The notes under the pieces were generated by a model. The model saw only the letters and a list, made by a program, of their open reading frames with translations, was not told the DNA's origin and made no database searches. A stretch of DNA of 64,000 nucleotides from Devosia psychrophila. GTDB lineage: Bacteria > Pseudomonadota > Alphaproteobacteria > Rhizobiales > Devosiaceae. Below, piece by piece: positions 1 to 64,000 of the stretch (positions are counted from its first letter, which is position 1; every line of letters begins with the position of its first letter). The translations under genes were made by a program, and so were the position numbers. The DNA lies in NCBI RefSeq assembly GCF_000971275.1, contig NZ_LAPV01000159.1:1-64000 (forward strand). The letters are read 5' to 3'.

Positions 1-20
1 TTGTGGGATATTTACCCGTC

Positions 21-113
21 GCACCCCTCCCCCCTGGGGCACAGTGGGTGCATTGTGCGCCAACCTACCCCCACCCGACCCCTTCGGGGCCACCCTCCCC
101 ACAAGGGTGAGGG
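21..113. repeat. Dispersed C-rich palindromic repeat (family B)
   Basis: Imperfect inverted repeats of the CCCTCCCC/GGGGAGGG kind with the pyrimidine run found in other gaps of this window (14.7, 17.0, 23.1 and 25.9 kb). It includes a hairpin GACCCC-TTC-GGGG. The first 268 bases hold only this and the repeat at 184-208; the short ORFs across them look like noise. Confidence 0.55.
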
Positions 114-183
114 ATGAGAAAGAACTCTGACCGTTGGTCTGGCGCCTCCCTCCCCTGAATGGGCTTCGAGCCATCCCGAAGGG

Positions 184-208
184 CAAATCGCTCCAGTGGA
201 GCGATTTG
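184..208. repeat. Dispersed AAATCGCTCC palindrome (family A, copy 1)
   Basis: A perfect palindrome with 12-bp arms (CAAATCGCTCCA) around one base. Related copies lie at 5575, 19119, 20493 and 36639. The flanks also resemble the other copies (CCATTCG and CTTCTCGCC pieces), so the repeated unit is probably about 70 bp. Confidence 0.7.
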
Positions 209-268
209 AGGCGAGAAGGATTGAGGGTGGGGTGATGGGAGCCACGATGTGTGTGTCGACTGCGCTCG

Positions 269-904
269 TCAGCCCAAGATATCCTTCGACTGCACCCGTC
301 CAACACCTGCTTCCGCCATAGCCGCCCATGCTTTTGCGAGACTGCCGCCGTTGTCGATTGCCCTTGTGGCGTCTTCGACGACTGTCACCTCGAAGCCGGC
401 GGCGGCGGCGTCGATGGCGGTCCAGCCGACGCAGAAGTCGGTGGCGAGGCCGACGATGTAGAGCCGGCCGACGTCGCGTTCGTTGAGGTAGCCGGCAAGG
501 CCGGTCGGGGTGTGGCGGTCGGCCTCCTGGAAGCCGGAGTAGCTGTCGATTTCGCGATTGTAGCCCTTGCGGATGACCAGCTGGCCGTGCGGGATATCAA
601 GGTCCGCCGAAATCTCGGCGCCGTGGCTGTCCCAGATGCAGTGGTCGGGCCACAATACCTGCGGGCCATAACTGAGCTCGATCATCTCGAAGGCTTGGCG
701 CCCGTCATGCTGGCTGGCGAATGAGATGTGATCGGCCGGGTGCCAATCCTGGGTGAAGACCACATGGGCGAATTTGCGCGCGAGCGTGTTGATCAGCGGC
801 ACAATCTCGTCGCCGCCGGCCACCGCGAGGCTACCGCCGGGCAGGAAATCATATTGCACATCGACGACGACCAGCAGGTCATTGGGTTGGATCTCGATGG
901 TCAT
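269..904 (-). CDS. pncA: Nicotinamidase (bifunctional nicotinamidase/pyrazinamidase)
   Basis: Cytoplasmic amidohydrolase that converts nicotinamide to nicotinate for NAD salvage. The 211-residue protein has the complete family signature: catalytic triad Asp15, Lys113 and Cys158 (in ATDFCVG), and metal ligands Asp53, His55 and His59 (QDWHPADH). The ATG at 904 is chosen because it overlaps the stop codon of the upstream pabB-pabC gene (ATGA), which implies translational coupling. The in-frame start 14 codons earlier lies inside the upstream coding sequence. Pairing with a folate gene is not functionally obvious. Assignment is secure. Confidence 0.93.
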   Translation of the reverse strand: MTIEIQPNDLLVVVDVQYDFLPGGSLAVAGGDEIVPLINTLARKFAHVVFTQDWHPADHISFASQHDGRQAFEMIELSYGPQVLWPDHCIWDSHGAEISADLDIPHGQLVIRKGYNREIDSYSGFQEADRHTPTGLAGYLNERDVGRLYIVGLATDFCVGWTAIDAAAAGFEVTVVEDATRAIDNGGSLAKAWAAMAEAGVGRVQSKDILG

Positions 905-2736
905 TCTGGTGTCTCCGGGGCTTTGGGTGTCGCTTCTCTGATCCACTCGGCCCGCATCAGGCCGCGGACTGAATTGCCGAGCCAGATTGCATCGGACCGC
1001 TCCAGATCGTCTAGCGTCAAAAGCTGCTCGCTGGCTTTGCCGGTGGCGAGTAGCTCGGCGCGCAGCGTGCCGGGGAGTAGGCCGGAGGACAGGGGTGGCG
1101 TGAGCAGTGTGCCATCGCTTTGAACAAAGAGGTTGGTGATCGAGCCCTCGGTCAGCTCGCCACGTTCGTTGAGGAACACCACTTCATCAACGCTGAGGGC
1201 GGCGTGGGCGTGCTGGCGCGGCTCGTCGTAGAAAGCGCGGTTGGTGGTCTTGTGCATCAGCCAGAGGCTTTGGGAATTAAGCCGTCCGGGCGCGATGGCA
1301 AAGCGGAAAGTGGCTGGATTGGGCGGCAGCGGTACGGCCGTTACGGCGTGACCGGACACGTCGAGCATCAGGCGGACGCGCATGCGGGGTTCGGGGAAGG
1401 GTTGCGCCTGGAGTAGGGCCAGGATCGCCGCGCGGTCGAAGGGCAGGGCGAAGTACGCAGCCGATGCTGCCATGCGGTCGAGGTGGCGGTCGAGCAGGGT
1501 GTAGCCCCCCTCGATCTGCCAGAGCAGGGTTTCGATCAGGGTGACTGGCTGCGCTGGCTCGGTAAAAAATGCCATCTTGAGCAGGGCCTCGCGGTATTCA
1601 TCCTCGACGACGCTATCGGCGACTATGCCACCGCCGATGCCGATTTCGCCCCTGCCGGCATTGTCGATAACGGCGGTGCGGATGGCGACGTTGAGGGTGA
1701 GGTCGCCGTTGGGGGCGAAGTGGCCGATGGAGCCGGTGTAGAGGCCGCGCGGGCCACCTTCGATCTCGCGGATGATTTCCATGGCGCGCAGTTTGGGGGC
1801 GCCGGTAATCGAGCCGCAGGGAAAGAGATTGGCCAGCACCTTCGAAGTTGTCACTTCAGGCCGGCGGTGGGCGGTAATGCCCGAGGTCATGGTGTGGAGC
1901 GTCGCGTAAGTTTCGACGGTAAACAGGTCGGTGACCTTGACCGAGCCGATTTCGGCAATGCGGCCCAGGTCGTTGCGCAGCAGGTCGACGATCATCAGGT
2001 TTTCGGCGCGGTTCTTTTCATCGGCTGCGAGAACGAGGCGACCTGCTTCGTCCTCGGCCACTGTGCGACCGCGTTTCAGGGTGCCCTTCATCGGGCGAGC
2101 AGAGAGGGCGCCAGCGCGGCTGGAAACGAACAGTTCGGGCGAACGGGAGAGGATCCACTGCTCGCCGGTGTTGATCAGCGCGCCATAGGCGACGGCCTGC
2201 TTGCGCACCAGTTCGCGATATAGCGCCACCGGATCGCCCTCGAGGCGGAAATCGGCCTTGAAGGTGAGGTTGACCTGATAGGTATCACCGGCGGCGATCA
2301 GGTCTTTTACCCGGTCGAAGGCGGTTGCATAGCGCGCCTCGTCCCAGCGCGGGGTGATGTCGAACGCGGCGCCTGTGGCATTGCCAGCGATGGCGGCAAG
2401 CCGCTGATCGACCTCGGCGGCGGTCAGGCGTTCGGGGGCTTCATAAAGCCCGAGCCAGAGCAGCGGCGCGTCGTCGGGCAGGTATGGCGCCAGTCGCTCT
2501 TCGAAAGCAAAGCCGGCCTCGTAGGCCAGATAGCCGGCTGCATGCAGGCCAGCAGCGTTTGCCGCTTCGAGCTGGCGCAGTGCGGTCTTGATTTCAGCGC
2601 GATTGCGCGCAACAAGCTGCTGCCTTGGCGCGGTGAACCACAGGTTCTCGCCATGCGGATCGAGCGTATCGTGAAGCAGGACGGTGCCGGGGGTGAACAT
2701 GGCCGCTGTTCTAGGCAGTTTTATCGGCTTCGTCAC
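901..2736 (-). CDS. pabB: Fused aminodeoxychorismate synthase component I / aminodeoxychorismate lyase
   Basis: A 611-residue two-domain enzyme for p-aminobenzoate, and so folate, synthesis. Residues about 1-395 form the chorismate-binding PabB domain ([37 protein letters not shown]). Residues about 405-605 form a PabC-like fold IV PLP-enzyme domain ([14 protein letters not shown]). The fusion puts synthesis and lyase steps on one chain; a separate PabA glutaminase would be needed and is not in this window. The longest frame starts at GTG 2736; the ATG at 2700 (MFTPGTV) is also possible. It is translationally coupled to pncA downstream. Confidence 0.92.
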
Positions 2737-2780
2737 GGGTCAGGCTGGCTTGGGAAGCTGGCAAATCTATCGACACGGCG

Positions 2781-2810
2781 CTTGAAGGGCTTGGGCCACC
2801 CCCCTATATA
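2781..2810 (+). promoter_or_regulatory. Heat-shock (RpoH-type) promoter of dnaK
   Basis: CTTGAA at 2781-2786 and CCCTATATA at 2802-2810, about 16 bp apart, closely fit the alphaproteobacterial sigma-32 pattern (CTTG, about 17 bases, CYTATNT). It lies about 120 bp before dnaK in a gap with no other gene. Confidence 0.8.
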
Positions 2811-2927
2811 CGCCGCAGGCCCAGAGATGGGCACATTCACGTTGCAAAGGAACCCGGCCCTTGCGGCCAAGGGACTGCCTCGCAAGAGGGGTTTCACAAT
2901 GGGTTTGCTGAAAGAGAGGCTAGTTTA

Positions 2928-4841
<1,914 letters not shown>

Positions 4842-4860
4842 GTCTTATGCGAATGGATTG

Positions 4861-4893
4861 AAGGGTCCGGCGCAAGCCGGACCCTTTTCGTTT
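4861..4893 (+). terminator. Rho-independent terminator of dnaK
   Basis: Perfect 11-bp stem (AAGGGTCCGGC) closed by a GCAA tetraloop and followed by TTCGTTT, 20 bp after the dnaK stop codon. Confidence 0.92.
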
Positions 4894-4967
4894 ATGCTGT
4901 AAACCACGACCGGAGCTGACTGCGCCATTCCATTGGCTATTTGGCGCCGTATCGCTTAGGATAGCGA

Positions 4968-5429
4968 ATGAACATTCCAGACCCCCAAACCTTCACCGAC
5001 CCAATAAAACTGCGCAAGCTGATGGCTAACGCCGTTCGCCTTGGCTATATCGACCTCGCCTTTGGCTGCCAGATGCGCATTGCCGAACTGGCTGGCGCTG
5101 CTTATAGCGAAGCCATCGACCGCGCATTCTTCACCGGCCTCGTCGCCGCAGAGGAATTCCGCACTGCCGATAACGGCCGCTCCACCAAGCTGATCAATAT
5201 CCGTGCCCGCCACAAGAAGTTCGGCGCGATCCGCGTGCTCACCGATCTGGTGATGGCACCGGACGTCAGCGACGGCTTTGCCAAGCTGGTCGAACACAAG
5301 CGTAGCGACCTGACCGCTGAGGCCATCGTGCTCAACCACGAAGACCAGTTCAGCGTCGATGCGGTCAATGCCGCACGCAAGAAGCTGATGGACAATAATG
5401 TGAACCTCGGCGAGACGGCGGAAGCCTAA
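4968..5429 (+). CDS. Hypothetical protein, 153 residues
   Basis: I do not recognise a family. The product is soluble, with no signal peptide or membrane segment, and looks mostly helical: a helical N-terminal half, a basic middle (residues about 70-85, NIRARHKKFG), and an acidic-polar C-terminus. The ATG at 4968 has an AGGATAG stretch just upstream. Codon use looks like that of neighbouring core genes. It sits between the dnaK terminator and its own terminator at 5455, so it forms an isolated transcription unit between the two chaperone genes. A stress-related role would be a guess. Confidence 0.75.
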   Translation: MNIPDPQTFTDPIKLRKLMANAVRLGYIDLAFGCQMRIAELAGAAYSEAIDRAFFTGLVAAEEFRTADNGRSTKLINIRARHKKFGAIRVLTDLVMAPDVSDGFAKLVEHKRSDLTAEAIVLNHEDQFSVDAVNAARKKLMDNNVNLGETAEA

Positions 5430-5454
5430 GCTTCGCTGCTACGCCATAGACCGG

Positions 5455-5487
5455 CACTCTCGAGCTTGCTCGAGGGTGTTTTGTTTT
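5455..5487 (+). terminator. Rho-independent terminator
   Basis: Ten-base-pair stem (CACTCTCGAG, loop CTTG, CTCGAGGGTG, one G-U pair) followed by TTTTGTTTT. It ends the hypothetical gene at 4968-5429. Confidence 0.88.
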
Positions 5488-5574
5488 GTGCTGCAAACGG
5501 CCGTGCTAAAAGAATTCTATGGATGTGACGCTGTCCTGCCATTCGACCGTAGGTCTCATGGTCTTCTTGGTTTC

Positions 5575-5595
5575 AAAGGCTCCGCTGGAGCCTTT
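5575..5595. repeat. Family A-like palindrome (diverged copy)
   Basis: AAAGGCTCC-GCT-GGAGCCTTT palindrome preceded by CCATTCG, TAGGTCTC and CTTGG blocks in the same order as the other family A copies. Confidence 0.5.
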
Positions 5596-5622
5596 CATCC
5601 GCTTGCGCGGAACACCTTGAAG

Positions 5623-5638
5623 CGTTTCACGTGAATCC
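5623..5638. other. parS-like site with GANTC half
   Basis: Reads cGTTTCACGTGAATCc. The other strand reads GATTCACGTGAAAC, one base from the canonical parS core GTTTCACGTGAAAC. The changed base creates GATTC, a CcrM (GANTC) methylation motif. It lies in the gap before the esterase-like gene. Confidence 0.6.
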
Positions 5639-5725
5639 GTGTGCCGCGAAATGGGCTTATTCACGCCCAAGTGCGGTCCGCATTATCCAGTCAAAGCTCA
5701 GCTCACAAAATTGCGAGGCCTGCTG

Positions 5726-6796
5726 ATGTCCGATTCTGGCCAGGATCATTCCAATTCACTTCCACCATCCGACTCCATCGGCCGCCTAGCCGAGTTGATC
5801 AGCGGCGATCCGATGGGCCGGATCGATGCCGACATGAAGCATGTGCTGGATCGCCTGACCGAGCTCGGCGCCCGCTCGTTGGAGCATCTTTCACCTCAGC
5901 AGGCCCGACAGCAGCCGCAGGTCGGCGAGGCCGTTGCCGCCATTCTCGGCCAACAAAGCCGCGAATGGCCCAATGACGGCGTCACGGCGGAAGACAGCGC
6001 TATCCTCGGCGCAGCAGCCGAATCACAACTACCGGCTCGGATCTATCGTCCGGCCGGACTGCTCAGCCGGCTCAATCCGATGGTGCTGTATTTCCATGGT
6101 GGCGGTTTCGTCACCGGCGACCTCGACAGCCACGACGCATCGGCACGGGCCATTGCACGGCGCACCGGAGCAATCGTGGTCTCTGTCGCCTATCGCCTCG
6201 CCCCGGAGCATAAATTCCCGGCCGCACACGACGATGCCGTTGCCGCCTGGCGCTGGCTGATCAATGCAGCCAATGATCTCGCTGGTGACCCCAAGCGCCT
6301 GGCGGTGGCCGGTGAGGATGCGGGCGGCAACCTGGCGTTGCATGTTTCACTGACGGCGCGCGACCGGGGCCAGACCCAGCCGGTGCATCAACTGCTGATC
6401 CACCCGATTGCCGGCGGTGATCTGGCGACGCCGTCGTATGGCGAAATGCTGCGGGCTCGGCCAATAGGCCTGCCAGCGATGCGTTGGCATTATCGGCACC
6501 TGCTCGACGATCAGGACGGGCTCAAGGATAGCCGCATCGATTTCGTTGGGCGCGACGATCTCGCCGGATTGGCTCCGGTCACGCTGATCCAGGCAGGCCT
6601 CGATCCGCTGCGTTCCGAGGGCGAGACCCTCGCCGTTGCGCTGGAACGCGCGGGTGTTGCGGTCAGTAGCTGGACCTATGAAGGCGTGACGCAGGGTTTT
6701 TTCGGCCTCGGTCTTGTCGTGACCAAGGCGCTGTTCGCCCAGTCCGACGCGGCCGATGCCTTGAGCAAGGCCTTTGCACCAAGCCGTCGGGGCTAG
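5726..6796 (+). CDS. Alpha/beta-hydrolase (HSL/acetyl-esterase fold) lacking catalytic Ser and His
   Basis: A 356-residue protein with the hormone-sensitive-lipase-type fold. The oxyanion motif HGGGF is at 124-128 and the family stretch AYRLAPEHKFPAA near 155-167. The nucleophile elbow, normally GDSAGG, reads GEDAGG (196-201), with Asp198 in place of the catalytic Ser. The usual catalytic His reads Gln323 (GVTQGFFG). Only the acid Asp293 (GLDPLR) remains. The hydrolase is therefore probably inactive, or uses different chemistry. Start 5726 is chosen for a GAGG site 7 bases upstream; an in-frame GTG lies at 5639. The N-terminal ~100 residues are helical. It precedes dnaJ on the same strand. 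Confidence 0.85.
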   Translation: MSDSGQDHSNSLPPSDSIGRLAELISGDPMGRIDADMKHVLDRLTELGARSLEHLSPQQARQQPQVGEAVAAILGQQSREWPNDGVTAEDSAILGAAAESQLPARIYRPAGLLSRLNPMVLYFHGGGFVTGDLDSHDASARAIARRTGAIVVSVAYRLAPEHKFPAAHDDAVAAWRWLINAANDLAGDPKRLAVAGEDAGGNLALHVSLTARDRGQTQPVHQLLIHPIAGGDLATPSYGEMLRARPIGLPAMRWHYRHLLDDQDGLKDSRIDFVGRDDLAGLAPVTLIQAGLDPLRSEGETLAVALERAGVAVSSWTYEGVTQGFFGLGLVVTKALFAQSDAADALSKAFAPSRRG

Positions 6797-6830
6797 GCTC
6801 GATCGGAAATCACCGATGTTGAAGCTCCGG

Positions 6831-6851
6831 CCCGCTCTTGCTATGAGCGGG
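6831..6851 (+). terminator. Hairpin after the esterase-like gene
   Basis: Seven-base stem CCCGCTC/GAGCGGG with loop TTGCTAT, 35 bp after the stop codon. There is no clear T-run, so termination is uncertain. Confidence 0.4.
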
Positions 6852-6880
6852 TATTGGCTCTGCCATCTCGACCCCAGCCC

Positions 6881-6912
6881 CTTGTGGTGCGCGGGGTCGA
6901 TTGCCATCTAGG
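6881..6912 (+). promoter_or_regulatory. Possible RpoH-type promoter of dnaJ
   Basis: CTTGTG at 6881 and CCATCTAGG at 6904, spaced 17 bp, loosely fit the alphaproteobacterial sigma-32 pattern. The match is much weaker than at dnaK, and the -35 lies in the loop of a TCGACCCC/GGGGTCGA inverted repeat. Confidence 0.3.
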
Positions 6913-6981
6913 GGTGGCTCGGGGCTTAAAGATTTGACAGGGCGCGCCTGACGCGACCGGTCGTATTTGGAGACGTTGTTC

Positions 6982-8124
6982 TTGTCCAAACGGGATTTCT
7001 ACGAGGTGCTCGGCGTCCAGAAGGGTGCTGACGATGCTGCGCTCAAGAGCGCCTATCGCAAGCTTGCCATGCAGCATCACCCCGACCGCAATCCCGGCAA
7101 TTCCGAATCCGAGGCCAAATTCAAGGAATTGAGCGAGGCCTATGACACGCTCAAGGACGGCCAGAAGCGGGCTGCCTATGACCGGTTCGGCCACGCCGCG
7201 TTTGAAAATGGCGCGCGCGGGCCTGCCGGCAGCGGCTTCGGCAATGACTTCAACTCATCGATGTCCGATATTTTCGATGACATCTTTGGCGACTTCATGG
7301 GCGGCAACGGCGGTGGCCGTCGTAGTGGTGGCGGCGCTGCCAAGCTGCGCGGCGCCGACCTGCGCTATAATCTTGAAATCAGCCTTGAGGAAAGCTTCGA
7401 GGGCAGCACCGTCGAGATCGACGTGCCCACTCTCGTTGGCTGCACCACCTGCGATGGCTCGGGCGCCAAGCCGGGCACCGGCACCCATACCTGCCGCCAG
7501 TGCAATGGCCATGGCAAGGTCCGCGCCGCGCAGGGCTTCTTCACCATCGAGCGCACCTGCCCGGTTTGTCAGGGCCGCGGCCAGATGATGGATTCGCCCT
7601 GCACCGATTGCGCCGGCCAAGGCCGCCGCCAGGAAAACCGCAAGCTGTCCGTCGATATTCCGAAGGGCATCGAGGACGGTACCCGCATTCGGCTTGCCAA
7701 CGAGGGCGAAGCGGGCTTGCGCGGTGGTCCGCCGGGCGATCTCTACATCTTCATATCGCTGCGCCCGCATGACCTGTTCCAGCGCGATGGGGCGGACCTA
7801 TATGCGCGCGTACCGATCGCCATGACCACGGCGGCGCTCGGCGGCGAATTCGAAGTGCCGACGCTCGATAGCGCCCGCGCCAAGGTGAAGGTTGCTGCCG
7901 GCACCCAGCCAGGCCAGCGCGTCCGGCTCAAGGGCAAGGGCATGCCCGTGCTGCGCAGCAAGGATGTCGGCGATATGTATGTTCAGCTCGACATCGAGAC
8001 GCCGCAGGCACTGAGCCGCAAGCAGCGCGAATTGCTGGAAGAGTTCGCCAAGCTCGAGACCCAGGAAAACAGCCCGACGTCAGGCGGTTTTTTCGACAAA
8101 CTCAAGAAGATGTTCGAGGCTTAG
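6982..8124 (+). CDS. dnaJ: Co-chaperone DnaJ (Hsp40)
   Basis: Partner of DnaK that stimulates its ATPase and delivers substrates. The 380-residue protein has the type I layout: J domain 1-70 with HPD at 33-35, a Gly/Phe-rich stretch to about 120, a zinc-binding domain with four CxxCxGxG repeats ([32 protein letters not shown]), then C-terminal substrate-binding domains. The TTG at 6982 is taken as start because GGAG lies nine bases upstream and it gives the family's usual [12 protein letters not shown] beginning; an upstream in-frame TTG at 6967 would overlap that ribosome site. Confidence 0.96.
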
Positions 8125-8218
8125 AACCGTAGAAATCAACCCGGTGGGGCGATTTTAGGTTCAGGGCCAAGATGGCTCGACCCGAGTGGCGCGAGAATAC
8201 AGGCGGTAAAGGCTCATT

Positions 8219-9073
8219 ATGATCGAGATCGCCATGGCATTCGATGACGCATTCTGGGCGCCGACCTATGCCACAATGCGCTCGATCTGCCTGACGACGC
8301 ATCATCCGGGGCAGCTGCGGTTTCATCTGATGCATCGGGCGCTGACGCCCGAGCATATGGCTGCTATCGCCAGCATCGGGCGGGACTACGGCGCGACCAT
8401 CAATTTCATCGACATCGACGCATTGAATATTCTTGAAGGCCGCATCGCCGCATTTCCGCGCATCAGGCTGCGGCGGCTGAACCCGATCGTTTATGCCAGG
8501 CTATTCCTGGGCGATCTGCTGGACCCAGAAATTGCGCGGGTGCTGTATCTCGACAGTGATCTGTTCATCCGCAGCCCGCTCGATCCACTCTACTTCATGG
8601 AGATGGGCGGCTATGCCGTCGCCGCCGTATTACAGCCAGACCGCATGCATGTGATTGCCGGCAAGGACCTGCGCGCGCGCAAGGCCTTTTCCATGGCTGA
8701 GCCCTATTTCAATGCGGGCGTCATGCTGATCGACATGGTTCAATACCGGCAGATGGACTTTGCCGCAGGGCTTGCGGGCCTGCATGCCTCGGAACTTGCC
8801 CAATTCTACTATGATCAGGACATGATCAATTTCTGCTTCCGCGGCAGGATTCTCGAACTCGATATGCGCTGGAACCTGCAAAACCCGGAGCCGGCGCACG
8901 AGGTGCTGAACCCTTCCATCGTGCATTACTCGGCCAATCCCAAGCCGTGGTTCGTCTGGTCGCGCGTCGCCTTCAAGCGCACCTATCGGCACCTGATGAC
9001 CAACCAATATTATTACCAGTACCGGCGCGAGCGGTTGGTTCGAATGGTCAGGCGCTGCTTGCGACTGGGCTGA
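8219..9073 (+). CDS. Glycosyltransferase family 8 protein
   Basis: A 284-residue retaining sugar transferase of the GT8 type (GT-A fold), as in lipopolysaccharide glucosyl- or galactosyltransferases. The metal/nucleotide-sugar DxD motif is Asp112-Ser-Asp114 (YLDSDLF). The acceptor-side block FNAGVMLID lies near residue 163, and the C-terminal HYSANPKPW carries the conserved HxxxxKPW element. No membrane segment is visible, so it probably acts at the cytoplasmic face of the membrane on a surface glycan. The sugar and acceptor cannot be read from sequence. Its last 26 bases overlap the 3' end of a small opposite-strand gene. Confidence 0.9.
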   Translation: MIEIAMAFDDAFWAPTYATMRSICLTTHHPGQLRFHLMHRALTPEHMAAIASIGRDYGATINFIDIDALNILEGRIAAFPRIRLRRLNPIVYARLFLGDLLDPEIARVLYLDSDLFIRSPLDPLYFMEMGGYAVAAVLQPDRMHVIAGKDLRARKAFSMAEPYFNAGVMLIDMVQYRQMDFAAGLAGLHASELAQFYYDQDMINFCFRGRILELDMRWNLQNPEPAHEVLNPSIVHYSANPKPWFVWSRVAFKRTYRHLMTNQYYYQYRRERLVRMVRRCLRLG

Positions 9074-9269
9074 GTTCGCTCTCGTCAAGTTCGCGCGCCA
9101 GGGCCGTCAGCGCTGTGCGAGCGGCGGTCTCGGCATCGGCCAAGGCCGTGCCAAACGGCACCTCAAGTCCCAGCCGTCGCGTCGGATCGTCCGACCAGAT
9201 CAGCGACACATAAGACTTACGGCCCTGCAGGTCGTGGTTGAGATGGGTAACGATCAGTTTCGATGCCAT
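9048..9269 (-). CDS. Small hypothetical protein, 73 residues
   Basis: Small soluble protein with no family I recognise. The N-terminal half is beta-like (KLIVTHLNHD, YVSLIWSDDP) and the C-terminal half is a helix rich in Ala and Glu. ATG 9269 has an AAGGA site about seven bases upstream, which supports translation; a much longer in-frame extension upstream is antisense to the FMN reductase gene and is not credible. It converges on and overlaps the glycosyltransferase gene by 26 bp. Confidence 0.65.
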   Translation of the reverse strand: MASKLIVTHLNHDLQGRKSYVSLIWSDDPTRRLGLEVPFGTALADAETAARTALTALARELDESELSPVASSA

Positions 9270-9387
9270 GGCTTGGTCCTTATTGTCCGACAAGGATAGG
9301 GACACGCTCCACAGCGGGCAAGCATCGGCGTATGTCTTGCGAACGTCGCTACGGCGTGCGCAAGTGCTTGACCACAGGGACTGATGC

Positions 9388-9933
9388 ATGACCACCGCGC
9401 TGACACTTTCCGGCTCGATCCGCCAGGGATCGTATAATCGGCTGCTGCAGCAGCATGTCGGCCGCAAGCTGGAAGAAACAGGCGTTACTGTCAACGCCAT
9501 TGAGCTGGGCGATTTTGCCATGCCGATCTTCAACGAGGATCTGGAGCCTGACGAAGTGCCGGAAGCTGCCGCGCAGCTCGCGGCGCTTTGGCGCAGCCAT
9601 GACATCATCTTCATCGCCAGCCCGGAATATAATGGCGGCGTGCCGCCGCTGTTGGTCAACACCATCACCTGGCTCAGCCGGCAAAAGCCCAGCGTGTTCC
9701 GCCATGCGGTATTCGGCATCGGCGGGGTCAGCTCCGGCAAATATGGCACGATCTTTTCGCTGAGCCATCTGCGGGATTCGCTGAGCAAGGTCGGGGCACT
9801 GGTGGTGCCGACGCTGTTGGGAATAGGCCCGGCCGAGGAGGTTCTCGATGAGCGAGGCAATCCAACCGAGCCTGCCATTATCCGCAAGGTCGAGCAGATC
9901 GTGCATGAACTGACCCATTTCAGCCGGGGGTGA
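9388..9933 (+). CDS. NADPH-dependent FMN reductase / quinone reductase
   Basis: A 181-residue flavodoxin-like reductase of the FMN_red family (chromate/quinone reductase type). The FMN phosphate loop is SGSIRQGSYNR at residues 8-18, and the flavin-contacting SPEYNGGVPP lies near residue 75. It probably reduces quinones or flavins with NAD(P)H in the cytoplasm, a defence against redox cycling; the true substrate is unknown. A second ATG four bases upstream (9384) is out of frame. It stands alone between a convergent small gene and pyrF. Confidence 0.88.
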   Translation: MTTALTLSGSIRQGSYNRLLQQHVGRKLEETGVTVNAIELGDFAMPIFNEDLEPDEVPEAAAQLAALWRSHDIIFIASPEYNGGVPPLLVNTITWLSRQKPSVFRHAVFGIGGVSSGKYGTIFSLSHLRDSLSKVGALVVPTLLGIGPAEEVLDERGNPTEPAIIRKVEQIVHELTHFSRG

Positions 9934-10015
9934 CCAGCCTCGTCGGCCTGCTCCGCTTGCGACGATGCGTGATTTGCTCTAGTCCCAAGCCAATAACCAC
10001 ATCGGAGGAAGACTC

Positions 10016-10714
10016 ATGGCTGGCCAATTGATCGTGGGCCTCGACGTTTCGACGCGCGCACGCGCCGAGGAAATCGTGGCTTTGCTGGGCGATAGCGTCG
10101 ACTTCTACAAGATCGGCTACCAGTGCTTTTATGGCGCCGACGGGCTGGCGCTGGGCAAGGCGCTGCTCGCGGCCGGCAAGAAAGTGTTCTTCGACCTCAA
10201 GCTGCTCGATATCGACAATACGGTCGAAAAGGGCGTCGCGGCCTTTGCCGAAACCGGCGCGACCATGCTGACGGTGCATGCCTATCCCAAGACCATGCGC
10301 GCCGCTGCCAAGGCCGCGGCGGGTTCCGGTCTCTGCATATTGGGCGTTACGGTTCTCACCTCGATGGACGATGCCGACGTCAAGGAAGCGGGCTATGAGC
10401 GCGACGCAGCCGGGCTGGTGGCGCTACGGGCCCAGCAGGCGCGCGATGCCGGCATCGGCGGCGTGGTGGCCTCGCCGCTGGAAGCCGAAATGGTCCGCAC
10501 CATCATCGGCCCGCACATGGCCATCGTGACGCCGGGCATCCGTCTGGCGGGCAGCCCGGCCGGCGACCAGAAGCGCGTCATGGGCCCGGCTGAAGCCCTG
10601 GCCCTGGGCGCCAGCCATCTCGTGGTGGCCCGCCCGATCATCGAAGCGGCCGATCCCGCCGCTGCGGCTCGGGCCATCCTTGATGACATGAACCGCGGCA
10701 CGAGGCTCGCATGA
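10016..10714 (+). CDS. pyrF: Orotidine 5'-phosphate decarboxylase
   Basis: Last step of UMP synthesis: decarboxylates OMP. The 232-residue TIM barrel has the catalytic block [13 protein letters not shown] (Asp-x-Lys-x-x-Asp) near residues 58-70, and the phosphate-binding TPGIRL and VVARPI elements near the C-terminus. GGAGGA precedes ATG 10016. The stop codon overlaps the start of the following isomerase gene (ATGA), so the two are co-transcribed. Confidence 0.97.
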
Positions 10715-11481
10715 CCACATTTTCGGCCTGTATCGAAATGCTGTTCCTCCCCGAGACGGACGACTTTGCCCAGCGCATCCACCTCGCCAAGGCCGAGGGG
10801 TTCGATCTCGTCGAATTCTGGCTGTGGTCCAACAAGGATCTCGAGGCCGTCGAGCGGGCGCTGGCCCAAACCGGCGTCAAGCTGGCCGGCATCGTCGCCG
10901 AACCGTTTGCCGAACTGACGCGCGAAGGTGACCATGACCGGTTTCTCGCCGGCCTCGAACGCAGCCGCGATGTCGCCCTGCGGCTGGGTGCGCCGATCCT
11001 GATCTGCCAGTCCGGGCCACTGCTGGCCGGCGTCGATCGCGCCCGCCAGCATGACACGCTGACCATCGCCATGAGCCGGTCGGCCGATGTGCTGAAGGGA
11101 TCAGGCGTTCGCCTGGCGTTGGAGCCGCTCAACGATCGCGTCGATCACCCCGGCTATTACCTCACCAGCACCGCCGAAGGCCTCGACATCGCCGACGCGG
11201 TCAACCGCCCGGAAATCGGCATCACCTATGACCTGTACCATTCCATGGTGATGGGCGAAGACCCCGAACAGGTCGTCGCCGACCGCCTCAACCGCGTGTT
11301 CCACGTCCACATCGCCGACCACCCCGGCCGCAATGAGCCGGGGAGCGGGGGCCTGCCGCTGAAGCAGAAACTGGGGTGGCTGGTAGAGCAAGGCTACGAC
11401 GGCGCGGTAGGACTGGAGTTCAGGCCGACGGGGAGCACGGCGGAGGCGCTGAGGGTGATGCGGCGGAGTTTGGACGCTTAA
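10711..11481 (+). CDS. Hydroxypyruvate isomerase-like sugar isomerase/epimerase
   Basis: A 256-residue xylose-isomerase-like TIM barrel of the Hyi/IolE type. Metal-ligand candidates are the Glu in LALEPLND (about 140), the Asp-His stretch YDLYHSM (about 174-180), the [10 protein letters not shown] segment (about 201) and the C-terminal VGLEFRP Glu. That pattern fits hydroxypyruvate/tartronate-semialdehyde isomerase, but the family is broad and specificity cannot be fixed here. It overlaps pyrF by four bases (ATGA), an arrangement that suggests co-expression rather than a shared pathway. Confidence 0.85.
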
Positions 11482-11494
11482 CTAGATTGTGTCG

Positions 11495-12394
11495 CTAGAT
11501 CTTGCGTTGCTGCGGACGGGTGTTGCTGGCCCGCATGTCACCCTCACGGCGCCTGATACCGCCAGTTTCTTCAGCAAAGTTGCTAGTATTTTCGACAAGA
11601 AAGAATTGTCTAGTTTGGGAATCACCAAAAATATCCTTCCAGTGGAGTGAGAACTCAGCAGAGGCCAACCATTTGCCTTCCGACAGCTCCCGGCTAACAT
11701 TCGTGGAAAACGTCAATGGGAATACAATTAAGGCAGCGGCTGCGTCGGTTGGGGGAAGATCGAATATCTGGGTGTGCTTTTCCTGTCCGTAGAGAATTTG
11801 GTCCGCGTTACTCACGCTGTTCATATTTGGCACGAACAGTCGTCCGCTCAAAAGTGCATGACTGGCCGGCGTTTGACCGAAGTTCTTTATGCTAACTTTC
11901 AAAACGCAGATTCGGTTCGCTAAAGTGAAAGTGGCGCCCGTACAATTGAGGTACGCTCGCGCCGACGCCCGGCCCGTTTCCAACGCTATCTCGTTAGCGC
12001 GTATGGCCTGATCAGTTGATTTTTGTGCTTCCAAAACGGCACGAGCTGACTGTTGATTGCCGAAAACGGCAGCATCAGCCGTTCGCTTCGTCTCCACAAA
12101 GGTCTGCCTGATTAGGACTACACCAACGACGCTTATGATCGTGGCGACAAATGCCAAGACCGTCATAGTCCATTGAGCGTACGTATCGCGAGCAGAGAAC
12201 TCGGGCATCCAATAGCCCTCGGATGGACCACGTTCTGCCAAGCCACTGTGTGTGGCGTCGCTAGCTGCACTACCTTCTGGGAAGGTGGGCAGGTAACGGA
12301 AAAGAAGACTTAGTGCGCACACTAGAATAACAGTCGCAAGAATCATACCCAAAGCCAAAAGCGCAGCTCGATCGTCTCTATGGACCTTAGACAT
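11495..12394 (-). CDS. Hypothetical membrane protein, AT-rich, possibly acquired
   Basis: A 299-residue protein with two membrane helices (about residues 10-33 and 73-98) around a short probably periplasmic loop. A helical coiled stretch (about 100-140) and a cytoplasmic beta-rich C-terminal domain follow. I recognise no enzyme motif. The gene is clearly richer in A+T than its neighbours and uses codons rare elsewhere in the window (AAA, TTT, TTA, AGA), which points to transfer. There is no strong ribosome site before ATG 12394, no transposase and no flanking repeat. Confidence 0.7.
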   Translation of the reverse strand: MSKVHRDDRAALLALGMILATVILVCALSLLFRYLPTFPEGSAASDATHSGLAERGPSEGYWMPEFSARDTYAQWTMTVLAFVATIISVVGVVLIRQTFVETKRTADAAVFGNQQSARAVLEAQKSTDQAIRANEIALETGRASARAYLNCTGATFTLANRICVLKVSIKNFGQTPASHALLSGRLFVPNMNSVSNADQILYGQEKHTQIFDLPPTDAAAALIVFPLTFSTNVSRELSEGKWLASAEFSLHWKDIFGDSQTRQFFLVENTSNFAEETGGIRRREGDMRASNTRPQQRKI

Positions 12395-12504
12395 TACATT
12401 AGAAGCGCCGCGCTGAATTTCTTAATAAAGCTCATTCCGCATGTTGGGCTTATTGTCGTCAACGCTTATCGCTGATTGCTCCTAAATTGAACCCACATGG
12501 AGCC

Positions 12505-13509
12505 TCAGCCCACCAACCCATGCTGCTTGGTGAGGTCTTCCAGATCGAGCTGTGGCCGGGCGCCGATGTGGCCGATGACTTCGGAGGCGGCGAGGCAGCC
12601 GGTCTTGAGGGCGGATTCCAGCGTCTGGCCGCGGGCCATGCCCAGCAAAAATCCTGAGGCGAACAGGTCGCCGGCGCCGGTGGCGTCGACCACCCTGTCG
12701 ACGTGGAAGGCAGGGACCGAGGTGACTTCGCCGTTGAATACGACCATGGCGCCTTCGGCGCCCATGGTGATGGCAGCCAGTTCGGTGTCCTTGGCGACCT
12801 GGCGCACGGCTTCACCGAGGTCGTCGGTTTCGTAGAGCGATTTCAGCTCATGCACATTGGCAAAGACGTAGTCGATGGTCTTGGACCGCATCAGGTCGAG
12901 GAATTCGGCGCGATAGCGATCGACGCAGAACGGATCGCTGAGGGTGAAGGCGGCGGCGCGTTCGTTCTTGTGGGCATAGTGGGCGGCCAGCACGAAGGCT
13001 TTCTTGGCCTCTACCGGATCCCACAGGAAGCCTTCCATATAGGTGATGGCGGCAGAACCGATTTCGTCGGGGGTGATGTCCTGCTCGGTGAGCTGGTGGC
13101 AGGCGCCGAGATAGGTGTTCATGGTGCGCTCGCCGTCTTCGCTGAGGAAGATCATCGAGCGGGCGGTCAGCGCGCCATTCTTGAGGCGGCTGGTGTTGTA
13201 ATGGACGCCGATGGCATCGAGATCGGCCTCGAACACATCGCCGAGCGTATCGTCGGCGACCTTGCCGATGAAGGCGGCGCGGCCACCGAGCGAGGCGACG
13301 CCTGCGGCGGTATTGGCGGCGCTGCCGCCCGAAATCTGCTGCCGGCCCAGCGGCATCTTGGAATAGAGATGCTCGGCCCGATCGGTATCGATCAGGTGCA
13401 TGATGCCCTCCTTCATGCCCTCGGCTTCGAGAAAGCCTTGTTCGACAGGTGCGATGATGTCGACGATCGCGTTGCCGATGGTGAGGACGTCGAAGCGGGT
13501 CTGGGTCAT
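12505..13509 (-). CDS. Adenosine kinase (PfkB family)
   Basis: A 334-residue ribokinase-fold sugar kinase. The N-terminal TIGNAIVDII, the glycine pair SGGSAANTA near residue 50, and the C-terminal anion-hole/catalytic block DATGAGDLFASGFL near residue 285 are all intact. This subgroup in alphaproteobacteria is usually annotated as adenosine kinase, making AMP for purine salvage; another nucleoside substrate is possible. ATG 13509 is chosen because homologous PfkB proteins begin here; the longer frame reads through noncoding sequence before it. Confidence 0.9.
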   Translation of the reverse strand: MTQTRFDVLTIGNAIVDIIAPVEQGFLEAEGMKEGIMHLIDTDRAEHLYSKMPLGRQQISGGSAANTAAGVASLGGRAAFIGKVADDTLGDVFEADLDAIGVHYNTSRLKNGALTARSMIFLSEDGERTMNTYLGACHQLTEQDITPDEIGSAAITYMEGFLWDPVEAKKAFVLAAHYAHKNERAAAFTLSDPFCVDRYRAEFLDLMRSKTIDYVFANVHELKSLYETDDLGEAVRQVAKDTELAAITMGAEGAMVVFNGEVTSVPAFHVDRVVDATGAGDLFASGFLLGMARGQTLESALKTGCLAASEVIGHIGARPQLDLEDLTKQHGLVG

Positions 13510-13597
13510 GAGCAAGGTCCGGCACAGGGAAAAGCCGTCAGCCGGTTTAGAGCAAGAGCCGGGGATCGGCAACCTAGGAGCCGAGATTTTGGGGACG

Positions 13598-14161
13598 CTA
13601 ATGCTTGTCGATGATCTCGGCGACCAGTGCCTCGATATCCTCGCCGGCCTGGATGGCGATCTGGCCATCGAGCAGCAGCACGGCGAGCCCGTGGACCCTG
13701 GCCCAGGCGGCCAGCGCCGCGACGCGGTCGGTATCCACGTCCTCGCCGGTCACATGGCGCAGCGTCCGATAGGCGGCGTCGGCCGCCATGCGCAGGCCGG
13801 GCCGGTTGTCGCGCCGCAGCGCGGGGGAAAACATCAGCCGGAACAGGTTGGGATTATCGAGGGCAAATTTGACGTAGGTCCGCCCCATGGCCGACATATG
13901 GTCCAGCGTATCGTCGGTGGCGATGGTTTCCATCAGGCGGGTGAAGCGCTGGTAGCCCGTCACCGCAAGGGCCTCGAGCAAGGCGCCGCGGCCATCAAAA
14001 TGCCGGTAGGGTGCTGCGGCCGAGACGCCCACCGCCCGGGCGACGTCGCGCAGGCCAAGGCCGGCCTCGCCCTCGCGTTCAAGGATGATCAGCGCTGATT
14101 CGAGCAGCGCATTACGGAGATCGCCGTGATGATAGGGGGCATTGGCGATGGATGTTGACAT
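13598..14161 (-). CDS. TetR-family transcriptional regulator
   Basis: A 187-residue repressor-type regulator. Residues about 10-57 form the TetR helix-turn-helix (DVARAVGVSAAAPYRHF). The rest is a ligand/dimer domain of the type with a C-terminal WHG-like motif (ARVHGLAVLLLDG). It is divergent from the DUF2214 membrane protein 60 bp away, so it most likely controls that gene and itself from the shared gap. The inducer is unknown. Confidence 0.9.
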   Translation of the reverse strand: MSTSIANAPYHHGDLRNALLESALIILEREGEAGLGLRDVARAVGVSAAAPYRHFDGRGALLEALAVTGYQRFTRLMETIATDDTLDHMSAMGRTYVKFALDNPNLFRLMFSPALRRDNRPGLRMAADAAYRTLRHVTGEDVDTDRVAALAAWARVHGLAVLLLDGQIAIQAGEDIEALVAEIIDKH

Positions 14162-14221
14162 TGTTCACTTTGCTCTGCGAATATGTAAGCATGAATAACA
14201 TGGGGCGTTGAGGGCTCGCAA

Positions 14222-14674
14222 ATGGATATCGACCTGCTTTTGGCGATTGCGCATCATCTGTCGGTTTTTGCGCTGGTGGCGCTGTATGCGGCGGAGTTCG
14301 CACTGCTGCGGCCGGGGCTGTCCGGCGCGCGGATTCGTCAGTTGGCGCAGATTGACGCGGCGTATGGCGGGGTGGCGGGGCTGGTCATCGTCGTTGGCAT
14401 CATCCGGGTGATTTTTGGCGTCAGGGGATGGGAGTATTACGTCACCAACCACGCCTTCTGGGGCAAGATGGCGGCGCTCCTGGTAGTGGGCCTGCTGACG
14501 ATCCAGCCGACGATGGCGATCCGGAAATGGCTCAAGGCGGTGGGGACGGATGAGAGTTATGTGCCGCCGCCGGCGGAAATCGCGACAAGCCGGCGCCTGG
14601 TGCATATCCAGGCGGGCGTATTGCTGTTGATCCCGATCTTTGCGGCGGCGATGGCGCGGGGGTATGGGAGCTGA
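14222..14674 (+). CDS. DUF2214 family inner-membrane protein
   Basis: A 150-residue protein with four predicted membrane helices (about 5-28, 48-68, 82-100 and 130-146), matching the DUF2214 family of unknown function. The motif RGWEYYVTNHAFWGK between helices 2 and 3 is typical of the family. It is transcribed away from the TetR gene, suggesting local regulation. The 3' gap contains a family B repeat and no clear terminator. Confidence 0.85.
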   Translation: MDIDLLLAIAHHLSVFALVALYAAEFALLRPGLSGARIRQLAQIDAAYGGVAGLVIVVGIIRVIFGVRGWEYYVTNHAFWGKMAALLVVGLLTIQPTMAIRKWLKAVGTDESYVPPPAEIATSRRLVHIQAGVLLLIPIFAAAMARGYGS

Positions 14675-14691
14675 AGGGGTAGGAAGCAAGG

Positions 14692-14812
14692 ATACGCCCA
14701 CCTCGCCTCCCCCTGAAAGGGGGGGAGGGATACTATCGAGTGTCAGGCACAATCCCGTGCAATCGCCGGCCGAGTTCCTCCCCCTCATCGGGGGATGCGC
14801 GGTGGGGTACCC
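14692..14812. repeat. Pair of family B palindromic repeats
   Basis: Two C/G-rich hairpins (CTCCCCCT-GAAA-GGGGGGAG and CCTCCCCCTCATCGGGGG) with outer CACCTCGC / GCGGTGGGG arms, filling the gap between DUF2214 and nth. They could form transcript 3' hairpins for both converging genes. Confidence 0.6.
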
Positions 14813-14823
14813 GACAAGGACAC

Positions 14824-15516
14824 CTAGGCGACGTGCTTGGGCAGCGGCTTGTTGGGCGGGGGCGTCTTGGGTTCGAAGCGGCACCATTGGCGAATTTCGC
14901 AGCGCCAGCATTCTGGCTTGCGCGCCTTGCAGACGTAGCGTCCGTGCAGGATCAGCCAGTGATGGGCATGCAGCATATATGGCGCGGGGATAACCTTGAG
15001 CAGCGTCAGCTCAACCGCCAGTGGCGTTTTGCCCGGGGCCATGCCGGTGCGATTGCCGACGCGGAACAAGTGCGTATCCACCGCAATGGCCGGCTGCTTG
15101 AACCAGATATTGAGCACCACGTTGGCAGTCTTGCGACCGACGCCGGGCAGGGCCTCAAGACCCTCGCGGTCTGAGGGCACTTCGCCACCATGCAGGTCGA
15201 TCAGCATCTGGCTCAAAGTGAAGACATTCTTGGCCTTGCCGCGATAGAGGCCGATGGTCTTGACCAGTTCGGTGATGCGCTCGACGCCAAGCGCCACCAT
15301 CTGCTGGGGCGTAGCGGCCAGCGCAAACAGGTGTTTGGTGGCCTTGTTGACGCCGACGTCGGTTGCCTGAGCTGACAGCACCACCGCCACCAGCAGGGTA
15401 AAGGCATTGCTGTAGTCGAGCTCGCCCTTGGGCTCGGGCTCGATTTCATGGAAGCGGTGGAAGATGGCTTCGACATCGGCCTTGGGCAAGGCGTTCACTT
15501 TTTTCGGCCCGGCCAT
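14824..15516 (-). CDS. nth: Endonuclease III
   Basis: DNA glycosylase/AP lyase that removes oxidised pyrimidines. The 230-residue protein has the helix-hairpin-helix LPGVGRKTANVV with catalytic Lys129, the catalytic Asp147 (VDTHLFRVGNR), and the [4Fe-4S] cysteines C196, C203, C206 and C212 in the standard C-x6-C-x2-C-x5-C spacing. The ATG at 15516 is used; the longer frame would overlap the divergent DUF2244 gene. It forms a divergent pair with DUF2244, followed by an Ada-like gene, a small DNA-repair neighbourhood. Confidence 0.96.
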   Translation of the reverse strand: MAGPKKVNALPKADVEAIFHRFHEIEPEPKGELDYSNAFTLLVAVVLSAQATDVGVNKATKHLFALAATPQQMVALGVERITELVKTIGLYRGKAKNVFTLSQMLIDLHGGEVPSDREGLEALPGVGRKTANVVLNIWFKQPAIAVDTHLFRVGNRTGMAPGKTPLAVELTLLKVIPAPYMLHAHHWLILHGRYVCKARKPECWRCEIRQWCRFEPKTPPPNKPLPKHVA

Positions 15517-15566
15517 TCTCTCACCACTGATTTTGCGCTTATAGTCTCCATGTCGAAGAGTTCGCC

Positions 15567-16052
15567 ATGCCAATGCAAGCTACTACCACAGTGCCGCTGT
15601 TTTCTGCAGCGCTCCAGCCGGACCGCTCACCCCGGATAACCGGCGGCTGGGTGGCGCTGGCCGTTGCCACCCTGCTGGCGACGCCGCTAGCCATTCTCAT
15701 CCCCGAAGCGCTGCTGCCGGCGGGCACGGCATTCCTCGCTGGTACTGCCAGCCTGAGCGCCCTAACGGTGCAGCAATCGCGCCGGCGCCGAATGCGGCAG
15801 CAGGTGACGCTGTGGGCCGACCAGCTCGAAGTCATCACCACGCAAAGCAAGGGCGAAAGCGTGTTGCGGCGGTTCGCGCCCAAGACCGTGCGGCTGATTG
15901 TGGTGCGCGACGAGAATGAAAAGACCATTGCGGTGCGCCTGCGCAGCGGCAAGGAAGAGCTCGAACTTGGCGCCTTTCTCAGCCCCGAAGACCGATCGAG
16001 CTTTGCCAGGGCGTTTGGCACGGCGCTGCGAAAAGCGCGGCAGGACGCCTGA
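15567..16052 (+). CDS. DUF2244 family membrane protein
   Basis: A 161-residue protein with two adjacent membrane helices (about 27-47 and 50-68), then a cytoplasmic beta-rich domain ending in the DUF2244 signature LELGAFLSPEDRSSFARAF. The function of the family is unknown. Adjacency to nth and to an ada-like gene recurs in alphaproteobacteria, which hints at membership of a repair or stress neighbourhood. Confidence 0.85.
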   Translation: MPMQATTTVPLFSAALQPDRSPRITGGWVALAVATLLATPLAILIPEALLPAGTAFLAGTASLSALTVQQSRRRRMRQQVTLWADQLEVITTQSKGESVLRRFAPKTVRLIVVRDENEKTIAVRLRSGKEELELGAFLSPEDRSSFARAFGTALRKARQDA

Positions 16053-16122
16053 GCCAACGTCAAAACCGGGTCGCAACCGCAGCCGGTGTCCCTTAAGAGT
16101 GACCCAAAGTCAGGGTGCTCCG

Positions 16123-16992
16123 ATGAACCATATATTCTCCATGACCCCCGCGACGGATTACGACACCATCCAGGCGGCAATCCGCTATCTCTCCGAGACC
16201 GGACCGGACGTGGCTGACCTGCCGCGCTTCGCCCGGGCGCTGGGGCTGACCGAGCGACAGTTGACCGAGCTGTTCCGGCGCTGGTGCGGATTATCGCCCA
16301 AGAGCTTTGCCCAGGCGGTGGCACTCGACCATGCCAAGAGCCTGCTGCGTAACCAGGAGAGCGTGCTCGCCACCACTTATCAGGTGGGCCTGAGCTCGAC
16401 GTCTCGGCTGCACGATCTTTTCGTCACCTATGAAGCCATGCCCCCGGGCGTTTTCCGGGCCGGCGGGGCTGGCTTGGACATGATCTGGGGTGCGGCGCCA
16501 TCGCCGTTCGGCCTCGCCGTAGTGACCGCCACCGACTACGGCATGTCCGGCCTCGGCTTTGCCGATGAGAGCACCACGGTGAGCCAAGCCTTCGAGGACC
16601 TGGCCAATCGTTGGCCCAATGCGCGGTTCATCCGCGATGATGCCAGGGTGGCGCCGATGGTCGCGCAGGCGTTCGATCCAGCGCATTGGTCACCCGACCG
16701 ACCGGTGCGCGTGGTGTTGATCGGGACCGATTTCGAGGTTCAGGTATGGGAAACGCTGCTGAAGATTCCGGTGGGTCGCGCCGCGACTTATCAGAATGTC
16801 GCGAGCCATATCGGCCGGCCAACCGCAGCGCGCGCGGTGGGTGCGGCTGTGGGCAAGAACCCGATTTCGTTCGTGGTGCCGTGCCACCGCGTAGTCGGTA
16901 CATCGGGCGCGCTGACCGGGTATCACTGGGGCCTGCCGCGCAAGCGGGCGATTTTGGGCTGGGAAGCCGGGGTTATCTCGGCGGCGCATTAG
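16123..16992 (+). CDS. Ada-like protein: AraC helix-turn-helix fused to O6-methylguanine-DNA methyltransferase
   Basis: A 289-residue protein combining an AraC-type DNA-binding region (about 15-110) with an Ogt/MGMT suicide alkyltransferase domain (about 125-285). The acceptor cysteine is Cys254 in PCHRVVG, preceded by the methyltransferase helix GRPTAARAVGAAVGKNP. The N-terminal zinc domain of E. coli Ada (methyl-phosphotriester sensor) is missing, so it should repair O6-alkylguanine but cannot be switched on in the classical way. ATG 16123 is chosen because the upstream frame overlaps DUF2244. Confidence 0.9.
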   Translation: MNHIFSMTPATDYDTIQAAIRYLSETGPDVADLPRFARALGLTERQLTELFRRWCGLSPKSFAQAVALDHAKSLLRNQESVLATTYQVGLSSTSRLHDLFVTYEAMPPGVFRAGGAGLDMIWGAAPSPFGLAVVTATDYGMSGLGFADESTTVSQAFEDLANRWPNARFIRDDARVAPMVAQAFDPAHWSPDRPVRVVLIGTDFEVQVWETLLKIPVGRAATYQNVASHIGRPTAARAVGAAVGKNPISFVVPCHRVVGTSGALTGYHWGLPRKRAILGWEAGVISAAH

Positions 16993-17008
16993 CCATTGGC
17001 CGGTTCGA

Positions 17009-17024
17009 GGTTTCACGTGAATCG
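17009..17024. other. parS-like site with GANTC half
   Basis: Reads gGTTTCACGTGAATCg. One half is canonical parS; the other, on the opposite strand, is GATTCAC, containing GATTC (CcrM motif). It lies between the Ada-like gene and gpmA. Confidence 0.6.
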
Positions 17025-17040
17025 GTAGTGAGGAAGAATA

Positions 17041-17082
17041 CCCCACCTAGCCTCCCCCTAAATAGGGGGGTTAGGTGGGGTA
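17041..17082. repeat. Family B palindromic repeat
   Basis: CCCCACCTAGCCTCCCCCTA followed, after AA, by its near-perfect complement: a long hairpin in the gap between the convergent Ada-like gene and gpmA. It may serve both genes as a transcript end. Confidence 0.7.
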
Positions 17083-17112
17083 CCAAACAAGAACCCTGGC
17101 AGCCCTTTAGCT

Positions 17113-17727
17113 TCAGATTTCGACGCGACCTTCGAGCTTCCCATCGGCCCCAATATTGTAAATCGTCGGCTGGCCCGTACCAATTTCGCGCTTGAGAATC
17201 TGTTCCGGCGTCAGGCCTTCAATGGCCATCACCAGTGCCCGCAGCGAATTGCCGTGGGCTGCGATCAGCACGGTCTTGCCGGCCAGCAGCAGCGGCAGGA
17301 TTTCGGCCTCGTAGTAGGGAAGGGTGCGGGCGGCGGTGTCCTTGAGGCTTTCGCCACCGGGCGGGGGAACGTCGAAGCTGCGGCGCCAGATCAGCACCTG
17401 CTCCTCGCCCCATTTGACCCGCGCGTCGTCTTTGTTGAGACCCGACAGTTCGCCGTAGTCGCGTTCGTTGAGCGCAATATTGCGGGTGATGGTGACGTTG
17501 AGGATCTCCATTTCTTCGAGCATCAGGTCCAGCGTGTGCTGGGCGCGGCGCAGGGCCGAAGTATAGTAGAGGTCAGGGACGATACCCTTGGCCTTGAGCG
17601 CCTTGCCGGTGGCGCGCGCCTCGCCGATGCCCTTTTCGGTCAGGTCGGGATTGCGCCAGCCGGTGAACAGGTTCTTGAGGTTCCACTCGCTTTCGCCGTG
17701 GCGCACGAGGATCAGGGTACCGGTCAT
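17113..17727 (-). CDS. gpmA: 2,3-bisphosphoglycerate-dependent phosphoglycerate mutase
   Basis: Glycolytic enzyme interconverting 3- and 2-phosphoglycerate. The 204-residue protein has the phosphohistidine motif [10 protein letters not shown] (His10), the cofactor-dependent-mutase block [13 protein letters not shown], the acid [10 protein letters not shown] and the second histidine in [10 protein letters not shown]. Its length matches the short alphaproteobacterial form. It lies 15 bp downstream of dapB on the same strand, probably co-transcribed. Confidence 0.96.
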
Positions 17728-17742
17728 TGTCTTATCCTTGCT

Positions 17743-18576
17743 TTAGTCGTTGAGGCCGAGCACGTCGGTCATGGAATAGAGGCCGGGCGGCTGAGACGCG
17801 GCCCAGAGCGCGGCGCGGGCGGCGCCATTGGCATAGATGGTGCGGTCCTGCGCACGGTGGTTCAGTTCGATGCGCTCGGACGGGCCGGCGAGGATCACCA
17901 TATGGTCGCCGATGACATTGCCGCCGCGCAGCGTGGCAAAACCGATAGTGCCGGCCTCGCGTGGACCGGTGTGGCCGTCGCGTACAGTCACCGCATGATC
18001 CTTGAGCGCGATGTCGCGGCCCTTGGCGGCGGCTTCGCCCAGCAGGAGCGCCGTGCCGGAGGGGGCGTCGACCTTTTTATTGTGGTGCATTTCGAGGATT
18101 TCAATATCGTAGTCGGCGAGGGCCGCGGCAGCCTTCTCGACCAGGTTGGCCAGCACGACCATGCCCATGGAGAAATTGCCGGACTTGACGATGCGCGCGC
18201 CAGCCTGTGCCGAGGCGGCGATTGCCGCGTCGTCCTGTTCCGAGCAACCGGTGGTGCCGATGATATGGACCATACCCAGCGCCGCCGCCTTTTGCGATAG
18301 CGCGACGCTGGCGCCGGGCGCGGTGAAATCGATGATGGCATCGGCGCCAACCAGGGCCGCGTCGATATCGTCGGTAATCCTGACGCCCAGTTCTTCAATG
18401 CCGGCGAAAAGGCCCGCGTCCAGGCCGATCGCAGGCGAACCCGGACGGTCGACGGCGGCGTGGAGCTTGGCGATAGCGCCATGCAGCGACAGCCCTCCCA
18501 GCGCGGCGACAGCGCGGATATTGGCCGCGCCCATGCGCCCACCGGCCCCTGCCACCACGACCTTGAGATCTGCCAT
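17743..18576 (-). CDS. dapB: 4-hydroxy-tetrahydrodipicolinate reductase
   Basis: Lysine/diaminopimelate pathway reductase. The 277-residue protein starts with a dinucleotide-binding GAGGRMG, contains IDFTAPGAS and the active-site/substrate loop [15 protein letters not shown], and ends with the family's ARAALWA / [13 protein letters not shown]. It is the first gene of a pair with gpmA. Confidence 0.96.
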
Positions 18577-18694
18577 CTATCCGTCTCCCTATTGGTTTTT
18601 GGCTATAGCAGCGCTCAGGGAAAACGCCAACAGGTGTGCCCCATAGCCTTCATCATGCTAGGGTGATGTTTGGACAAAAGCCAAGGGACCTGAT

Positions 18695-19045
18695 TTGACC
18701 ATCACCAACGCGCTGGCCGGTATCGCGGTGGACGATATCAACGAGGCGCTCGACTATTACGAGCGGCTGTTCGGCCGCCCAGCCGATGCGCGGCCGATGA
18801 ATGATGTGGCCGAATGGAAACTGCCGGGCGGCGGCTGGGTGCATGTGGCTACCGATGCCGACCGGGCAGGGGCGTCGAGCTTGACGCTGGTGGTCGATGA
18901 CCTGGCCGAAGAGCTGGGCCGGCTGAGCCTGCATGGATTGACGCCGGTCGCGAAAGCCATGGGCGACTTCTTCAAGACCGCGAAGTTTCGCGATCCCGAC
19001 GGCAACCAGATCGTCTTCAGCCAACCCCAGCACGGAACGTATTAG
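18695..19045 (+). CDS. VOC (glyoxalase/bleomycin-resistance) family protein
   Basis: A 116-residue single-module vicinal-oxygen-chelate protein: an N-terminal strand-helix unit (AGIAVDDINEALDYYERLFG), a central WVHVATDADRAG, and a C-terminal FRDPDGNQIVFSQP containing the usual metal-ligand region. The usual N-terminal metal ligand position is not a clear His, so enzymatic activity is uncertain. Start TTG 18695 follows an AAGGGA site at about seven bases. It is divergent from dapB. Confidence 0.8.
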   Translation: MTITNALAGIAVDDINEALDYYERLFGRPADARPMNDVAEWKLPGGGWVHVATDADRAGASSLTLVVDDLAEELGRLSLHGLTPVAKAMGDFFKTAKFRDPDGNQIVFSQPQHGTY

Positions 19046-19050
19046 CTTTA

Positions 19051-19068
19051 ACCTCTCTCGGGAGAGGT
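19051..19068. terminator. Hairpin after the VOC gene
   Basis: ACCTCTC-TCGG-GAGAGGT hairpin seven bases after the stop codon, without a T-run. It may belong to the family B group of repeats. Confidence 0.4.
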
Positions 19069-19118
19069 GGAAAAGAACCCCCGCCATTCGGGCATAGCCC
19101 TCTTGGCTTTCTCGCCTT

Positions 19119-19141
19119 AAATCGCGCCACCGGCGCGATTT
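19119..19141. repeat. Family A palindrome (copy 3)
   Basis: AAATCGCGCC-ACC-GGCGCGATTT, with upstream blocks CCATTCGGGCATAGCCCTC and CTTGGCTTTCTCGCC shared in order with the copy at 20493. It lies in the gap beside coaA. Confidence 0.7.
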
Positions 19142-19156
19142 CCCTGTGGGACGGCT

Positions 19157-20107
19157 CTAAACCCGCCGCAGCTTTACGTCCTCGATCAGGTGGTTCTTGC
19201 CCTTTTTGAGGATCAGGTCAGCGCGGCCGCGGGTGGGGAGGACGTTGTCGAGCAGGTTGGGCAGGTTGATGGTGCGCCAGACCATTTTGCCGAACTCGCC
19301 GGCTTCGGTCTCGCTCATTTCGGCAAAGCGGCGGAAGAACGAGGTCGGGTCCTTGAAAGCGGTTTCGCGCAGGCGGAAGAAGCGCTCCATGAACCAGGCT
19401 TCAAGGTCATCATTGTCGGCGTCGATATAGATCGAAAAATCGATGAAGTCGGAGGCAAAGAGGATTGGCCTGCCGTCCTTGGGCAACTCACCCGGCTGCA
19501 GGATATTCAGCCCCTCGACGATCAGGATGTCAGGCCGGTCCACGGTCACTTCGCTGCCCGGGACCACGTCATAGACCAGGTGAGAATAGACCGGCACCTG
19601 CATCTGGCCCTTGCCCGACTTGATATCGGAGAGGAACTGCACGAAACGAGTGCGGTCATAGCTCTCGGGGAAGCCCTTGCGCTCCATGATGCCGCGCTCG
19701 GCCAGCACCTTGTTTGAGTGCAGGAAGCCGTCGGTGGTCACCAGGTCGACTTTTGGGCTCGACGGCCAGCGCTGCAGCAGCGCCTGCAGGATACGCGCGG
19801 TGGTGGATTTGCCCACCGCCACCGAACCGGCGACGCCGATGATGAAGGGTACTTTCTGGTCGGGCGTTTCGAGGAAGCGCGTCGAGACATTGTGCAGGCC
19901 CTGGATGGCTTCCACATAAAACGACAGCAGGCGCGTCAGCGGCAGGTAGGTCTCTTCGGCCTCTTCCAGCGATATCGGATCGCTCAACGTGCGCAGCCGC
20001 GCGATGTCCTCGCGCGTCAGCGTCATCGGCTCGTCGGCGCGCAGGGCGCTCCACTGGGCTTTGGTGAAAGAATGATAGGGCGCGAGGACCGGCTTGCGCT
20101 TGGCCAT
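19157..20107 (-). CDS. coaA: Pantothenate kinase (type I)
   Basis: First committed step of coenzyme A synthesis: phosphorylates pantothenate. The 316-residue protein has the P-loop GVAGSVAVGKST (91-102), DLVTTDGFL, the KGFPESYD segment and the PxxR-type C-terminal region typical of the bacterial CoaA family. Its ATG overlaps the stop of hisE by one base (TGATG), so it is the last gene of the histidine operon, as in many Hyphomicrobiales. Confidence 0.96.
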   Translation of the reverse strand: MAKRKPVLAPYHSFTKAQWSALRADEPMTLTREDIARLRTLSDPISLEEAEETYLPLTRLLSFYVEAIQGLHNVSTRFLETPDQKVPFIIGVAGSVAVGKSTTARILQALLQRWPSSPKVDLVTTDGFLHSNKVLAERGIMERKGFPESYDRTRFVQFLSDIKSGKGQMQVPVYSHLVYDVVPGSEVTVDRPDILIVEGLNILQPGELPKDGRPILFASDFIDFSIYIDADNDDLEAWFMERFFRLRETAFKDPTSFFRRFAEMSETEAGEFGKMVWRTINLPNLLDNVLPTRGRADLILKKGKNHLIEDVKLRRV

Positions 20108-20424
20108 CAGTGCTGGTCCGTCCGTGAGGCTTTTTCGGCAAGGCCGGACTGGGCCGTACGAGCATCGAGTTCGACCATGACTTCGGCGAGCGGAATGTCG
20201 GCGGCCTTCAGTACCACCAGCAGGTGATACAGCAGGTCGGCGCTTTCCTTGACCAGTTCGGCGCGGTTACCTGTGACGGCAGCGATTACCGCCTCAGTGG
20301 CTTCCTCGCCGAGCTTTTGGGCGCATTTTTCCATGCCGCGGGCAATCAGCCTGGCGGTGTAGCTCTCATCGGGCGAGGCCGCCGCGCGGATAGCAATACG
20401 AGCTTCGAGGGTCTCTAAATTCAT
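20107..20424 (-). CDS. hisE: Phosphoribosyl-ATP pyrophosphatase
   Basis: Second step of histidine synthesis. The 105-residue all-alpha protein of the MazG-like fold has [22 protein letters not shown] and [14 protein letters not shown], which carry the metal-binding acidic residues. The start is at ATG 20424; the longer frame runs back through the family A repeat and the end of hisF. It sits 68 bp after hisF, with the repeat between. Confidence 0.95.
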
Positions 20425-20491
20425 CTGAACGCACTCCGAGTGCTTAATTGGGCTCGTCCCATTCGAGCGTAGCTCTCTTGGCCTTGTCTGC

Positions 20492-21322
20492 TCAAATCGC
20501 TCCACTGGAGCGATTTGCCCTGTCGGTCGCAGCCAAGTCCATCCGCACCGCCACGCCATGCTCGCGCATGTATTGCTTGGCCTGGGGGATGGTGAAGGTG
20601 CCGAAATGGAAGATCGAGGCGGCCAGCACGGCGCTGGCATGGCCTTCGGTGACGCCATCGACCAGGTCCTGCAGGCTGCCGACGCCGCCGGAGGCGATCA
20701 CCGGCACTTCCACCGCATCGGCAATGGCGCGGGTGAGTTTGAGATCGAAGCCGGACTTGGTTCCGTCTCGGTCCATCGAGGTGACCAGCAATTCGCCAGC
20801 GCCGCGTTCAACCATGCGGATGGCAAACTCCACTGCGTCGAGGCCCGATGGCTTGCGGCCGCCATGGGTGAAAATTTCCCATTCGGATCTGTTGTCCCCA
20901 CCCACCGCCTGGCTCAGGCGCTGCTTGGCATCGACCGAAACGACGATGCACTGGTTGCCGAACTTGTCGGCGGCGCGGGAGATGAAGTCAGGGTCATTCA
21001 CTGCGGCGGAATTGATCGCCACCTTGTCGGCGCCGGCCAGCAGCAGCTTGCGAATGTCCTCGATGCTGCGGACGCCACCGCCCACCGTCAGCGGCATGAA
21101 GCAGTGTTCGGCAGTGCGGGCGACGACGTCCAAAATGGTGTCGCGGCCCTCGTGGCTGGCGGTAATGTCGAGAAAGGTCAGCTCGTCGGCGCCGGCTGCG
21201 TCATAGGCCATGGCAGCTTCGACGGGGTCGCCGGCATCGCGCAGATCGACAAATTGCACGCCCTTGACGACGCGGCCGCCCATGACATCGAGGCAGGGAA
21301 TCAAGCGGGTCTTGAGGGTCAC
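20492..21322 (-). CDS. hisF: Imidazole glycerol phosphate synthase, cyclase subunit
   Basis: TIM-barrel subunit that, with HisH, forms IGP and AICAR. The 276-residue protein has catalytic Asp12 (IPCLDV), GGGVRS, VVSVDAK, and the second-half [11 protein letters not shown] and ASGGVGS phosphate loop. The last codons (about eight residues, RANRSSGAI) and the stop are supplied by a family A palindrome, giving a tail beyond the usual end of HisF. It overlaps hisA by four bases (ATGA). Confidence 0.97.
20493..20517. repeat. Family A palindrome (copy 2), reading into hisF
   Basis: Perfect 12-bp arms CAAATCGCTCCA around one base; the hisF stop codon (20492-20494) touches its edge. Upstream CCATTCGAGCGTAGCTCTC and CTTGG blocks match the copy at 19119. 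Confidence 0.75.
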
Positions 21323-22059
21323 GCCGCGCTCCTCAGCAAAGCCAGTGCTTCACGTGAATCAATGCGGCCGTCATACAGCGCCCGACCGGAAATGGCGCCT
21401 TCGAGGATGCGGAATTCGGGCCGCGTCATGCGCTCGATGTCGCCCATCGAAGCAAGCCCGCCCGAGGCGATGACCGGAATGCTGGTGGACAACGCCAGCT
21501 CGAGCGTCGCCGGCCAGTTGATGCCGGCCAGCACACCATCGCGATCGATGTCAGTATAGATGATGGCGGCAACCCCGGCGCCTTCGAAGCGCTTGGCCAG
21601 CTCGATGACGCTCAGCTCAGATGTCTCGGCCCAGCCTTCGACCGCTACCATGCCCTTGCGCGCGTCAATGCTCACTGCGACCTGGCCCGGCCAACGCGCG
21701 GCTGCTTGCTTGACCAGCGCCGGATCGCGCACCGCGACGGTGCCGAGGATGACGCGGGCAAGGCCCTTGTCGAGCCAGCTTTCGATGTGGGCCAGCGTGC
21801 GGATGCCGCCGCCGAGTTGCACCGGAAATTTCACCGCCTTGAGGATGGCATCCACCGCCGCGCCATTGACGCTCTCACCGGCAAAGGCGCCGTTGAGGTC
21901 GACGACGTGGAGATAGTCGAAGCCCTGGTCCTCGAAACTCCTGGCCTGGGCTGCCGGGTCGTCGTTAAAGACCGTGGCCTGTTCCATGTCGCCGAGCTTG
22001 AGGCGCACGCACTGGCCGTCCTTGAGGTCGATGGCTGGGAACAGGATCACGGCGTCCAC
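21319..22059 (-). CDS. hisA: ProFAR isomerase
   Basis: Fourth step of histidine synthesis: isomerises ProFAR to PRFAR. The 246-residue barrel has catalytic Asp11 (PAIDLKDG), GGGIRT, and the second-half [12 protein letters not shown] and ASGGLAS. Its C-terminal codons cover a parS-like site at 21346, encoding DSRE. It overlaps hisF (ATGA) and hisH (13 bp), forming a tightly packed operon. Confidence 0.97.
21346..21361. other. parS-like site inside hisA
   Basis: Minus strand reads TGATTCACGTGAAGCA, two changes from the 16-bp parS consensus. One change creates GATTC. Lowest-confidence member of the set because it is coding (DSRE) and departs in both halves. Confidence 0.45.
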
Positions 22060-22697
22060 CTCAGGAAGTTCTCGATCAGCTTGAGCCCCAGCGCCTGGCT
22101 TTTTTCCGGGTGAAACTGGGCGCCGAAAATATTGTCGCGGCCGACGCAGGCGGTGACGGTGCCGCCGTAGTCGGTGGTGGCAAACAGCGTGTCATCGCTC
22201 GCTGTCACCAGGTGATAGGAGTGCACGAAATAGGCGTGCAACCCGTCGGGACCAGTCGGGATGCCCTCGAACAGCGCGTGCGGCTGAGTCAAGTCGATGG
22301 TGTTCCAGCCTATGTGCGGGATTTTGAGTGATGGATCGGAAGAGGTGATTTTTTGCACCGCGCCGGGGATCCAGCCGAGGCCAGGCGTCACGGTCTTTTC
22401 ATGCCCTTCACTCGCCAGCAATTGCATGCCCACGCAAACGCCGAGGAAAGGTACGCCGCCCCGGATAACGCGCTCGTCGAGTACCTCGACCATGCCTGCC
22501 ACCGCGTCGAGCCCGGCCTTGCAGTCTGCAAAGGCGCCAACGCCGGGCAGCATGATGCGGTCGGCGATGCGGACGCGCTCGGGGTCGGACGTGACTTCTA
22601 CCGTGATGTCGCCAATGCCATTGGCCATGCGCTCGAAGGCCTTCGCCGCCGAGTGCAGGTTGCCGGCGCCATAATCGATGATGGTCACGAGGCTCAT
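22047..22697 (-). CDS. hisH: Imidazole glycerol phosphate synthase, glutaminase subunit
   Basis: Class I glutamine amidotransferase supplying ammonia to HisF. The 216-residue protein has the nucleophile Cys88 ([10 protein letters not shown]) and the His196/Glu198 pair (FHPEKSQ), a complete triad. IIDYGAGNL opens the protein. ATG 22697 overlaps the stop of the DUF2628 gene (ATGA); the 3' end overlaps hisA by 13 bp. Confidence 0.97.
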
Positions 22698-23041
22698 TGG
22701 ATGGCCTCCAGTTGCGCCATGTCTGCACTCAGGGCGACGCGCTCGCCGCGAGGGGTCCAGCCGCGCCATTGCAGGGCGTGACGGCGCAGTCCGGGTGCGG
22801 CAAAGCCGAGCCAGACCATCGCCAGCAGATAGACGGCGGAGACTGCGCCACCGCCGATGAAGCCCGACAAGACGGCCAACGCAACCAGCTTGAGCACCCA
22901 GGCCAGCAGTTCCAGCCACAGTCCGTGTCGCGCCAGAAATACCGGCGGCAGAATGGCGGCGAACCAGGAGAAGTTTTCGGCAATCGCAGCCGGCAGATCG
23001 GGCCGGCCCGGCTTGGGATCATAGATGGCGTAGAGGGTCAT
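22694..23041 (-). CDS. DUF2628-like membrane protein within the his operon
   Basis: A 115-residue protein starting MTLYAIYDPKPG, with three predicted membrane helices (about 18-38, 41-58 and 62-78) and a basic C-terminus. This matches the DUF2628 family often found between hisB and hisH in Hyphomicrobiales; its function is unknown. It is coupled to hisH by an ATGA overlap, so it is made with the histidine enzymes. Confidence 0.8.
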   Translation of the reverse strand: MTLYAIYDPKPGRPDLPAAIAENFSWFAAILPPVFLARHGLWLELLAWVLKLVALAVLSGFIGGGAVSAVYLLAMVWLGFAAPGLRRHALQWRGWTPRGERVALSADMAQLEAIQ

Positions 23042-23109
23042 GCGGCTTCCTTGGCGAAGGTGGCCTCGTTGCGGCAGCACTTAGAACAAATCGGCTGCGG
23101 GTGGAAGGG

Positions 23110-23228
23110 CACCCCCACCCAACCTCCCCCTGAAGATGGGGAGGAGCTGATCGTGTATGCCGCAGTATGTTGCCAAAGCCACCAGGCAGATTCCTCCCCC
23201 TTTTCAGGGGAGGCGAGGTGGGGGTATT
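23110..23228. repeat. Pair of family B palindromic repeats
   Basis: CACCCCCACCCAACCTCCCC at one end and AGGGGAGGCGAGGTGGGGGT at the other, inverted relative to each other, inserted between hisB and the DUF2628 gene. They may end or weaken transcription between hisB and the rest of the his operon. Confidence 0.65.
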
Positions 23229-23234
23229 CTTGCT

Positions 23235-23822
23235 TTACAGCGTACCCTTGGTGCTGGGGACCCGATCACCAACCCGCGGGTCGATCTCGACCGCTTCGCG
23301 CAAAGCCCGTGCAACGGCCTTGAACATCGATTCGGCGAGATGGTGGTTGTTGTCGGTGTAGAAGTTTTCGATATGCAGCGTGATGCCGGCATTCATGGCG
23401 AAGGCCTGGAAGAATTCGCGAAACAGCTCGGTGTCCATCTCGCCGACCTTGTCGCGGTTGAACTCGGCTCGGAACACCAGGAACGGCCGGCCGGAGACAT
23501 CCAGCGCCGCCCGGGTCAGCGTGCCGTCCATCGGCAGGTCGGCCGAGGCATAGCGGCGGATGCCCTTCTTGTCGCCGAGGGCCTTCAGGATGGCTTGGCC
23601 CAGCGCGATGCCGACATCCTCCGCCGTGTGGTGGAAGTCGATGTGCAGGTCGCCCTTGCAAGTCACGTCCATGTCGATCAGCGAGTGGCGCGACAGCTGG
23701 TCCAGCATGTGATCGAAAAAGCCGATGCCGGTCGCCATGCTATGCGCGCCGGTGCCGTCGAGGTTCACCGAAACATTGATCTCGGTCTCGTTGGTCTTGC
23801 GGGCGATGGAAGCGGTGCGCAT
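23235..23822 (-). CDS. hisB: Imidazoleglycerol-phosphate dehydratase
   Basis: Sixth step of histidine synthesis. The 195-residue monofunctional enzyme has the manganese-binding repeats [26 protein letters not shown] and [16 protein letters not shown]. There is no fused phosphatase, as is usual outside enterobacteria. ATG 23822 begins at [15 protein letters not shown], the usual N-terminus. It is the first his gene of the block, divergent from hslV. Confidence 0.96.
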
Positions 23823-23896
23823 GGGCTGTCTCCGGAAAGTCGCGGCTCCGTAGCAGATAGGCACGGCGGCGTGAAGATTGCGTTGCCGGGTACCGC

Positions 23897-23926
23897 ATTG
23901 CATTCCCGCCGCGGTCTCCTAAATAT
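23897..23926 (+). promoter_or_regulatory. Probable RpoH-type promoter of hslVU
   Basis: ATTGCA at 23897 and CCTAAATAT at 23918, with 17 bases between ATTG and CCT, fit the alphaproteobacterial sigma-32 pattern with one change in each element. It lies 30 bp before hslV, a usual heat-shock gene. Confidence 0.5.
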
Positions 23927-23955
23927 CAGTCAACACTTCGGAGTATCTATCCCAA

Positions 23956-24513
23956 ATGAGTGACAACAATTCGCCCGGCTGGCACGGCACGACCATCGTG
24001 TCGGTTCGCAAGGGCAACAAGGTCGTGGTGGCTGGCGACGGCCAGGTTTCCATGGGCCCAACCGTGATGAAACATACCGCAAAGAAGGTGCGTCGCCTGG
24101 CCGGTGGCAAGGTGATCGGCGGCTTTGCCGGATCGACCGCCGATGCCTTCACGCTGTTCGAGCGGCTCGAAGCCAAGCTTGAGCAATATCCCGACCAGCT
24201 GATGCGCGCTGCCGTCGAGCTGGCCAAGGACTGGCGCACCGATCGCTACCTGCGCAAGCTCGAAGCCATGATGATCGTCGCCGACAAGACCGATACGCTG
24301 GTGCTGACCGGCACGGGTGACGTGCTGACGCCTGACCATGGCGTCATCGCCATCGGCTCGGGGGGCAATTACGCACACTCCGCGGCTCTCGCATTACACC
24401 AGGCGACCGACCTCGACGCCGAGGATATCGCCCGTCGCGCCATGAAGATCGCCGAGGAAATCTGCGTCTATACCAATGGCAATGTGACGCTTGAAACCAT
24501 CGAGCTCGATTAG
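23956..24513 (+). CDS. hslV: ATP-dependent protease subunit HslV
   Basis: Proteasome-like peptidase of the HslUV complex. The 185-residue precursor has an 11-residue propeptide ending in HG, after which Thr12 (TTIVSVRKG) becomes the N-terminal nucleophile. [26 protein letters not shown] and [13 protein letters not shown] are the family blocks. It is followed 65 bp later by hslU. Confidence 0.97.
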
Positions 24514-24578
24514 CACCGGCGCTGGCCTGACAAGCAGCGCACGAGGGCCGGCTTCCGAGCGGTCCGGAAAGTGATAAA

Positions 24579-25883
24579 ATGACTGAAACCAATTTTTCGC
24601 CACGCGAGATCGTTTCCGAACTCGACCGTAATATCGTGGGCCAGCATGATGCCAAGCGCGCCGTTGCGGTCGCATTGCGCAATCGCTGGCGCCGGCAGCA
24701 GCTCAGCCCCGAGATGCGGCGCGAGATCACGCCCAAGAATATCCTGATGATCGGGCCGACCGGCGTCGGCAAGACCGAGATCGCCCGGCGGCTGGCCCGG
24801 CTGGCACAGGCACCGTTCATCAAGGTTGAGGCCACCAAGTTCACCGAGGTGGGCTATGTCGGCCGCGACGTCGAGCAGATCATCCGTGACCTGGTCGAGG
24901 CGGGCATTGCCGTGCTGCGCGACAAGAGCCGTGCCGATGTGCAGGCGCAGGCGCATGCCAATGCCGAAAACCGCGTGCTCGACGCGCTGGTCGGCACTTC
25001 GGCCACGCCATCGACGCGCGATTCGTTCCGGAAAAAACTGCGCAGCAACGAAATCGACGACAGCGAGATCGAGATCGAAATGCAGCCGGCGCCCAATGCC
25101 GGCGGCTTCGAGATTCCCGGCATGCCCAATGGTGGCATGATCAACATTTCCGACATGTTCAAGCAGGCGATGGGTGGCCGCGGCGTCAAGCGCAAGATCA
25201 AGGTCAAGGACGCCTATGAGCCGCTGATCGCCGAAGAGGCAGACAAGCTGCTCGACCAGGAACAGCTCAAGCGCGAAGCCATCGAGCTGGTGGAAAACCA
25301 TGGCATCGTCTTCATCGACGAGATCGACAAGGTGGCCCATCGCGAGGGCGGCGCCCAGGGCGGTCCGTCACGCGAAGGCGTGCAGCGCGACCTGTTGCCG
25401 CTGATCGAAGGCACCACGGTCTCTACCAAGTATGGACCGGTCAAGACCGACCATATCCTGTTCATCGCCTCAGGCGCCTTTCACGTCAGCAAGCCAAGCG
25501 ACCTGCTGCCGGAACTGCAGGGCCGCCTGCCGATCCGCGTCGAGCTGAAAGCGCTGACCCGCGAGGATTTCATCCAGATCCTGTCGGGGACCGACAATAG
25601 CCTGATCAAGCAATATGTGGCGCTGATGGGCACTGAAGGGGTGACGCTGGACTTCACCACCGACGCCATCGAGGCGATCGCCGACGCTGCAGTCAAGGTC
25701 AACAATTCGGTCGAGAACATCGGCGCAAGGCGGCTGCAGACGGTGATGGAGCGGCTGGTGGAGGACATCAGCTTCGAAGCGCCGGACAAGCAGGGCCACA
25801 CCATCGCGATCAACGCAGCGTTTGTCGCGGAGAAGGTTGGGGTGTTGGCGGCCGATACGGATTTGAGCAAGTTCGTGCTTTAG
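24579..25883 (+). CDS. hslU: ATP-dependent protease ATPase subunit HslU
   Basis: AAA+ unfoldase that feeds HslV. The 434-residue protein has Walker A GPTGVGKT (59-66), an inserted I-domain (about 110-240), Walker [11 protein letters not shown], sensor-1 FIASGAFH and the sensor-2 arginine region [12 protein letters not shown]. The C-terminal peptide that docks into HslV is present (DLSKFVL). Co-transcribed with hslV; downstream gap carries family B repeats. Confidence 0.98.
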
Positions 25884-25913
25884 GGCGCGATATTTCCTCA
25901 AGCGCGGGGCAGC

Positions 25914-26014
25914 ACCTCCCCCTCGACGGGGGAGGTTGGGTGGGGGTGTCGGTTAACCCCTATATAGCGGCTAAACCTCCCCCTCCCTGGCCCTCCCCGC
26001 AAGGGGGAGGGTGT
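25914..26014. repeat. Pair of family B palindromic repeats
   Basis: CACCTCCCCCTCGACGGGGG with GTTGGGTGGGGG, then AACCTCCCCCTCCC and CAAGGGGGAGGG, filling the gap between the convergent hslU and the XRE gene. Confidence 0.7.
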
Positions 26015-26039
26015 CGACTGAAACTTCCGGCTGACAAAT

Positions 26040-26408
26040 CTACCGCTTCTTGCCGCTTCGCTTCACCAACTCGTCGCGCAGGAACCGCAAATCCTCCAGT
26101 TCCAGCTTGCCGATGTCGCTGGCTAGCCGGTTGGTCAGCTCCGTCGCCTCGGGCAATAGGCCGCCGGTATCGATGGTCACCTTCGGGTCGCTCATCTCGG
26201 CCAGGCGCTGCAGCTCCTCTGCCTCGTCCCAGATGACGTTGAAAAAAGTGATCATCCTATGCAGGAGGAAGCCGGTGGGCTTGCCGCGCTTGCCGTGTTC
26301 GAGCGCCGAGAGATAGGCGCTCGAGACATTCAGCGCCGCAGCCATTTCCTTAAGGGAAATGCTCCGCGCCTCGCGTAATTCCCTTATCTTTGCACCAAGC
26401 GGCGTCAT
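26040..26408 (-). CDS. XRE-family helix-turn-helix regulator
   Basis: A 122-residue DNA-binding protein. Residues about 5-65 form a Cro/CI-type helix-turn-helix (IRELREARSISLKEMAAALNVSSAYLS-type layout, kept here to its key words: LKEMAAALNVS and AYLSALEHGKRG). The C-terminal half is helical and charged. It follows the Smr gene by 10 bp, an order common in Hyphomicrobiales. Its targets are unknown. Confidence 0.9.
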   Translation of the reverse strand: MTPLGAKIRELREARSISLKEMAAALNVSSAYLSALEHGKRGKPTGFLLHRMITFFNVIWDEAEELQRLAEMSDPKVTIDTGGLLPEATELTNRLASDIGKLELEDLRFLRDELVKRSGKKR

Positions 26409-26418
26409 TGTTGCGCTC

Positions 26419-27006
26419 TCATGCGCGGCGCAGGCGCACATACCACGCCCCCTCGCCACCATGGCCACGTGCGGCGAGACTCCAGCCCGAGACCATGGGC
26501 GACAGGCTCGGCTCGCTGAGCCAGATCGGCAGCATGGTGCGCAGGATGCCGCGCTCGGTCATGGCGGCAATGTAATCATTATCGGTCTTGAGGCCCTTGC
26601 CAGTAATCACCAGCACGGTGCGGTCGCCACGCGCGAACCGAGCGTGCATGAAGCGGTGCAATGCGCCGCGGGCTTCGATCTGGGTCATGCCATGCAGGTC
26701 GATGCGCCCATCGATCTCGATACGGCCGCGGCCGACCTTCTTGCGGATGGCCGGATCGACGGCTTTTTCCGGATAGGTGGCCGTTGGCAAAGGCGCCTGA
26801 TAGGGCGGCAGAAACGGTTTCTTTGCTGGCTTCTTGCCTGGCGGTGGCTTGGTCGCCACCGGGGCGGGTTCTGCCACGGGTAGCGGCAGCGGGCCTGCCG
26901 CCAACATCTTCAGCAGGCCCTTGCGACGCAGCGGATCGACGGTCGAAGCCACCGCCGTCCACAGGTGGAAGTCGTGCGGCAGCCGTTTGGGATCACGCTT
27001 GGACAT
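26419..27006 (-). CDS. Smr/MutS2-domain protein
   Basis: A 195-residue protein with a Pro/Lys-rich N-terminal region (about 35-75) and a C-terminal Smr domain (about 95-190), marked by IDLHGMTQIEARGAL and VITGKG. Smr domains are nucleases or nucleic-acid-binding modules; the DxH motif (Asp-Leu-His) is intact. Part of the Tim44-smr-xre group. In related genomes a lytic transglycosylase (mltA) often lies between Tim44 and smr; here the gap is only 29 bp. Confidence 0.88.
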   Translation of the reverse strand: MSKRDPKRLPHDFHLWTAVASTVDPLRRKGLLKMLAAGPLPLPVAEPAPVATKPPPGKKPAKKPFLPPYQAPLPTATYPEKAVDPAIRKKVGRGRIEIDGRIDLHGMTQIEARGALHRFMHARFARGDRTVLVITGKGLKTDNDYIAAMTERGILRTMLPIWLSEPSLSPMVSGWSLAARGHGGEGAWYVRLRRA

Positions 27007-27035
27007 GGTCGGGACTGCCGCAAACCGCCTTCAGA

Positions 27036-27749
27036 TCAGTCGAGCTGGCTGGTGGTGACGACTTTCCAGTTCGGATCCTTCGACTTGGGATTGCGCGCAA
27101 AGGTCCATTCGTCGGCGATGGTCTGCACCTGGTCGGCATTGCCATCCACCAGCGCGCCGTCCTTGTCGCGCGTGGCCGAAACCACCTCGGCATGGAAGCG
27201 GACGGTGATCAGCACGTTCTTTCTGTCGTATTCGGCATCAGCGATTTCGACCTTGGGCAGGCCGACGAAAGTGAAGTCCACGGTCTGGCCGGCCTTCTCG
27301 CGGTCGGCAATGGCAGTCTGGAAGCCGTCGAACACATCCTTTTCGAGGAGGTTCTTCAGCGTGACCCGATCGCCCGCAGCATAGGCGGTGACGACCATTT
27401 CATAGGCCTGCTTGGCACCCTCGAGGAAGCTCTTGGGCGTGAAGCTGAGGTCGGCCTGGACCACATCCTTGAGGCCGGCAGCCAATTCCGGGTTGTTCTT
27501 GGCCATCTGTTCGATTTCGGCGTCGGTCTTGCGGATGCGGTATTCGTCATCCTGCTCGGGAGCCGGGGTGGCACGTGGACGCATCGGCACGACCGTATCG
27601 TCGGTCGCTGCCTCAGTAGCGGGCTTGCGGCGTTCGGCCGGGGGACGCTCGTTGCCGGTGCGGGTGCCGAGCACCGAGCGCAGGCGGAACAGCACAAAGA
27701 CTGCAACGGCAATCACGATAAGGGTGGGAAGATCGAAGAATTCATCCAT
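27036..27749 (-). CDS. Tim44-domain inner-membrane protein
   Basis: A 237-residue protein with one N-terminal membrane helix (about 6-23), a Pro/Arg-rich spacer (about 30-75), and a Tim44-like domain (about 80-235) seen as PKSFLEGAKQAYEMVVTAY and ITVRFHAEV. This family in alphaproteobacteria is related to the mitochondrial Tim44 import component and is thought to bind membranes; its bacterial role is unsettled. Divergent from fxsA. ATG 27749 puts the membrane helix at the N-terminus as in homologues. Confidence 0.88.
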   Translation of the reverse strand: MDEFFDLPTLIVIAVAVFVLFRLRSVLGTRTGNERPPAERRKPATEAATDDTVVPMRPRATPAPEQDDEYRIRKTDAEIEQMAKNNPELAAGLKDVVQADLSFTPKSFLEGAKQAYEMVVTAYAAGDRVTLKNLLEKDVFDGFQTAIADREKAGQTVDFTFVGLPKVEIADAEYDRKNVLITVRFHAEVVSATRDKDGALVDGNADQVQTIADEWTFARNPKSKDPNWKVVTTSQLD

Positions 27750-27906
27750 TGAACAGTGCACCTTGGCGTGAGCGCCGAATAAAAACGACGCGGGGACGCT
27801 CGTTGAGCGCTTGGTTGGCCTATATATAGGGAAAGCCTCACCCCAAAACCAGTTCACGATGGGGCGAGAGGCGTTTTGTCATAGGGATTCAGAGAGGAAC
27901 CCCACC

Positions 27907-28359
27907 TTGATCCGATTTTTTGCCTTTGGGCTGATCGCCCTGCCGATCGTGGAAATCGCCATCTTCATCAAGGTGGGGCAGACAATCGGCCTGTTTCCGA
28001 CCCTTGCGCTGATCATCGGCGCGGCTCTTCTTGGTGGTGTTTTGATACGCCAGCAGGGGCTCTCCGTGCTGACCCAGTTGCGCAACAATGTCAGCGCCGG
28101 CCGCATGCCCGGCAAAACCATTGCCGATACGATGATGATCGGCCTAGCGGCGTTGTTGCTGGTGCTGCCAGGTTTTCTCAGCGATTTTGTCGCCTTGGCG
28201 CTGTTGCTGCCCCCGGTTCGAAGCTGGATTTATAAGTCGTTGGCCAGCCGGGTGACAGTGGTTGACGCGACGACGGCAACCTATCGTCGGCAGGATCCGG
28301 CGGCCAGTCGAAACGAGGGCGTGATCGATCTCGATGACGAGGACTATCGCCCGCGCTGA
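27907..28359 (+). CDS. fxsA: FxsA family membrane protein
   Basis: A 150-residue inner-membrane protein with three to four helices. It starts MIRFFAFGLIALPIVEIAIF and contains LIGAALLGG-type and LLLVLPGFLSDFVALALLLPPVR segments, the FxsA signature. In E. coli overproduction suppresses phage F exclusion; the normal role is unknown. TTG 27907 is chosen because a GAGAGG site lies nine bases upstream and the protein then begins as homologues do. Next to secB, as in most Hyphomicrobiales. Confidence 0.88.
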   Translation: MIRFFAFGLIALPIVEIAIFIKVGQTIGLFPTLALIIGAALLGGVLIRQQGLSVLTQLRNNVSAGRMPGKTIADTMMIGLAALLLVLPGFLSDFVALALLLPPVRSWIYKSLASRVTVVDATTATYRRQDPAASRNEGVIDLDDEDYRPR

Positions 28360-28432
28360 AACGGGCTCCGTCTTGTCGCTCAGGCGCAAAGATGCTAGCC
28401 AACCCGGCAATAAATTTCCCTTGAAGGACTAG

Positions 28433-28954
28433 ATGCACATGTCTGACGATAACCAGGGCGGCGCGGCCCCTCAGGCTGCCAACCCACCCTCGATGAACCT
28501 GGTGGGTCAGTATATCCGCGACCTTTCCTTCGAGAATCCGGGCGCCCCTGCCTCGATCATGGCTGGTGGCGGCAATCCAGCCTTCAACGTCTCGATCTCG
28601 GTCGGCGTCAAGAAGCAGAGCGACGACATGTATGCGGTCGAGCTGACGCTCAATGCCAAGGCCAATCGCGAGGCCGTGGTGCTGTTCAATGTCGAGCTGG
28701 TCTATGGCGGCGTGTTCCGCCTCAAGAACGTGCCGGAAGTTCAGCTCAGCCAGCTTTTGATGATCGAATGCCCGCGCCTGATTTTCCCGTTCGCGCGCCA
28801 GGTGCTCGCCAGCGTCACCCAGCAGGGCGGCTTCCCGCCGCTAATGATGGAGCCGGTGGATTTCGCATCGATTTATCGCCAGAACCTGCAGAAGTTGGCC
28901 GCACAGCAAGGCACGGCACCGGCAGCTCCGGTTGAACCAGAGACCTTGAACTAG
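28433..28954 (+). CDS. secB: Protein-export chaperone SecB
   Basis: Tetrameric cytoplasmic chaperone that keeps precursors unfolded and hands them to SecA. The 173-residue protein has the family core QYIRDLSFENPGAP and IECPRLIFPFARQ, with PPLMMEPVDF near the C-terminus. The ATG could be 28433 or 28439: AAGGA lies four or ten bases upstream respectively. A bidirectional terminator separates it from dnaQ. Confidence 0.96.
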   Translation: MHMSDDNQGGAAPQAANPPSMNLVGQYIRDLSFENPGAPASIMAGGGNPAFNVSISVGVKKQSDDMYAVELTLNAKANREAVVLFNVELVYGGVFRLKNVPEVQLSQLLMIECPRLIFPFARQVLASVTQQGGFPPLMMEPVDFASIYRQNLQKLAAQQGTAPAAPVEPETLN

Positions 28955-28978
28955 GCTGATCTATCAGAATAGCCGACC

Positions 28979-29004
28979 AAAGCCCCGGGAGACCGGGGCT
29001 TTTT
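28979..29004. terminator. Bidirectional terminator between secB and dnaQ
   Basis: Ten-base stem AAAGCCCCGG/CCGGGGCTTT with loop GAGA and flanking A and T runs, lying between two convergent genes. It runs to the edge of the dnaQ stop codon. Confidence 0.9.
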
Positions 29005-29725
29005 ATTGGGCGGGAACGGCTGTCCTGTCGGCCTCGACGTACTTCGCCCAGATGGCGTCGCCGCCCATCTTGGCGATAAAGGCGGCATGGGCCTTGGCTT
29101 CACTTGCCGACAGGCGCGTCGGCAGGGCCACGGGCCGCTGCGCCACAATGGTACGCGTGGCAATTGCATCGGCGCCGGAAATGCGGGTTTCGGCGATCAG
29201 CGCCAGGCTGACCTGCTTGCCGCCAAGCAGCTCCAGGTAAACTTCGGCCAGGATTTCACTGTCGAGCAGCGCGCCATGGAGGGTTCGGCGCGCGTTGTCG
29301 ATGCCGTAGTGCTTGCACAGTGCATCTAGACTAACGCGAGCGCCGGGGTGCTTTTCGCGGGCCAGCATCACGGTATCGAGCACTTTGTTGCTCAGGGGTG
29401 GTTGGCCGACCTTGCTCAGCTCGGCATTGAGAAAACCCATGTCGAACGGCGCATTGTGGATCACCAGCTGCGCATCGCCCAGGAATTCGCGGAATTCCTT
29501 GGCGACAGCGCCAAACAGCGGCTTGTCCTTGAGGAATTCCTCGCTCAGCCCGTGCACGCGAAAGGCCTCTTCGGGCATCGAGCGCTGCGGGTTGCAATAG
29601 ACGTGGTAATTGCGGCCGGACGGAATGTGATTGATCAGCTCGACGCAGCCGATTTCGACCAGGCGATCGCCCTGGGCGGGCGACAGACCGGTGGTTTCGG
29701 TATCGAGCACAATCTCACGGTTCAA
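29003..29725 (-). CDS. dnaQ: DNA polymerase III epsilon subunit (proofreading exonuclease)
   Basis: 3'-5' exonuclease subunit of the replicase. The 240-residue protein has exonuclease motif I LDTETTG (Asp8, Glu10), motif II HNAPFDMGFLN and motif III HGALLDSE, so it is a complete DEDD active site. The C-terminal ~60 residues are the region that would bind the alpha subunit. It overlaps coaE by four bases (ATGA). Leftward orientation is away from the putative origin. Confidence 0.97.
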   Translation of the reverse strand: MNREIVLDTETTGLSPAQGDRLVEIGCVELINHIPSGRNYHVYCNPQRSMPEEAFRVHGLSEEFLKDKPLFGAVAKEFREFLGDAQLVIHNAPFDMGFLNAELSKVGQPPLSNKVLDTVMLAREKHPGARVSLDALCKHYGIDNARRTLHGALLDSEILAEVYLELLGGKQVSLALIAETRISGADAIATRTIVAQRPVALPTRLSASEAKAHAAFIAKMGGDAIWAKYVEADRTAVPAQ

Positions 29726-30318
29726 TGCTTTGGCCCTCTGGCTCTGATGGTGGCGACAAGCGCCGCGACCATGGCAATGGTCTTGTCTTGCGGCATACCG
29801 GTGTCGAACAGGTAGCTAGCGCGTGCCTTCTTTTCCGCCTGTGGCATCTGGCGGGCAATGATCGTGTCGAGCTTTTCCACCGTCATACCGGGTCGGGCCA
29901 ACGCCCGCTGCCGCTGGGTGGCATCATCCACCCAGGTCACCGCAACGGCACGGAAGCCATAGTCATAGCCGCTTTCAAACAGTAGCGGCACTTCCACCAC
30001 CGCCAGTTCATGGCCGGCTGCTTGGGCCTCGTCCATGAAGCGGGCAATACCGGCGCGCACCAGCGGATGTACCAGCGCCTCCAGCCGTTTGAAGCCGGAT
30101 TGGTCCTTCGCGAGTTGTTGCGACAGCAAATTGCGGTCGATGACGCCATCACGGGTCACGCCGGGAAAAGCCGCCTCTACGGGCGCCACGGCCTCGCCGC
30201 CGTAGAGTTGGGCCACCACATCATCGGCCGACAGCACCGGCACGCCCAGATCGGCAAAGGCCTTGAGCACCGTGGACTTGCCAGTGGCGATGGAGCCGGT
30301 CAGTCCGATACGCCACAT
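29722..30318 (-). CDS. coaE: Dephospho-CoA kinase
   Basis: Last step of coenzyme A synthesis. The 198-residue P-loop kinase starts MWRIGLTGSIATGKST (P-loop 8-15), with DVVAQLY-type Asp, EVPLLFE and QMPQAEKKARA blocks. ATG 30318 is chosen by homology; it lies one base after the aroE stop. It is part of maf-aroE-coaE-dnaQ. Confidence 0.95.
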   Translation of the reverse strand: MWRIGLTGSIATGKSTVLKAFADLGVPVLSADDVVAQLYGGEAVAPVEAAFPGVTRDGVIDRNLLSQQLAKDQSGFKRLEALVHPLVRAGIARFMDEAQAAGHELAVVEVPLLFESGYDYGFRAVAVTWVDDATQRQRALARPGMTVEKLDTIIARQMPQAEKKARASYLFDTGMPQDKTIAMVAALVATIRARGPKH

Positions 30319-30319
30319 C

Positions 30320-31150
30320 TCATTGCCCCAGAGTTGCTTCAATTGCTGCGCGCAGCGCCGGCGTGACGCTTGGCCGGGTACCAAACCAGGCCTCAAAGCC
30401 CGGCACTGCCTGATGCAGCAGCATGCCCAAACCATCGACGGTCTTGAGCCCATGCATGACGGCGTCTATCAGCAGCGGCGTCTGCAGCGGCGTATAGACG
30501 ATGTCGGTGACCAGTGCCGTCTCGGGCAACAGGCCGAGATCGAGCCAGTCGAAGCGGCTGCCATGCATGCCGATCGAGCTGGTATTGACCAGCAGGCCGA
30601 TATGAGGCGCCAGTTCGGCAAAATCCTCGAAGCCATTGGCCTCGAACGGCCCGTCGATTTCGTCGAGCAGCGTCTGGGCATTGACCAGCGTCCGGTTAAG
30701 CACGTGAACCCTGCCACCGTTGCGCCGCCGAAGCGCGACCAGAACGGCACGGGCCGCACCTCCGGCCCCAATGATCAGCGCATCATCTGGACCATCCGAC
30801 CAGCCGGGAGCGCCAGCATCGAGATTGCCGAGGAAGCCGAGATAATCGGTGTTGCTGCCCAGCACCTTGCCGTCGCGCACCACCAGCGTGTTCACCGCGC
30901 CGATCATGCGGGCCAGTGGATCAACCTCGTCGCACAGCGCAAACACTGCTTCCTTGTGCGGAATGGTGACATTGCCGCCGGCAAATTCGCCGCTGCGCAG
31001 GCGCTCGAAAAACGCTGGCAACTCGGCCGGCGCAACGTCGATGGCCTCATAGCTCCCGTCGATGCCAAGCTGTTTCAGCCAGGTGCCGTGGATCAGCGGC
31101 GAGCGGGAATGGTTGATCGGATGGCCGATAACGAAGGCTTTGATGGTCAC
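30320..31150 (-). CDS. aroE: Shikimate dehydrogenase
   Basis: NADPH-dependent reduction of 3-dehydroshikimate in aromatic amino acid synthesis. The 276-residue protein has the N-terminal substrate motif GHPINHSRSPLIH, catalytic Lys in NVTIPHKEA, and the nucleotide-binding GAGGAARAVL followed by NRT. Overlaps maf at its start (ATGA). Confidence 0.96.
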   Translation of the reverse strand: MTIKAFVIGHPINHSRSPLIHGTWLKQLGIDGSYEAIDVAPAELPAFFERLRSGEFAGGNVTIPHKEAVFALCDEVDPLARMIGAVNTLVVRDGKVLGSNTDYLGFLGNLDAGAPGWSDGPDDALIIGAGGAARAVLVALRRRNGGRVHVLNRTLVNAQTLLDEIDGPFEANGFEDFAELAPHIGLLVNTSSIGMHGSRFDWLDLGLLPETALVTDIVYTPLQTPLLIDAVMHGLKTVDGLGMLLHQAVPGFEAWFGTRPSVTPALRAAIEATLGQ

Positions 31151-31740
31151 GTAAGGGTCTCGGGGGCAAAGCTGCGCAAGGCCGCCAGCAGCGGCAACAG
31201 GGGCAGGCCCAGAATGGTGAAATAGTCGCCGGTCACGGTCTCGAACAGGCGAATGCTGGGGCCTTCGAGGCGATAGGAGCCGACCGAGCCCAGCACCGCC
31301 TCACCTTCGCGGTTAAGAACATCATCGCGTTCGGCAGCGGAAAATTCGCGCATGGTCAGTTCCGCGGTCTCAATATCGGACCACAGCAGTTGGTTATCGC
31401 GCGCTAACGCCACGGCAGCATGCAGGCGATGGGTCTTGCCACGCAGATGGTCGAGCTGGATTGCGGCCTGATCCCGATCAAGAGGCTTGTGCAAAAGCTC
31501 GGTCCCCAGACTCAAGGTCTGGTCGGCGCCGATCACGATTGCGCCTGGATAGTCGGCGGAAACCGTCAGGGCCTTGCGCTGGGCCAACAGCAGCGCCACA
31601 TCGCGTCCGTCGCCGCCAGACGCCAAAGTCGCGTCTTCCAGAGCGCGTTCGTCGAGTTCGGCAGGATGCGTCGAAAACACCAATCCAGCCTGCTGCAGCA
31701 AGGCTTTGCGGGTTTGGCTCTGGCTCGCGAGGATCAACAT
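31147..31740 (-). CDS. maf: Maf-type nucleotide pyrophosphatase (septum formation inhibitor family)
   Basis: A 197-residue house-cleaning nucleoside triphosphate pyrophosphatase. Family blocks: ILASQSQTRK, IGADQTLSLG and GSYRLEGPSIRLF, and the C-terminal DYFTILGLPL. ATG 31740 gives the usual Maf start (MLILASQS); a GTG ten codons earlier is possible. It is the gene nearest the putative origin on the left. In many relatives a DUF299 gene lies between maf and hemE; it is absent here. Confidence 0.93.
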   Translation of the reverse strand: MLILASQSQTRKALLQQAGLVFSTHPAELDERALEDATLASGGDGRDVALLLAQRKALTVSADYPGAIVIGADQTLSLGTELLHKPLDRDQAAIQLDHLRGKTHRLHAAVALARDNQLLWSDIETAELTMREFSAAERDDVLNREGEAVLGSVGSYRLEGPSIRLFETVTGDYFTILGLPLLPLLAALRSFAPETLT

Positions 31741-31750
31741 GGGGGCAATG

Positions 31751-31759
31751 TTTTCCACA
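31751..31759 (+). promoter_or_regulatory. DnaA box-like site 1
   Basis: TTTTCCACA, one base from TTATCCACA. Confidence 0.55.
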
Positions 31760-31762
31760 CTG

Positions 31763-31771
31763 TCATCCACA
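31763..31771 (+). promoter_or_regulatory. DnaA box-like site 2
   Basis: TCATCCACA, one base from TTATCCACA and one from the Caulobacter G-box TGATCCACA; 12 bp after site 1. Confidence 0.6.
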
Positions 31772-31835
31772 GCTCAAGCCCAGGCTGTGATAATGACTCA
31801 TGACTTTGGACCGGAGCCGAACTTGTTCGACTTGG

Positions 31836-31850
31836 TTAGCAAAACATTAA
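31836..31850 (+). promoter_or_regulatory. CtrA-type site (one mismatch)
   Basis: TTAG-CAAAACA-TTAA, followed by C: TTAA-N7-TTAA with one change. Confidence 0.55.
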
Positions 31851-31894
31851 CAGGCCAGCTCGGTGACCCCATGCCCGCCGCCTATGGATAGGTC

Positions 31895-31903
31895 TGGGGA
31901 TAA
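31895..31903 (-). promoter_or_regulatory. DnaA box-like site 3
   Basis: Minus strand reads TTATCCCCA, one base from TTATCCACA. Confidence 0.55.
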
Positions 31904-31948
31904 CCTTGCGAGGCAAGGCTGCTCCCGCCAAGCGGATTTGCACAGGCG

Positions 31949-31973
31949 GATTCGAATCGTTGACTCCGGAGTC
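31949..31973. promoter_or_regulatory. Cluster of four GANTC (CcrM) sites
   Basis: GATTC, GAATC, GACTC and GAGTC at 31949, 31954, 31962 and 31969, each a different N base, immediately before the perfect CtrA site. Random expectation is about one per 256 bp. Confidence 0.75.
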
Positions 31974-31979
31974 GCCGGA

Positions 31980-31994
31980 TTAACGTCTCGTTAA
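31980..31994 (+). promoter_or_regulatory. CtrA binding site (perfect TTAA-N7-TTAA)
   Basis: TTAA-CGTCTCG-TTAA followed by CC, matching the full CtrA consensus; sits in the putative origin upstream of hemE. Confidence 0.75.
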
Positions 31995-32182
31995 CCATTG
32001 TGGCGCGGTCTTGACACGCAAACACTGTAACGCGCGTTAACAGGCTGTTTACCATCGCCCTGCGCGCTTGTGCCGCCAACGGGCCCAATTGTGGACTGCC
32101 GTGAATTGGCTCAAAACACCGCTATGATAATACTGATACGAAGTAAGACAGACTCTATTGGGGTTTTGAAGGGAAGAGCGAT

Positions 32183-33208
32183 TTGACCCACAAACCTCTG
32201 TTGGCAACCGTGCTTGGCGAAAAGCAGAAGCGGCCTCCGATCTGGATCATGCGCCAAGCTGGTCGCTACCTGCCGGAATATCGCGAGATCCGCGCCAAGA
32301 CCAAAAACTTCCTCGAGCTGTGCTATACGCCCGACCTGGCGACCGAGGTAACGCTGCAGCCGCTGCGACGGTTCGATCTGGATGCGGCCATCCTGTTCTC
32401 GGATATCTTGGTCATCCCAGACGCACTGGGACAGTCGGTCCGCTTCGAGCAGGGCGAAGGGCCCGTGCTTGATCCGGTGAGTGCTGAAAGCATCGCCGGG
32501 CTGGGGATGAAGAAGGATCCGCTGGAGCATCTGGCGCCGGTGCTGGAGACCGTGCGGCGTCTGCGAGCGGCACTGGCTCCGGAGAAGACGCTGATCGGCT
32601 TCTGTGGCTCTCCCTGGACCGTGGCGACCTATATGATCGGTGGTCGCGGCTCGTCGGACCAGGCGGCGGCGCGTTTGTTTGCGCTGCGCCATCCGGAGGC
32701 CTTTGCGGCGCTGCTCGATGTCTTGGTCGAAACCAGCATCAATTATCTGGTGGCGCAGTTTGAGGCCGGCGCGGATGTGGTGCAGCTGTTCGAAAGTTGG
32801 GCGCTCAATCTCGACGATCAGGCTTTTACCAGCCACGTCATCGAACCCAACCGGCGGATTGTCGACGGCGTTCGGGCTCGCGTGCCCAACGCCCCGATCA
32901 TCGGTTTTCCGCGCGGTGCAGCCGGCAACCTTGCCCGTTATGCGGCCGAGACCGGCGTTAATGCCATGGGTATCGATTATGCGACGCCACTGTCGTTTGC
33001 GGGCAACCTGCCCAAAACCCTGCCGCTGCAAGGCAATCTCGATCCGCTTCGGCTGGTCGCTGGCGGCCGGCAACTCGACGATAGGATTGACGCAATCCTC
33101 GCCGCCTTCGCCGATCGGCCGCATATCTTCAACCTGGGCCATGGCATCGTGCCGGAAACCCCGATCGAGCATGTGGCGCGGCTGGTTGACCGGCTCAAAA
33201 ACGGCTAA
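32183..33208 (+). CDS. hemE: Uroporphyrinogen III decarboxylase
   Basis: Heme pathway enzyme converting uroporphyrinogen III to coproporphyrinogen III. The 341-residue protein has the N-terminal PPIWIMRQAGRYLPEYR, the FSDILVIPDALG segment and FCGSPWTVATYM, all at the usual places. The start is TTG 32183 after a GGGAAG site. It is the first gene to the right of the origin, as in many alphaproteobacteria. Confidence 0.97.
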   Translation: MTHKPLLATVLGEKQKRPPIWIMRQAGRYLPEYREIRAKTKNFLELCYTPDLATEVTLQPLRRFDLDAAILFSDILVIPDALGQSVRFEQGEGPVLDPVSAESIAGLGMKKDPLEHLAPVLETVRRLRAALAPEKTLIGFCGSPWTVATYMIGGRGSSDQAAARLFALRHPEAFAALLDVLVETSINYLVAQFEAGADVVQLFESWALNLDDQAFTSHVIEPNRRIVDGVRARVPNAPIIGFPRGAAGNLARYAAETGVNAMGIDYATPLSFAGNLPKTLPLQGNLDPLRLVAGGRQLDDRIDAILAAFADRPHIFNLGHGIVPETPIEHVARLVDRLKNG

Positions 33209-33239
33209 AGCCGATTTGAACTGTTGAGGAGTTCGAAAA

Positions 33240-33668
33240 GTGTACGAATGGGTCAAGGCGCTGCATGTCATCTCGGTAATCGCCTGGATGGCGGGGATGA
33301 TGTATTTGCCGCGGCTGTTCGTCTATCACGCCGAATCTGTGGTGGGGTCCGACAAGTCCGAGACTTTCAAGGTGATGGAGCGCCGGCTATATCGCGGCAT
33401 CATCACCCCGGCGATGATCGCCACCTGGATCTTTGGGCTGTGGTTGGCCTTCGGCTTTGGCATCGTCGATTTTTCGATGGGCTGGATGTGGCTCAAAGCC
33501 GCCATGGTCATCGCGCTCAGCGGGGTGCATGGCTGGTACGGCGGCATGTTGCGGGCGTTCAAGGAAGACCGGAATACCCGTTCTCACAAATTCTACCGCT
33601 CCATCAACGAGATACCTTTCGTCATAGCCATCGTGATTGTCATCATGGTGATCGTGAAGCCGTTCTGA
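33240..33668 (+). CDS. hemJ: Protoporphyrinogen oxidase HemJ
   Basis: A 142-residue inner-membrane protein with four helices. The N-terminal helix holds the heme-ligand type His (WVKALHVISVIAWMAGMMYLPR, key residues His9 and the MYLPRLFVYH block), then the RRLYRGIITPAM stretch and GVHGWYGGML. This is the HemJ family, which replaces HemY/HemG in many alphaproteobacteria. GTG 33240 has GAGGAG about nine bases upstream. Adjacent to hemE, so heme synthesis genes are together. Confidence 0.92.
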   Translation: MYEWVKALHVISVIAWMAGMMYLPRLFVYHAESVVGSDKSETFKVMERRLYRGIITPAMIATWIFGLWLAFGFGIVDFSMGWMWLKAAMVIALSGVHGWYGGMLRAFKEDRNTRSHKFYRSINEIPFVIAIVIVIMVIVKPF

Positions 33669-33690
33669 CCATCGATCCGCATAAGCGGTG

Positions 33691-33791
33691 TCACCCCGGG
33701 CTTGACCCTGGGCCTATCCCGAGATGGCGGGCTGGCCGCCAAGTGGTTCAACGACCATTTCAGGATGGATATTGGGTCAAGCGCGGGATGA
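33691..33791. repeat. Dispersed inverted repeat (family C)
   Basis: TCACCCCGGGCTTGACCC at the left end and GGGTCAAGCGCGGGATGA at the right end, inverted, about 100 bp apart. A shorter relative of the core (GGGTCAAGCCCG) occurs at 60833. It lies in the 338-bp gap between hemJ and rho, which otherwise holds a parS-like site and the rho promoter region. Confidence 0.7.
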
Positions 33792-33825
33792 CCGCGTCAA
33801 TGGACAGCGTGGTGACAAGAGCAAG

Positions 33826-33841
33826 CGTTTCACGTGAATCC
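33826..33841. other. parS-like site with GANTC half
   Basis: Reads cGTTTCACGTGAATCc, identical over 16 bp to the site at 5623. The altered half reads GATTCAC on the minus strand. It lies 1.8 kb from the putative origin. Confidence 0.65.
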
Positions 33842-34006
33842 AGGTCTGCTCGCAGTTTCAATCTTGAAAACCTCGGCAGTTCGCGCTACATGATTTTCAA
33901 CGCATCCCAAATACTAGCTGATCTCCCCGGTCGCTGCGCGGTGCCTACCCCTCCCAAATATCGCCGACCAAGACGATCATAGTTTCCCAATAGGGTTTCC
34001 CGCTAA

Positions 34007-35272
34007 ATGCAGAATATGAAGCTCAGTGAGCTCAAGGCCAAATCTCCGGCCGAACTCCTGGTGTTCGCTGAAGAACACGAGGTCGAGAATGCCTCGACCA
34101 TGCGCAAACAGGAATTGATGTTTGCCATCCTCAAGGAATTGGCCGCCCAGGAAGTCGACATCACCGGCGAAGGCGTCGTTGAAGTCCTGCCAGACGGTTT
34201 CGGGTTCCTGCGCTCCCCGGACGCAAACTATCTGCCGGGCCCCGATGACATTTATGTCAGTCCATCCCAGATTCGCCGCTTCGGTCTGCGCACCGGCGAC
34301 ACGGTCGAAGGCCAGATCCGGTCTCCCAAGGATGGCGAGCGCTACTTCGCGCTGCTCAAGGTCAACACCATCAATTTCGAAGATCCCGAGGCGGTTCGCC
34401 ACAAGGTGAACTTCGACAACCTGACCCCTCTCTACCCCGAAGAGCGGCTCCGCATGGAGTTGCCCGATCCCACCGTCAAGGATCGTTCGGCGCGGCTGCT
34501 CGATCTTGTAGCGCCGCTCGGCAAGGGCCAGCGCGCCTTGATTGTTGCGCCACCGCGTACCGGTAAGACGGTATTGTTGCAGAATATCGCACAATCAATC
34601 GCCACCAATCATCCCGAATGCTATCTCATCGTGCTGCTGATCGACGAGCGGCCCGAAGAAGTGACCGACATGCAGCGCTCGGTGAAGGGCGAAGTTATTT
34701 CCTCGACCTTTGACGAGCCAGCATCGCGTCACGTCCAGGTTGCGGAAATGGTTATCGAAAAGGCCAAGCGCCTGGTCGAACACAAGCGCGACGTCGTCAT
34801 CCTGCTCGATTCGATCACCCGCCTTGGCCGCGCCTATAACACCGTTGTGCCGTCCTCGGGCAAGGTGCTGACTGGCGGCGTTGACGCCAATGCACTGCAG
34901 CGCCCGAAACGCTTCTTCGGTGCCGCCCGCAACATCGAGGACGGTGGTTCGCTCACCATCATTTCGACAGCACTGATCGACACCGGTTCGCGCATGGACG
35001 AAGTGATCTTTGAAGAGTTCAAGGGCACCGGTAACTCGGAAATCATCCTGGATCGCAAGGTCGCCGACAAGCGCATCTTCCCGGCGCTGGACATCACCAA
35101 GTCCGGTACCCGCAAGGAAGAACTGCTGGTCGACCCCGATATCCTCAAGAAGATGTATGTGCTGCGCCGTATCCTCAATCCGATGGGGACTATCGACGCC
35201 ATGGAATTCCTGGTCGACAAGGTCCGCCAGACCAAGACCAATTCCGACTTCTTCGACTCGATGAATACCTGA
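34007..35272 (+). CDS. rho: Transcription termination factor Rho
   Basis: Hexameric RNA helicase that ends transcripts. The 421-residue protein has the N-terminal RNA-binding domain ([22 protein letters not shown]) and the ATPase core: Walker A APPRTGKT, Walker [14 protein letters not shown], the [12 protein letters not shown]-loop region and the R-loop GTGNSEI. It is a standard-length protein without the long inserts seen in some phyla. It lies downstream of hemE-hemJ after a repeat-filled gap. Confidence 0.98.
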
Positions 35273-35324
35273 TCCAATGGGCGCGCTGCATCCTGCCGCC
35301 GCCCATCATTTCGCCTGACCCAAG

Positions 35325-36611
35325 ATGCGGTCAGGCGACACCATCGTGGCGCTGTCCTCCGGGGCACCGCCCTCCGGCGTAGCGGTTATTCGGCTTTCTG
35401 GCCCCGCCGTGGCAACTCTTCTCACCGACATCGCGGGTGACCTTCCCGAACCGCGGCGCTTGACGCTACGGGCGATCGGGCAGGATAGCCTGCTGGATCG
35501 TGGCCTTATCGCCTGGTTTCCGGCGCCGCACAGCTTCACCGGCGAGGATTGCGCAGAGCTGCAGGTGCATGGCTCGCGCGCTGGCGTTCGCGCTATACTG
35601 AAGCTCCTGAGTGGCAAGGGCGCACGACTGGCGGAAGCTGGTGAGTTCACGCGTCGCGCCTTCGAAAATGGCAAGCTCGATCTGGTCGAGATTGAAGGCT
35701 TGGGCGACTTGCTGGACGCCGAAACGGAGAACCAGCGCCGCCAGGCGCTGGCGCGTTTCGAGGGCGGGCTAACCCAACGCATTGACGGCTGGCGCGATCA
35801 ACTGCTGGATTTGCGCGCCGAAATAGAAGCCCGGCTGGACTTCTCCGACGAAGGTGATGTCGAGGAGGCACTACCGCCCGAGTTTGGCGGCAGCATCGCC
35901 GCGTTACGTGCTGACATACACGCTGCAGTCGATTCCATTGAACGCGGCCGTATTATCCGTGAAGGCATTCGAGTGGCGCTAGCCGGCGCACCAAACGTCG
36001 GAAAATCCAGCTTACTCAACGCTCTAGCGAAATCCGATATCGCCATTGTCACGGACGAGGCCGGCACCACGCGCGACGTTCGTGAGGTTCCGCTCGATAT
36101 TGGCGGACAGCTCTACATTCTGCTCGATCTCGCCGGCCTGCGTGACACCGACAGCAAAGCTGAGGCGGAAGGGGTCCGTAGAGCCAAGCTGGCCATTGAA
36201 CAGGCAGACATAGTGTTGTGGCTGACCGCACCGGATATCACCGACAATGGCATCGCGCCCGAAGGTTCGATACGCGTTGGCACCAAGGCAGATATTGGAT
36301 TGAACGCGGCCGCTGATGTATTGGTCTCGACAAGAACCGGCGAGGGGATGGAAAAACTCCTGGAGGTGATATCGGACCTGGGCGGGACTTTGACCACGGG
36401 CGAGCCACCCCTGCTCAGCCGGGAGCGCGACCGCATCGCCTTGTCAGAATCTCTCCATGCGCTGGATGACGCCAGCCTGCACCTAACATCACCTGAACTG
36501 GCTGCCGAGAGCCTGCGAATTGCGTCGCAATCTCTTGAGCGCCTGGTGGGTCGTATCGACGCCGAGCGCGTACTGGATCGTCTGTTTGCCAGCTTCTGTA
36601 TCGGCAAATGA
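35325..36611 (+). CDS. mnmE: tRNA modification GTPase MnmE
   Basis: With MnmG it makes the 5-carboxymethylaminomethyl group of U34 in tRNA. The 428-residue protein has the N-terminal folate-binding domain, then a G domain with GAPNVGKSSLLN, DEAGTTRD and DLAGLRDT, and ends in the conserved CIGK (Cys-x-Gly-Lys). Its stop codon TGA is the first part of a parS-like site at 36609. Confidence 0.97.
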   Translation: MRSGDTIVALSSGAPPSGVAVIRLSGPAVATLLTDIAGDLPEPRRLTLRAIGQDSLLDRGLIAWFPAPHSFTGEDCAELQVHGSRAGVRAILKLLSGKGARLAEAGEFTRRAFENGKLDLVEIEGLGDLLDAETENQRRQALARFEGGLTQRIDGWRDQLLDLRAEIEARLDFSDEGDVEEALPPEFGGSIAALRADIHAAVDSIERGRIIREGIRVALAGAPNVGKSSLLNALAKSDIAIVTDEAGTTRDVREVPLDIGGQLYILLDLAGLRDTDSKAEAEGVRRAKLAIEQADIVLWLTAPDITDNGIAPEGSIRVGTKADIGLNAAADVLVSTRTGEGMEKLLEVISDLGGTLTTGEPPLLSRERDRIALSESLHALDDASLHLTSPELAAESLRIASQSLERLVGRIDAERVLDRLFASFCIGK

Positions 36612-36624
36612 CTCACGTGAAACA
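36609..36624. other. parS-like site with GANTC half, touching the mnmE stop
   Basis: Reads TGACTCACGTGAAACA, two changes from TGTTTCACGTGAAACA. The left half reads GACTC, so the N position of GANTC differs from the other variants while GA and TC are kept. Confidence 0.65.
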
Positions 36625-36638
36625 TTTTGCCGTATCGC

Positions 36639-36661
36639 AAATCGCTCCTGTGGTGCGATTT
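36639..36661. repeat. Family A palindrome (diverged copy)
   Basis: AAATCGCTCC-TGT-GGTGCGATTT, one unpaired position in the arms; between the parS-like sites at 36609 and 36729 in the mnmE-mnmG gap. Confidence 0.6.
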
Positions 36662-36728
36662 CAGGCACAATGCCACGATAGCTGTGCTCGAGTGGTACGA
36701 TGCCAGGGTATCCCAACCACCCAAGAAT

Positions 36729-36744
36729 TGATTCACGTGAAACA
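36729..36744. other. parS-like site with GANTC half
   Basis: TGATTCACGTGAAACA, one base from the 16-bp consensus; the change creates GATTC. Lies 33 bp before mnmG. Confidence 0.75.
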
Positions 36745-36776
36745 TTGGCCTATTGAGCCGGGCTGGAGATATTCGC

Positions 36777-38639
36777 ATGACCGATTATGCCGTCATCGTG
36801 GTTGGAGGTGGACACGCAGGCTCAGAAGCCGCAGCCGCCTCGGCGCGACTGGGGGTTGCCACGGCCCTGGTGACGCACAAGTTTGCGACCATCGGCGAAA
36901 TGAGCTGTAATCCGGCTATCGGCGGGCTGGGCAAGGGCCACCTGGTGCGGGAGATCGACGCGCTGGATGGTCTGATGGGCCAGGTAGCGGATCAGGCGGG
37001 TATTCAGTTTCGCGTGCTCAATCGTCGCAAGGGACCGGCAGTCCGTGGGCCTCGTGCCCAAGCTGACCGTAAGCTCTATCGCGAGGCCATGCAGGCAGCG
37101 ATTACGGCGCAACCCAATCTCGACGTCATCGAGGGTGAGGTCGACGATATCGAAGTGACCGATGGCGTGGTCAGTGGCGTCGTGCTGCTCGATGGTCGCC
37201 GTATCGGCACCAAGGCGGTGGTGCTGACCACAGGCACCTTCCTGCGTGGCCTGATCCATCGCGGCGAAGAAAGCACTCCAGCGGGGCGGCTCGGAGAAAA
37301 GTCGGTGCTCGGTCTTTCAACGCGCCTCGACAATCTTGGCCTGCAGCTGGGCCGTCTCAAGACGGGGACGCCAGCGCGGCTCGACGCCACCAGTATAGAC
37401 TTCTCTACCCTCGAAGAGCAGCCAGGCGATAATCCGCCCGAGGCGTTTTCCGCATTGACCAAGGCCATAACCACGCGGCAGGTCTCCTGCCATATGACAC
37501 GCACCACGGCCGAGACCCATCGGATCATCTCCGATAATCTGCATCGCTCGGCAATGTATTCAGGCCGCATCCAGAGCCGTGGCCCGCGCTATTGCCCGTC
37601 TATCGAGGACAAGGTGGTCCGTTTTGCCGATCGCGACAGTCATCAGATCTTCCTTGAGCCAGAAGGGCTGGACGACCAGACCATCTATCCAAACGGTCTA
37701 TCAACATCACTTCCAGCGGATGTGCAGGAAGCCTTTCTGCGTTCAATGCCGGGCCTGGAAAACGTCCGCATCATCCGGCCGGGCTATGCCATCGAGTATG
37801 ACTATGTCGATCCGCGCGAGCTGCGTCTCACGCTCGAGGTCAAGCGTCAGCCCGGACTGTATCTGGCGGGGCAAATCAACGGCACGACAGGTTATGAAGA
37901 GGCCGGCGCACAAGGCCTGCTCGCTGGCGCCAATGCCGCACTGGCGGCGCGCGGCGAGGTTCCGATGATCCTGTCGCGCACAGAGAGCTATCTCGGGGTG
38001 ATGGTGGACGATCTGGTGACGCGCGGCGTCTCCGAACCTTACCGCATGTTCACCTCGCGTGCGGAGTTTCGCCTGCATTTGCGCGCGGATAACGCTGACC
38101 AGCGTCTGACACCATTGGGCATCGAAACCGGACTGGTTGGCGAAGAGCGCCGTGAACTTTATTCGGTGAAGGCGGATGGAATGACGCATGGTCGGCAACT
38201 TTTGTCCGAAATGGTCACTTCCCCCACGGCCGCGCGGAAAGCCGGAATAGCTGTCAACGAAGACGGCAAGGCGCGGTCGGCGTTTGAATTGTTGTCTTAT
38301 CCCGATGTGACGCCCGCCGACGTCACCCGCCTGTGGCCTGCAATTGCCAGTATTCCGGCCAACATCATCGAGCAGCTCGTCGTCGATGCGCAATACGCCG
38401 TGTATCTCGACCGTCAACGCAATGACATTGAGGCGGTGCGTCGTGATGAGCAGAAGCCCATTCCAGAGAATCTGGACTACGCTGTTATTCCTGGCCTTTC
38501 GATGGAGCTGCGCCAGAAGCTGGCGCAATATCTTCCTCAGACCATTGCCCAAGCGCAATCTATGGATGGTATGACCCCGGCTGCTGTCACACTGCTGCTG
38601 GCGGTTATCCGACGTGGCGAATTCCGGAAGGCGAGCTAG
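36777..38639 (+). CDS. mnmG: tRNA uridine-5-carboxymethylaminomethyl modification enzyme MnmG
   Basis: FAD-dependent partner of MnmE. The 620-residue protein has the FAD-binding [10 protein letters not shown] (10-19), [21 protein letters not shown]-type block (kept to GGLGKGHLV), the C-terminal signature [16 protein letters not shown] and the tRNA-binding helical tail. ATG 36777 is chosen because GGAG lies eight bases upstream; an in-frame TTG at 36753 is unlikely. Its stop overlaps rsmG by one base. Confidence 0.97.
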
Positions 38640-39286
38640 TGTCTGATGAATCCGCAATTGAGTGTTATGCTCAATACTTTGCGCGCCCCCTGGCGAACGT
38701 GGCGGTTGATCTGGAATTATATGCTCAACTGCTGCACAAGTGGCAGGCCGTGCAGAATCTTGTTTCACGTGAAACACTGAATGAGGTGTGGACTCGACAT
38801 TTCGCCGACAGCTTGCAAGTATTAACGCTGCTCAAGCCGACAGATCAAGCGTTCCTGGATTTGGGAAGCGGTGGAGGTCTACCCGCTTTGCCACTGGCTA
38901 TAGCGCTCAAGGGCACCCCGGCATTTTTCACGCTGATAGAGCCGAACAGCCGCAAAGTTAGCTTTCTGCGAACCGTTGCTCGAGAACTGGGGCTGCTGGT
39001 TACCGTTGAAGGCGCTCGTAGCGACCAGATTGATTCACGTGAAACACCCGTGCCTGATGTCATCACATCGCGGGCTTTGGCGTCTCTCCCCCAATTGTGC
39101 ACTTGGATAAAGCCGTTCTTCGGGCCCCAAACCCGGGCGATTTTGCATAAAGGACGGGAACATGTTGAAGAACTGGCGGAAACGGCTACGCACTTTGATT
39201 ACGACGTGTTAATACAAGCCAGTGACATCGATACTAGCGGTGTCTTGCTCACGCTCACAAATTTGCGTGCGAAATCAGTTAGTTAG
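38639..39286 (+). CDS. rsmG: 16S rRNA (guanine527-N7)-methyltransferase
   Basis: Methylates G527 of 16S rRNA; the historical GidB. The 215-residue protein has LDLGSGGGLPALPLAI, the SAM motif, and SRALASLPQL near the C-terminus. GTG 38639 overlaps the mnmG stop (TAGTG). Two parS sites lie inside it at 38761 (canonical; encodes VSRET) and 39031 (encodes DSRET), so the coding sequence doubles as centromere. Confidence 0.95.
   Translation: MSDESAIECYAQYFARPLANVAVDLELYAQLLHKWQAVQNLVSRETLNEVWTRHFADSLQVLTLLKPTDQAFLDLGSGGGLPALPLAIALKGTPAFFTLIEPNSRKVSFLRTVARELGLLVTVEGARSDQIDSRETPVPDVITSRALASLPQLCTWIKPFFGPQTRAILHKGREHVEELAETATHFDYDVLIQASDIDTSGVLLTLTNLRAKSVS
38761..38776. other. Canonical parS site
   Basis: TGTTTCACGTGAAACA, a perfect 16-bp match to the universal parS sequence, inside rsmG 536 bp before parA. 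No GANTC is present. Confidence 0.95.
39031..39046. other. parS-like site with GANTC half, inside rsmG
   Basis: TGATTCACGTGAAACA, the same 16-mer as at 36729, one base from consensus, containing GATTC. Confidence 0.75.
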
Positions 39287-39311
39287 CGGCGAACGAGCTG
39301 GAGGCCGAATA

Positions 39312-40118
39312 GTGGCGCCCCGTATTTTGACACTGGCCAACCAAAAGGGCGGCGTGGGTAAAACCACGACTGCCATCAATCTTGCAACCGCCCTGGCCGC
39401 TATTGGCGAGCGGGTATTGATCGTCGATCTAGACCCTCAGGGCAATGCCTCGACGGGGCTTGGCATCTCGCGCACCAATCGCGAAGTGTCGTCTTATGAC
39501 CTGATGGTGGGCGAGGCAACCGTCGCCCAGGCGGCGATCATGACGGGCGTTCCAAATGTCGCTATCGTGCCATCCACTATGGACCTGTTGGGCGTCGAGC
39601 TCACCATAGCTGCCCATACTGACCGGGCTTTCAAGCTGCGCGACGCGTTCAAGCATCTCAGCGAGCTCAGCATTAATGACAAGCCGGTTAGCTATATTCT
39701 GATCGACTGCCCACCTTCACTGAATCTGCTGACTATCAATTCTCTGGTTGCGGCCGACGCCGTGCTGGTGCCGCTGCAATGCGAGTTTTTTGCGCTGGAA
39801 GGCCTCAGCCAATTGCTGCAGACAATCGAGCAGATTCGCTCGACGCTCAACCCGAACCTGTCGATCCAGGGCGTGGTGATGACCATGTTCGACAAGCGCA
39901 ACAACCTCAGTGAGCAGGTGCTGGCCGACGTGCGCAGCGAAATGGGTGATTTGGTGTATGACACCGTCATTCCGCGCAATGTGCGGCTGAGCGAGGCGCC
40001 ATCCTATGGCAAGCCTGCTCTCTTATATGATCTGAAATGTGCCGGCAGCCAGGCCTATCTGCGCCTCGCCACCGAAGTGATCCGTCGTGAGCGCCAGCTC
40101 ACGGCAGCGGCGGCCTAG
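39312..40118 (+). CDS. parA: Chromosome-partitioning ATPase ParA
   Basis: Deviant Walker-type ATPase that moves ParB-parS complexes. The 268-residue protein starts with ILTLANQKGGVGKTTT (Walker A with signature Lys12), then VDLDPQGNASTGLG and DCPPSLNLL. GTG 39312 follows GGAGG seven bases upstream; an earlier in-frame ATG at 39222 overlaps rsmG. parB begins ten bases after its stop. Confidence 0.96.
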   Translation: MAPRILTLANQKGGVGKTTTAINLATALAAIGERVLIVDLDPQGNASTGLGISRTNREVSSYDLMVGEATVAQAAIMTGVPNVAIVPSTMDLLGVELTIAAHTDRAFKLRDAFKHLSELSINDKPVSYILIDCPPSLNLLTINSLVAADAVLVPLQCEFFALEGLSQLLQTIEQIRSTLNPNLSIQGVVMTMFDKRNNLSEQVLADVRSEMGDLVYDTVIPRNVRLSEAPSYGKPALLYDLKCAGSQAYLRLATEVIRRERQLTAAAA

Positions 40119-40127
40119 GAGCCCGAT

Positions 40128-41003
40128 ATGAACGAAAAACCAACACGTCTCGGTCGCGGCCTCGCGGCTCTGATCGGCGACATGGCGACTGTTGAGGGCG
40201 CCCGCGTCACTGAGTCAGGTGGCATCAAGAAGCTGCCCGTCGAGTTCATCATCGCTAACCGCTCCAATCCACGGCGGAGTTTCGATCCCGAGCAACTCGA
40301 AGATCTGACCAATTCGATCCGCGAAAAAGGCGTGATGCAGCCTTTGCTGGTCCGTCCCAGCAACGATCCAAACATTTTTGAGCTGATTGCTGGCGAGCGC
40401 CGCTGGCGCGCGGCGCAAAAGGCCGGCCTGCATGACGTGCCGGTTATCGTTCGCGACGTCGATGACAAGGAAGCGCTTGAGCTTGCCATTATCGAGAACG
40501 TGCAGCGCGCTGATCTCAACCCGCTCGAAGAAGCCATGGGCTACGGCCAGCTGATCGAGCAGTTTGAATATACCCAGCAGGACCTCGCCCAGGTCATAGG
40601 CAAGAGCCGGTCGCATGTGGCGAATACCCTACGCCTGCTCAAGCTGCCGGAAGATGTGCGCAGCATGGTTGCCAGCGGAACTCTGACGGCTGGTCATGCT
40701 CGTACGCTGATCACCGCCGAAGACCCGACAACATTGGCCCGCCAGATTGTCTCGGGTGGTCTGTCGGTGCGTGAGGCTGAGGCGCTGAGCCAGCAGCGCG
40801 AAGTTGCGGGTACTAATAAGCCGAGCGTGGCGCGTGTCGATCGTGACGCCGATACTGTGGCGCTGGAACGCCGCCTTTCGGATGCACTGGGGCTGTCGGT
40901 ATCGCTGGCGCATAGCGAGCGCGGCGGTAAGCTGGAGATCCGGTACAAGACGCTGGAGCAGCTTGATGGTCTCTGCGTCAAGCTGACGGGATACGCTAAC
41001 TAA
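40128..41003 (+). CDS. parB: Chromosome-partitioning protein ParB
   Basis: CTP-dependent clamp that loads at parS and spreads. The 291-residue protein has the ParA-binding N-terminal LGRGLAALIGD, the CTP-binding domain (NPRRSF and the C-motif GERRWRAAQ, with ENVQRADLNPLEEA), the helix-turn-helix DLAQVIGKSRSHVANTLRLL that reads parS, and a C-terminal dimer domain. Nothing in the helix-turn-helix looks altered, so canonical parS should be recognised. Confidence 0.97.
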   Translation: MNEKPTRLGRGLAALIGDMATVEGARVTESGGIKKLPVEFIIANRSNPRRSFDPEQLEDLTNSIREKGVMQPLLVRPSNDPNIFELIAGERRWRAAQKAGLHDVPVIVRDVDDKEALELAIIENVQRADLNPLEEAMGYGQLIEQFEYTQQDLAQVIGKSRSHVANTLRLLKLPEDVRSMVASGTLTAGHARTLITAEDPTTLARQIVSGGLSVREAEALSQQREVAGTNKPSVARVDRDADTVALERRLSDALGLSVSLAHSERGGKLEIRYKTLEQLDGLCVKLTGYAN

Positions 41004-41024
41004 CTGGTTACACTAGATTATTAG

Positions 41025-41057
41025 ACGTCGTCTCAGCGTAGGCTGAGACGGCGTTTT
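41025..41057 (+). terminator. Rho-independent terminator of parAB
   Basis: Twelve-base stem CGTCGTCTCAGC/GCTGAGACGGCG (one G-U) with loop GTAG and TTTT following, just before a parS site. Confidence 0.88.
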
Positions 41058-41058
41058 G

Positions 41059-41074
41059 CGTTTCACGTGAAACC
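41059..41074. other. Canonical parS core
   Basis: cGTTTCACGTGAAACc: the 14-bp symmetric core is perfect and only the outer bases differ. Directly after the parB terminator; no GANTC. Confidence 0.9.
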
Positions 41075-41087
41075 ATGACGTTACGGA

Positions 41088-42110
41088 TCAGTGCGATGCG
41101 GCCATTATGCAGATGGCGAGCAAAGCTCGGCGCAGGATGGGATCGGCCAGGGCGGGGCGGCGGCGGCTCTCGCCGGTGGCCTGCAAAATGCGCTCAGACG
41201 CAGTAGCCAGTGCGGAATCCGACCACAGGCGCAATTGTTGCTCCAGGCCCGAGGCCCTGGAAAAATGCGGTTTGGGACGTGAGCTATCTAGCACCATGCG
41301 TGGGCTTTTGCCGGTATCGACCTCGGTACGCCAGCGACGTAGGCTGGCGAAGTGCATTGTGGCCATGGCGAGCAGGCGTTGCGGATCGACGCCAGATGAC
41401 AGCGCCCGGTTCAGGGCGAGTTCAAGCCGCTCGGCGTGGCCGCCACCTGTCGCATCGAGAATGGCGTCGATGACCAGCATGCCGTTGTCGGCACACAATA
41501 AAAGCACGTCCTCGCGGGTGAGAACCTTGCTCTTGGCGGCGTAGAGGCTGAGCTTTTCCAGCTCGCGGCGGGTGATTTCGCGATCATTGCCGAGGATTTC
41601 TCGTAGGGTAGTCACCACGTCCGCATCGACGCGGATGCCCTGCTGGTTAAAGCTCTCGCGAATTAGCAACTGCAGTGTTTCATCGCTGTCGGGATAGCAG
41701 GGCAGGGCGCGGCCGAGCTTTGCCGCCTCCACCAAGGCGCGCAGTGCGTCCTTTGGGGTCAGGTTGCCGGCTTCAAGCACGATTGCGGCGCCGCCGGCGT
41801 CGTCGCGCAGTTCGGTCAGCGTCATGACAATCGATTTGCTGGCGCCGCGCACCCGCACGATGCGCTTGCCACCAAACAGCGACATGGTCCGGGCTTCGAC
41901 GGCCAGAATGGACGGGTCGGCGTCGACTTCGCTGCCGTCCAATGTGACTACGCTGGCGGATTCGGGATCATCGCCGCTAAGCTGCTTGATCAGACGCTGT
42001 GCAGTCTCGCGCACCAGGCCGGAATCCGGACCATAGGCAAGGAAAATGCCCTCAGTGATGTCGGGCCGCACGAGAAACCGCGCGACCTCATGCGCCTTGA
42101 GTGATCCCAT
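41088..42110 (-). CDS. holA: DNA polymerase III delta subunit
   Basis: Clamp-loader subunit that opens the beta ring. The 340-residue protein has a diverged P-loop-like N-terminal domain (GIFLAYGPDSGLVRE), the ILGNDREITRRELEKLSLYA helical block and a C-terminal collar domain, the layout of HolA. It converges on parB. Its start overlaps the lptE stop by one base, so holA, lptE and leuS form one leftward operon. Confidence 0.92.
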   Translation of the reverse strand: MGSLKAHEVARFLVRPDITEGIFLAYGPDSGLVRETAQRLIKQLSGDDPESASVVTLDGSEVDADPSILAVEARTMSLFGGKRIVRVRGASKSIVMTLTELRDDAGGAAIVLEAGNLTPKDALRALVEAAKLGRALPCYPDSDETLQLLIRESFNQQGIRVDADVVTTLREILGNDREITRRELEKLSLYAAKSKVLTREDVLLLCADNGMLVIDAILDATGGGHAERLELALNRALSSGVDPQRLLAMATMHFASLRRWRTEVDTGKSPRMVLDSSRPKPHFSRASGLEQQLRLWSDSALATASERILQATGESRRRPALADPILRRALLAICIMAASH

Positions 42111-42619
42111 TAGCGGCTGAGCGCGGCCAGAACTGCCAGGCGTAGCGATTCGGCGGCGGATTTTGCGGCGCGTTCGCCAGCCTCGGTGGCGGCGGTATTG
42201 TTGGCGAAGACCTGGCTGTTGGTGCTGTATTGGGCGATGGCAACGCGGGTGATGACCAGCGGCTTCGTGGTGCTGCCGTCGCGTTGCGTGATGGTCAGGG
42301 TGGCCGTCGCGGTTGCGCGGGACGGCGCACTCGGATTGCCGGTTGCCGTAAGGCCGCCAATGCCGCCGAGACCGACCGAGACGAAGACCTGGGCCAGTGG
42401 GGCAGTTTCCGACGTCGAGGAGCCGAGCCGGAGCGACAGCTCCTGATAGACGATCTGTTCGAGCCGGTTTGCCGGCTTGGCATAAGCGAGGTTGAGCAGC
42501 GGTTGGCTAGTCAATGCGCCGCTGTAGACCGGCTGAAAGCTGCAGGCGCCCAGCAGCGCGCCCGAAACCAGCAAGGTGGCCGTTAAGGCGAGGCTGCGCA
42601 TTGTTTTAGACCACGACAT
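42110..42619 (-). CDS. lptE: LPS-assembly lipoprotein LptE
   Basis: Outer-membrane lipoprotein that plugs LptD. The 169-residue precursor has a lipoprotein signal ending in the lipobox LLGAC (Cys about 26), followed by a small alpha/beta domain with [10 protein letters not shown]-type and [14 protein letters not shown] segments. ATG 42619 has AGGA at about seven bases and overlaps the 3' end of leuS by 14 bp. Conserved leuS-lptE-holA order supports the assignment despite low sequence conservation in the family. Confidence 0.85.
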
Positions 42620-45215
42620 TGACGATCCTGTCCGGGACGATGACGATCTTCTTAGGTGCCTTGCCGTCCAGAATGCGGACTATCTCGTCCATTGACAAGA
42701 CCAGTGCCTCGACCTCGGCCGCCGCCATGCCCTTGGCCACAGTGATTTCGCCACGGCGCTTGCCGTTGATCTGGATCGGCATGGTGACTTCGTCGTCGAG
42801 CAGCAGCGCCGGATCGACCGGCGGCCAGAGGGCATCTGCCACAAGACCGCTGTTGCCGAGCGCTTCCCAACAGGTTTCGGCCAGATGGGGCATCATCGGC
42901 GCGATAAGCTGAATCAGCCGCTCCACGCCTTCGGCAAGGGCCGCAATGCGGCTTGCCGGTGCCGCGGCGACCAGTCCGGCCGAGCGCACCAGCGCGTTGG
43001 TCAGTTCATAGATCTGGGCGACGGCGCGGTTGAAGCGCAGGCCTTCGATATCGCTGCCCACATTGTGCACGGCGCGATGCACGATCTTGCGTAACGATAG
43101 GGCCTCACTGTCGTCAGAACCGGTAACAGTGCCTAAGGACTGTTTCACCAGATCGATGGTTTCGCCGACCAGCCGCCAGACGCGCTGCTGGAAGCGGCTG
43201 GCGCCTTCGACGCCGGCTTCGGTCCATTGTACGTCGCGCTCGGGCGGGGAATCCGACAGCATGAACCAGCGCGCGGTATCGGCGCCGTAAGTGGCGACGA
43301 TTTCGTCGGGATCCACCACGTTCTTCTTGGATTTGCTCATCTTTTCGATAGAGCCGATGCTGATCGTCTCGCCCGATCTGAGATGAGTGGCCCGGCGTCC
43401 TTCGCCAAAGGTTTCGATGACGATATCGGCCGGCGCGACCCACTCGCCGGCTGGCGCCTTGTAGGTCTCGTGGGTCACCATGCCTTGAGTGAACAGGCCC
43501 TTGAACGGCTCGTCATGCGCCACATGGCCGGTCGCCTTCATGGCGCGGGTGAAGTAGCGCGAATACAGCAGGTGCAGGATCGCGTGTTCGACACCACCGA
43601 TATACTGGTCGACCGGCAGCCAGCGATTGGCAATTGCCGGAATGGTCGGCGTATCGGCATGCGGTGCGGTAAAGCGGGTGTAGTACCAGGAGCTATCGAC
43701 GAACGTGTCCATGGTGTCGGTTTCGCGCCGTGCTGCGCCGCCGCATTGCGGGCAGTCGACATGCTTCCATTTCGGGTGGTGATCCAGCGCATTGCCCGGC
43801 TTGTCGAAAGTGACATCCTCGGGCAGCACGACCGGCAGGTCTTTCTTTGGCACCGGCAGGGTGCCGCAGACCTCGCAATGGATCACCGGAATAGGGCAGC
43901 CCCAATAGCGCTGGCGTGAAACACCCCAGTCGCGCAGGCGATATTGCGTCTGGGCTTTGCCCCAGCCGTTGGCCTGGAACAGGGCCAGCGTCTGGTCCAT
44001 GGCTTCCTGCACGCTCAGTTCGGCACCGGTCTCGCCAAACCACTGCACATAGCGTACGGCCTGGGTCTTGGGGGGCGAAAAGGCCTCGTCGCCTACGGGT
44101 TCGTTACTGTCGAGCGGCTTGAAAACGTCAATGACAGGCAGGTCGTACTTGCGGGCAAAGTCGAGGTCGCGCTGGTCATGCGCCGGGCAGCCGATGATGG
44201 CGCCGGTGCCATAGTCCATCAGCACGAAATTGGCGATATAGAGCGGCAGCTCCCAGCTTGGGTCAGCGGGATGGGTTGCCTTGATGCCGGTGTCGAAACC
44301 CAGCTTTTCCGCGGTTTCCAGCGCTTCGGCGGAGGTGCCGGCCTGCTGGCACAGCTTGTTGAAAGCGGCGACCTCGGGATTGCCCTCAGCCAGCGCCTTG
44401 GCCAGCGGATGGTCGGCTGCGATGGCGGCAAAGGTCGGGCCGCGCATGGTGTCTGGGCGGGTGGTGTAGACGGGCAGGGTGTCAAAGCCCTGCGGCGCGC
44501 CCTTGAGGCCGAAGTCGAAAGCCAGGCCCTGCGATTTGCCGATCCAGTTGCGTTGCATGACGCGCACTTTTTCCGGCCATTCGGTCAGCCCGTCGAGGCC
44601 ACTCAACAGCTCTTCGGCCATTTCGGAAATCTTGAAGAACCACTGGGTCAGCTCGCGCTGTTCCACCGGGGCGCCGGAGCGCCAGCCCTTGCCGTCGATG
44701 ACCTGTTCGTTGGCCAGCACGGTCATGTCGACCGGGTCCCAGTTGACCTTGGACTGCTTGCGGGTGACGAGGCCCGACGCCATCATGTCGATGAACATCG
44801 ACTGCTGGTGCTGGTAATACTCCGGCTCGCAGGTGGCGATTTCGCGGGTCCAGTCGATGGCAAGACCCATCGACTTGAGCTGTGCCTTCATCGCGGCGAT
44901 GTTCTGGCGGGTCCAGGTGCCGGGGTGGGTGTGGCGCTCGATGGCGGCGTTTTCCGCCGGCAGCCCGAAAGCGTCCCAACCCATCGGATGCAGCACGTTC
45001 TTGCCCTTGGCGCGGTGATATCGCGCCACCACGTCGCCCATGGAATAATTACGCACATGGCCCATATGGATGCGGCCCGATGGATAGGGGAACATCTCGA
45101 GCACGTAATAGGGTTCGCGCGGATCGTCATTGGAGCTGACAAAGCTCTGGTTATCGTCCCAGACCTTCTGCCACTTGGGTTCCATTTCGCGCGGATTGTA
45201 GCGTTCGCCGCTCAC
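42606..45215 (-). CDS. leuS: Leucyl-tRNA synthetase
   Basis: Charges tRNA-Leu. The 869-residue class I synthetase has the HIGH-like motif [11 protein letters not shown] near residue 43, an editing domain (about 225-425), a zinc-type pair (CEVCG, CPQCG) and the KMSKS-type [14 protein letters not shown] 45215 is chosen for AAGGA seven bases upstream and a normal N-terminus ([10 protein letters not shown]). First gene of leuS-lptE-holA. Confidence 0.97.
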
Positions 45216-45346
45216 TTGCTCGTCCTTGGGTAATATTTGCGCAAGGTGCACGGCAGAGTCCGGCGCTGCTTGCGTTTCTGGGGGATTTTGGCTACCGGAC
45301 CATCACCAGAATTCCCCACCAAGGTCAACAGGAACAGGGCGAAAGC

Positions 45347-46024
45347 ATGGACTCAGCCGCAGCCAACAGCCTAGAGGCCATCCGCACGCGTATCGCCAGC
45401 GCCCAGGCGCGCTTTGGGGCGTCAACCGAACGGGTCGAACTGGTCGCCGTTTCCAAGACCTTCGACGCCGAGGCGATCGAGCCGTTTCTGGAAGCCGGCC
45501 AGCGCGTGTTCGGCGAAAACCGGGTGCAGGAGGCTCAGGCCAAGTGGCCTGGCCTGCGCCAACGCTTCCCGGACGTGGAACTGCACCTGATTGGACCATT
45601 GCAGACCAACAAGGCGCGCGAGGCGGTGGCGCTGTTCGATGTGATCGAGACGCTAGATCGCGACAAGCTCGCCGGCATTCTTGCCGCTGAAATGGCGCTG
45701 TCCGGCCGCAAGCTCGCTTGCTTTGTGCAGGTCAATATCGGGCTGGAAGAACAAAAAGCGGGCATTGCGCCGGCTGAGACCGTGCAATTCGTCAGCCGCT
45801 GTCGCGACGTGCATGGGCTCGATGTGGTCGGGCTGATGTGTATTCCACCCGATGGCCTGCCGCCCGGTCCGTACTTTGCGCAGCTGGCAGGCCTCGGTCG
45901 CGCAGCCGGCGTTGCCCGTCTTTCGATGGGTATGAGCGGCGACTTCGAGGTCGGTATCGCAATGGGCGCCACCGATATTCGGGTGGGTTCGGCGTTGTTC
46001 GGCTACCGTCCACCGCTTAAATAG
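45347..46024 (+). CDS. YggS family pyridoxal-phosphate homeostasis protein
   Basis: A 225-residue PLP-binding barrel related to alanine racemase N-terminal domains. The PLP Lys is Lys37 (AVSKTF), with FGENRVQEAQ, HLIGPLQTNKA and LSMGMSGDFEVGIAMGAT-type blocks (key words LSMGMSGD). It buffers PLP and has no known catalysis. Divergent from leuS across 95 bp. Confidence 0.94.
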   Translation: MDSAAANSLEAIRTRIASAQARFGASTERVELVAVSKTFDAEAIEPFLEAGQRVFGENRVQEAQAKWPGLRQRFPDVELHLIGPLQTNKAREAVALFDVIETLDRDKLAGILAAEMALSGRKLACFVQVNIGLEEQKAGIAPAETVQFVSRCRDVHGLDVVGLMCIPPDGLPPGPYFAQLAGLGRAAGVARLSMGMSGDFEVGIAMGATDIRVGSALFGYRPPLK

Positions 46025-46179
46025 TTCTCATTCTTGGTATTTTTGACGCTTTGTCGACGAGGTGCAACTTCCCCGGCTAAGTTTCGTTCCTGATGGCTAT
46101 GACGGCGTTGTGATTGGTTGGCCCAAAACCGGTCGCAATGATGTGACCCAGGCCGTCTGAAAAAAGACCGGAGAAAACA

Positions 46180-46863
46180 ATGAACAAGCGACGCATCCTG
46201 TTGGTGGACGACGACGCTGATCTGCGCCAGACGCTGGTCGAACAGCTTGATACCTATCCGGAATTTGAAATTGTCCAGGCCGGCACTGCCAACGACGCGC
46301 TCAAGATCACGCGCGCGCAAAATATCGACCTGATGATCCTCGATGTCGGCCTGCCGGACATGGACGGTCGCGAGGCGGTCAAGGTGCTGCGCCAGGAGGG
46401 CTACAAGAGTCCGATCCTGATGCTGACCGGGCACGATAGTGATGCCGACCATATCAAGGGCCTCGAATCGGGCGCTAATGACTACCTGACCAAGCCGTTC
46501 CGCTTTCCCGTGCTGTTGGCCCGTATCAACGCTGCCTTGCGCCAGCATGACCAGAGCGAGGACGTGGTGTTCACCATCGGGCCGTACAGTTTCCAGCCGT
46601 CGGCGAAGATCCTCGAGGCCAATGATGGCAACAAGGTTCGGCTGACTGACAAGGAAACTTCCATTTTGAAGTACCTGTACCGGCAGGGCCCCAAGACCAT
46701 CACGCGCGATATTCTTCTCAAGGAAGTCTGGGGCTATAATAACCGGGTAACCACGCATACGCTGGAAACGCACATTTACCGGCTGCGCCAGAAGATCGAG
46801 CGCGATCCGTCCAATGCGCGCCTGCTGGTGACCGAAGACGGCGGCTATCGCCTGGTGCCGTAA
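46180..46863 (+). CDS. cenR: OmpR-family response regulator (CenR type)
   Basis: A 227-residue two-component regulator. Receiver domain 1-120: acidic pocket DDDAD (10-14), phospho-acceptor Asp55 (ILDVGLPDMDG), conserved Lys in LTKPFRFP. DNA-binding winged helix about 130-225 (LTDKETSILKYL, VTTHTLETHIYRLRQKIE). Sequence resembles CenR, the essential cell-envelope regulator of alphaproteobacteria; its usual kinase CenK is not next to it. It is a separate unit. Confidence 0.88.
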   Translation: MNKRRILLVDDDADLRQTLVEQLDTYPEFEIVQAGTANDALKITRAQNIDLMILDVGLPDMDGREAVKVLRQEGYKSPILMLTGHDSDADHIKGLESGANDYLTKPFRFPVLLARINAALRQHDQSEDVVFTIGPYSFQPSAKILEANDGNKVRLTDKETSILKYLYRQGPKTITRDILLKEVWGYNNRVTTHTLETHIYRLRQKIERDPSNARLLVTEDGGYRLVP

Positions 46864-46919
46864 ACGGTGGACCACCGCAAAATCTGGTACACTGCGTTTC
46901 AAAATGCCCTATAGGGTGA

Positions 46920-46943
46920 ATCAGCCCCTTTCCTGGGGCTGAT
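46920..46943. other. Inverted repeat before the cNMP-binding gene
   Basis: ATCAGCCCC-TTTCCT-GGGGCTGAT hairpin 20 bp before the start of the next gene; no T-run. Either a weak terminator of the regulator gene or a 5' leader structure. Confidence 0.4.
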
Positions 46944-46963
46944 GGCGCATCCGGATTGGGCAA

Positions 46964-47422
46964 ATGATCAGGGACGATGCGGCCGAGGCACTGGCTCAGG
47001 CTGAATTTTTCGATATCTGCGACGACGAGCAGCGGCGCATGCTGGCCTTTGCCGGAGACCTACGCCATTTCGATCCCGACGCCATGCTCTACAAGTCGGG
47101 CGCGGTGCCGCAGGGCGCTTTCGTGCTGATTTCCGGCACGCTCAAGTCCAAGCAAGATGGTGGCGGCAAGCCACATGTCATTTCCGAGCGGGGCAGCGTC
47201 GTCTCCTCCATGGCGCTGATCCTCAGCAAGCCCCGCCCCATCACCATTACCGCCGTCACCGATTGCGAGACGCTGTTCGTGCCGCGGACGGCCTTCCTCA
47301 AGCTGGTGCAACAATCGCCAGAGCTGGCGCAACGCGCTGTCGCCCGCGTCGAACGCGAGCTGGGGAATTACCTCGGGGCGCTCGAGCCAATCCGGCAACG
47401 GATGAAGGCTGGGGAAGACTAA
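46964..47422 (+). CDS. Cyclic nucleotide-binding-domain protein
   Basis: A 152-residue protein that is essentially a single CAP/cNMP-binding beta-barrel with a C-terminal helix. GAVPQGAFVLISGTL and ITAVTDCETLFVP match the fold. The phosphate-binding cassette is not clearly conserved (no RxAT-type arginine), and there is no helix-turn-helix, so it is probably not a classical Crp regulator. It tail-overlaps xthA by four bases. Confidence 0.8.
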   Translation: MIRDDAAEALAQAEFFDICDDEQRRMLAFAGDLRHFDPDAMLYKSGAVPQGAFVLISGTLKSKQDGGGKPHVISERGSVVSSMALILSKPRPITITAVTDCETLFVPRTAFLKLVQQSPELAQRAVARVERELGNYLGALEPIRQRMKAGED

Positions 47423-48231
47423 ACCCCGACAAACCGTGCGATAACCGGGACGTGGTCGCTCGGCTGGGGGGTGTAGCCGCGGTATTCCTTGATGGTTTCG
47501 GTACCGATGCAATGCTCGGCGACGTCGGCGGTGGACCAGATGTGGTCGAGGCGGCGGCCCTTGTTGGCGTTTTCCCAATCGGCGCTGCGATAGCTCCACC
47601 ATGAATAGAGCTTCTGGTCGTAGGGGACGTGCTTGCGCACCAGGTCGACCCAGCCATGCCCGCCATTGAGGATGGCGTCGAGCGCCTGGGTCTCGACGGG
47701 GGTGTGGCTGACGATCTTGAGCAGCTGCTTGTGGCCCCAGACGTCGTTCTCATGCGGCGCGATGTTGAAATCGCCGGCAATCAAATGGCCGCGCTGGAAC
47801 ATCGGATCGGCGAACCAGGCTGTCAGCTCGCTGAGGAAGCCCAGCTTGTGTTTGAACTTGGGGTTGATCTCGGGATCGGGCTCATCGCCACCGGCCGGAA
47901 TATAGAAATCATGCAGCGTCACCGGGCCATGGCCAAAATCGGTCAGCGCCGAGACGTGACGTGATTCGGGAATCTCGCAGAACACCTTGCTCGACACGTC
48001 GGTCAGCGGAAATTTGCTGACGATGGCGACGCCGTGGTAGCCTTTCTGGCCATGCACGGCCATGTGCGGATAGCCGGCGTCGATGAAGGCATTGCGCGGA
48101 AACTGGTCGTCCAGGCATTTGATCTCCTGGAACATGATCACGTCGGGCGCGTGCTTGGCGATGAAATCGAGCACCATCGGCAGGCGCAGGCGGATCGAGT
48201 TGATGTTCCAGGTGACGATCGAAACGGACAT
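47419..48231 (-). CDS. xthA: Exodeoxyribonuclease III (AP endonuclease)
   Basis: Repairs abasic sites. The 270-residue protein of the EEP nuclease fold has WNINSIRLR, QEIKCLDDQFP (catalytic Glu), GDFNIAPHENDVW (Asp-x-Asn) and the C-terminal LDHIWST and SDHVPVIARF (catalytic Asp-His). A complete active site. Its leftward orientation converges on the cNMP-binding gene. Confidence 0.95.
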   Translation of the reverse strand: MSVSIVTWNINSIRLRLPMVLDFIAKHAPDVIMFQEIKCLDDQFPRNAFIDAGYPHMAVHGQKGYHGVAIVSKFPLTDVSSKVFCEIPESRHVSALTDFGHGPVTLHDFYIPAGGDEPDPEINPKFKHKLGFLSELTAWFADPMFQRGHLIAGDFNIAPHENDVWGHKQLLKIVSHTPVETQALDAILNGGHGWVDLVRKHVPYDQKLYSWWSYRSADWENANKGRRLDHIWSTADVAEHCIGTETIKEYRGYTPQPSDHVPVIARFVGV

Positions 48232-48309
48232 GTTGGGGCCTTTGCTGGCAGGGACATCCTTATCGCCAAGCCAGCGCCAGCAAACAAGCCGGATATGACG
48301 GCCTCAACG

Positions 48310-48324
48310 TTAACGCTGTGCTAA
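48310..48324 (+). promoter_or_regulatory. Possible CtrA-like site before xthA
   Basis: TTAA-CGCTGTG-CTAA followed by CC: one mismatch to TTAA-N7-TTAA, 79 bp before the xthA start. A single half-degenerate match, so weak. Confidence 0.3.
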
Positions 48325-48367
48325 CCGGTTGCGGTCCGATACGCGCCGAAACGAGGGGCGGCTAAAC

Positions 48368-48383
48368 CGTTTCACGTGAATCA
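48368..48383. other. parS-like site with GANTC half
   Basis: Reads cGTTTCACGTGAATCa; minus strand TGATTCACGTGAAACG. Two changes from the 16-bp consensus including the one that creates GATTC. It lies beside the rplS terminator, 16 kb from the putative origin. Confidence 0.6.
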
Positions 48384-48385
48384 GG

Positions 48386-48416
48386 CAACAAAAAACCCGG
48401 CCTTTCGACCGGGTTC
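48386..48416 (-). terminator. Rho-independent terminator of rplS
   Basis: On the minus strand AACCCGG-loop-CCGGGTT followed by a run of T (TTTTTTG), 23 bp after the rplS stop. Confidence 0.85.
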
Positions 48417-48438
48417 TTCAAACATCAAATGCCAAAAC

Positions 48439-49035
48439 CTATTCGGCCTTGGGCGCTTCTTCGGTAGCGGCAGCAGCAGCAGCAGCCTCAGCTTCGGCAG
48501 CCTTTGCGGCAGCTGCTGCTTCGAGCTCAGCGGCCTTGGCGGCAGCAGCGGCCTCGGCTTCCTTGGCGGCCTGTTCGGCGGCAAAGGCCTCGGCTGCGGC
48601 GATCTTTTCAGCTTCGCGAGCTTCCTTGGCAGCGATGGAGGCAGTGCGCTCGCCGGCTTCGATCTTCTTGGTACGCGAGTTGGTCGATTCGAAAATACGA
48701 GCCGATTTACCGCGACGATCGCGCAGGTAGTACAGCTTGGCGCGACGCACCTTGCCGCGCTTGAGGACTTCAACCGAAGCGACATTCGGGGAATACAGCG
48801 GGAACACGCGTTCCACGCCTTCGCCGTAGGAAATCTTGCGAACGGTGAAGCTTGCGGTGATGCCGCCGCCGTTGAGGGCGATCACGACGCCTTCATAAGC
48901 CTGCAGGCGCTCTTTTTCGCCTTCGCGAATCTTGACCCACACCTTGACGGTATCGCCATGGGTGAAATCGGGAAGCTCGCGCTGGGCGGCCAGTTCTTCG
49001 ACATGTGCAGCATTGAGCTGCTGGATGATATTCAT
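48439..49035 (-). CDS. rplS: 50S ribosomal protein L19 with long Ala/Glu-rich tail
   Basis: L19 bridges the subunit interface. Residues 1-118 are a normal L19 ([52 protein letters not shown]). Then about 75 extra residues follow, almost only Ala, Glu and Lys, predicted as one long helix. The usual protein stops near residue 115-130. The extension has ordinary codon use and ends in a clean stop and terminator. ATG 49035 is the normal start. Confidence 0.95.
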
Positions 49036-49216
49036 GATCCGTCCTGATCTTTTCAATGGAGCGCTTGTCGCGTTTTTGAGGCGCGGCGCCCGGTCTTGGT
49101 TGGTAACGGAGGTTGCAGTCTTCTTTTTGGTGCGGCCCAGGTCCGATAAGCCCAAACCGCGATAGTGGCGGCTCCTTAGGCGAAAAACCGCCCGGAGTCT
49201 AGCGTTGGGCCTGCTT

Positions 49217-49909
49217 TTATGACGATTTGGTCGTCAGCAGATCGGGCCGGCGGGCCTTGGTTAGCGCCAAGCTCTGCTCATGCCGCCATTTGGCTATCTT
49301 GCCGTGGTCGCCCGAGGTCAGCATGGCAGGGATATCGACGCCCTCGAAGTTTTGCGGCCGGGTATATTGCGGGTATTCCAGCAGGCCGTTCTCGAAGCTT
49401 TCGTCGGCATGGCTTTCGGCCTTGCCCAGTACGCCGGGGATCAGCCGCACAATGGTCTCCAGCAGCACCATGGCGGCAACTTCGCCTCCCGCCAGCACGT
49501 AGTCGCCGATAGATATCTCTTCGAGCCCACGTCGGTCGATGACGCGCTGGTCAATTCCCTCGAAACGGCCGCAGACGATGACCGCGCCTGGTCCCAGCGC
49601 CAGCTCGCGCGCTCGCGCCTGGGTCAGCGGCTTGCCGCGCGGCGACATCAGGATGCGCGGACGCGGATCGCCTTGGGGTGCGGTCGCATCGATCGCCTTG
49701 GCGAGAATGTCAGGCTTGAGCACCATGCCGGCGCCACCGCCCGATGGGCTGTCATCCACGCTGCGGTGGCGGTCCACCGCGAAATCGCGCAGTTGCGTCG
49801 TGGACAGGGACCACAAGCCTTCACCCAAGCCACGACCAAGCACCGAGGCGCCGAGCGGGCCGGGGAACAGTTCGGGAAACAGCGTTATGACACTGGCAGC
49901 AAAACTCAA
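49217..49909 (-). CDS. trmD: tRNA (guanine37-N1)-methyltransferase
   Basis: SPOUT-class methyltransferase protecting reading frame. The 230-residue protein has [11 protein letters not shown], the [16 protein letters not shown] motif, the knot-forming [13 protein letters not shown] and the [17 protein letters not shown] block. It overlaps rimM by four bases (ATGA), and rplS follows 181 bp downstream, possibly from its own promoter. Confidence 0.97.
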
Positions 49910-50445
49910 TTGGGCTCTTCTTCCTCGCCCTCGTCGACCTCAAGCGGCACGACGATGGTGATGTAGCCCTCGGCGATGTTCACATACGGCACGACGGCCT
50001 TGGTGAAGGGGTAAAGATAAGTGTCGCCGCTCTGCGGGTCGCGCACTTCGAGCAGGTCGCCGGCGCCAAAATTGGGCAGGGCCGAAACCTGGCCGATGGT
50101 CACGCCGGTGTCGAGGCGCGCCTCGAGGCCGATCAGGTCGGCATGATAGAAATCGTCCTCGTCCTCAGGTTGGGGCAGCTTGTTCCGGTCGATGAACAGG
50201 TTGACGCCATTGAGGCTTTCGGCGGCCGTGCGGTCGGATACGCCGTTGATCTGGCCGACGACCACCGTCTTGTGCAGGCGCAGCTTGCTCAGGACCACCG
50301 TTAGCCCGGGCCGGTCGGTATCGAGCGGGCCATAGGTGCCGATGGCCAGCGGATCCTGGGTATGGGTGGCGACGCGCACATGGCCCTTGATGCCATGCGC
50401 TGCGCCGATCTGGCCGAGTAAAATCTTGTCGTTGTTATTGGTCAT
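49906..50445 (-). CDS. rimM: Ribosome maturation factor RimM
   Basis: Helps assemble the 30S head by binding S19. The 179-residue protein has [17 protein letters not shown], then the PRC-barrel C-terminal part ([14 protein letters not shown]) and an acidic tail. ATG 50445 is chosen; upstream frame has no homology. In most relatives rpsP and ffh precede rimM; here the gene stands first and is divergent from a small unknown gene. Confidence 0.95.
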
Positions 50446-50558
50446 GCCCACTCGCTCAATTTCAGAGCGTCTTAGCAGGCGCGGGGCGGCTTGGGAATTG
50501 GAACGGAACCAAGGTCGGGCCGCGGCTATTGTCGAAGCAACACTCAAAGGAGCCCGCA

Positions 50559-50858
50559 ATGGCCAAGACTCTCACCGAACGCGACGACATCCGCCAATGG
50601 GCCGAGGCTCGCGGTGGCAATCCTATGTTGATGGATACGCCAGATGGCACCGGCACGCGCACGTTGCTGCAACTGACCTTTGGCCAGCACGCCATCAATA
50701 CCGAGGGCAACGAAGGGCCCGATCGCATCGGTGGCTTCCAATTGGTCAGTTGGGAAGACTGGTTTGCAGCGCTCGAAAACGGCAAGCTGGCGCTGCAGGT
50801 GTCGGATGATCTAGCAGGCGGCAGTGAAGCCGAGTTCGAATTCGTCGAACGGGACTGA
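50559..50858 (+). CDS. Small acidic hypothetical protein, 99 residues
   Basis: I recognise no named family, though the start (TERDDIRQWAEARGGNP) resembles a group of small proteins of unknown function with an RxWAExRGG motif, a memory not checked here. The rest is beta-rich and acidic (ISWEDWF-like WEDWFAAL). AAAGGAG lies at six bases before ATG 50559. It is divergent from rimM and converges with the next gene across a perfect palindrome. Confidence 0.75.
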   Translation: MAKTLTERDDIRQWAEARGGNPMLMDTPDGTGTRTLLQLTFGQHAINTEGNEGPDRIGGFQLVSWEDWFAALENGKLALQVSDDLAGGSEAEFEFVERD

Positions 50859-50870
50859 GTTCAGTCCCGT
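50849..50870. terminator. Perfect palindrome between convergent genes
   Basis: ACGGGACTGA-GT-TCAGTCCCGT, ten-base arms, spanning the stop codon of the 99-residue gene. No T-run; a transcript hairpin serving either strand is possible. Confidence 0.45.
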
Positions 50871-50882
50871 CCGGTGAATGGA

Positions 50883-51188
50883 TTAGGTCCGGCTCGGCAG
50901 GGACTGGAAGCCGCCTTCATAGAGATTCATCGTCGCTTCGATATCGTCGATGTGCATGGTCAGGCCCTGCTCGACGGCTTCGGCCTGACGGCGGAACATA
51001 TCGCGACGCGATAGCAGCTCGAAGCGCTCGCTTTCGAGTTCCTTGAGGACCATGTCGATACGATCGCGATGTGTCGCGAGACGCTGCACCATAGGAGCCG
51101 ACTGCTTGGCCGCTTCCTGAAGCACGGTTTCCATCTGTTCCAATTCGGGCTGGACGATCTTAAGGCTGGTTTTTTGGCGCACAGTCAT
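50883..51188 (-). CDS. Hypothetical coiled-coil protein, 101 residues
   Basis: No family recognised. The protein is almost entirely helical with heptad-like spacing over residues about 15-85 (LEQMETVLQEAAKQ, DMFRRQAEAVEQGL), so a coiled coil is likely. It is soluble with a basic N-terminus. ATG 51188 follows AAGGAG at nine bases, good evidence for translation. It is downstream of nothing on its strand: upstream lies a 178-bp gap, then the metallopeptidase gene ends. Confidence 0.75.
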   Translation of the reverse strand: MTVRQKTSLKIVQPELEQMETVLQEAAKQSAPMVQRLATHRDRIDMVLKELESERFELLSRRDMFRRQAEAVEQGLTMHIDDIEATMNLYEGGFQSLPSRT

Positions 51189-51366
51189 CTTTCTCACTCC
51201 TTGGTTGCGTGCCCGGCGAGAAATGGTCTCCGTTCGGTCAACGTGTGAAAGGTAAGTCGGAGTCATACCCAAAAGTTGCTGCCGAAAGATACTTTATCGC
51301 CTATTTACCATTAACACAAAACGGCCCGTCGTGACTCAACAGGTATAATTGAGGACTCACAAGATT

Positions 51367-51795
51367 CTAGCGAGACTCTTCGGATGCTTCGATAGATTCC
51401 ATATCTTCATCGGAAAATCCGAAATGATGGCCTAGCTCGTGGATCAGTACATGGGTGACCACTTCGCTCAAAGTATTGTCATCATTCTCGGACCAGTAAT
51501 CGAGAATGGCGCGGCGGTAGAGGAAGACGGTGTTGGGCAATTGGCCGGTCTGGGGCACTGCGCCGTCTTCGGTCATGCCGACGCCGACAAACAAGCCCAT
51601 CAACTCGAACGGGCTTTCCATACCAAAGCCGTCCAGCACATCTTGTTCGGCATAGTCGGCGACCGAGCAGGTGACGTCGGCTGCGAGCGCCTTGAACGGC
51701 TCAGGCAGCTCGCGAAGCGCTGCCGTAGCCAGCGCCTCGATGTCGTCGAGGGTAGGCGCGAACCGCGCCCCCCAGGCTAGATCGCTTACTGCCAC
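51367..51795 (-). CDS. Small zinc metallopeptidase (HExxH, minimal zincin type)
   Basis: A 142-residue minigluzincin-like protein. The zinc site [13 protein letters not shown] lies near residue 119 with the following acidic residues as in the one-domain bacterial metallopeptidase family (formerly DUF1025). Substrate unknown. GTG 51795 is the most upstream credible start and lies within the last codons of leuC, overlapping by 10 bp; the frame beyond it is leuC out of phase. Confidence 0.85.
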
Positions 51796-53192
51796 TCGCG
51801 GATATCTACGAAGTGGCCGGCAAGGGCTGCCGCCGCGGCCATGGCGGGCGCCACGAGATGGGTGCGGCCCTTGAAGCCCTGGCGACCCTCGAAATTGCGG
51901 TTGGAGGTCGAAGCGCAGCGTTCCTGCGGCTTGAGCTTGTCGGGGTTCATCGCGAGGCACATCGAGCAGCCCGGCTCGCGCCATTCAAAACCGGCATTGA
52001 GGAAGATGGTGTGCAGGCCCTCGGCCTCGGCCTGATCCTTGACCAGGCCTGAGCCGGGCACGACCATGGCATTGACGCCGGCCGCCACCTTGCGATCGCC
52101 GATCACGGCAGCCGCAGCGCGCAGGTCTTCGATACGGCCATTGGTGCAGGAACCGATGAAGACGCGCTCTACCGGAATGTCGGTGATCTTGGTGCCGGGC
52201 TTGAGACCCATATAGTCCAGCGCGCGCCACTTGGAGGCCCGCTTGTTCTCGTCGGCGATATCGTCGGGGTTCGGCACGACGCCGGTCACCGAGATCACAT
52301 CCTCCGGCGAAGAGCCCCAGGAAACGATCGGCGGCAGCTGGGCGGCGTCGAGGATCACGACCTTATCGTAGACCGCACCTTCGTCGGTATAGAGGGTCTT
52401 CCAGTAATCGACGGCCATGTCCCAGGCCTTGCCCTTGGGGGCGCGATTGCGGCCCTCGACATAGTCGAAGGTGGTCTGGTCGGGGGCGATCAGGCCGGCG
52501 CGGGCGCCGCCTTCGATGGTCATGTTGCAGACCGTCATGCGGCCTTCCATCGACAAAGCCTCGATAGCCTCGCCAGCGAATTCGATGACGTGGCCATTGC
52601 CGCCGGCAGTGCCGATTTCGCCAATGATGGCGAGGATGATGTCCTTGGCGGTGACATGGGGCGGCAGCTTGCCATCGACGCGCACCAGCATGTTCTTGGC
52701 CTTCTGCTGGATCAGCGTCTGGGTCGCCAGGACGTGTTCCACTTCGGAGGTGCCGATACCATGCGCCAAAGCACCAAAAGCACCGTGCGTCGAGGTGTGG
52801 CTATCGCCGCAGACGATGGTCATGCCGGGCAGGGTGAAGCCCTGTTCCGGGCCGACGATGTGCACGATGCCCTGGCGCTTGTCGAAGGGGTCGAAATATT
52901 CGATGCCGAATTCGCTGGTATTTTCGGCCAGCGTGGCGATCTGGATCGCACTTTCCGGATCGGGATTGGGCAGCGAACGGTCCGTGGTCGGCACGTTGTG
53001 ATCGACCACGGCCAGCGTACGCTCGGGGTGACGCACCTTGCGGCCATTCAGGCGCAGGCCTTCGAACGCCTGCGGGCTCGTGACTTCGTGCACGAGGTGG
53101 CGATCGATATAGAGCAGCGAGGAACCGTCCTCGTTGTTCTGCACCAGATGGTCGTCCCAGATCTTGTCGTAGAGCGTGCGGGCCTTGGTCAT
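51786..53192 (-). CDS. leuC: 3-isopropylmalate dehydratase large subunit
   Basis: Aconitase-type Fe-S enzyme of leucine synthesis. The 468-residue protein has [46 protein letters not shown]-type core (key words [12 protein letters not shown]), FIGSCTNGR with a cluster Cys and [10 protein letters not shown] with the other two. The small subunit leuD and leuB are not in this window. It is followed by the metallopeptidase in overlap. Confidence 0.97.
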
Positions 53193-53259
53193 AGCGGTAT
53201 TCCGGCAGGGAAAGTTTGGAGTGGTTCTAAGGCAGGAAGGGCAGGGCGGTCAAGCATAA

Positions 53260-53277
53260 CCGTACTCATGGGTACGG
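53260..53277. terminator. Small hairpin after the flippase gene
   Basis: CCGTAC-TCATGG-GTACGG, directly after the flippase stop codon on the minus strand. Only a six-base stem and few T residues. Confidence 0.35.
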
Positions 53278-54636
53278 TCAGGCCGCCGATGGACGGTCTA
53301 CCGCGCCACGCACGGCGAAGACGCCGAGCAGGCTGGTATCGAGCCCGATGCGCAGGCGGCACCATAGCGCGATGGCGATCTGCGCCACGATGCGGGCGCC
53401 CATATTGGCGGCAGCGGCACCGACGATGCCGTAGATGGGGATGACGAGGAATTGCACGAGAAACCCCAGTGCCATGATGGTGCCAAAGATTGCCACGTAA
53501 GCGCGTTCATGGCCGGTCATCATCATGACGATCTTGGACGGGCCGGTGGCGGCGTCGAACAGCAGGCCGAAGGACAGCAGTACCAGCACCAGTGTGCCCT
53601 CGGCATAGTAGGCGCCGAACAGCGATAGGATCAGGTCGCCCCAGCCGACAAAAATCGCGAAGATCACCAGTGAGAAAACGAAGCCTGCCACTGAAGCCAG
53701 CGCCGTGATGGCCTGGGCCTTGCGCATCTGGCCAGCATGGAAATGCTGCGCCACCATGGGGGCGATCACCAGTTCGATGGCGAAGGTGAACAGCGTCATC
53801 AGCCCGGCGGTGCGGAAGGCGTTGAAATAGATGCCCGAGCTTTCGAGGTCGAGCATCAGTCCGACGAGGATCACATCGGCATTGAGCGCCGCAGTCTCGA
53901 TCAGGGCGCCGAGCATGAGCCAGCGGCTGATGCCGCCCCATTGCTGCCAATAGCGGCGAACCGGCCACAGGCTCGGCGTCAGCACATATTTGCCGGCCAT
54001 GGAGCGCCAGAACTGCAGCGCCAGCATGCCGGACAGCAAAGCCGCCGACAGCACCAGCGCGTCTGGCCCGCTCAGCACCACGCCAAAGGCAAACAGGATC
54101 AGTACGACGCCCGGGAGAGCCAACCGCCACAGAATATCGCGCGGTACCAGTGCGGTCCACAACGAGCCTTGAGCCCGCAGAGCCGAAGAATTGTATTCCG
54201 CCATGGCCATCGGCAGCACCAGAAACGCCGCGCCGTAGAAGTGGTTTGCGGTGTCGTCGAAGCTGGCGAATTGCAGGGTGATGAGCACCGCGGCGCAAAG
54301 GGCGAGGGCGATAACGAGGCTGGCGAGGATGGTCAGCATCGAGCCGGCGCGGACTGCCTTGATGGCTTCTGCCGCCCGCCCGGCAACGGCTTCCTGTGAC
54401 CACAGGCGGAGGATGGCCATGGGTTGGCCTACGCCTGCGCCGATTGCCAGCACGGTTGCCAGCGCCAGCCCAAAGGCAAAGCGTCCGTATTCGTCGGGCG
54501 ACATGGTGCGTGAGAGCACCACATAGGTGACATAGGTCAGGCCTGCGGTGGCGAGCTTGATGCCAAGCGATGCCACCGAGCGACGAAGCCCCGACTGTAG
54601 CAGCGCCGAAAGGTCGGAAGGAATCTTGAACCGCAT
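53278..54636 (-). CDS. Polysaccharide flippase-like membrane protein (MOP superfamily)
   Basis: A 452-residue protein with about twelve to fourteen membrane helices and a Wzx/RfbX-type N-terminus (GIKLATAGLTYVTYVVLSRTMSPDEYGRF-type, key words VVLSRTMSPDEYGRF). Such proteins move lipid-linked oligosaccharides across the inner membrane. No glycosyltransferase cluster surrounds it, so the glycan is unknown. ATG 54636 (MRFKIPSDL) has GAGG upstream; the frame extends 16 codons more without support. Confidence 0.85.
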   Translation of the reverse strand: MRFKIPSDLSALLQSGLRRSVASLGIKLATAGLTYVTYVVLSRTMSPDEYGRFAFGLALATVLAIGAGVGQPMAILRLWSQEAVAGRAAEAIKAVRAGSMLTILASLVIALALCAAVLITLQFASFDDTANHFYGAAFLVLPMAMAEYNSSALRAQGSLWTALVPRDILWRLALPGVVLILFAFGVVLSGPDALVLSAALLSGMLALQFWRSMAGKYVLTPSLWPVRRYWQQWGGISRWLMLGALIETAALNADVILVGLMLDLESSGIYFNAFRTAGLMTLFTFAIELVIAPMVAQHFHAGQMRKAQAITALASVAGFVFSLVIFAIFVGWGDLILSLFGAYYAEGTLVLVLLSFGLLFDAATGPSKIVMMMTGHERAYVAIFGTIMALGFLVQFLVIPIYGIVGAAAANMGARIVAQIAIALWCRLRIGLDTSLLGVFAVRGAVDRPSAA

Positions 54637-54752
54637 AAAGGCCTCGAAGTCGGGGCTGCAGCCGCGACCCCGACAATTTGCCATGCCAATCTCAAGAAGG
54701 TCTTACTTCTGTGGGGTCGGCGAGATTACGAATTTGTAACCTCGACGCGAGT

Positions 54753-56339
54753 TTAGTGCCGGAAATGGCGCATTCCGGTCATCACCATGGCGATGCCGGC
54801 AGCATCGGCGGCGGCGATCACCTCATCATCCCGCATCGAGCCACCTGGCTGGATCACGGCAGTGGCACCTGCGGCGACCAGCGCTTCCAGACCATCGGCG
54901 AAGGGGAAGAAGGCATCCGAGGCAGCGACCGACCCTTGCGTGAGCGGGCCCTCGATGCCGGCAGCCTTGGCGGCGTCGATCGACTTGCGGTGGGCAGTGA
55001 GGGCCGAATCGACGCGGCTCATCTGGCCGGCGCCGATGCCGACGGTGGCGCCTTGCTTGACATAGACGATGGCGTTGGACTTGACGTGCTTGGCGACTTT
55101 AGCGGCAAGCCGCAGGTCGGCCATTTCAGCTTCGGTCGGCTGGCGCTTGGTGACGACCTTGAGTTCGCAGTCATCGACGTTGCGGTTGTCGCGCGACTGT
55201 ACCAGCAAGCCACCGGCGACGGACTTGACGACGAGCCCATCGGCCTTGGCATCGGCGAGGCCGCCGGTCAGCAGCAGGCGCAGATTTTTCTTGGCGGCGA
55301 TGATGTCCTGGGCTTCCTGCGTCGCCGACGGGGCCACGATCACCTCGGTGAATACCTTGACGATTTCGGTGGCGGTGGCGGCGTCGATCTCGCGATTGGT
55401 GGCGACAATGCCGCCGAAAGCCGAGACGGGATCGGTGCGCAGAGCGTTCTGGTAGGCGGTCAGCAGGTCGCCTGCTACGGACACGCCGCAGGGATTGGCG
55501 TGCTTGATGATGGCAACGGCGGCAACGTCGCTGGCGTCGAACTCGGAGACCAGCTCGAAAGCGGCGTCGGTGTCGTTGATATTGTTGTAGCTCAGGGTCT
55601 TGCCCTGGACCTGGGTGGCGGTGGCGACGCCGCGGCGATTATCGCCATTGGCGTAGAAGCCGGCCCACTGATGCGGGTTCTCGCCATAGCGCATGACTTC
55701 GCGCAGGGTGCCGGCAAAGCTGCGGTAGGGGATTTCGGGGTAGTCGATGGCCCTGGCGAACCAGCTCGAGATGGCGCTGTCATAGGCGGCGGTGCGGGCA
55801 TAGGCCTTGGCGGCGAGCTTCTGGCGCAGTTCGAATGGGACGCCGCCGGTGTTGGCGATGGCTTCAAGGATCGCCGGATAATCGGCCGGGTCGACCACCA
55901 CGGTCACATAGGCGTGATTTTTGGCCGCAGAGCGGATCATCGCAGGGCCGCCGATGTCGATATTTTCGATAATTTCGCCATAGCTCGCGCCGGACTCGAC
56001 GGTCTTTTCGAAGGGGTAGAGGTTGACCGCGACAAGGTCGATGGCCGCGATGTCATGCTCGGCCATCGAGGCGGCGTGGACTGCGTTGTCGCGAACTGAC
56101 AAAAGTCCGCCATGCACCTTGGGATGCAACGTCTTGACGCGGCCGTCCATCATCTCGGGGAAGCCGGTGAGGTCGGAGATCTCGCGCACCGGCAGGCCGG
56201 CATCGCTGATCAGCTTGTGGGTGCCGCCGGTCGATACCAGCTCGACGCCCGCTGACGAGAGCCCCTTGGCAAACTCGGCCATGCCCGACTTGTCGAATAC
56301 CGAAAGCAGCGCCCGACCGACCTTGACCGTCTTGCCCAT
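54753..56339 (-). CDS. purH: Bifunctional AICAR transformylase / IMP cyclohydrolase
   Basis: Last two steps of IMP synthesis. The 528-residue protein has an N-terminal MGS-like cyclohydrolase domain ([31 protein letters not shown]) and a C-terminal transformylase with [17 protein letters not shown] and DAFFPF. Standard length. A palindrome of family B type lies in the gap before it near 56450. Confidence 0.98.
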
Positions 56340-56447
56340 GAGATGTGTCTCGCCTGTGATTGGATTTGGCGCTCGCTAGCACGAAGCGAGGATGGAGCCA
56401 ACCAAAAGCGCCAATACTCTCCATTCCAGGTGCGAAGCTTGATCGCC

Positions 56448-56471
56448 TTCTCCCCCTTGAGGGGAGGGAGG
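56448..56471. repeat. Short family B-like hairpin
   Basis: TCTCCCCCTT-GA-GGGGAGGGAG, between purH and the heparinase-like gene, both on the minus strand. Confidence 0.5.
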
Positions 56472-56486
56472 CCAAGAGCCGCAGGC

Positions 56487-58091
56487 TCAGCCCTGTTCGA
56501 GCGTGAAAATCCAGGCCACTTCAGCATCGGCGACCACGTCGGCTTCCAGCACCAGTTGGCGCGTCTTGTCGAAACCGACATAGGCGGACTGGCGCACGCT
56601 TTCCTCTTCGCGGAACTGCGCGCCTTCCCACAGGAAGCTCCAGACCGCGCCATTGGGCAGCACCAGCCGGAGGATGCCCTCGCCGCGATTGCGCCGTACC
56701 ATGACGCCCGGCGCCAGATGGAAACGGATGGCCAGCAGGCCCGACGGCGTGCCCTTGGCGGCGGCGACCATGCGGTCCTGGCCGACGAGCGTAGTGCCTT
56801 GCGACAGCAGGGTAATGCGGCGCTCGATTTCGACACCGAAACGCTTGGCATAGCCGCTGCTGCTCAGGATCAGCAGATTGTCCGCCTTGTCGAGTGTGAT
56901 GGCCGGGTTGCGCTGAGCCGGTGCGTCTTCAGCATCGATAGTCGGCGCGGAGTGGGCGATGCCCTGGCGAAATAACGCCTTGCTGTCGGGCAGGTCCGAC
57001 GGCGCGGGGCCGCAGGAGCCCAGAATCAATTCGGTGCCATGGGAAAATTCGAAGCCAAGCGCGCTGGCATGCAGGTCGCTGGCGAGGCCGGGCGGTGGGG
57101 CAAGCCCAGAATCGGCGATCACCACGGCATTGCCGTCGCGCAGGATGCCGTAGCCGCCGAGCAGCATGGAGCGGCGCTTGCGGGTCGGGCCGTTGGCCTG
57201 GATAGCGATCAGCACGTCGTGCGGCAGTTGTCCGCAGCCGTTGAAATAGGCCGGCTCGCCGCTCGACAGGGTCAGCGCATCGAGGCTTTCATGCATGCGG
57301 TCGATCTGGGCCACCAGCTCATTGCCGGCCTCCGATTTCACCGCCGCCGCGATGTGGCGGACGCTGACCAGTTCGACCAGCAACTGAAGTTGCAGTCTTG
57401 GATTGCGTGACAGGTGCAGGCCGTCGTTGTCGAGCTGGCTGGCGAGCAGGGCATTCAGCCGTTCGACGCGGGAGGGCACGTCAGTCTTGTCGTCCTGCTC
57501 GCAGAATTCGGCGCCGAGCAGAGCAATGCCGGCAAACAGGGCTTCGGCCGGATCGCTGGTCAGCGGCGCCCGGACCTTGAGGCTCTGGATCTGCGTGCCG
57601 AGCACACGCTGGATGGTGCGGGCTTCGGCGGCATTGGCGCCGTCGAGCAACAGCGGCAGGTGCCGCAGCCAGTTGATAACGCGTTGCGCGGTCAGGGCCG
57701 GCGCCCAGGTATCGTGCTGGAACTGGGCTTCATGGCCGATCCAGTCGAGCACCAGCATGCGGGCAAAGCGGCGCTCGCCACTGTCACGCACGTCGCGGAA
57801 ATGCCGCAGCCAGGAAAAGCCGTGCAGGTTCAGCCACCAGTCGACATGGCTGACTTCGAGCGTAAACGGCGAGGCGCCGTTGGTCTCGATCAGCTTGCTG
57901 GCCAACAGATAGCGTCCGGCCATCATGTCGCGCACCGCTTCGCGATCGGCAGGGCGGAGTTCGGGCAGCTCGCCGCCAAAAGCATCGTCAGCCAGCCCGC
58001 GCCAGGTCCAGCGCAGGATGGGCAGCGTCACCGTCGCATCGGCGATACCGAGCGCGAACTTGCGCAAGCCGTGGGGCAGGTGCGGCGCCAT
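56487..58091 (-). CDS. Heparinase II/III family protein
   Basis: A 534-residue protein with an alpha/alpha-toroid half (about 60-330) and a beta-sandwich half (about 340-530), the layout of the heparinase II/III-like family found beside rsmB in many alphaproteobacteria. SHVDWWLNLHGFSWLRHFRD-type segment near residue 75 (key words WWLNLHGFSWLRHF) fits the toroid. No signal peptide is visible, so action on extracellular glycosaminoglycan is doubtful; it may act on an envelope glycan. ATG 58091 assumed. Confidence 0.85.
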   Translation of the reverse strand: MAPHLPHGLRKFALGIADATVTLPILRWTWRGLADDAFGGELPELRPADREAVRDMMAGRYLLASKLIETNGASPFTLEVSHVDWWLNLHGFSWLRHFRDVRDSGERRFARMLVLDWIGHEAQFQHDTWAPALTAQRVINWLRHLPLLLDGANAAEARTIQRVLGTQIQSLKVRAPLTSDPAEALFAGIALLGAEFCEQDDKTDVPSRVERLNALLASQLDNDGLHLSRNPRLQLQLLVELVSVRHIAAAVKSEAGNELVAQIDRMHESLDALTLSSGEPAYFNGCGQLPHDVLIAIQANGPTRKRRSMLLGGYGILRDGNAVVIADSGLAPPPGLASDLHASALGFEFSHGTELILGSCGPAPSDLPDSKALFRQGIAHSAPTIDAEDAPAQRNPAITLDKADNLLILSSSGYAKRFGVEIERRITLLSQGTTLVGQDRMVAAAKGTPSGLLAIRFHLAPGVMVRRNRGEGILRLVLPNGAVWSFLWEGAQFREEESVRQSAYVGFDKTRQLVLEADVVADAEVAWIFTLEQG

Positions 58092-58188
58092 CAGCGCATT
58101 CGCTCCTGCCGCGCGGCGTGTGCCAGCACTGCCTTGTGTCTGCCCGTCACCGGTTGCGTCCTCACTGGCCCTTATGGGCGCTTCTTTT

Positions 58189-59490
58189 TCAGCGGCGACG
58201 GAAGCGAGCCACGAAGAACCCGTCCATGCCGCCTTCATTGCCGCCCGGTTTCATGCCGGGATGGGTGCGCACCAGACCCTTTGCGGTCACGGCGCTTTCC
58301 AGGCCCGGCAATTCATCGGCAGTCACCGGCCAAAGTTCGAGGCCGGGCAGTGTTCCTAGCGCCCATTCGACCTGCTCTTCGCCCTCGGCGGGCTCAAGCG
58401 AGCAGACGCAGTAAACCAGCACACCGCCCACATCAAGACAACGGAAAGCATTGGTAATCAACGCTTTCTGCAGACGCACGCGGCCTGCAACGTCGCCGAC
58501 CGAGCGATGCCAGATCACTTCGGGATGGCGGCGGAAGGTGCCAGTGGCCGAGCAGGGCGCATCGAGCAGCACGCCGTCATAGGGAGAATTGGGCGCGAAG
58601 GTGCCCGCATCGCCGACGATGATTTCGGCGCTGTAGTCGAGACGTTTGAGGTTTTCCTTGAGCCGTTCCATGCGGTTGGCGTCGGCATCGAGTGCCGTGA
58701 CCATGTAGCCGGCCTTGAGCAATTGCGCAGTCTTGCCACCGGGCGCGGCGCAGAGATCGAGCACGCGGCCGCCGGCTTTTGCGCCTAACAAGCGCGCCGG
58801 AATGGCCGAGGCCGCATCCTGTACCCACCAGCGGCCCTCGGCAAAGCCGGGCAGGGCATCGACCGGCCGGTCGCGCTGATCGACGCGGACCGTGTCGGCG
58901 ACGAGCTTTTCGGCGCCAAGCTGGCCGATCAGTTCCGCGTCGTCGTCTTTCAGCGTCAGGTCGAGCGGCGCGCCGGCCAGCAGGGCGCTGGAAAAGCCGT
59001 TGATGGCCTCTTCGCCATAGGCCTCGAGCCAGGTGTCGCCAAAGGTGTCGGGGATCAGCATATCGTCTTCGAGCATGCCGAACTTGGCCGAGTTGGCCTG
59101 GGCCGATCGCAGCACCGCATTGATCAGGCCGGACAGATGTCGCGCCTTGGGGTCGCGCTTGACGGCTTCGACGGCGAGGAACAGCGCGCTATGGGCGCCG
59201 AGATCGGGCAGGAACACCAGTTGAGCCAGCGATAGCCGCAGGACCGCTTCAAAGGTGCCGGACCTGCCGGGCATTCCCTTGTCGAGCAGCGAATGAATGA
59301 TGAAATTGAGCTGGCCCTGCCGGCGCAATGCCGTGGTGATCAGCCGGTTGGCCAGCGCGCGGTCGCGCCCATCCACCAGTTCCTTGGCGGTCAGCGGCAC
59401 GAAGTTGTCGCCGGCCAGCACGGACTTCAGCCGTTCTGCAGCGACGAGACGGAGCTTGAGACCCGCCGGATCAGGTTTGTTATGCGCCAC
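58189..59490 (-). CDS. rsmB: 16S rRNA (cytosine967-C5)-methyltransferase
   Basis: A 433-residue Fmu/RsmB-type enzyme: an N-terminal NusB-like RNA-binding domain (about 1-150) and a Rossmann methyltransferase with LDLCAAPGGKTAQLL, the DAPCSATGTFRRHPE motif and the catalytic Cys in VYCVCSLEPAEGEEQ. Start is GTG 59490, ten bases after htpX ends. The heparinase-like gene follows about 100 bp later. Confidence 0.94.
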   Translation of the reverse strand: MAHNKPDPAGLKLRLVAAERLKSVLAGDNFVPLTAKELVDGRDRALANRLITTALRRQGQLNFIIHSLLDKGMPGRSGTFEAVLRLSLAQLVFLPDLGAHSALFLAVEAVKRDPKARHLSGLINAVLRSAQANSAKFGMLEDDMLIPDTFGDTWLEAYGEEAINGFSSALLAGAPLDLTLKDDDAELIGQLGAEKLVADTVRVDQRDRPVDALPGFAEGRWWVQDAASAIPARLLGAKAGGRVLDLCAAPGGKTAQLLKAGYMVTALDADANRMERLKENLKRLDYSAEIIVGDAGTFAPNSPYDGVLLDAPCSATGTFRRHPEVIWHRSVGDVAGRVRLQKALITNAFRCLDVGGVLVYCVCSLEPAEGEEQVEWALGTLPGLELWPVTADELPGLESAVTAKGLVRTHPGMKPGGNEGGMDGFFVARFRRR

Positions 59491-59499
59491 GCTTGTTCT

Positions 59500-60486
59500 T
59501 TATCCCCATGGACCGCGTTGTCCGCCGTCCTCGTCGGTTTGTCCGACGGTCGGCACGCGCCAGCCGCCGCCGATATCACGGCCGGTCGAAACCGGTTGCG
59601 GGCGAGGCTGAGGCCTGCGGCCCTTATCGTCCACATGCATGCTCGCTGCAAGCTTGCGCAGCGCTTCGATGCGATTGCCGGTGTCGGGATGGGTGGAAAA
59701 CAGGTTATCCATGCGCTGCCCGGACAGGGGATTGATGATGTACATATGCGCCATGGCCGGGTTGCGCTCGGCCGCGACATTGACCTGACGGCCGGCCTGA
59801 CCAGCAATCTTTTGCAACGCAGAGGCCAGCGCCAGCGGGTCGCCAGAAATCTCGGCGCCGTGCTTGTCGGCCTCGTATTCGCGGGTCCGGCTCACCGCCA
59901 TCTGCACCACCATGGCGGCGACCGGCGCGAGAAAAACCATCAGTAAAGAACCGATCCCGCCCAGCGGATTGTTGCGATTATTGCCACCGCCGAAGAACAG
60001 GCCGAACTGCGCCAGCGCCGAAATCGCACCGGCAAAAGTCGCGGTAATGGTCATGGTCAGCGTATCGCGGTTCCGGATGTGAGCCAGCTCATGGGCAATC
60101 ACGGCCGCCACTTCGTGCGTTTCCAGATGCTTCAGCAGGCCTGCGGACACAGCCACCGCAGCATTCTGCGGATTGCGGCCGGTGGCGAAGGCGTTGGGCT
60201 GCTCGGACTGGATCAGATAGACTTTCGGCGTCGGAATGCCGGCCTTGCGCGACAGGATATCGACCATATCGTACAATTCGGGTACGCGGCTGCGCTCGAC
60301 AGGCACGGCATTCTGCATGCGCAGCACCAGCTTGTCGGAGTTCCAGTAGCCGAACAGATTGGTCACCAGCGCAAAGCCGAACGCCAGCACCATGCCGCCG
60401 GTGCCGCCGATAAAATAGCCAACTGTCATGAACAGCGCGGTCAGCGCCGCCAGAAGAACCGTGGTGCGAAAAGCATTGAACATCAT
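59500..60486 (-). CDS. htpX: Membrane zinc protease HtpX
   Basis: Inner-membrane metalloprotease for damaged membrane proteins. The 328-residue protein has two N-terminal helices, the zinc motif [10 protein letters not shown] near residue 130, two more helices, and the downstream [15 protein letters not shown] with the third ligand Glu. A Gly/Pro-rich C-terminal tail extends it. Start ATG 60486 or the next codon; AAGGG lies upstream. Divergent from sdhAF4. Confidence 0.95.
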
Positions 60487-60577
60487 CAGCCCTTGGGTTC
60501 GTGTTGCTGAGTAATTATGTTGTGTGTCCAAGGGTTGCATGCAAGCGGCATGAGCAAAACGTAATGCGGACAGAGCG

Positions 60578-60781
60578 ATGAGCGACGAAGAGATTGTGGA
60601 TGAGGCGCCCCGGCCGCCGTTGAGCGAAGCCGCCAAGCGCGCGCTGGCCGAGGCCAGGGCCCGGCGCGCCGACATCGACGCCAAGGGGGCGTTAGCGCAA
60701 AAGGAAGAGGGCGGTCGCGGTGGCCTGGAGCCAGGGCGCTATGGCGACTGGGAGATCAAGGGCCTGACCAGCGACTTTTGA
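60578..60781 (+). CDS. Succinate dehydrogenase assembly factor 4 (DUF1674)
   Basis: A 67-residue protein of the SdhAF4/DUF1674 family. The C-terminal signature [18 protein letters not shown]...SDF is intact (key words RYGDWEIKG). It binds flavinylated SdhA in mitochondria and bacteria to protect the free FAD subunit. No sdh genes are nearby. Upstream part is a charged helix. Confidence 0.9.
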
Positions 60782-60826
60782 GGGCCTCGTTGTGGCCGGC
60801 TAGGGACCGTCCCAGCCGCCGGCTTT

Positions 60827-60849
60827 TCCCTCGGGTCAAGCCCGAGGGA
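60827..60849. terminator. Hairpin downstream of sdhAF4
   Basis: TCCCTCGGG-TCAAG-CCCGAGGGA, nine-base arms, without a T-run. It lies between the convergent sdhAF4 and pilin genes and shares its core with family C. Confidence 0.45.
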
Positions 60850-60861
60850 GAAAGAGGTGGG

Positions 60862-61005
60862 TTAGCCGACGATATCGGCCAGGCTGAACCCCGCTGCCGA
60901 GGCCGCCACGGTCATGACGACGGCGATGATCGCCGCAATCAGGGCATACTCGACCGGCGTTACCCCAGTATCATCGCGCAGAAATCTGGTCAGGATCTTG
61001 AACAT
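60862..61005 (-). CDS. Flp-type class IVb pilin, 47 residues
   Basis: Very small frame not long enough for usual ORF lists. It reads MFKILTRFLRDDTGVTPVEY followed by a hydrophobic helix ALIAAIIAVV and a Gly-ending tail. The Gly14 cleavage site with Val at +1, Glu at +5 and Tyr at +6 is the Flp pilin pattern (GxTxxEYxLI). ATG 61005, stop 60862. No tad/cpa secretion genes are in this window, so it is an orphan pilin here; the machinery would have to lie elsewhere. Confidence 0.8.
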   Translation of the reverse strand: MFKILTRFLRDDTGVTPVEYALIAAIIAVVMTVAASAAGFSLADIVG

Positions 61006-61073
61006 GGGGACAGCCTCTACGCGGGTACAATGGCACGTCTGTGGCAGAGATCGGCTGAACCGAAGCTGAACGC

Positions 61074-61607
61074 TTAGCTGCGGGCGGCGAGGATGGCGGG
61101 CAGCAACTGGCTTTCGATGGTCTGCGGCGACAGCGGTCCGACGAATTTGTAGGTGACTACCCCTTCGGCATCGACCACGAAGGTTTCCGGCACGCCATAG
61201 ACACCCCAGTCGATCGAGACACGGCGATCGCGGTCCATGCCGACGGCGTCATAGGGATTGCCGAGTTCGGCGAGGAACGCCCGGGCGTTCTCGGGCGCGT
61301 CTGACTGGTTGATGCCGAACAGCCTTACGCCGGTTTCAGCCTTTAGCGCTTCGAGCAGCGGGTGCTCGTCGCGGCAGGGAATGCACCAGCTGGCAAAGAC
61401 ATTGACGACGGTCACCTCGCCCTTGAGTGCGGCGGTATCGAAGCCGGGCACGCCGAGCTCGGGCACTTCGGCCATGGTGAAGGTGGGGGCTGGCTTGTCG
61501 ATCAGCACGGAACGAACAAGCCCCGGATCGCGGTTCATGGACATGGCAAAAACCGCGACCAGCACGACGAGGGCGATCAGCGGCAGGCCGAACAACACAT
61601 AGCGCAT
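61074..61607 (-). CDS. ccmG: Cytochrome c maturation thiol-disulfide protein CcmG (DsbE)
   Basis: A 177-residue periplasmic thioredoxin-like protein anchored by an N-terminal helix (about 3-23). The active site is ASWCIPCRDEHP; the usual CcmG is WCxPC with the acid patch. It keeps apocytochrome heme-binding cysteines reduced. Start ATG 61607 overlaps the ccmD stop. Last gene of ccmABCDG. Confidence 0.93.
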   Translation of the reverse strand: MRYVLFGLPLIALVVLVAVFAMSMNRDPGLVRSVLIDKPAPTFTMAEVPELGVPGFDTAALKGEVTVVNVFASWCIPCRDEHPLLEALKAETGVRLFGINQSDAPENARAFLAELGNPYDAVGMDRDRRVSIDWGVYGVPETFVVDAEGVVTYKFVGPLSPQTIESQLLPAILAARS

Positions 61608-61756
61608 CAGGCGGCGCGACGCGCTTCGAGGGCGGCGAGCTTTCCGGCAGTGGTTCGCGCGTCATACAGTGTCCAGCCGATCAGACCGGCGACGCCGATA
61701 GCGACCCCGATATAGGCCCAGACGATGAACACGGCGTGGGGTCCGAGATCGATCAT
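61607..61756 (-). CDS. ccmD: Cytochrome c maturation protein CcmD
   Basis: A 49-residue membrane protein, MIDLGPHAVFIVWAYIGVAI at the start and a charged C-terminal helix (EARRAA). One membrane helix about 8-32. Small CcmD proteins connect CcmC and CcmE for heme handover. Overlaps ccmC by four bases and ccmG by one base. Too short for many gene lists but its place in the operon is decisive. Confidence 0.88.
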   Translation of the reverse strand: MIDLGPHAVFIVWAYIGVAIGVAGLIGWTLYDARTTAGKLAALEARRAA

Positions 61757-62514
61757 GCGCGATCTCCCTGCGCCATGCGGCGCTGCAGGCCGATGACCCG
61801 ACGGCGCTTGACCTCGGTGTGCATGGCCTTGAGCTGCAGCGTGATGAAAAGGAATGTGAACGCGAAAAACATCACGAACAATGGCGTGAGAATAGAGCCC
61901 GGCATGCGCGGGCCATCAGCGCGGAACACGCTGGCGGGCTGATGCAAGGTGCTCCACCAGTCGACCGAGAATTTTATGATGGGGATGTTGATGGCGCCGA
62001 CCAAGGTAAAGACTGCGATGACGCGGGCGGCGCGGAGCTGGTCGTCAAAGGCCCGCCACAGGGCGATCAGCCCGAGGTAGATGAACAGCAGGACCAGCGT
62101 CGAGGTCATGCGTCCATCCCATTCCCAGAAGGTGCCCCAGGTCGGCCGGCCCCAGAGCGAGCCGGTGAACAGCGCCAGCGCCGTGAACAGCGCGCCCAAG
62201 GGAGCAGCAGCCTTCATCGAGACGTCGGCCATCGGATGGCGCCAGACCAGTGTGCCGACCGCCGAGACGGTCATGACGCCATAGACGAACTGGCTGAGCC
62301 AGGCATTGGGCACGTGGACATACATGATGCGCACGGTGTCGCCCATCTGGTAGTCCTGCGGCGAATTAAAGAAGGCGAAGTAGAGCCCGACGACGAACAG
62401 CACTGCAGTCACAATCACCAGCGGCCACAGCAGGGGCTTGGTCCAGATGACGAATTGCCCCGGATTGGCGATCCGGTTCCACCAGTTCAGCTTGGGCGCG
62501 GTTTCAATGCTCAT
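61753..62514 (-). CDS. ccmC: Heme export/maturation protein CcmC
   Basis: A 253-residue membrane protein with six helices. The heme-binding tryptophan motif WGTFWEWDGRMTS is intact and the flanking histidines are in YVHVPNAW and STLHQPAS. It delivers heme to CcmE. Between it and ccmB lies a palindromic repeat of 88 bp, so the operon contains an inserted element. ATG 62514 begins MSIETAPKLNWW. Confidence 0.95.
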   Translation of the reverse strand: MSIETAPKLNWWNRIANPGQFVIWTKPLLWPLVIVTAVLFVVGLYFAFFNSPQDYQMGDTVRIMYVHVPNAWLSQFVYGVMTVSAVGTLVWRHPMADVSMKAAAPLGALFTALALFTGSLWGRPTWGTFWEWDGRMTSTLVLLFIYLGLIALWRAFDDQLRAARVIAVFTLVGAINIPIIKFSVDWWSTLHQPASVFRADGPRMPGSILTPLFVMFFAFTFLFITLQLKAMHTEVKRRRVIGLQRRMAQGDRA

Positions 62515-62525
62515 GACTTCAGTAG

Positions 62526-62613
62526 ACCTCATCCTGAGCCTGTCGAAGGACGAGGGCGTGGCACACGGCCTGCACTCGCCCGACCTCCTGGTTCGACAAG
62601 CTCACCATGAGGT
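62526..62613. repeat. Dispersed inverted repeat (family D) inside the ccm operon
   Basis: ACCTCATCCTGAGCCTGTCG at the left end and CTGGTTCGACAAGCTCACCA plus TGAGGT at the right end, inverted. Repeats with this CCTGAGCCTGTCGAAGG core are a common intergenic type. It fills the 118-bp ccmB-ccmC gap. Confidence 0.75.
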
Positions 62614-62632
62614 CTCGGGGAATAGTCATTCC

Positions 62633-63286
62633 CTAATCTTCGGCCGAGCTTATCGCAAGCGCCGCGGCAAAGGGAGCCAAGGCAACCGCCATGAGGCTCA
62701 ATGCCGCAAGAAACAGCATGGCGGCGCTGGATTGGGTGGCGGTGATGCTGCCGGTGCCGAAGATCAGCACGGGGATCGACAGCGGCGCGATCAGGATCGG
62801 CGCGATAAGCCCGCCACGCCGGATACTTACGGTTACCGCGGCTCCGATGGCGCCAAAGGCGGCCAAAGCCGGGGTGCCGAGCAGTAGCGAGAGGATCGTC
62901 CGCCACAGGGCCTCACCCTCCATCGACAGCAGCACGGCGAGGAAGGGACTGGCGATGATCAGCGGCACGGCCGAGACCAGCCAGTGCACGATCAATTTTG
63001 CGGCAATGACCATGCTGAGCGGCAGTTCGGACTGACGCAGCAGGATCAGCGAGCCGTCGTCATGGTCCGGGCGAAACAACCGGTCGAGCCCAAGCAACAT
63101 GGCGAGGAAGGCCGCGATCCACACAATGCCCGGCGCGATACGAGCCAGCAAAGCCCGGTCCGGTCCCACGGCAAAGGGCACGATGGCGCCGACGATGACG
63201 AAAAACAGCACGAGCGTCAGCACGTCGCCGCCGCCGCGCAGGGCAAGGCGCAGCTCGCGGGCCAGCATGGCTCGCAAGATCGTCAT
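62633..63286 (-). CDS. ccmB: Heme exporter protein CcmB
   Basis: A 217-residue permease with six membrane helices, the partner of CcmA. LARELRLALRGGGDVLTLVLFF at the N-terminus (key words RELRLALRGG) and FRPDHDDGSLILL and SLLLGTPALAAFGAIGAA-type segments fit the CcmB family. Overlaps ccmA by four bases (ATGA). Confidence 0.94.
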   Translation of the reverse strand: MTILRAMLARELRLALRGGGDVLTLVLFFVIVGAIVPFAVGPDRALLARIAPGIVWIAAFLAMLLGLDRLFRPDHDDGSLILLRQSELPLSMVIAAKLIVHWLVSAVPLIIASPFLAVLLSMEGEALWRTILSLLLGTPALAAFGAIGAAVTVSIRRGGLIAPILIAPLSIPVLIFGTGSITATQSSAAMLFLAALSLMAVALAPFAAALAISSAED

Positions 63287-63915
63287 GGCTGTTGTCCCAT
63301 CACGAGCGTTTCCATGCGCGCCAAATCGGGCAGGGTGATCGGATCATGCGTCGCCGCAATGAAGAGCCCGCCCATGTCGAGATGGCGGTCGAGCAGCCGC
63401 GTCACCAGCTCATGGCCCTCGCTATCGAGCGCCGCGGTGGGTTCGTCGAGCAACCACAGCGGGCGATGGCTGACCAGTAGCCGCGCCAGTGCCAACCGCC
63501 GCGATTGGCCCGCCGATAAATAGCCGGCATCGAGATCGGCGAGATGGCCGAGCCCGACTTCATCGAGGGCTGCCTTGGCCGGACTGCCGGTCGCGCCGTT
63601 CACTTCGGCCCAGAAGGCCAGGTTTTCCTGCACCGTGAGGCGTGGCTTGATGGCATTGCGGTGGCCGCAATAATGCAGCACGCGCTCGTCTTCACCGGCA
63701 CCTGCGATGGCAAAGCTTCCGTCCAGCGGCGCGATAATCCCGGCCAGCGTCAGCAGCAAGGTGGTCTTGCCGCCGCCATTGGGCCCGCGCAGCAACAGGC
63801 ACTGCCCGGCAGTGACTGAAAAACTCACATTGGCGCCCAGCGCCATGCCGCCGCGACCCCAGCTCAGGCCGGTAGCGCGCAGGGTCAGCGGGGGAAAGAG
63901 GTGCCGTACGGTCAT
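63283..63915 (-). CDS. ccmA: Heme exporter ATP-binding protein CcmA
   Basis: A 210-residue ABC ATPase. Walker A GPNGGGKTT, signature LSAGQSRRLALARL, Walker B LWLLDEPTAAL and the switch His in ATHD. The Gly in place of the usual Ser/Ala between Gly and Lys of Walker A (GGGKT) is within the known range. First gene of ccmABCDG; its promoter should lie in 63916-64000, where I see nothing distinctive. Confidence 0.94.
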   Translation of the reverse strand: MTVRHLFPPLTLRATGLSWGRGGMALGANVSFSVTAGQCLLLRGPNGGGKTTLLLTLAGIIAPLDGSFAIAGAGEDERVLHYCGHRNAIKPRLTVQENLAFWAEVNGATGSPAKAALDEVGLGHLADLDAGYLSAGQSRRLALARLLVSHRPLWLLDEPTAALDSEGHELVTRLLDRHLDMGGLFIAATHDPITLPDLARMETLVMGQQP

Positions 63916-64000
63916 GACCCCTTCTCGTATTGAACGACATGTCGGGCTGGCAAGCCCAATCGTCTTTCTCTATAACCCGTAATAGTTTGGAGTCATTCCA

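Follow-up and report, generated by a model that had tools for sequence, protein, structure and literature searches.

The parAB region and its parS-like sites

The window, by which we mean the whole 64-kb stretch of DNA analyzed here, encodes a ParA ATPase and an adjoining ParB with ParB_N, HTH and dimerisation domains, as found in ParABS systems. The following genes of this region were assigned by Pfam domains:

34007..35272, + strand, rho
35325..36611, + strand, mnmE (trmE)
36753..38639, + strand, mnmG (gidA)
38639..39286, + strand, rsmG (gidB)
39222..40118, + strand, parA (AAA_31/CbiA ATPase)
40128..41003, + strand, parB (ParB_N, HTH_ParB, ParB_C), also aligned to 6t1f

The window ParB aligns to Caulobacter ParB (6t1f) with an E-value of 1.8e-78 and contains GKSRSHVANT and TAGHAR segments like those of the Caulobacter protein, with a lysine where A184 stands in the latter. 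It is the one close ParB in the genome, and the DNA-contact segments of Caulobacter ParB are kept. A second chromosomal ParB or Noc was considered as the owner of the motif described below and rejected, the single further match in the genome being weak (E-value 7e-6, 25% identity).

Ten parS-like 14-mers were found in the window, as the preliminary description had stated, but their true starts lie one base later than given there (syntenic positions refer to the relative G578, and four-letter pairs give the first four positions of the left and right halves):

5624..5637, + strand, parS-like GTTTCACGTGAATC, GANTC in the right half; syntenic site at 265995, GTTT/GATT
17010..17023, + strand, parS-like GTTTCACGTGAATC, GANTC in the right half; syntenic site at 276357, GTTT/GATT
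21347..21360, + strand, parS-like GCTTCACGTGAATC, GANTC in the right half and GCTT in the left; syntenic site at 282042, likewise GCTT/GATT
33827..33840, + strand, parS-like GTTTCACGTGAATC, upstream of rho (class B), GANTC in the right half
36610..36623, + strand, parS-like GACTCACGTGAAAC, at the end of mnmE, GANTC (as GACTC) in the left half
36730..36743, + strand, parS-like GATTCACGTGAAAC, between mnmE and mnmG, GANTC in the left half; syntenic site at 298336
38762..38775, + strand, canonical parS GTTTCACGTGAAAC, inside rsmG, canonical in 51 of 52 Devosiaceae loci
39032..39045, + strand, parS-like GATTCACGTGAAAC, inside rsmG (class F), GANTC in the left half; syntenic site at 300640
41060..41073, + strand, canonical parS GTTTCACGTGAAAC, just 3' of parB (class G), variable among relatives; GTTC/GTTT at 302617 in G578
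48369..48382, + strand, parS-like GTTTCACGTGAATC, GANTC in the right half; syntenic site at 309438

These palindromes cluster near parAB, again as in ParABS systems. The core TTCACGTGAA, previously attributed to all sites, is exact in 9/10, whereas the site at 36610 has CTCACGTGAA; TCAC is common to all ten. Nine occurrences of TTCACGTGAA in the window compare with a mean of 0.03 in shuffled sequence. Comparison of the ten 14-mers bears out that only those at 38762 and 41060 are canonical and that eight sites contain one GANTC each (GATTC in seven, GACTC in one). The further claim that a single half is changed in each variant site is true of most of them, but not of the site at 21347, which also has GCTTCAC in its other half. 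GANTC is itself scarce in the window (85 observed vs ~223 expected from base composition), and at the window's own GANTC rate the ten 14-mers would be expected to hold 0.12 copies, against the 8 observed (P ~1e-12). The enrichment of GANTC inside the window's parS-like sites is therefore non-random.

Across the 4.52-Mb genome, 12 of the 13 matches to GANTCACGTGA are parS-like, eight of them in the window (contig C67) and four on contig C75, which lies next to C67 by synteny. The motif TCACGTGA has 33 matches, among which parS-like halves appear in 14 once the flanks are read (10 in the window and 4 on C75), and the putative auxiliary GANTC-type sites in the genome number 12. This search, together with synteny, supports the earlier view that the GATTCAC type is grouped around parAB and not spread genome-wide. 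As for the putative origin, around which the sites had also been placed, neither a sustained change in the sign of the GC skew nor a TTATNCACA box was found across the 64-kb window; two DnaA-box-like 9-mers lie beside one of the parS-like sites on C75.

Conservation and substitution pattern of the GANTC half

Orthologous places were compared in 52 full-length loci of the 60 from Devosiaceae (L031-L090); loci shorter than 20,800 bases were left out of the regional comparison, as was L089, whose ParB runs for 101 aa before a stop. The site upstream of rho was found in 44 of the 52 loci and reads GATT in all 44. In this class and the mnmE-mnmG class taken together, the GANTC half is kept in 153/154 sites and GTTTCAC never stands in its place (0/154), in flanks that are 29-45% identical and near-saturated. 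The partner half deviates more often (13/154; p 0.0015, uncorrected for relatedness). From these places and from synteny with G578, the GATTCAC-type sites are conserved in relatives. The single GACTC at 36610 had been taken as a sign of selection on GANTC, a reading upheld by the nearest relative, L031, which has GATT there; further GACT changes occur elsewhere in Devosiaceae, and GACTC is found in 8 of 24 GANTC-type sites of other families.

Copying of one 14-mer was rejected as the cause of this pattern in view of unrelated flanks, place-dependent orientation and a variable position 3. We also discarded a longer motif, TGAYTCA, because a T at position -1, present in 88% of the mnmE-mnmG sites, occurs in 0/39 sites upstream of rho. 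The second rsmG site is coding, and A2 (an A at position 2 of the half-site) may thus be held there by the protein.

Relatives' loci were represented by the best 80 of 383 ParB loci, in which substitutions were counted at positions 1-4 of sites with a perfect opposite half. T2A makes up 241 of the 263 single substitutions, whereas the other changes at position 2 are T2C (1) and T2G (0). In these best 80 of 383 loci, GANTC never occupies the two halves of one site (0 such sites against ~40 expected under independence), and A2 occurs without GANTC in six GATC/GTTT sites, all 3' of parB, and in one GATA.

Order-wide, GANTC-type sites number 395, in 127/247 genomes and 52/103 genera, and C2-type sites 29 (control 12). 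A2 halves with position 4 changed are 6 (5 in the reversed-pattern control), and those with position 3 changed are 11 among 150 listed of the 395, whereas T2 halves change at position 4 in 62 cases (control 7) and at position 3 in 6 (control 1). This opposite behaviour at positions 3 and 4 has a p of 4e-6, uncorrected for relatedness. A2 halves relax position 3 and fix position 4, so that selection appears aimed at GANTC and not at a copied 14-mer, as first suggested from the window. Position 3 of A2 halves is nevertheless only T or C (in the 150 order-wide sites listed and in the best 80 of 383 loci), and the N of GANTC is therefore not fully free. We conclude that many of the putative ParB sites of Devosia and many relatives are under selection to be CcrM targets, in one half only.

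The genome encodes, as supposed earlier, a CcrM-type enzyme, with N6_N4_Mtase and RAMA domains and CcrM as its best NCBIfam model; because the score of 625 bits is below the cut-off of 830, this assignment is based on architecture and rank and not on the cut-off. GANTC is both present and conserved at the locus, as expected under CcrM regulation. A CcrM homologue (E <1e-60) was found in 246/247 genomes of the order. The sole genome without a match, G506, also has no GANTC-type site, but as two sampled members of its family equally have none, it does not serve as a control for CcrM loss. By the search pattern, 119 of the 246 order genomes with a CcrM homologue lack GANTC-type sites, as do 23/24 other alphaproteobacteria, so the coupling is not general. 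Single GTTTCACGTGAATC sites were found in 7/103 non-alpha Pseudomonadota.

Possible methylation gating of ParB loading

By homology and position, ParB very likely binds the putative Devosia sites, and the GANTCs in them are likely to be methylated. We give about even chances to a model in which the GANTC-half sites act as methylation-gated auxiliary nucleation sites beside canonical ones. There would be two classes of parS. Canonical palindromes, few in number and located in rsmG and, in many cases, 3' of parB, would nucleate ParB regardless of methylation, and a larger auxiliary set would combine one canonical or near-canonical half with one half selected as a CcrM target (GA-Y-TC). The timing of CcrM in the cell cycle is established in other alphaproteobacteria. 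Late in the cycle, the GANTC halves would be fully methylated by CcrM, and passage of the replication fork would leave both copies hemimethylated for the remainder of S phase. If ParB senses this difference through the major groove of the GANTC half, the number of effective loading sites would shift when the region is replicated; as to direction, our guess is that ParB nucleates less well on fully methylated sites and recovers once they are hemimethylated. The pattern suggests, more broadly, that DNA methylation may tune a bacterial centromere through ParB loading.

Two other readings retain ParB as the binding protein. ParB might shield GANTC, leaving bound auxiliary sites unmethylated or late-methylated, with a mark as the output instead of ParB loading (for example, CcrM/GcrA-dependent events near the centromere). 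Such occlusion has a precedent in MucR, a DNA-binding protein that keeps CcrM from GANTCs according to passages of PMC5172544, which also describe GANTCs of the Caulobacter parS locus whose methylation is unchanged upon methylase over-expression; these passages, however, are silent on whether those GANTCs sit inside parS and on their methylation state. Shielding would also agree with the better retention of the GANTC half than of the canonical half. We nonetheless consider it unlikely: two of the ten window sites, one of them GANTC-type, lie within the rsmG reading frame, which makes a promoter-type output less probable. Alternatively, ParB might simply tolerate A2, a weaker half being kept to set loading and GANTC being incidental. 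The lack of doubly GANTC-bearing sites, as if an A2 half were weaker, the seven sites with A2 outside GANTC and the GATTC-type sites of some non-alphas all point this way, as does the K or R at the place of Caulobacter A184 (from a comparison in which the ParB helix-turn-helix was not located in 5 of the best 80 of 383 loci), since PMC7383237 describes residues of this type as permissive. K at this place is, however, shared by L093 and L096, both without a counted GANTC site. Moreover, such tuning of affinity would predict neither the excess of A2 over C2 nor the relaxation of position 3 on A2 halves, and A2 halves change at position 4 only at control level though T2 halves often change there; it strikes us as not very probable.

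That another DNA-binding protein owns the motif, its overlap with parS being secondary, is in our opinion highly improbable. The motif is asymmetric with a constant orientation at each orthologous place, which speaks for such an owner, but the sites retain the CACGTG core together with another half that is canonical or nearly so, they are intermixed with canonical parS beside parAB in a genome with one close ParB, and the classes disagree in the outer flanks, from which a longer motif would be defined.

Methylation-gated nucleation, if true, would link CcrM directly to the centromere, and the patchy spread of the sites across the order would offer natural contrasts. A replication-timed epigenetic centromere in a large group of Hyphomicrobiales, where many ParB loading sites are CcrM targets in one half and their hemimethylation behind the fork alters ParB nucleation, is a more tentative and somewhat doubtful extension. 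Since the target lacks symmetry and points one way at each place, sister copies would in that case carry the methyl group at different half-site positions, and ParB could even distinguish them until CcrM acts.

Comparison with known systems

Available passages of the literature on parS, GANTC and ParB contained no report of GANTC inside a chromosomal parS, and those on ParB-parS and CcrM no description of a hybrid parS with one half as CcrM target; matches to the motif strings concerned other subjects, judging by their titles. In Caulobacter crescentus, the parS consensus is given as TGTTTCACGTGAAACA in a passage of PMC7383237, and seven putative sites are mentioned in one of PMC5815017. The Caulobacter and Devosia systems share the parA-parB order, the domains and DNA-contact segments of ParB, the CACGTG palindrome and the presence of several sites near parAB, but the Devosia sites, 12 in the genome, are mostly hybrids with one half as CcrM target. 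RepB-type parS has a different sequence. The repABC replicons with GANTC-rich regions are similar in their proposed link of CcrM sites to replication or partition, but in the parts of PMC9040568 and PMC11514494 concerned their GANTCs are found in promoters or next to parS, whereas the Devosia GANTC is inside the ParB half-site of a main-chromosome-type parAB. Competition of a protein with CcrM on overlapping GANTCs is an established kind of control in the MucR passages of PMC5172544, where the protein is a transcription regulator, whereas the Devosia overlap is at a putative centromere site. Noc and its NBS offer the same protein family and a variant half-site, but NBS (ATTTCCC) differs at positions 1 and 6, as given in the passage of PMC7383237, and the Devosia half-site at position 2. 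Devosia ParB does not fit Noc/NBS, having R and G at the R173/G201 places (numbered by motif), where Noc has Q173 and R201.

parS-like sites of Devosia psychrophila

The window, bases 1–64000 of contig C67, contains ten parS-like 14-mers, each made of two 7-base halves that we name by their first four bases, GTTTCAC being the perfect half. Two are canonical and a recount reproduced the figure of the preliminary description, in which eight of the ten carry GANTC, the CcrM target, in one half (GATTC in seven, GACTC in one). The core that it ascribed to all ten sites holds for nine (TTCACGTGAA); site 36610 has CTCACGTGAA. GANTC is scarce in the window, with 85 occurrences versus about 223 expected from composition (about 2.6-fold under-representation), so that the eight inside parS-like sites make up nearly a tenth of the total.

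Across the 4.52-Mb draft genome TCACGTGA occurs 33 times, and reading these matches with their flanks identified parS-like outer halves in 14, the ten of the window and four on a second contig, C75:

C75, start 80534: parS-like site, GANTC type
C75, start 88387: parS-like site, GANTC type
C75, start 94774: parS-like site, GANTC type
C75, start 101582: parS-like site, GANTC type

Twelve of the 13 genome-wide matches to GANTCACGTGA are these GANTC-type sites and the thirteenth, on contig C13, is without a second parS half. An even spread had been expected to speak against the finding; confinement to the window and C75 speaks in its favor. On contig C20 of the related genome G578, the sequence matching C75 as far as 95868 is followed after 0.8 kb by that matching window base 354, which suggests that C75 ends next to the start of the window; for its final 5.8 kb, no stretch of at least 250 bases aligned with G578.

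At C75 88387–88423 (9388–9424 of locus L018), two DnaA-box-like 9-mers follow the GANTC-type parS within 2 bases (TTATCCACA at 88403 and TTATTCACA at 88415, a spacing of 12 bp). The layout is partly kept at 245891 in G578, where a GATT/GTTC site precedes an altered first box and then TTATGCACA at 245919, and a possible function is that of an origin or DnaA-titration element.

Conservation by place in relatives

Comparison of the same loci bore out the anticipated conservation, most window sites being matched in type and orientation in G578, whose aligned DNA is about 72–88% identical to that of the host. By synteny, such matches exist for C75 94774 and for window sites 5624, 17010, 21347 (whose counterpart shares its unusual GCTT/GATT form), 33827, 36730, 38762 (canonical), 39032, and 48369. 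C75 88387 corresponds to a GATT/GTTC site, window 41060 to GTTC/GTTT, and two GATT/GTTT sites stand at the place of window 36610. The synteny comparison gave no counterpart for C75 101582; C75 80534 lies outside the stretch of G578 compared, and one additional G578 site (243325) is without a host match.

Sites were then counted by place in 52 full-length loci among the 60 parB loci L031–L090, from Devosiaceae or their nearest relatives. Upstream of rho, 44 loci have a site (44 sites), with a GATT half in all 44 and GTTT (39), GTTC (4), or GCTT (1) as its partner. The 110 sites between mnmE and mnmG combine GATT (107), GACT (2), or AATT (1) with GTTT (102), GTTC (7), or GCTT (1). The first rsmG site is canonical in 51/52 loci, and the 44 rows for the second read GATT (41), GACT (1), GATA (1), and ATTT (1), the last of these (L043) probably being the first rsmG site, displaced with its neighbors by about 270 bases. 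At the 45 sites 3′ of parB, the halves are GTTT (63), GTTC (12), GATC (5), GTTG (5), GCTC (3), GATT (1), and GCTT (1).

At the upstream-of-rho and mnmE–mnmG places, flanks are 29–45% identical versus 98–99% for the 14-mers, and 153 of the 154 sites retain an unaltered GANTC half, compared with 141 for the partner half. GTTTCAC should be the form that suits ParB best, and reversion would be expected of a neutral or merely tolerated change; none of these 154 sites has GTTTCAC in place of the half with A at position 2 (A2). Because the second rsmG site lies within codons (for D-S-R-E-T), the protein could hold the sequence there.

The neighboring base on the outer side of the GANTC half is T in 0/39 upstream-of-rho sites (e.g., window 33827) versus 88% of mnmE–mnmG sites, which defines two subtypes of hybrid parS. 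In L043, from the symbiont Candidatus Devosia symbiotica, the first rsmG site seems to be ATTT/GTTT, one mnmE–mnmG site is AATT/GTTT, and no parS-like site was found 3′ of parB; its parS set seems to be decaying. At L089:10001 (Devosia sp. A8/3-2), the parB frame stops after 101 aa, through a frameshift or a sequencing error.

Half-site composition and the selected feature

In the parB-centered loci of the best 80 of 383 relatives, the half opposite a perfect GTTTCAC (409 sites) is GATT in 241 cases, GTTT in 115, GTTC in 15, GACT in 13, GATC in 6, and others in 19. T2A thus represents 241 of 263 single substitutions at positions 1–4, as predicted if GANTC is enriched over other single-base variants. 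None of the 286 GANTC-half sites in these best 80 loci has GANTC in both halves, about 40 being expected if halves were independent.

Canonical halves vary at position 4 and hardly at position 3; A2 halves do the opposite. Over 247 genomes of the order, with chance-level counts from reversed patterns in parentheses, we found 395 sites (2) for GTTTCACGTGANTC, in 127 genomes, 29 (12) with C at position 2, 6 (5) with A2 and a changed position 4, 62 (7) with T2 and a changed position 4, and 6 (1) with T2 and a changed position 3. The 150 of 395 GTTTCACGTGANTC matches listed comprise GATTC (139) and GACTC (11), and neither GAATC nor GAGTC. The order-wide table of A2/T2 against position 3/4 gives p = 4e-6, uncorrected for relatedness and with the A2 position-3 count taken from those 150 matches; orthologous Devosiaceae sites give 3 and 1 versus 1 and 28 (p = 0.003, also uncorrected). 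This pattern agrees with the earlier view of GACTC at 36610 as a sign of selection on GANTC, as do the positions in the ParB tree of the window (sister to L031, GATTC), L033 (beside L032, GATTC), and L051 (elsewhere, at an open fork), which make it likely that GATTC changed to GACTC more than once; a label-change count forces only two because unlabelled rows are not counted. GACTC is found in 8/24 such sites of other families.

The simplest account of these sequences is that selection preserves a target of CcrM within one half of the ParB site, the other half being kept canonical or nearly so. The sites are taken to be putative auxiliary ParB nucleation sites, whose strength would vary with the methylation state of the GANTC half. 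Pure affinity tuning of parS, without methylation, accounts for the missing double-GANTC sites but fails to explain the position 3/4 pattern. On the other hand, GATC/GTTT sites, found within about 0.25 kb 3′ of parB in L047, L054, L057, L064, L076, and L079, have A2 without GANTC and count against selection for the methylase target. Nearly as compatible with the data as methylation-dependent nucleation is a scheme in which the output is a mark, ParB shielding its sites from GANTC methylation: passages of PMC5172544 establish GANTC occlusion by MucR and describe GANTC methylation at the Caulobacter parS locus as unresponsive to extra methylase.

ParB, the methylase, and taxonomic spread

The ParB encoded in the window shares 94% identity with its homolog in Devosia sp. 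YR412. It contains ParB_N, HTH, and dimerisation domains and aligns to Caulobacter ParB, with which it shares identical GKSRSHVANT and TAGHAR segments. At the place of Caulobacter A184, located by motif, it has K; this residue is K or R in 74 of the 75 loci with a helix-turn-helix found among the best 80 of 383, and S in L110. Because K/R is called permissive here in a passage of PMC7383237, which also has the equivalent Noc lysine contacting the phosphate of base 2, it could explain the tolerance of ParB for A2. L093 and L096 have the K, yet zero GANTC sites by that count.

A single PF01555 protein is encoded in the host genome (377 aa, N6_N4_Mtase and RAMA domains), for which CcrM is the best NCBIfam model, with a score under the model's cut-off. 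Homologs (E-value below 1e-60) occur in 246/247 genomes of the order, and 119 of these 246 have no site by the pattern. Within a sample of the phylum, sites of the GAYTC type were present in 12/22 same-order genomes (own genome excluded), 1/24 other alphaproteobacteria, and 7/103 other Pseudomonadota, with one site apiece. Given this patchiness within the order and rarity outside it, GANTC-type parS characterizes some members of this order and does not accompany CcrM everywhere. The single GTTTCACGTGAATC sites of nonalphaproteobacterial genomes (G302, G303, G308, G353, G360, G363, and G367, four of one genus) may be A2 parS. In a class sample of 289 genomes, canonical sites predominate among the matches listed, which form the first part of the total.
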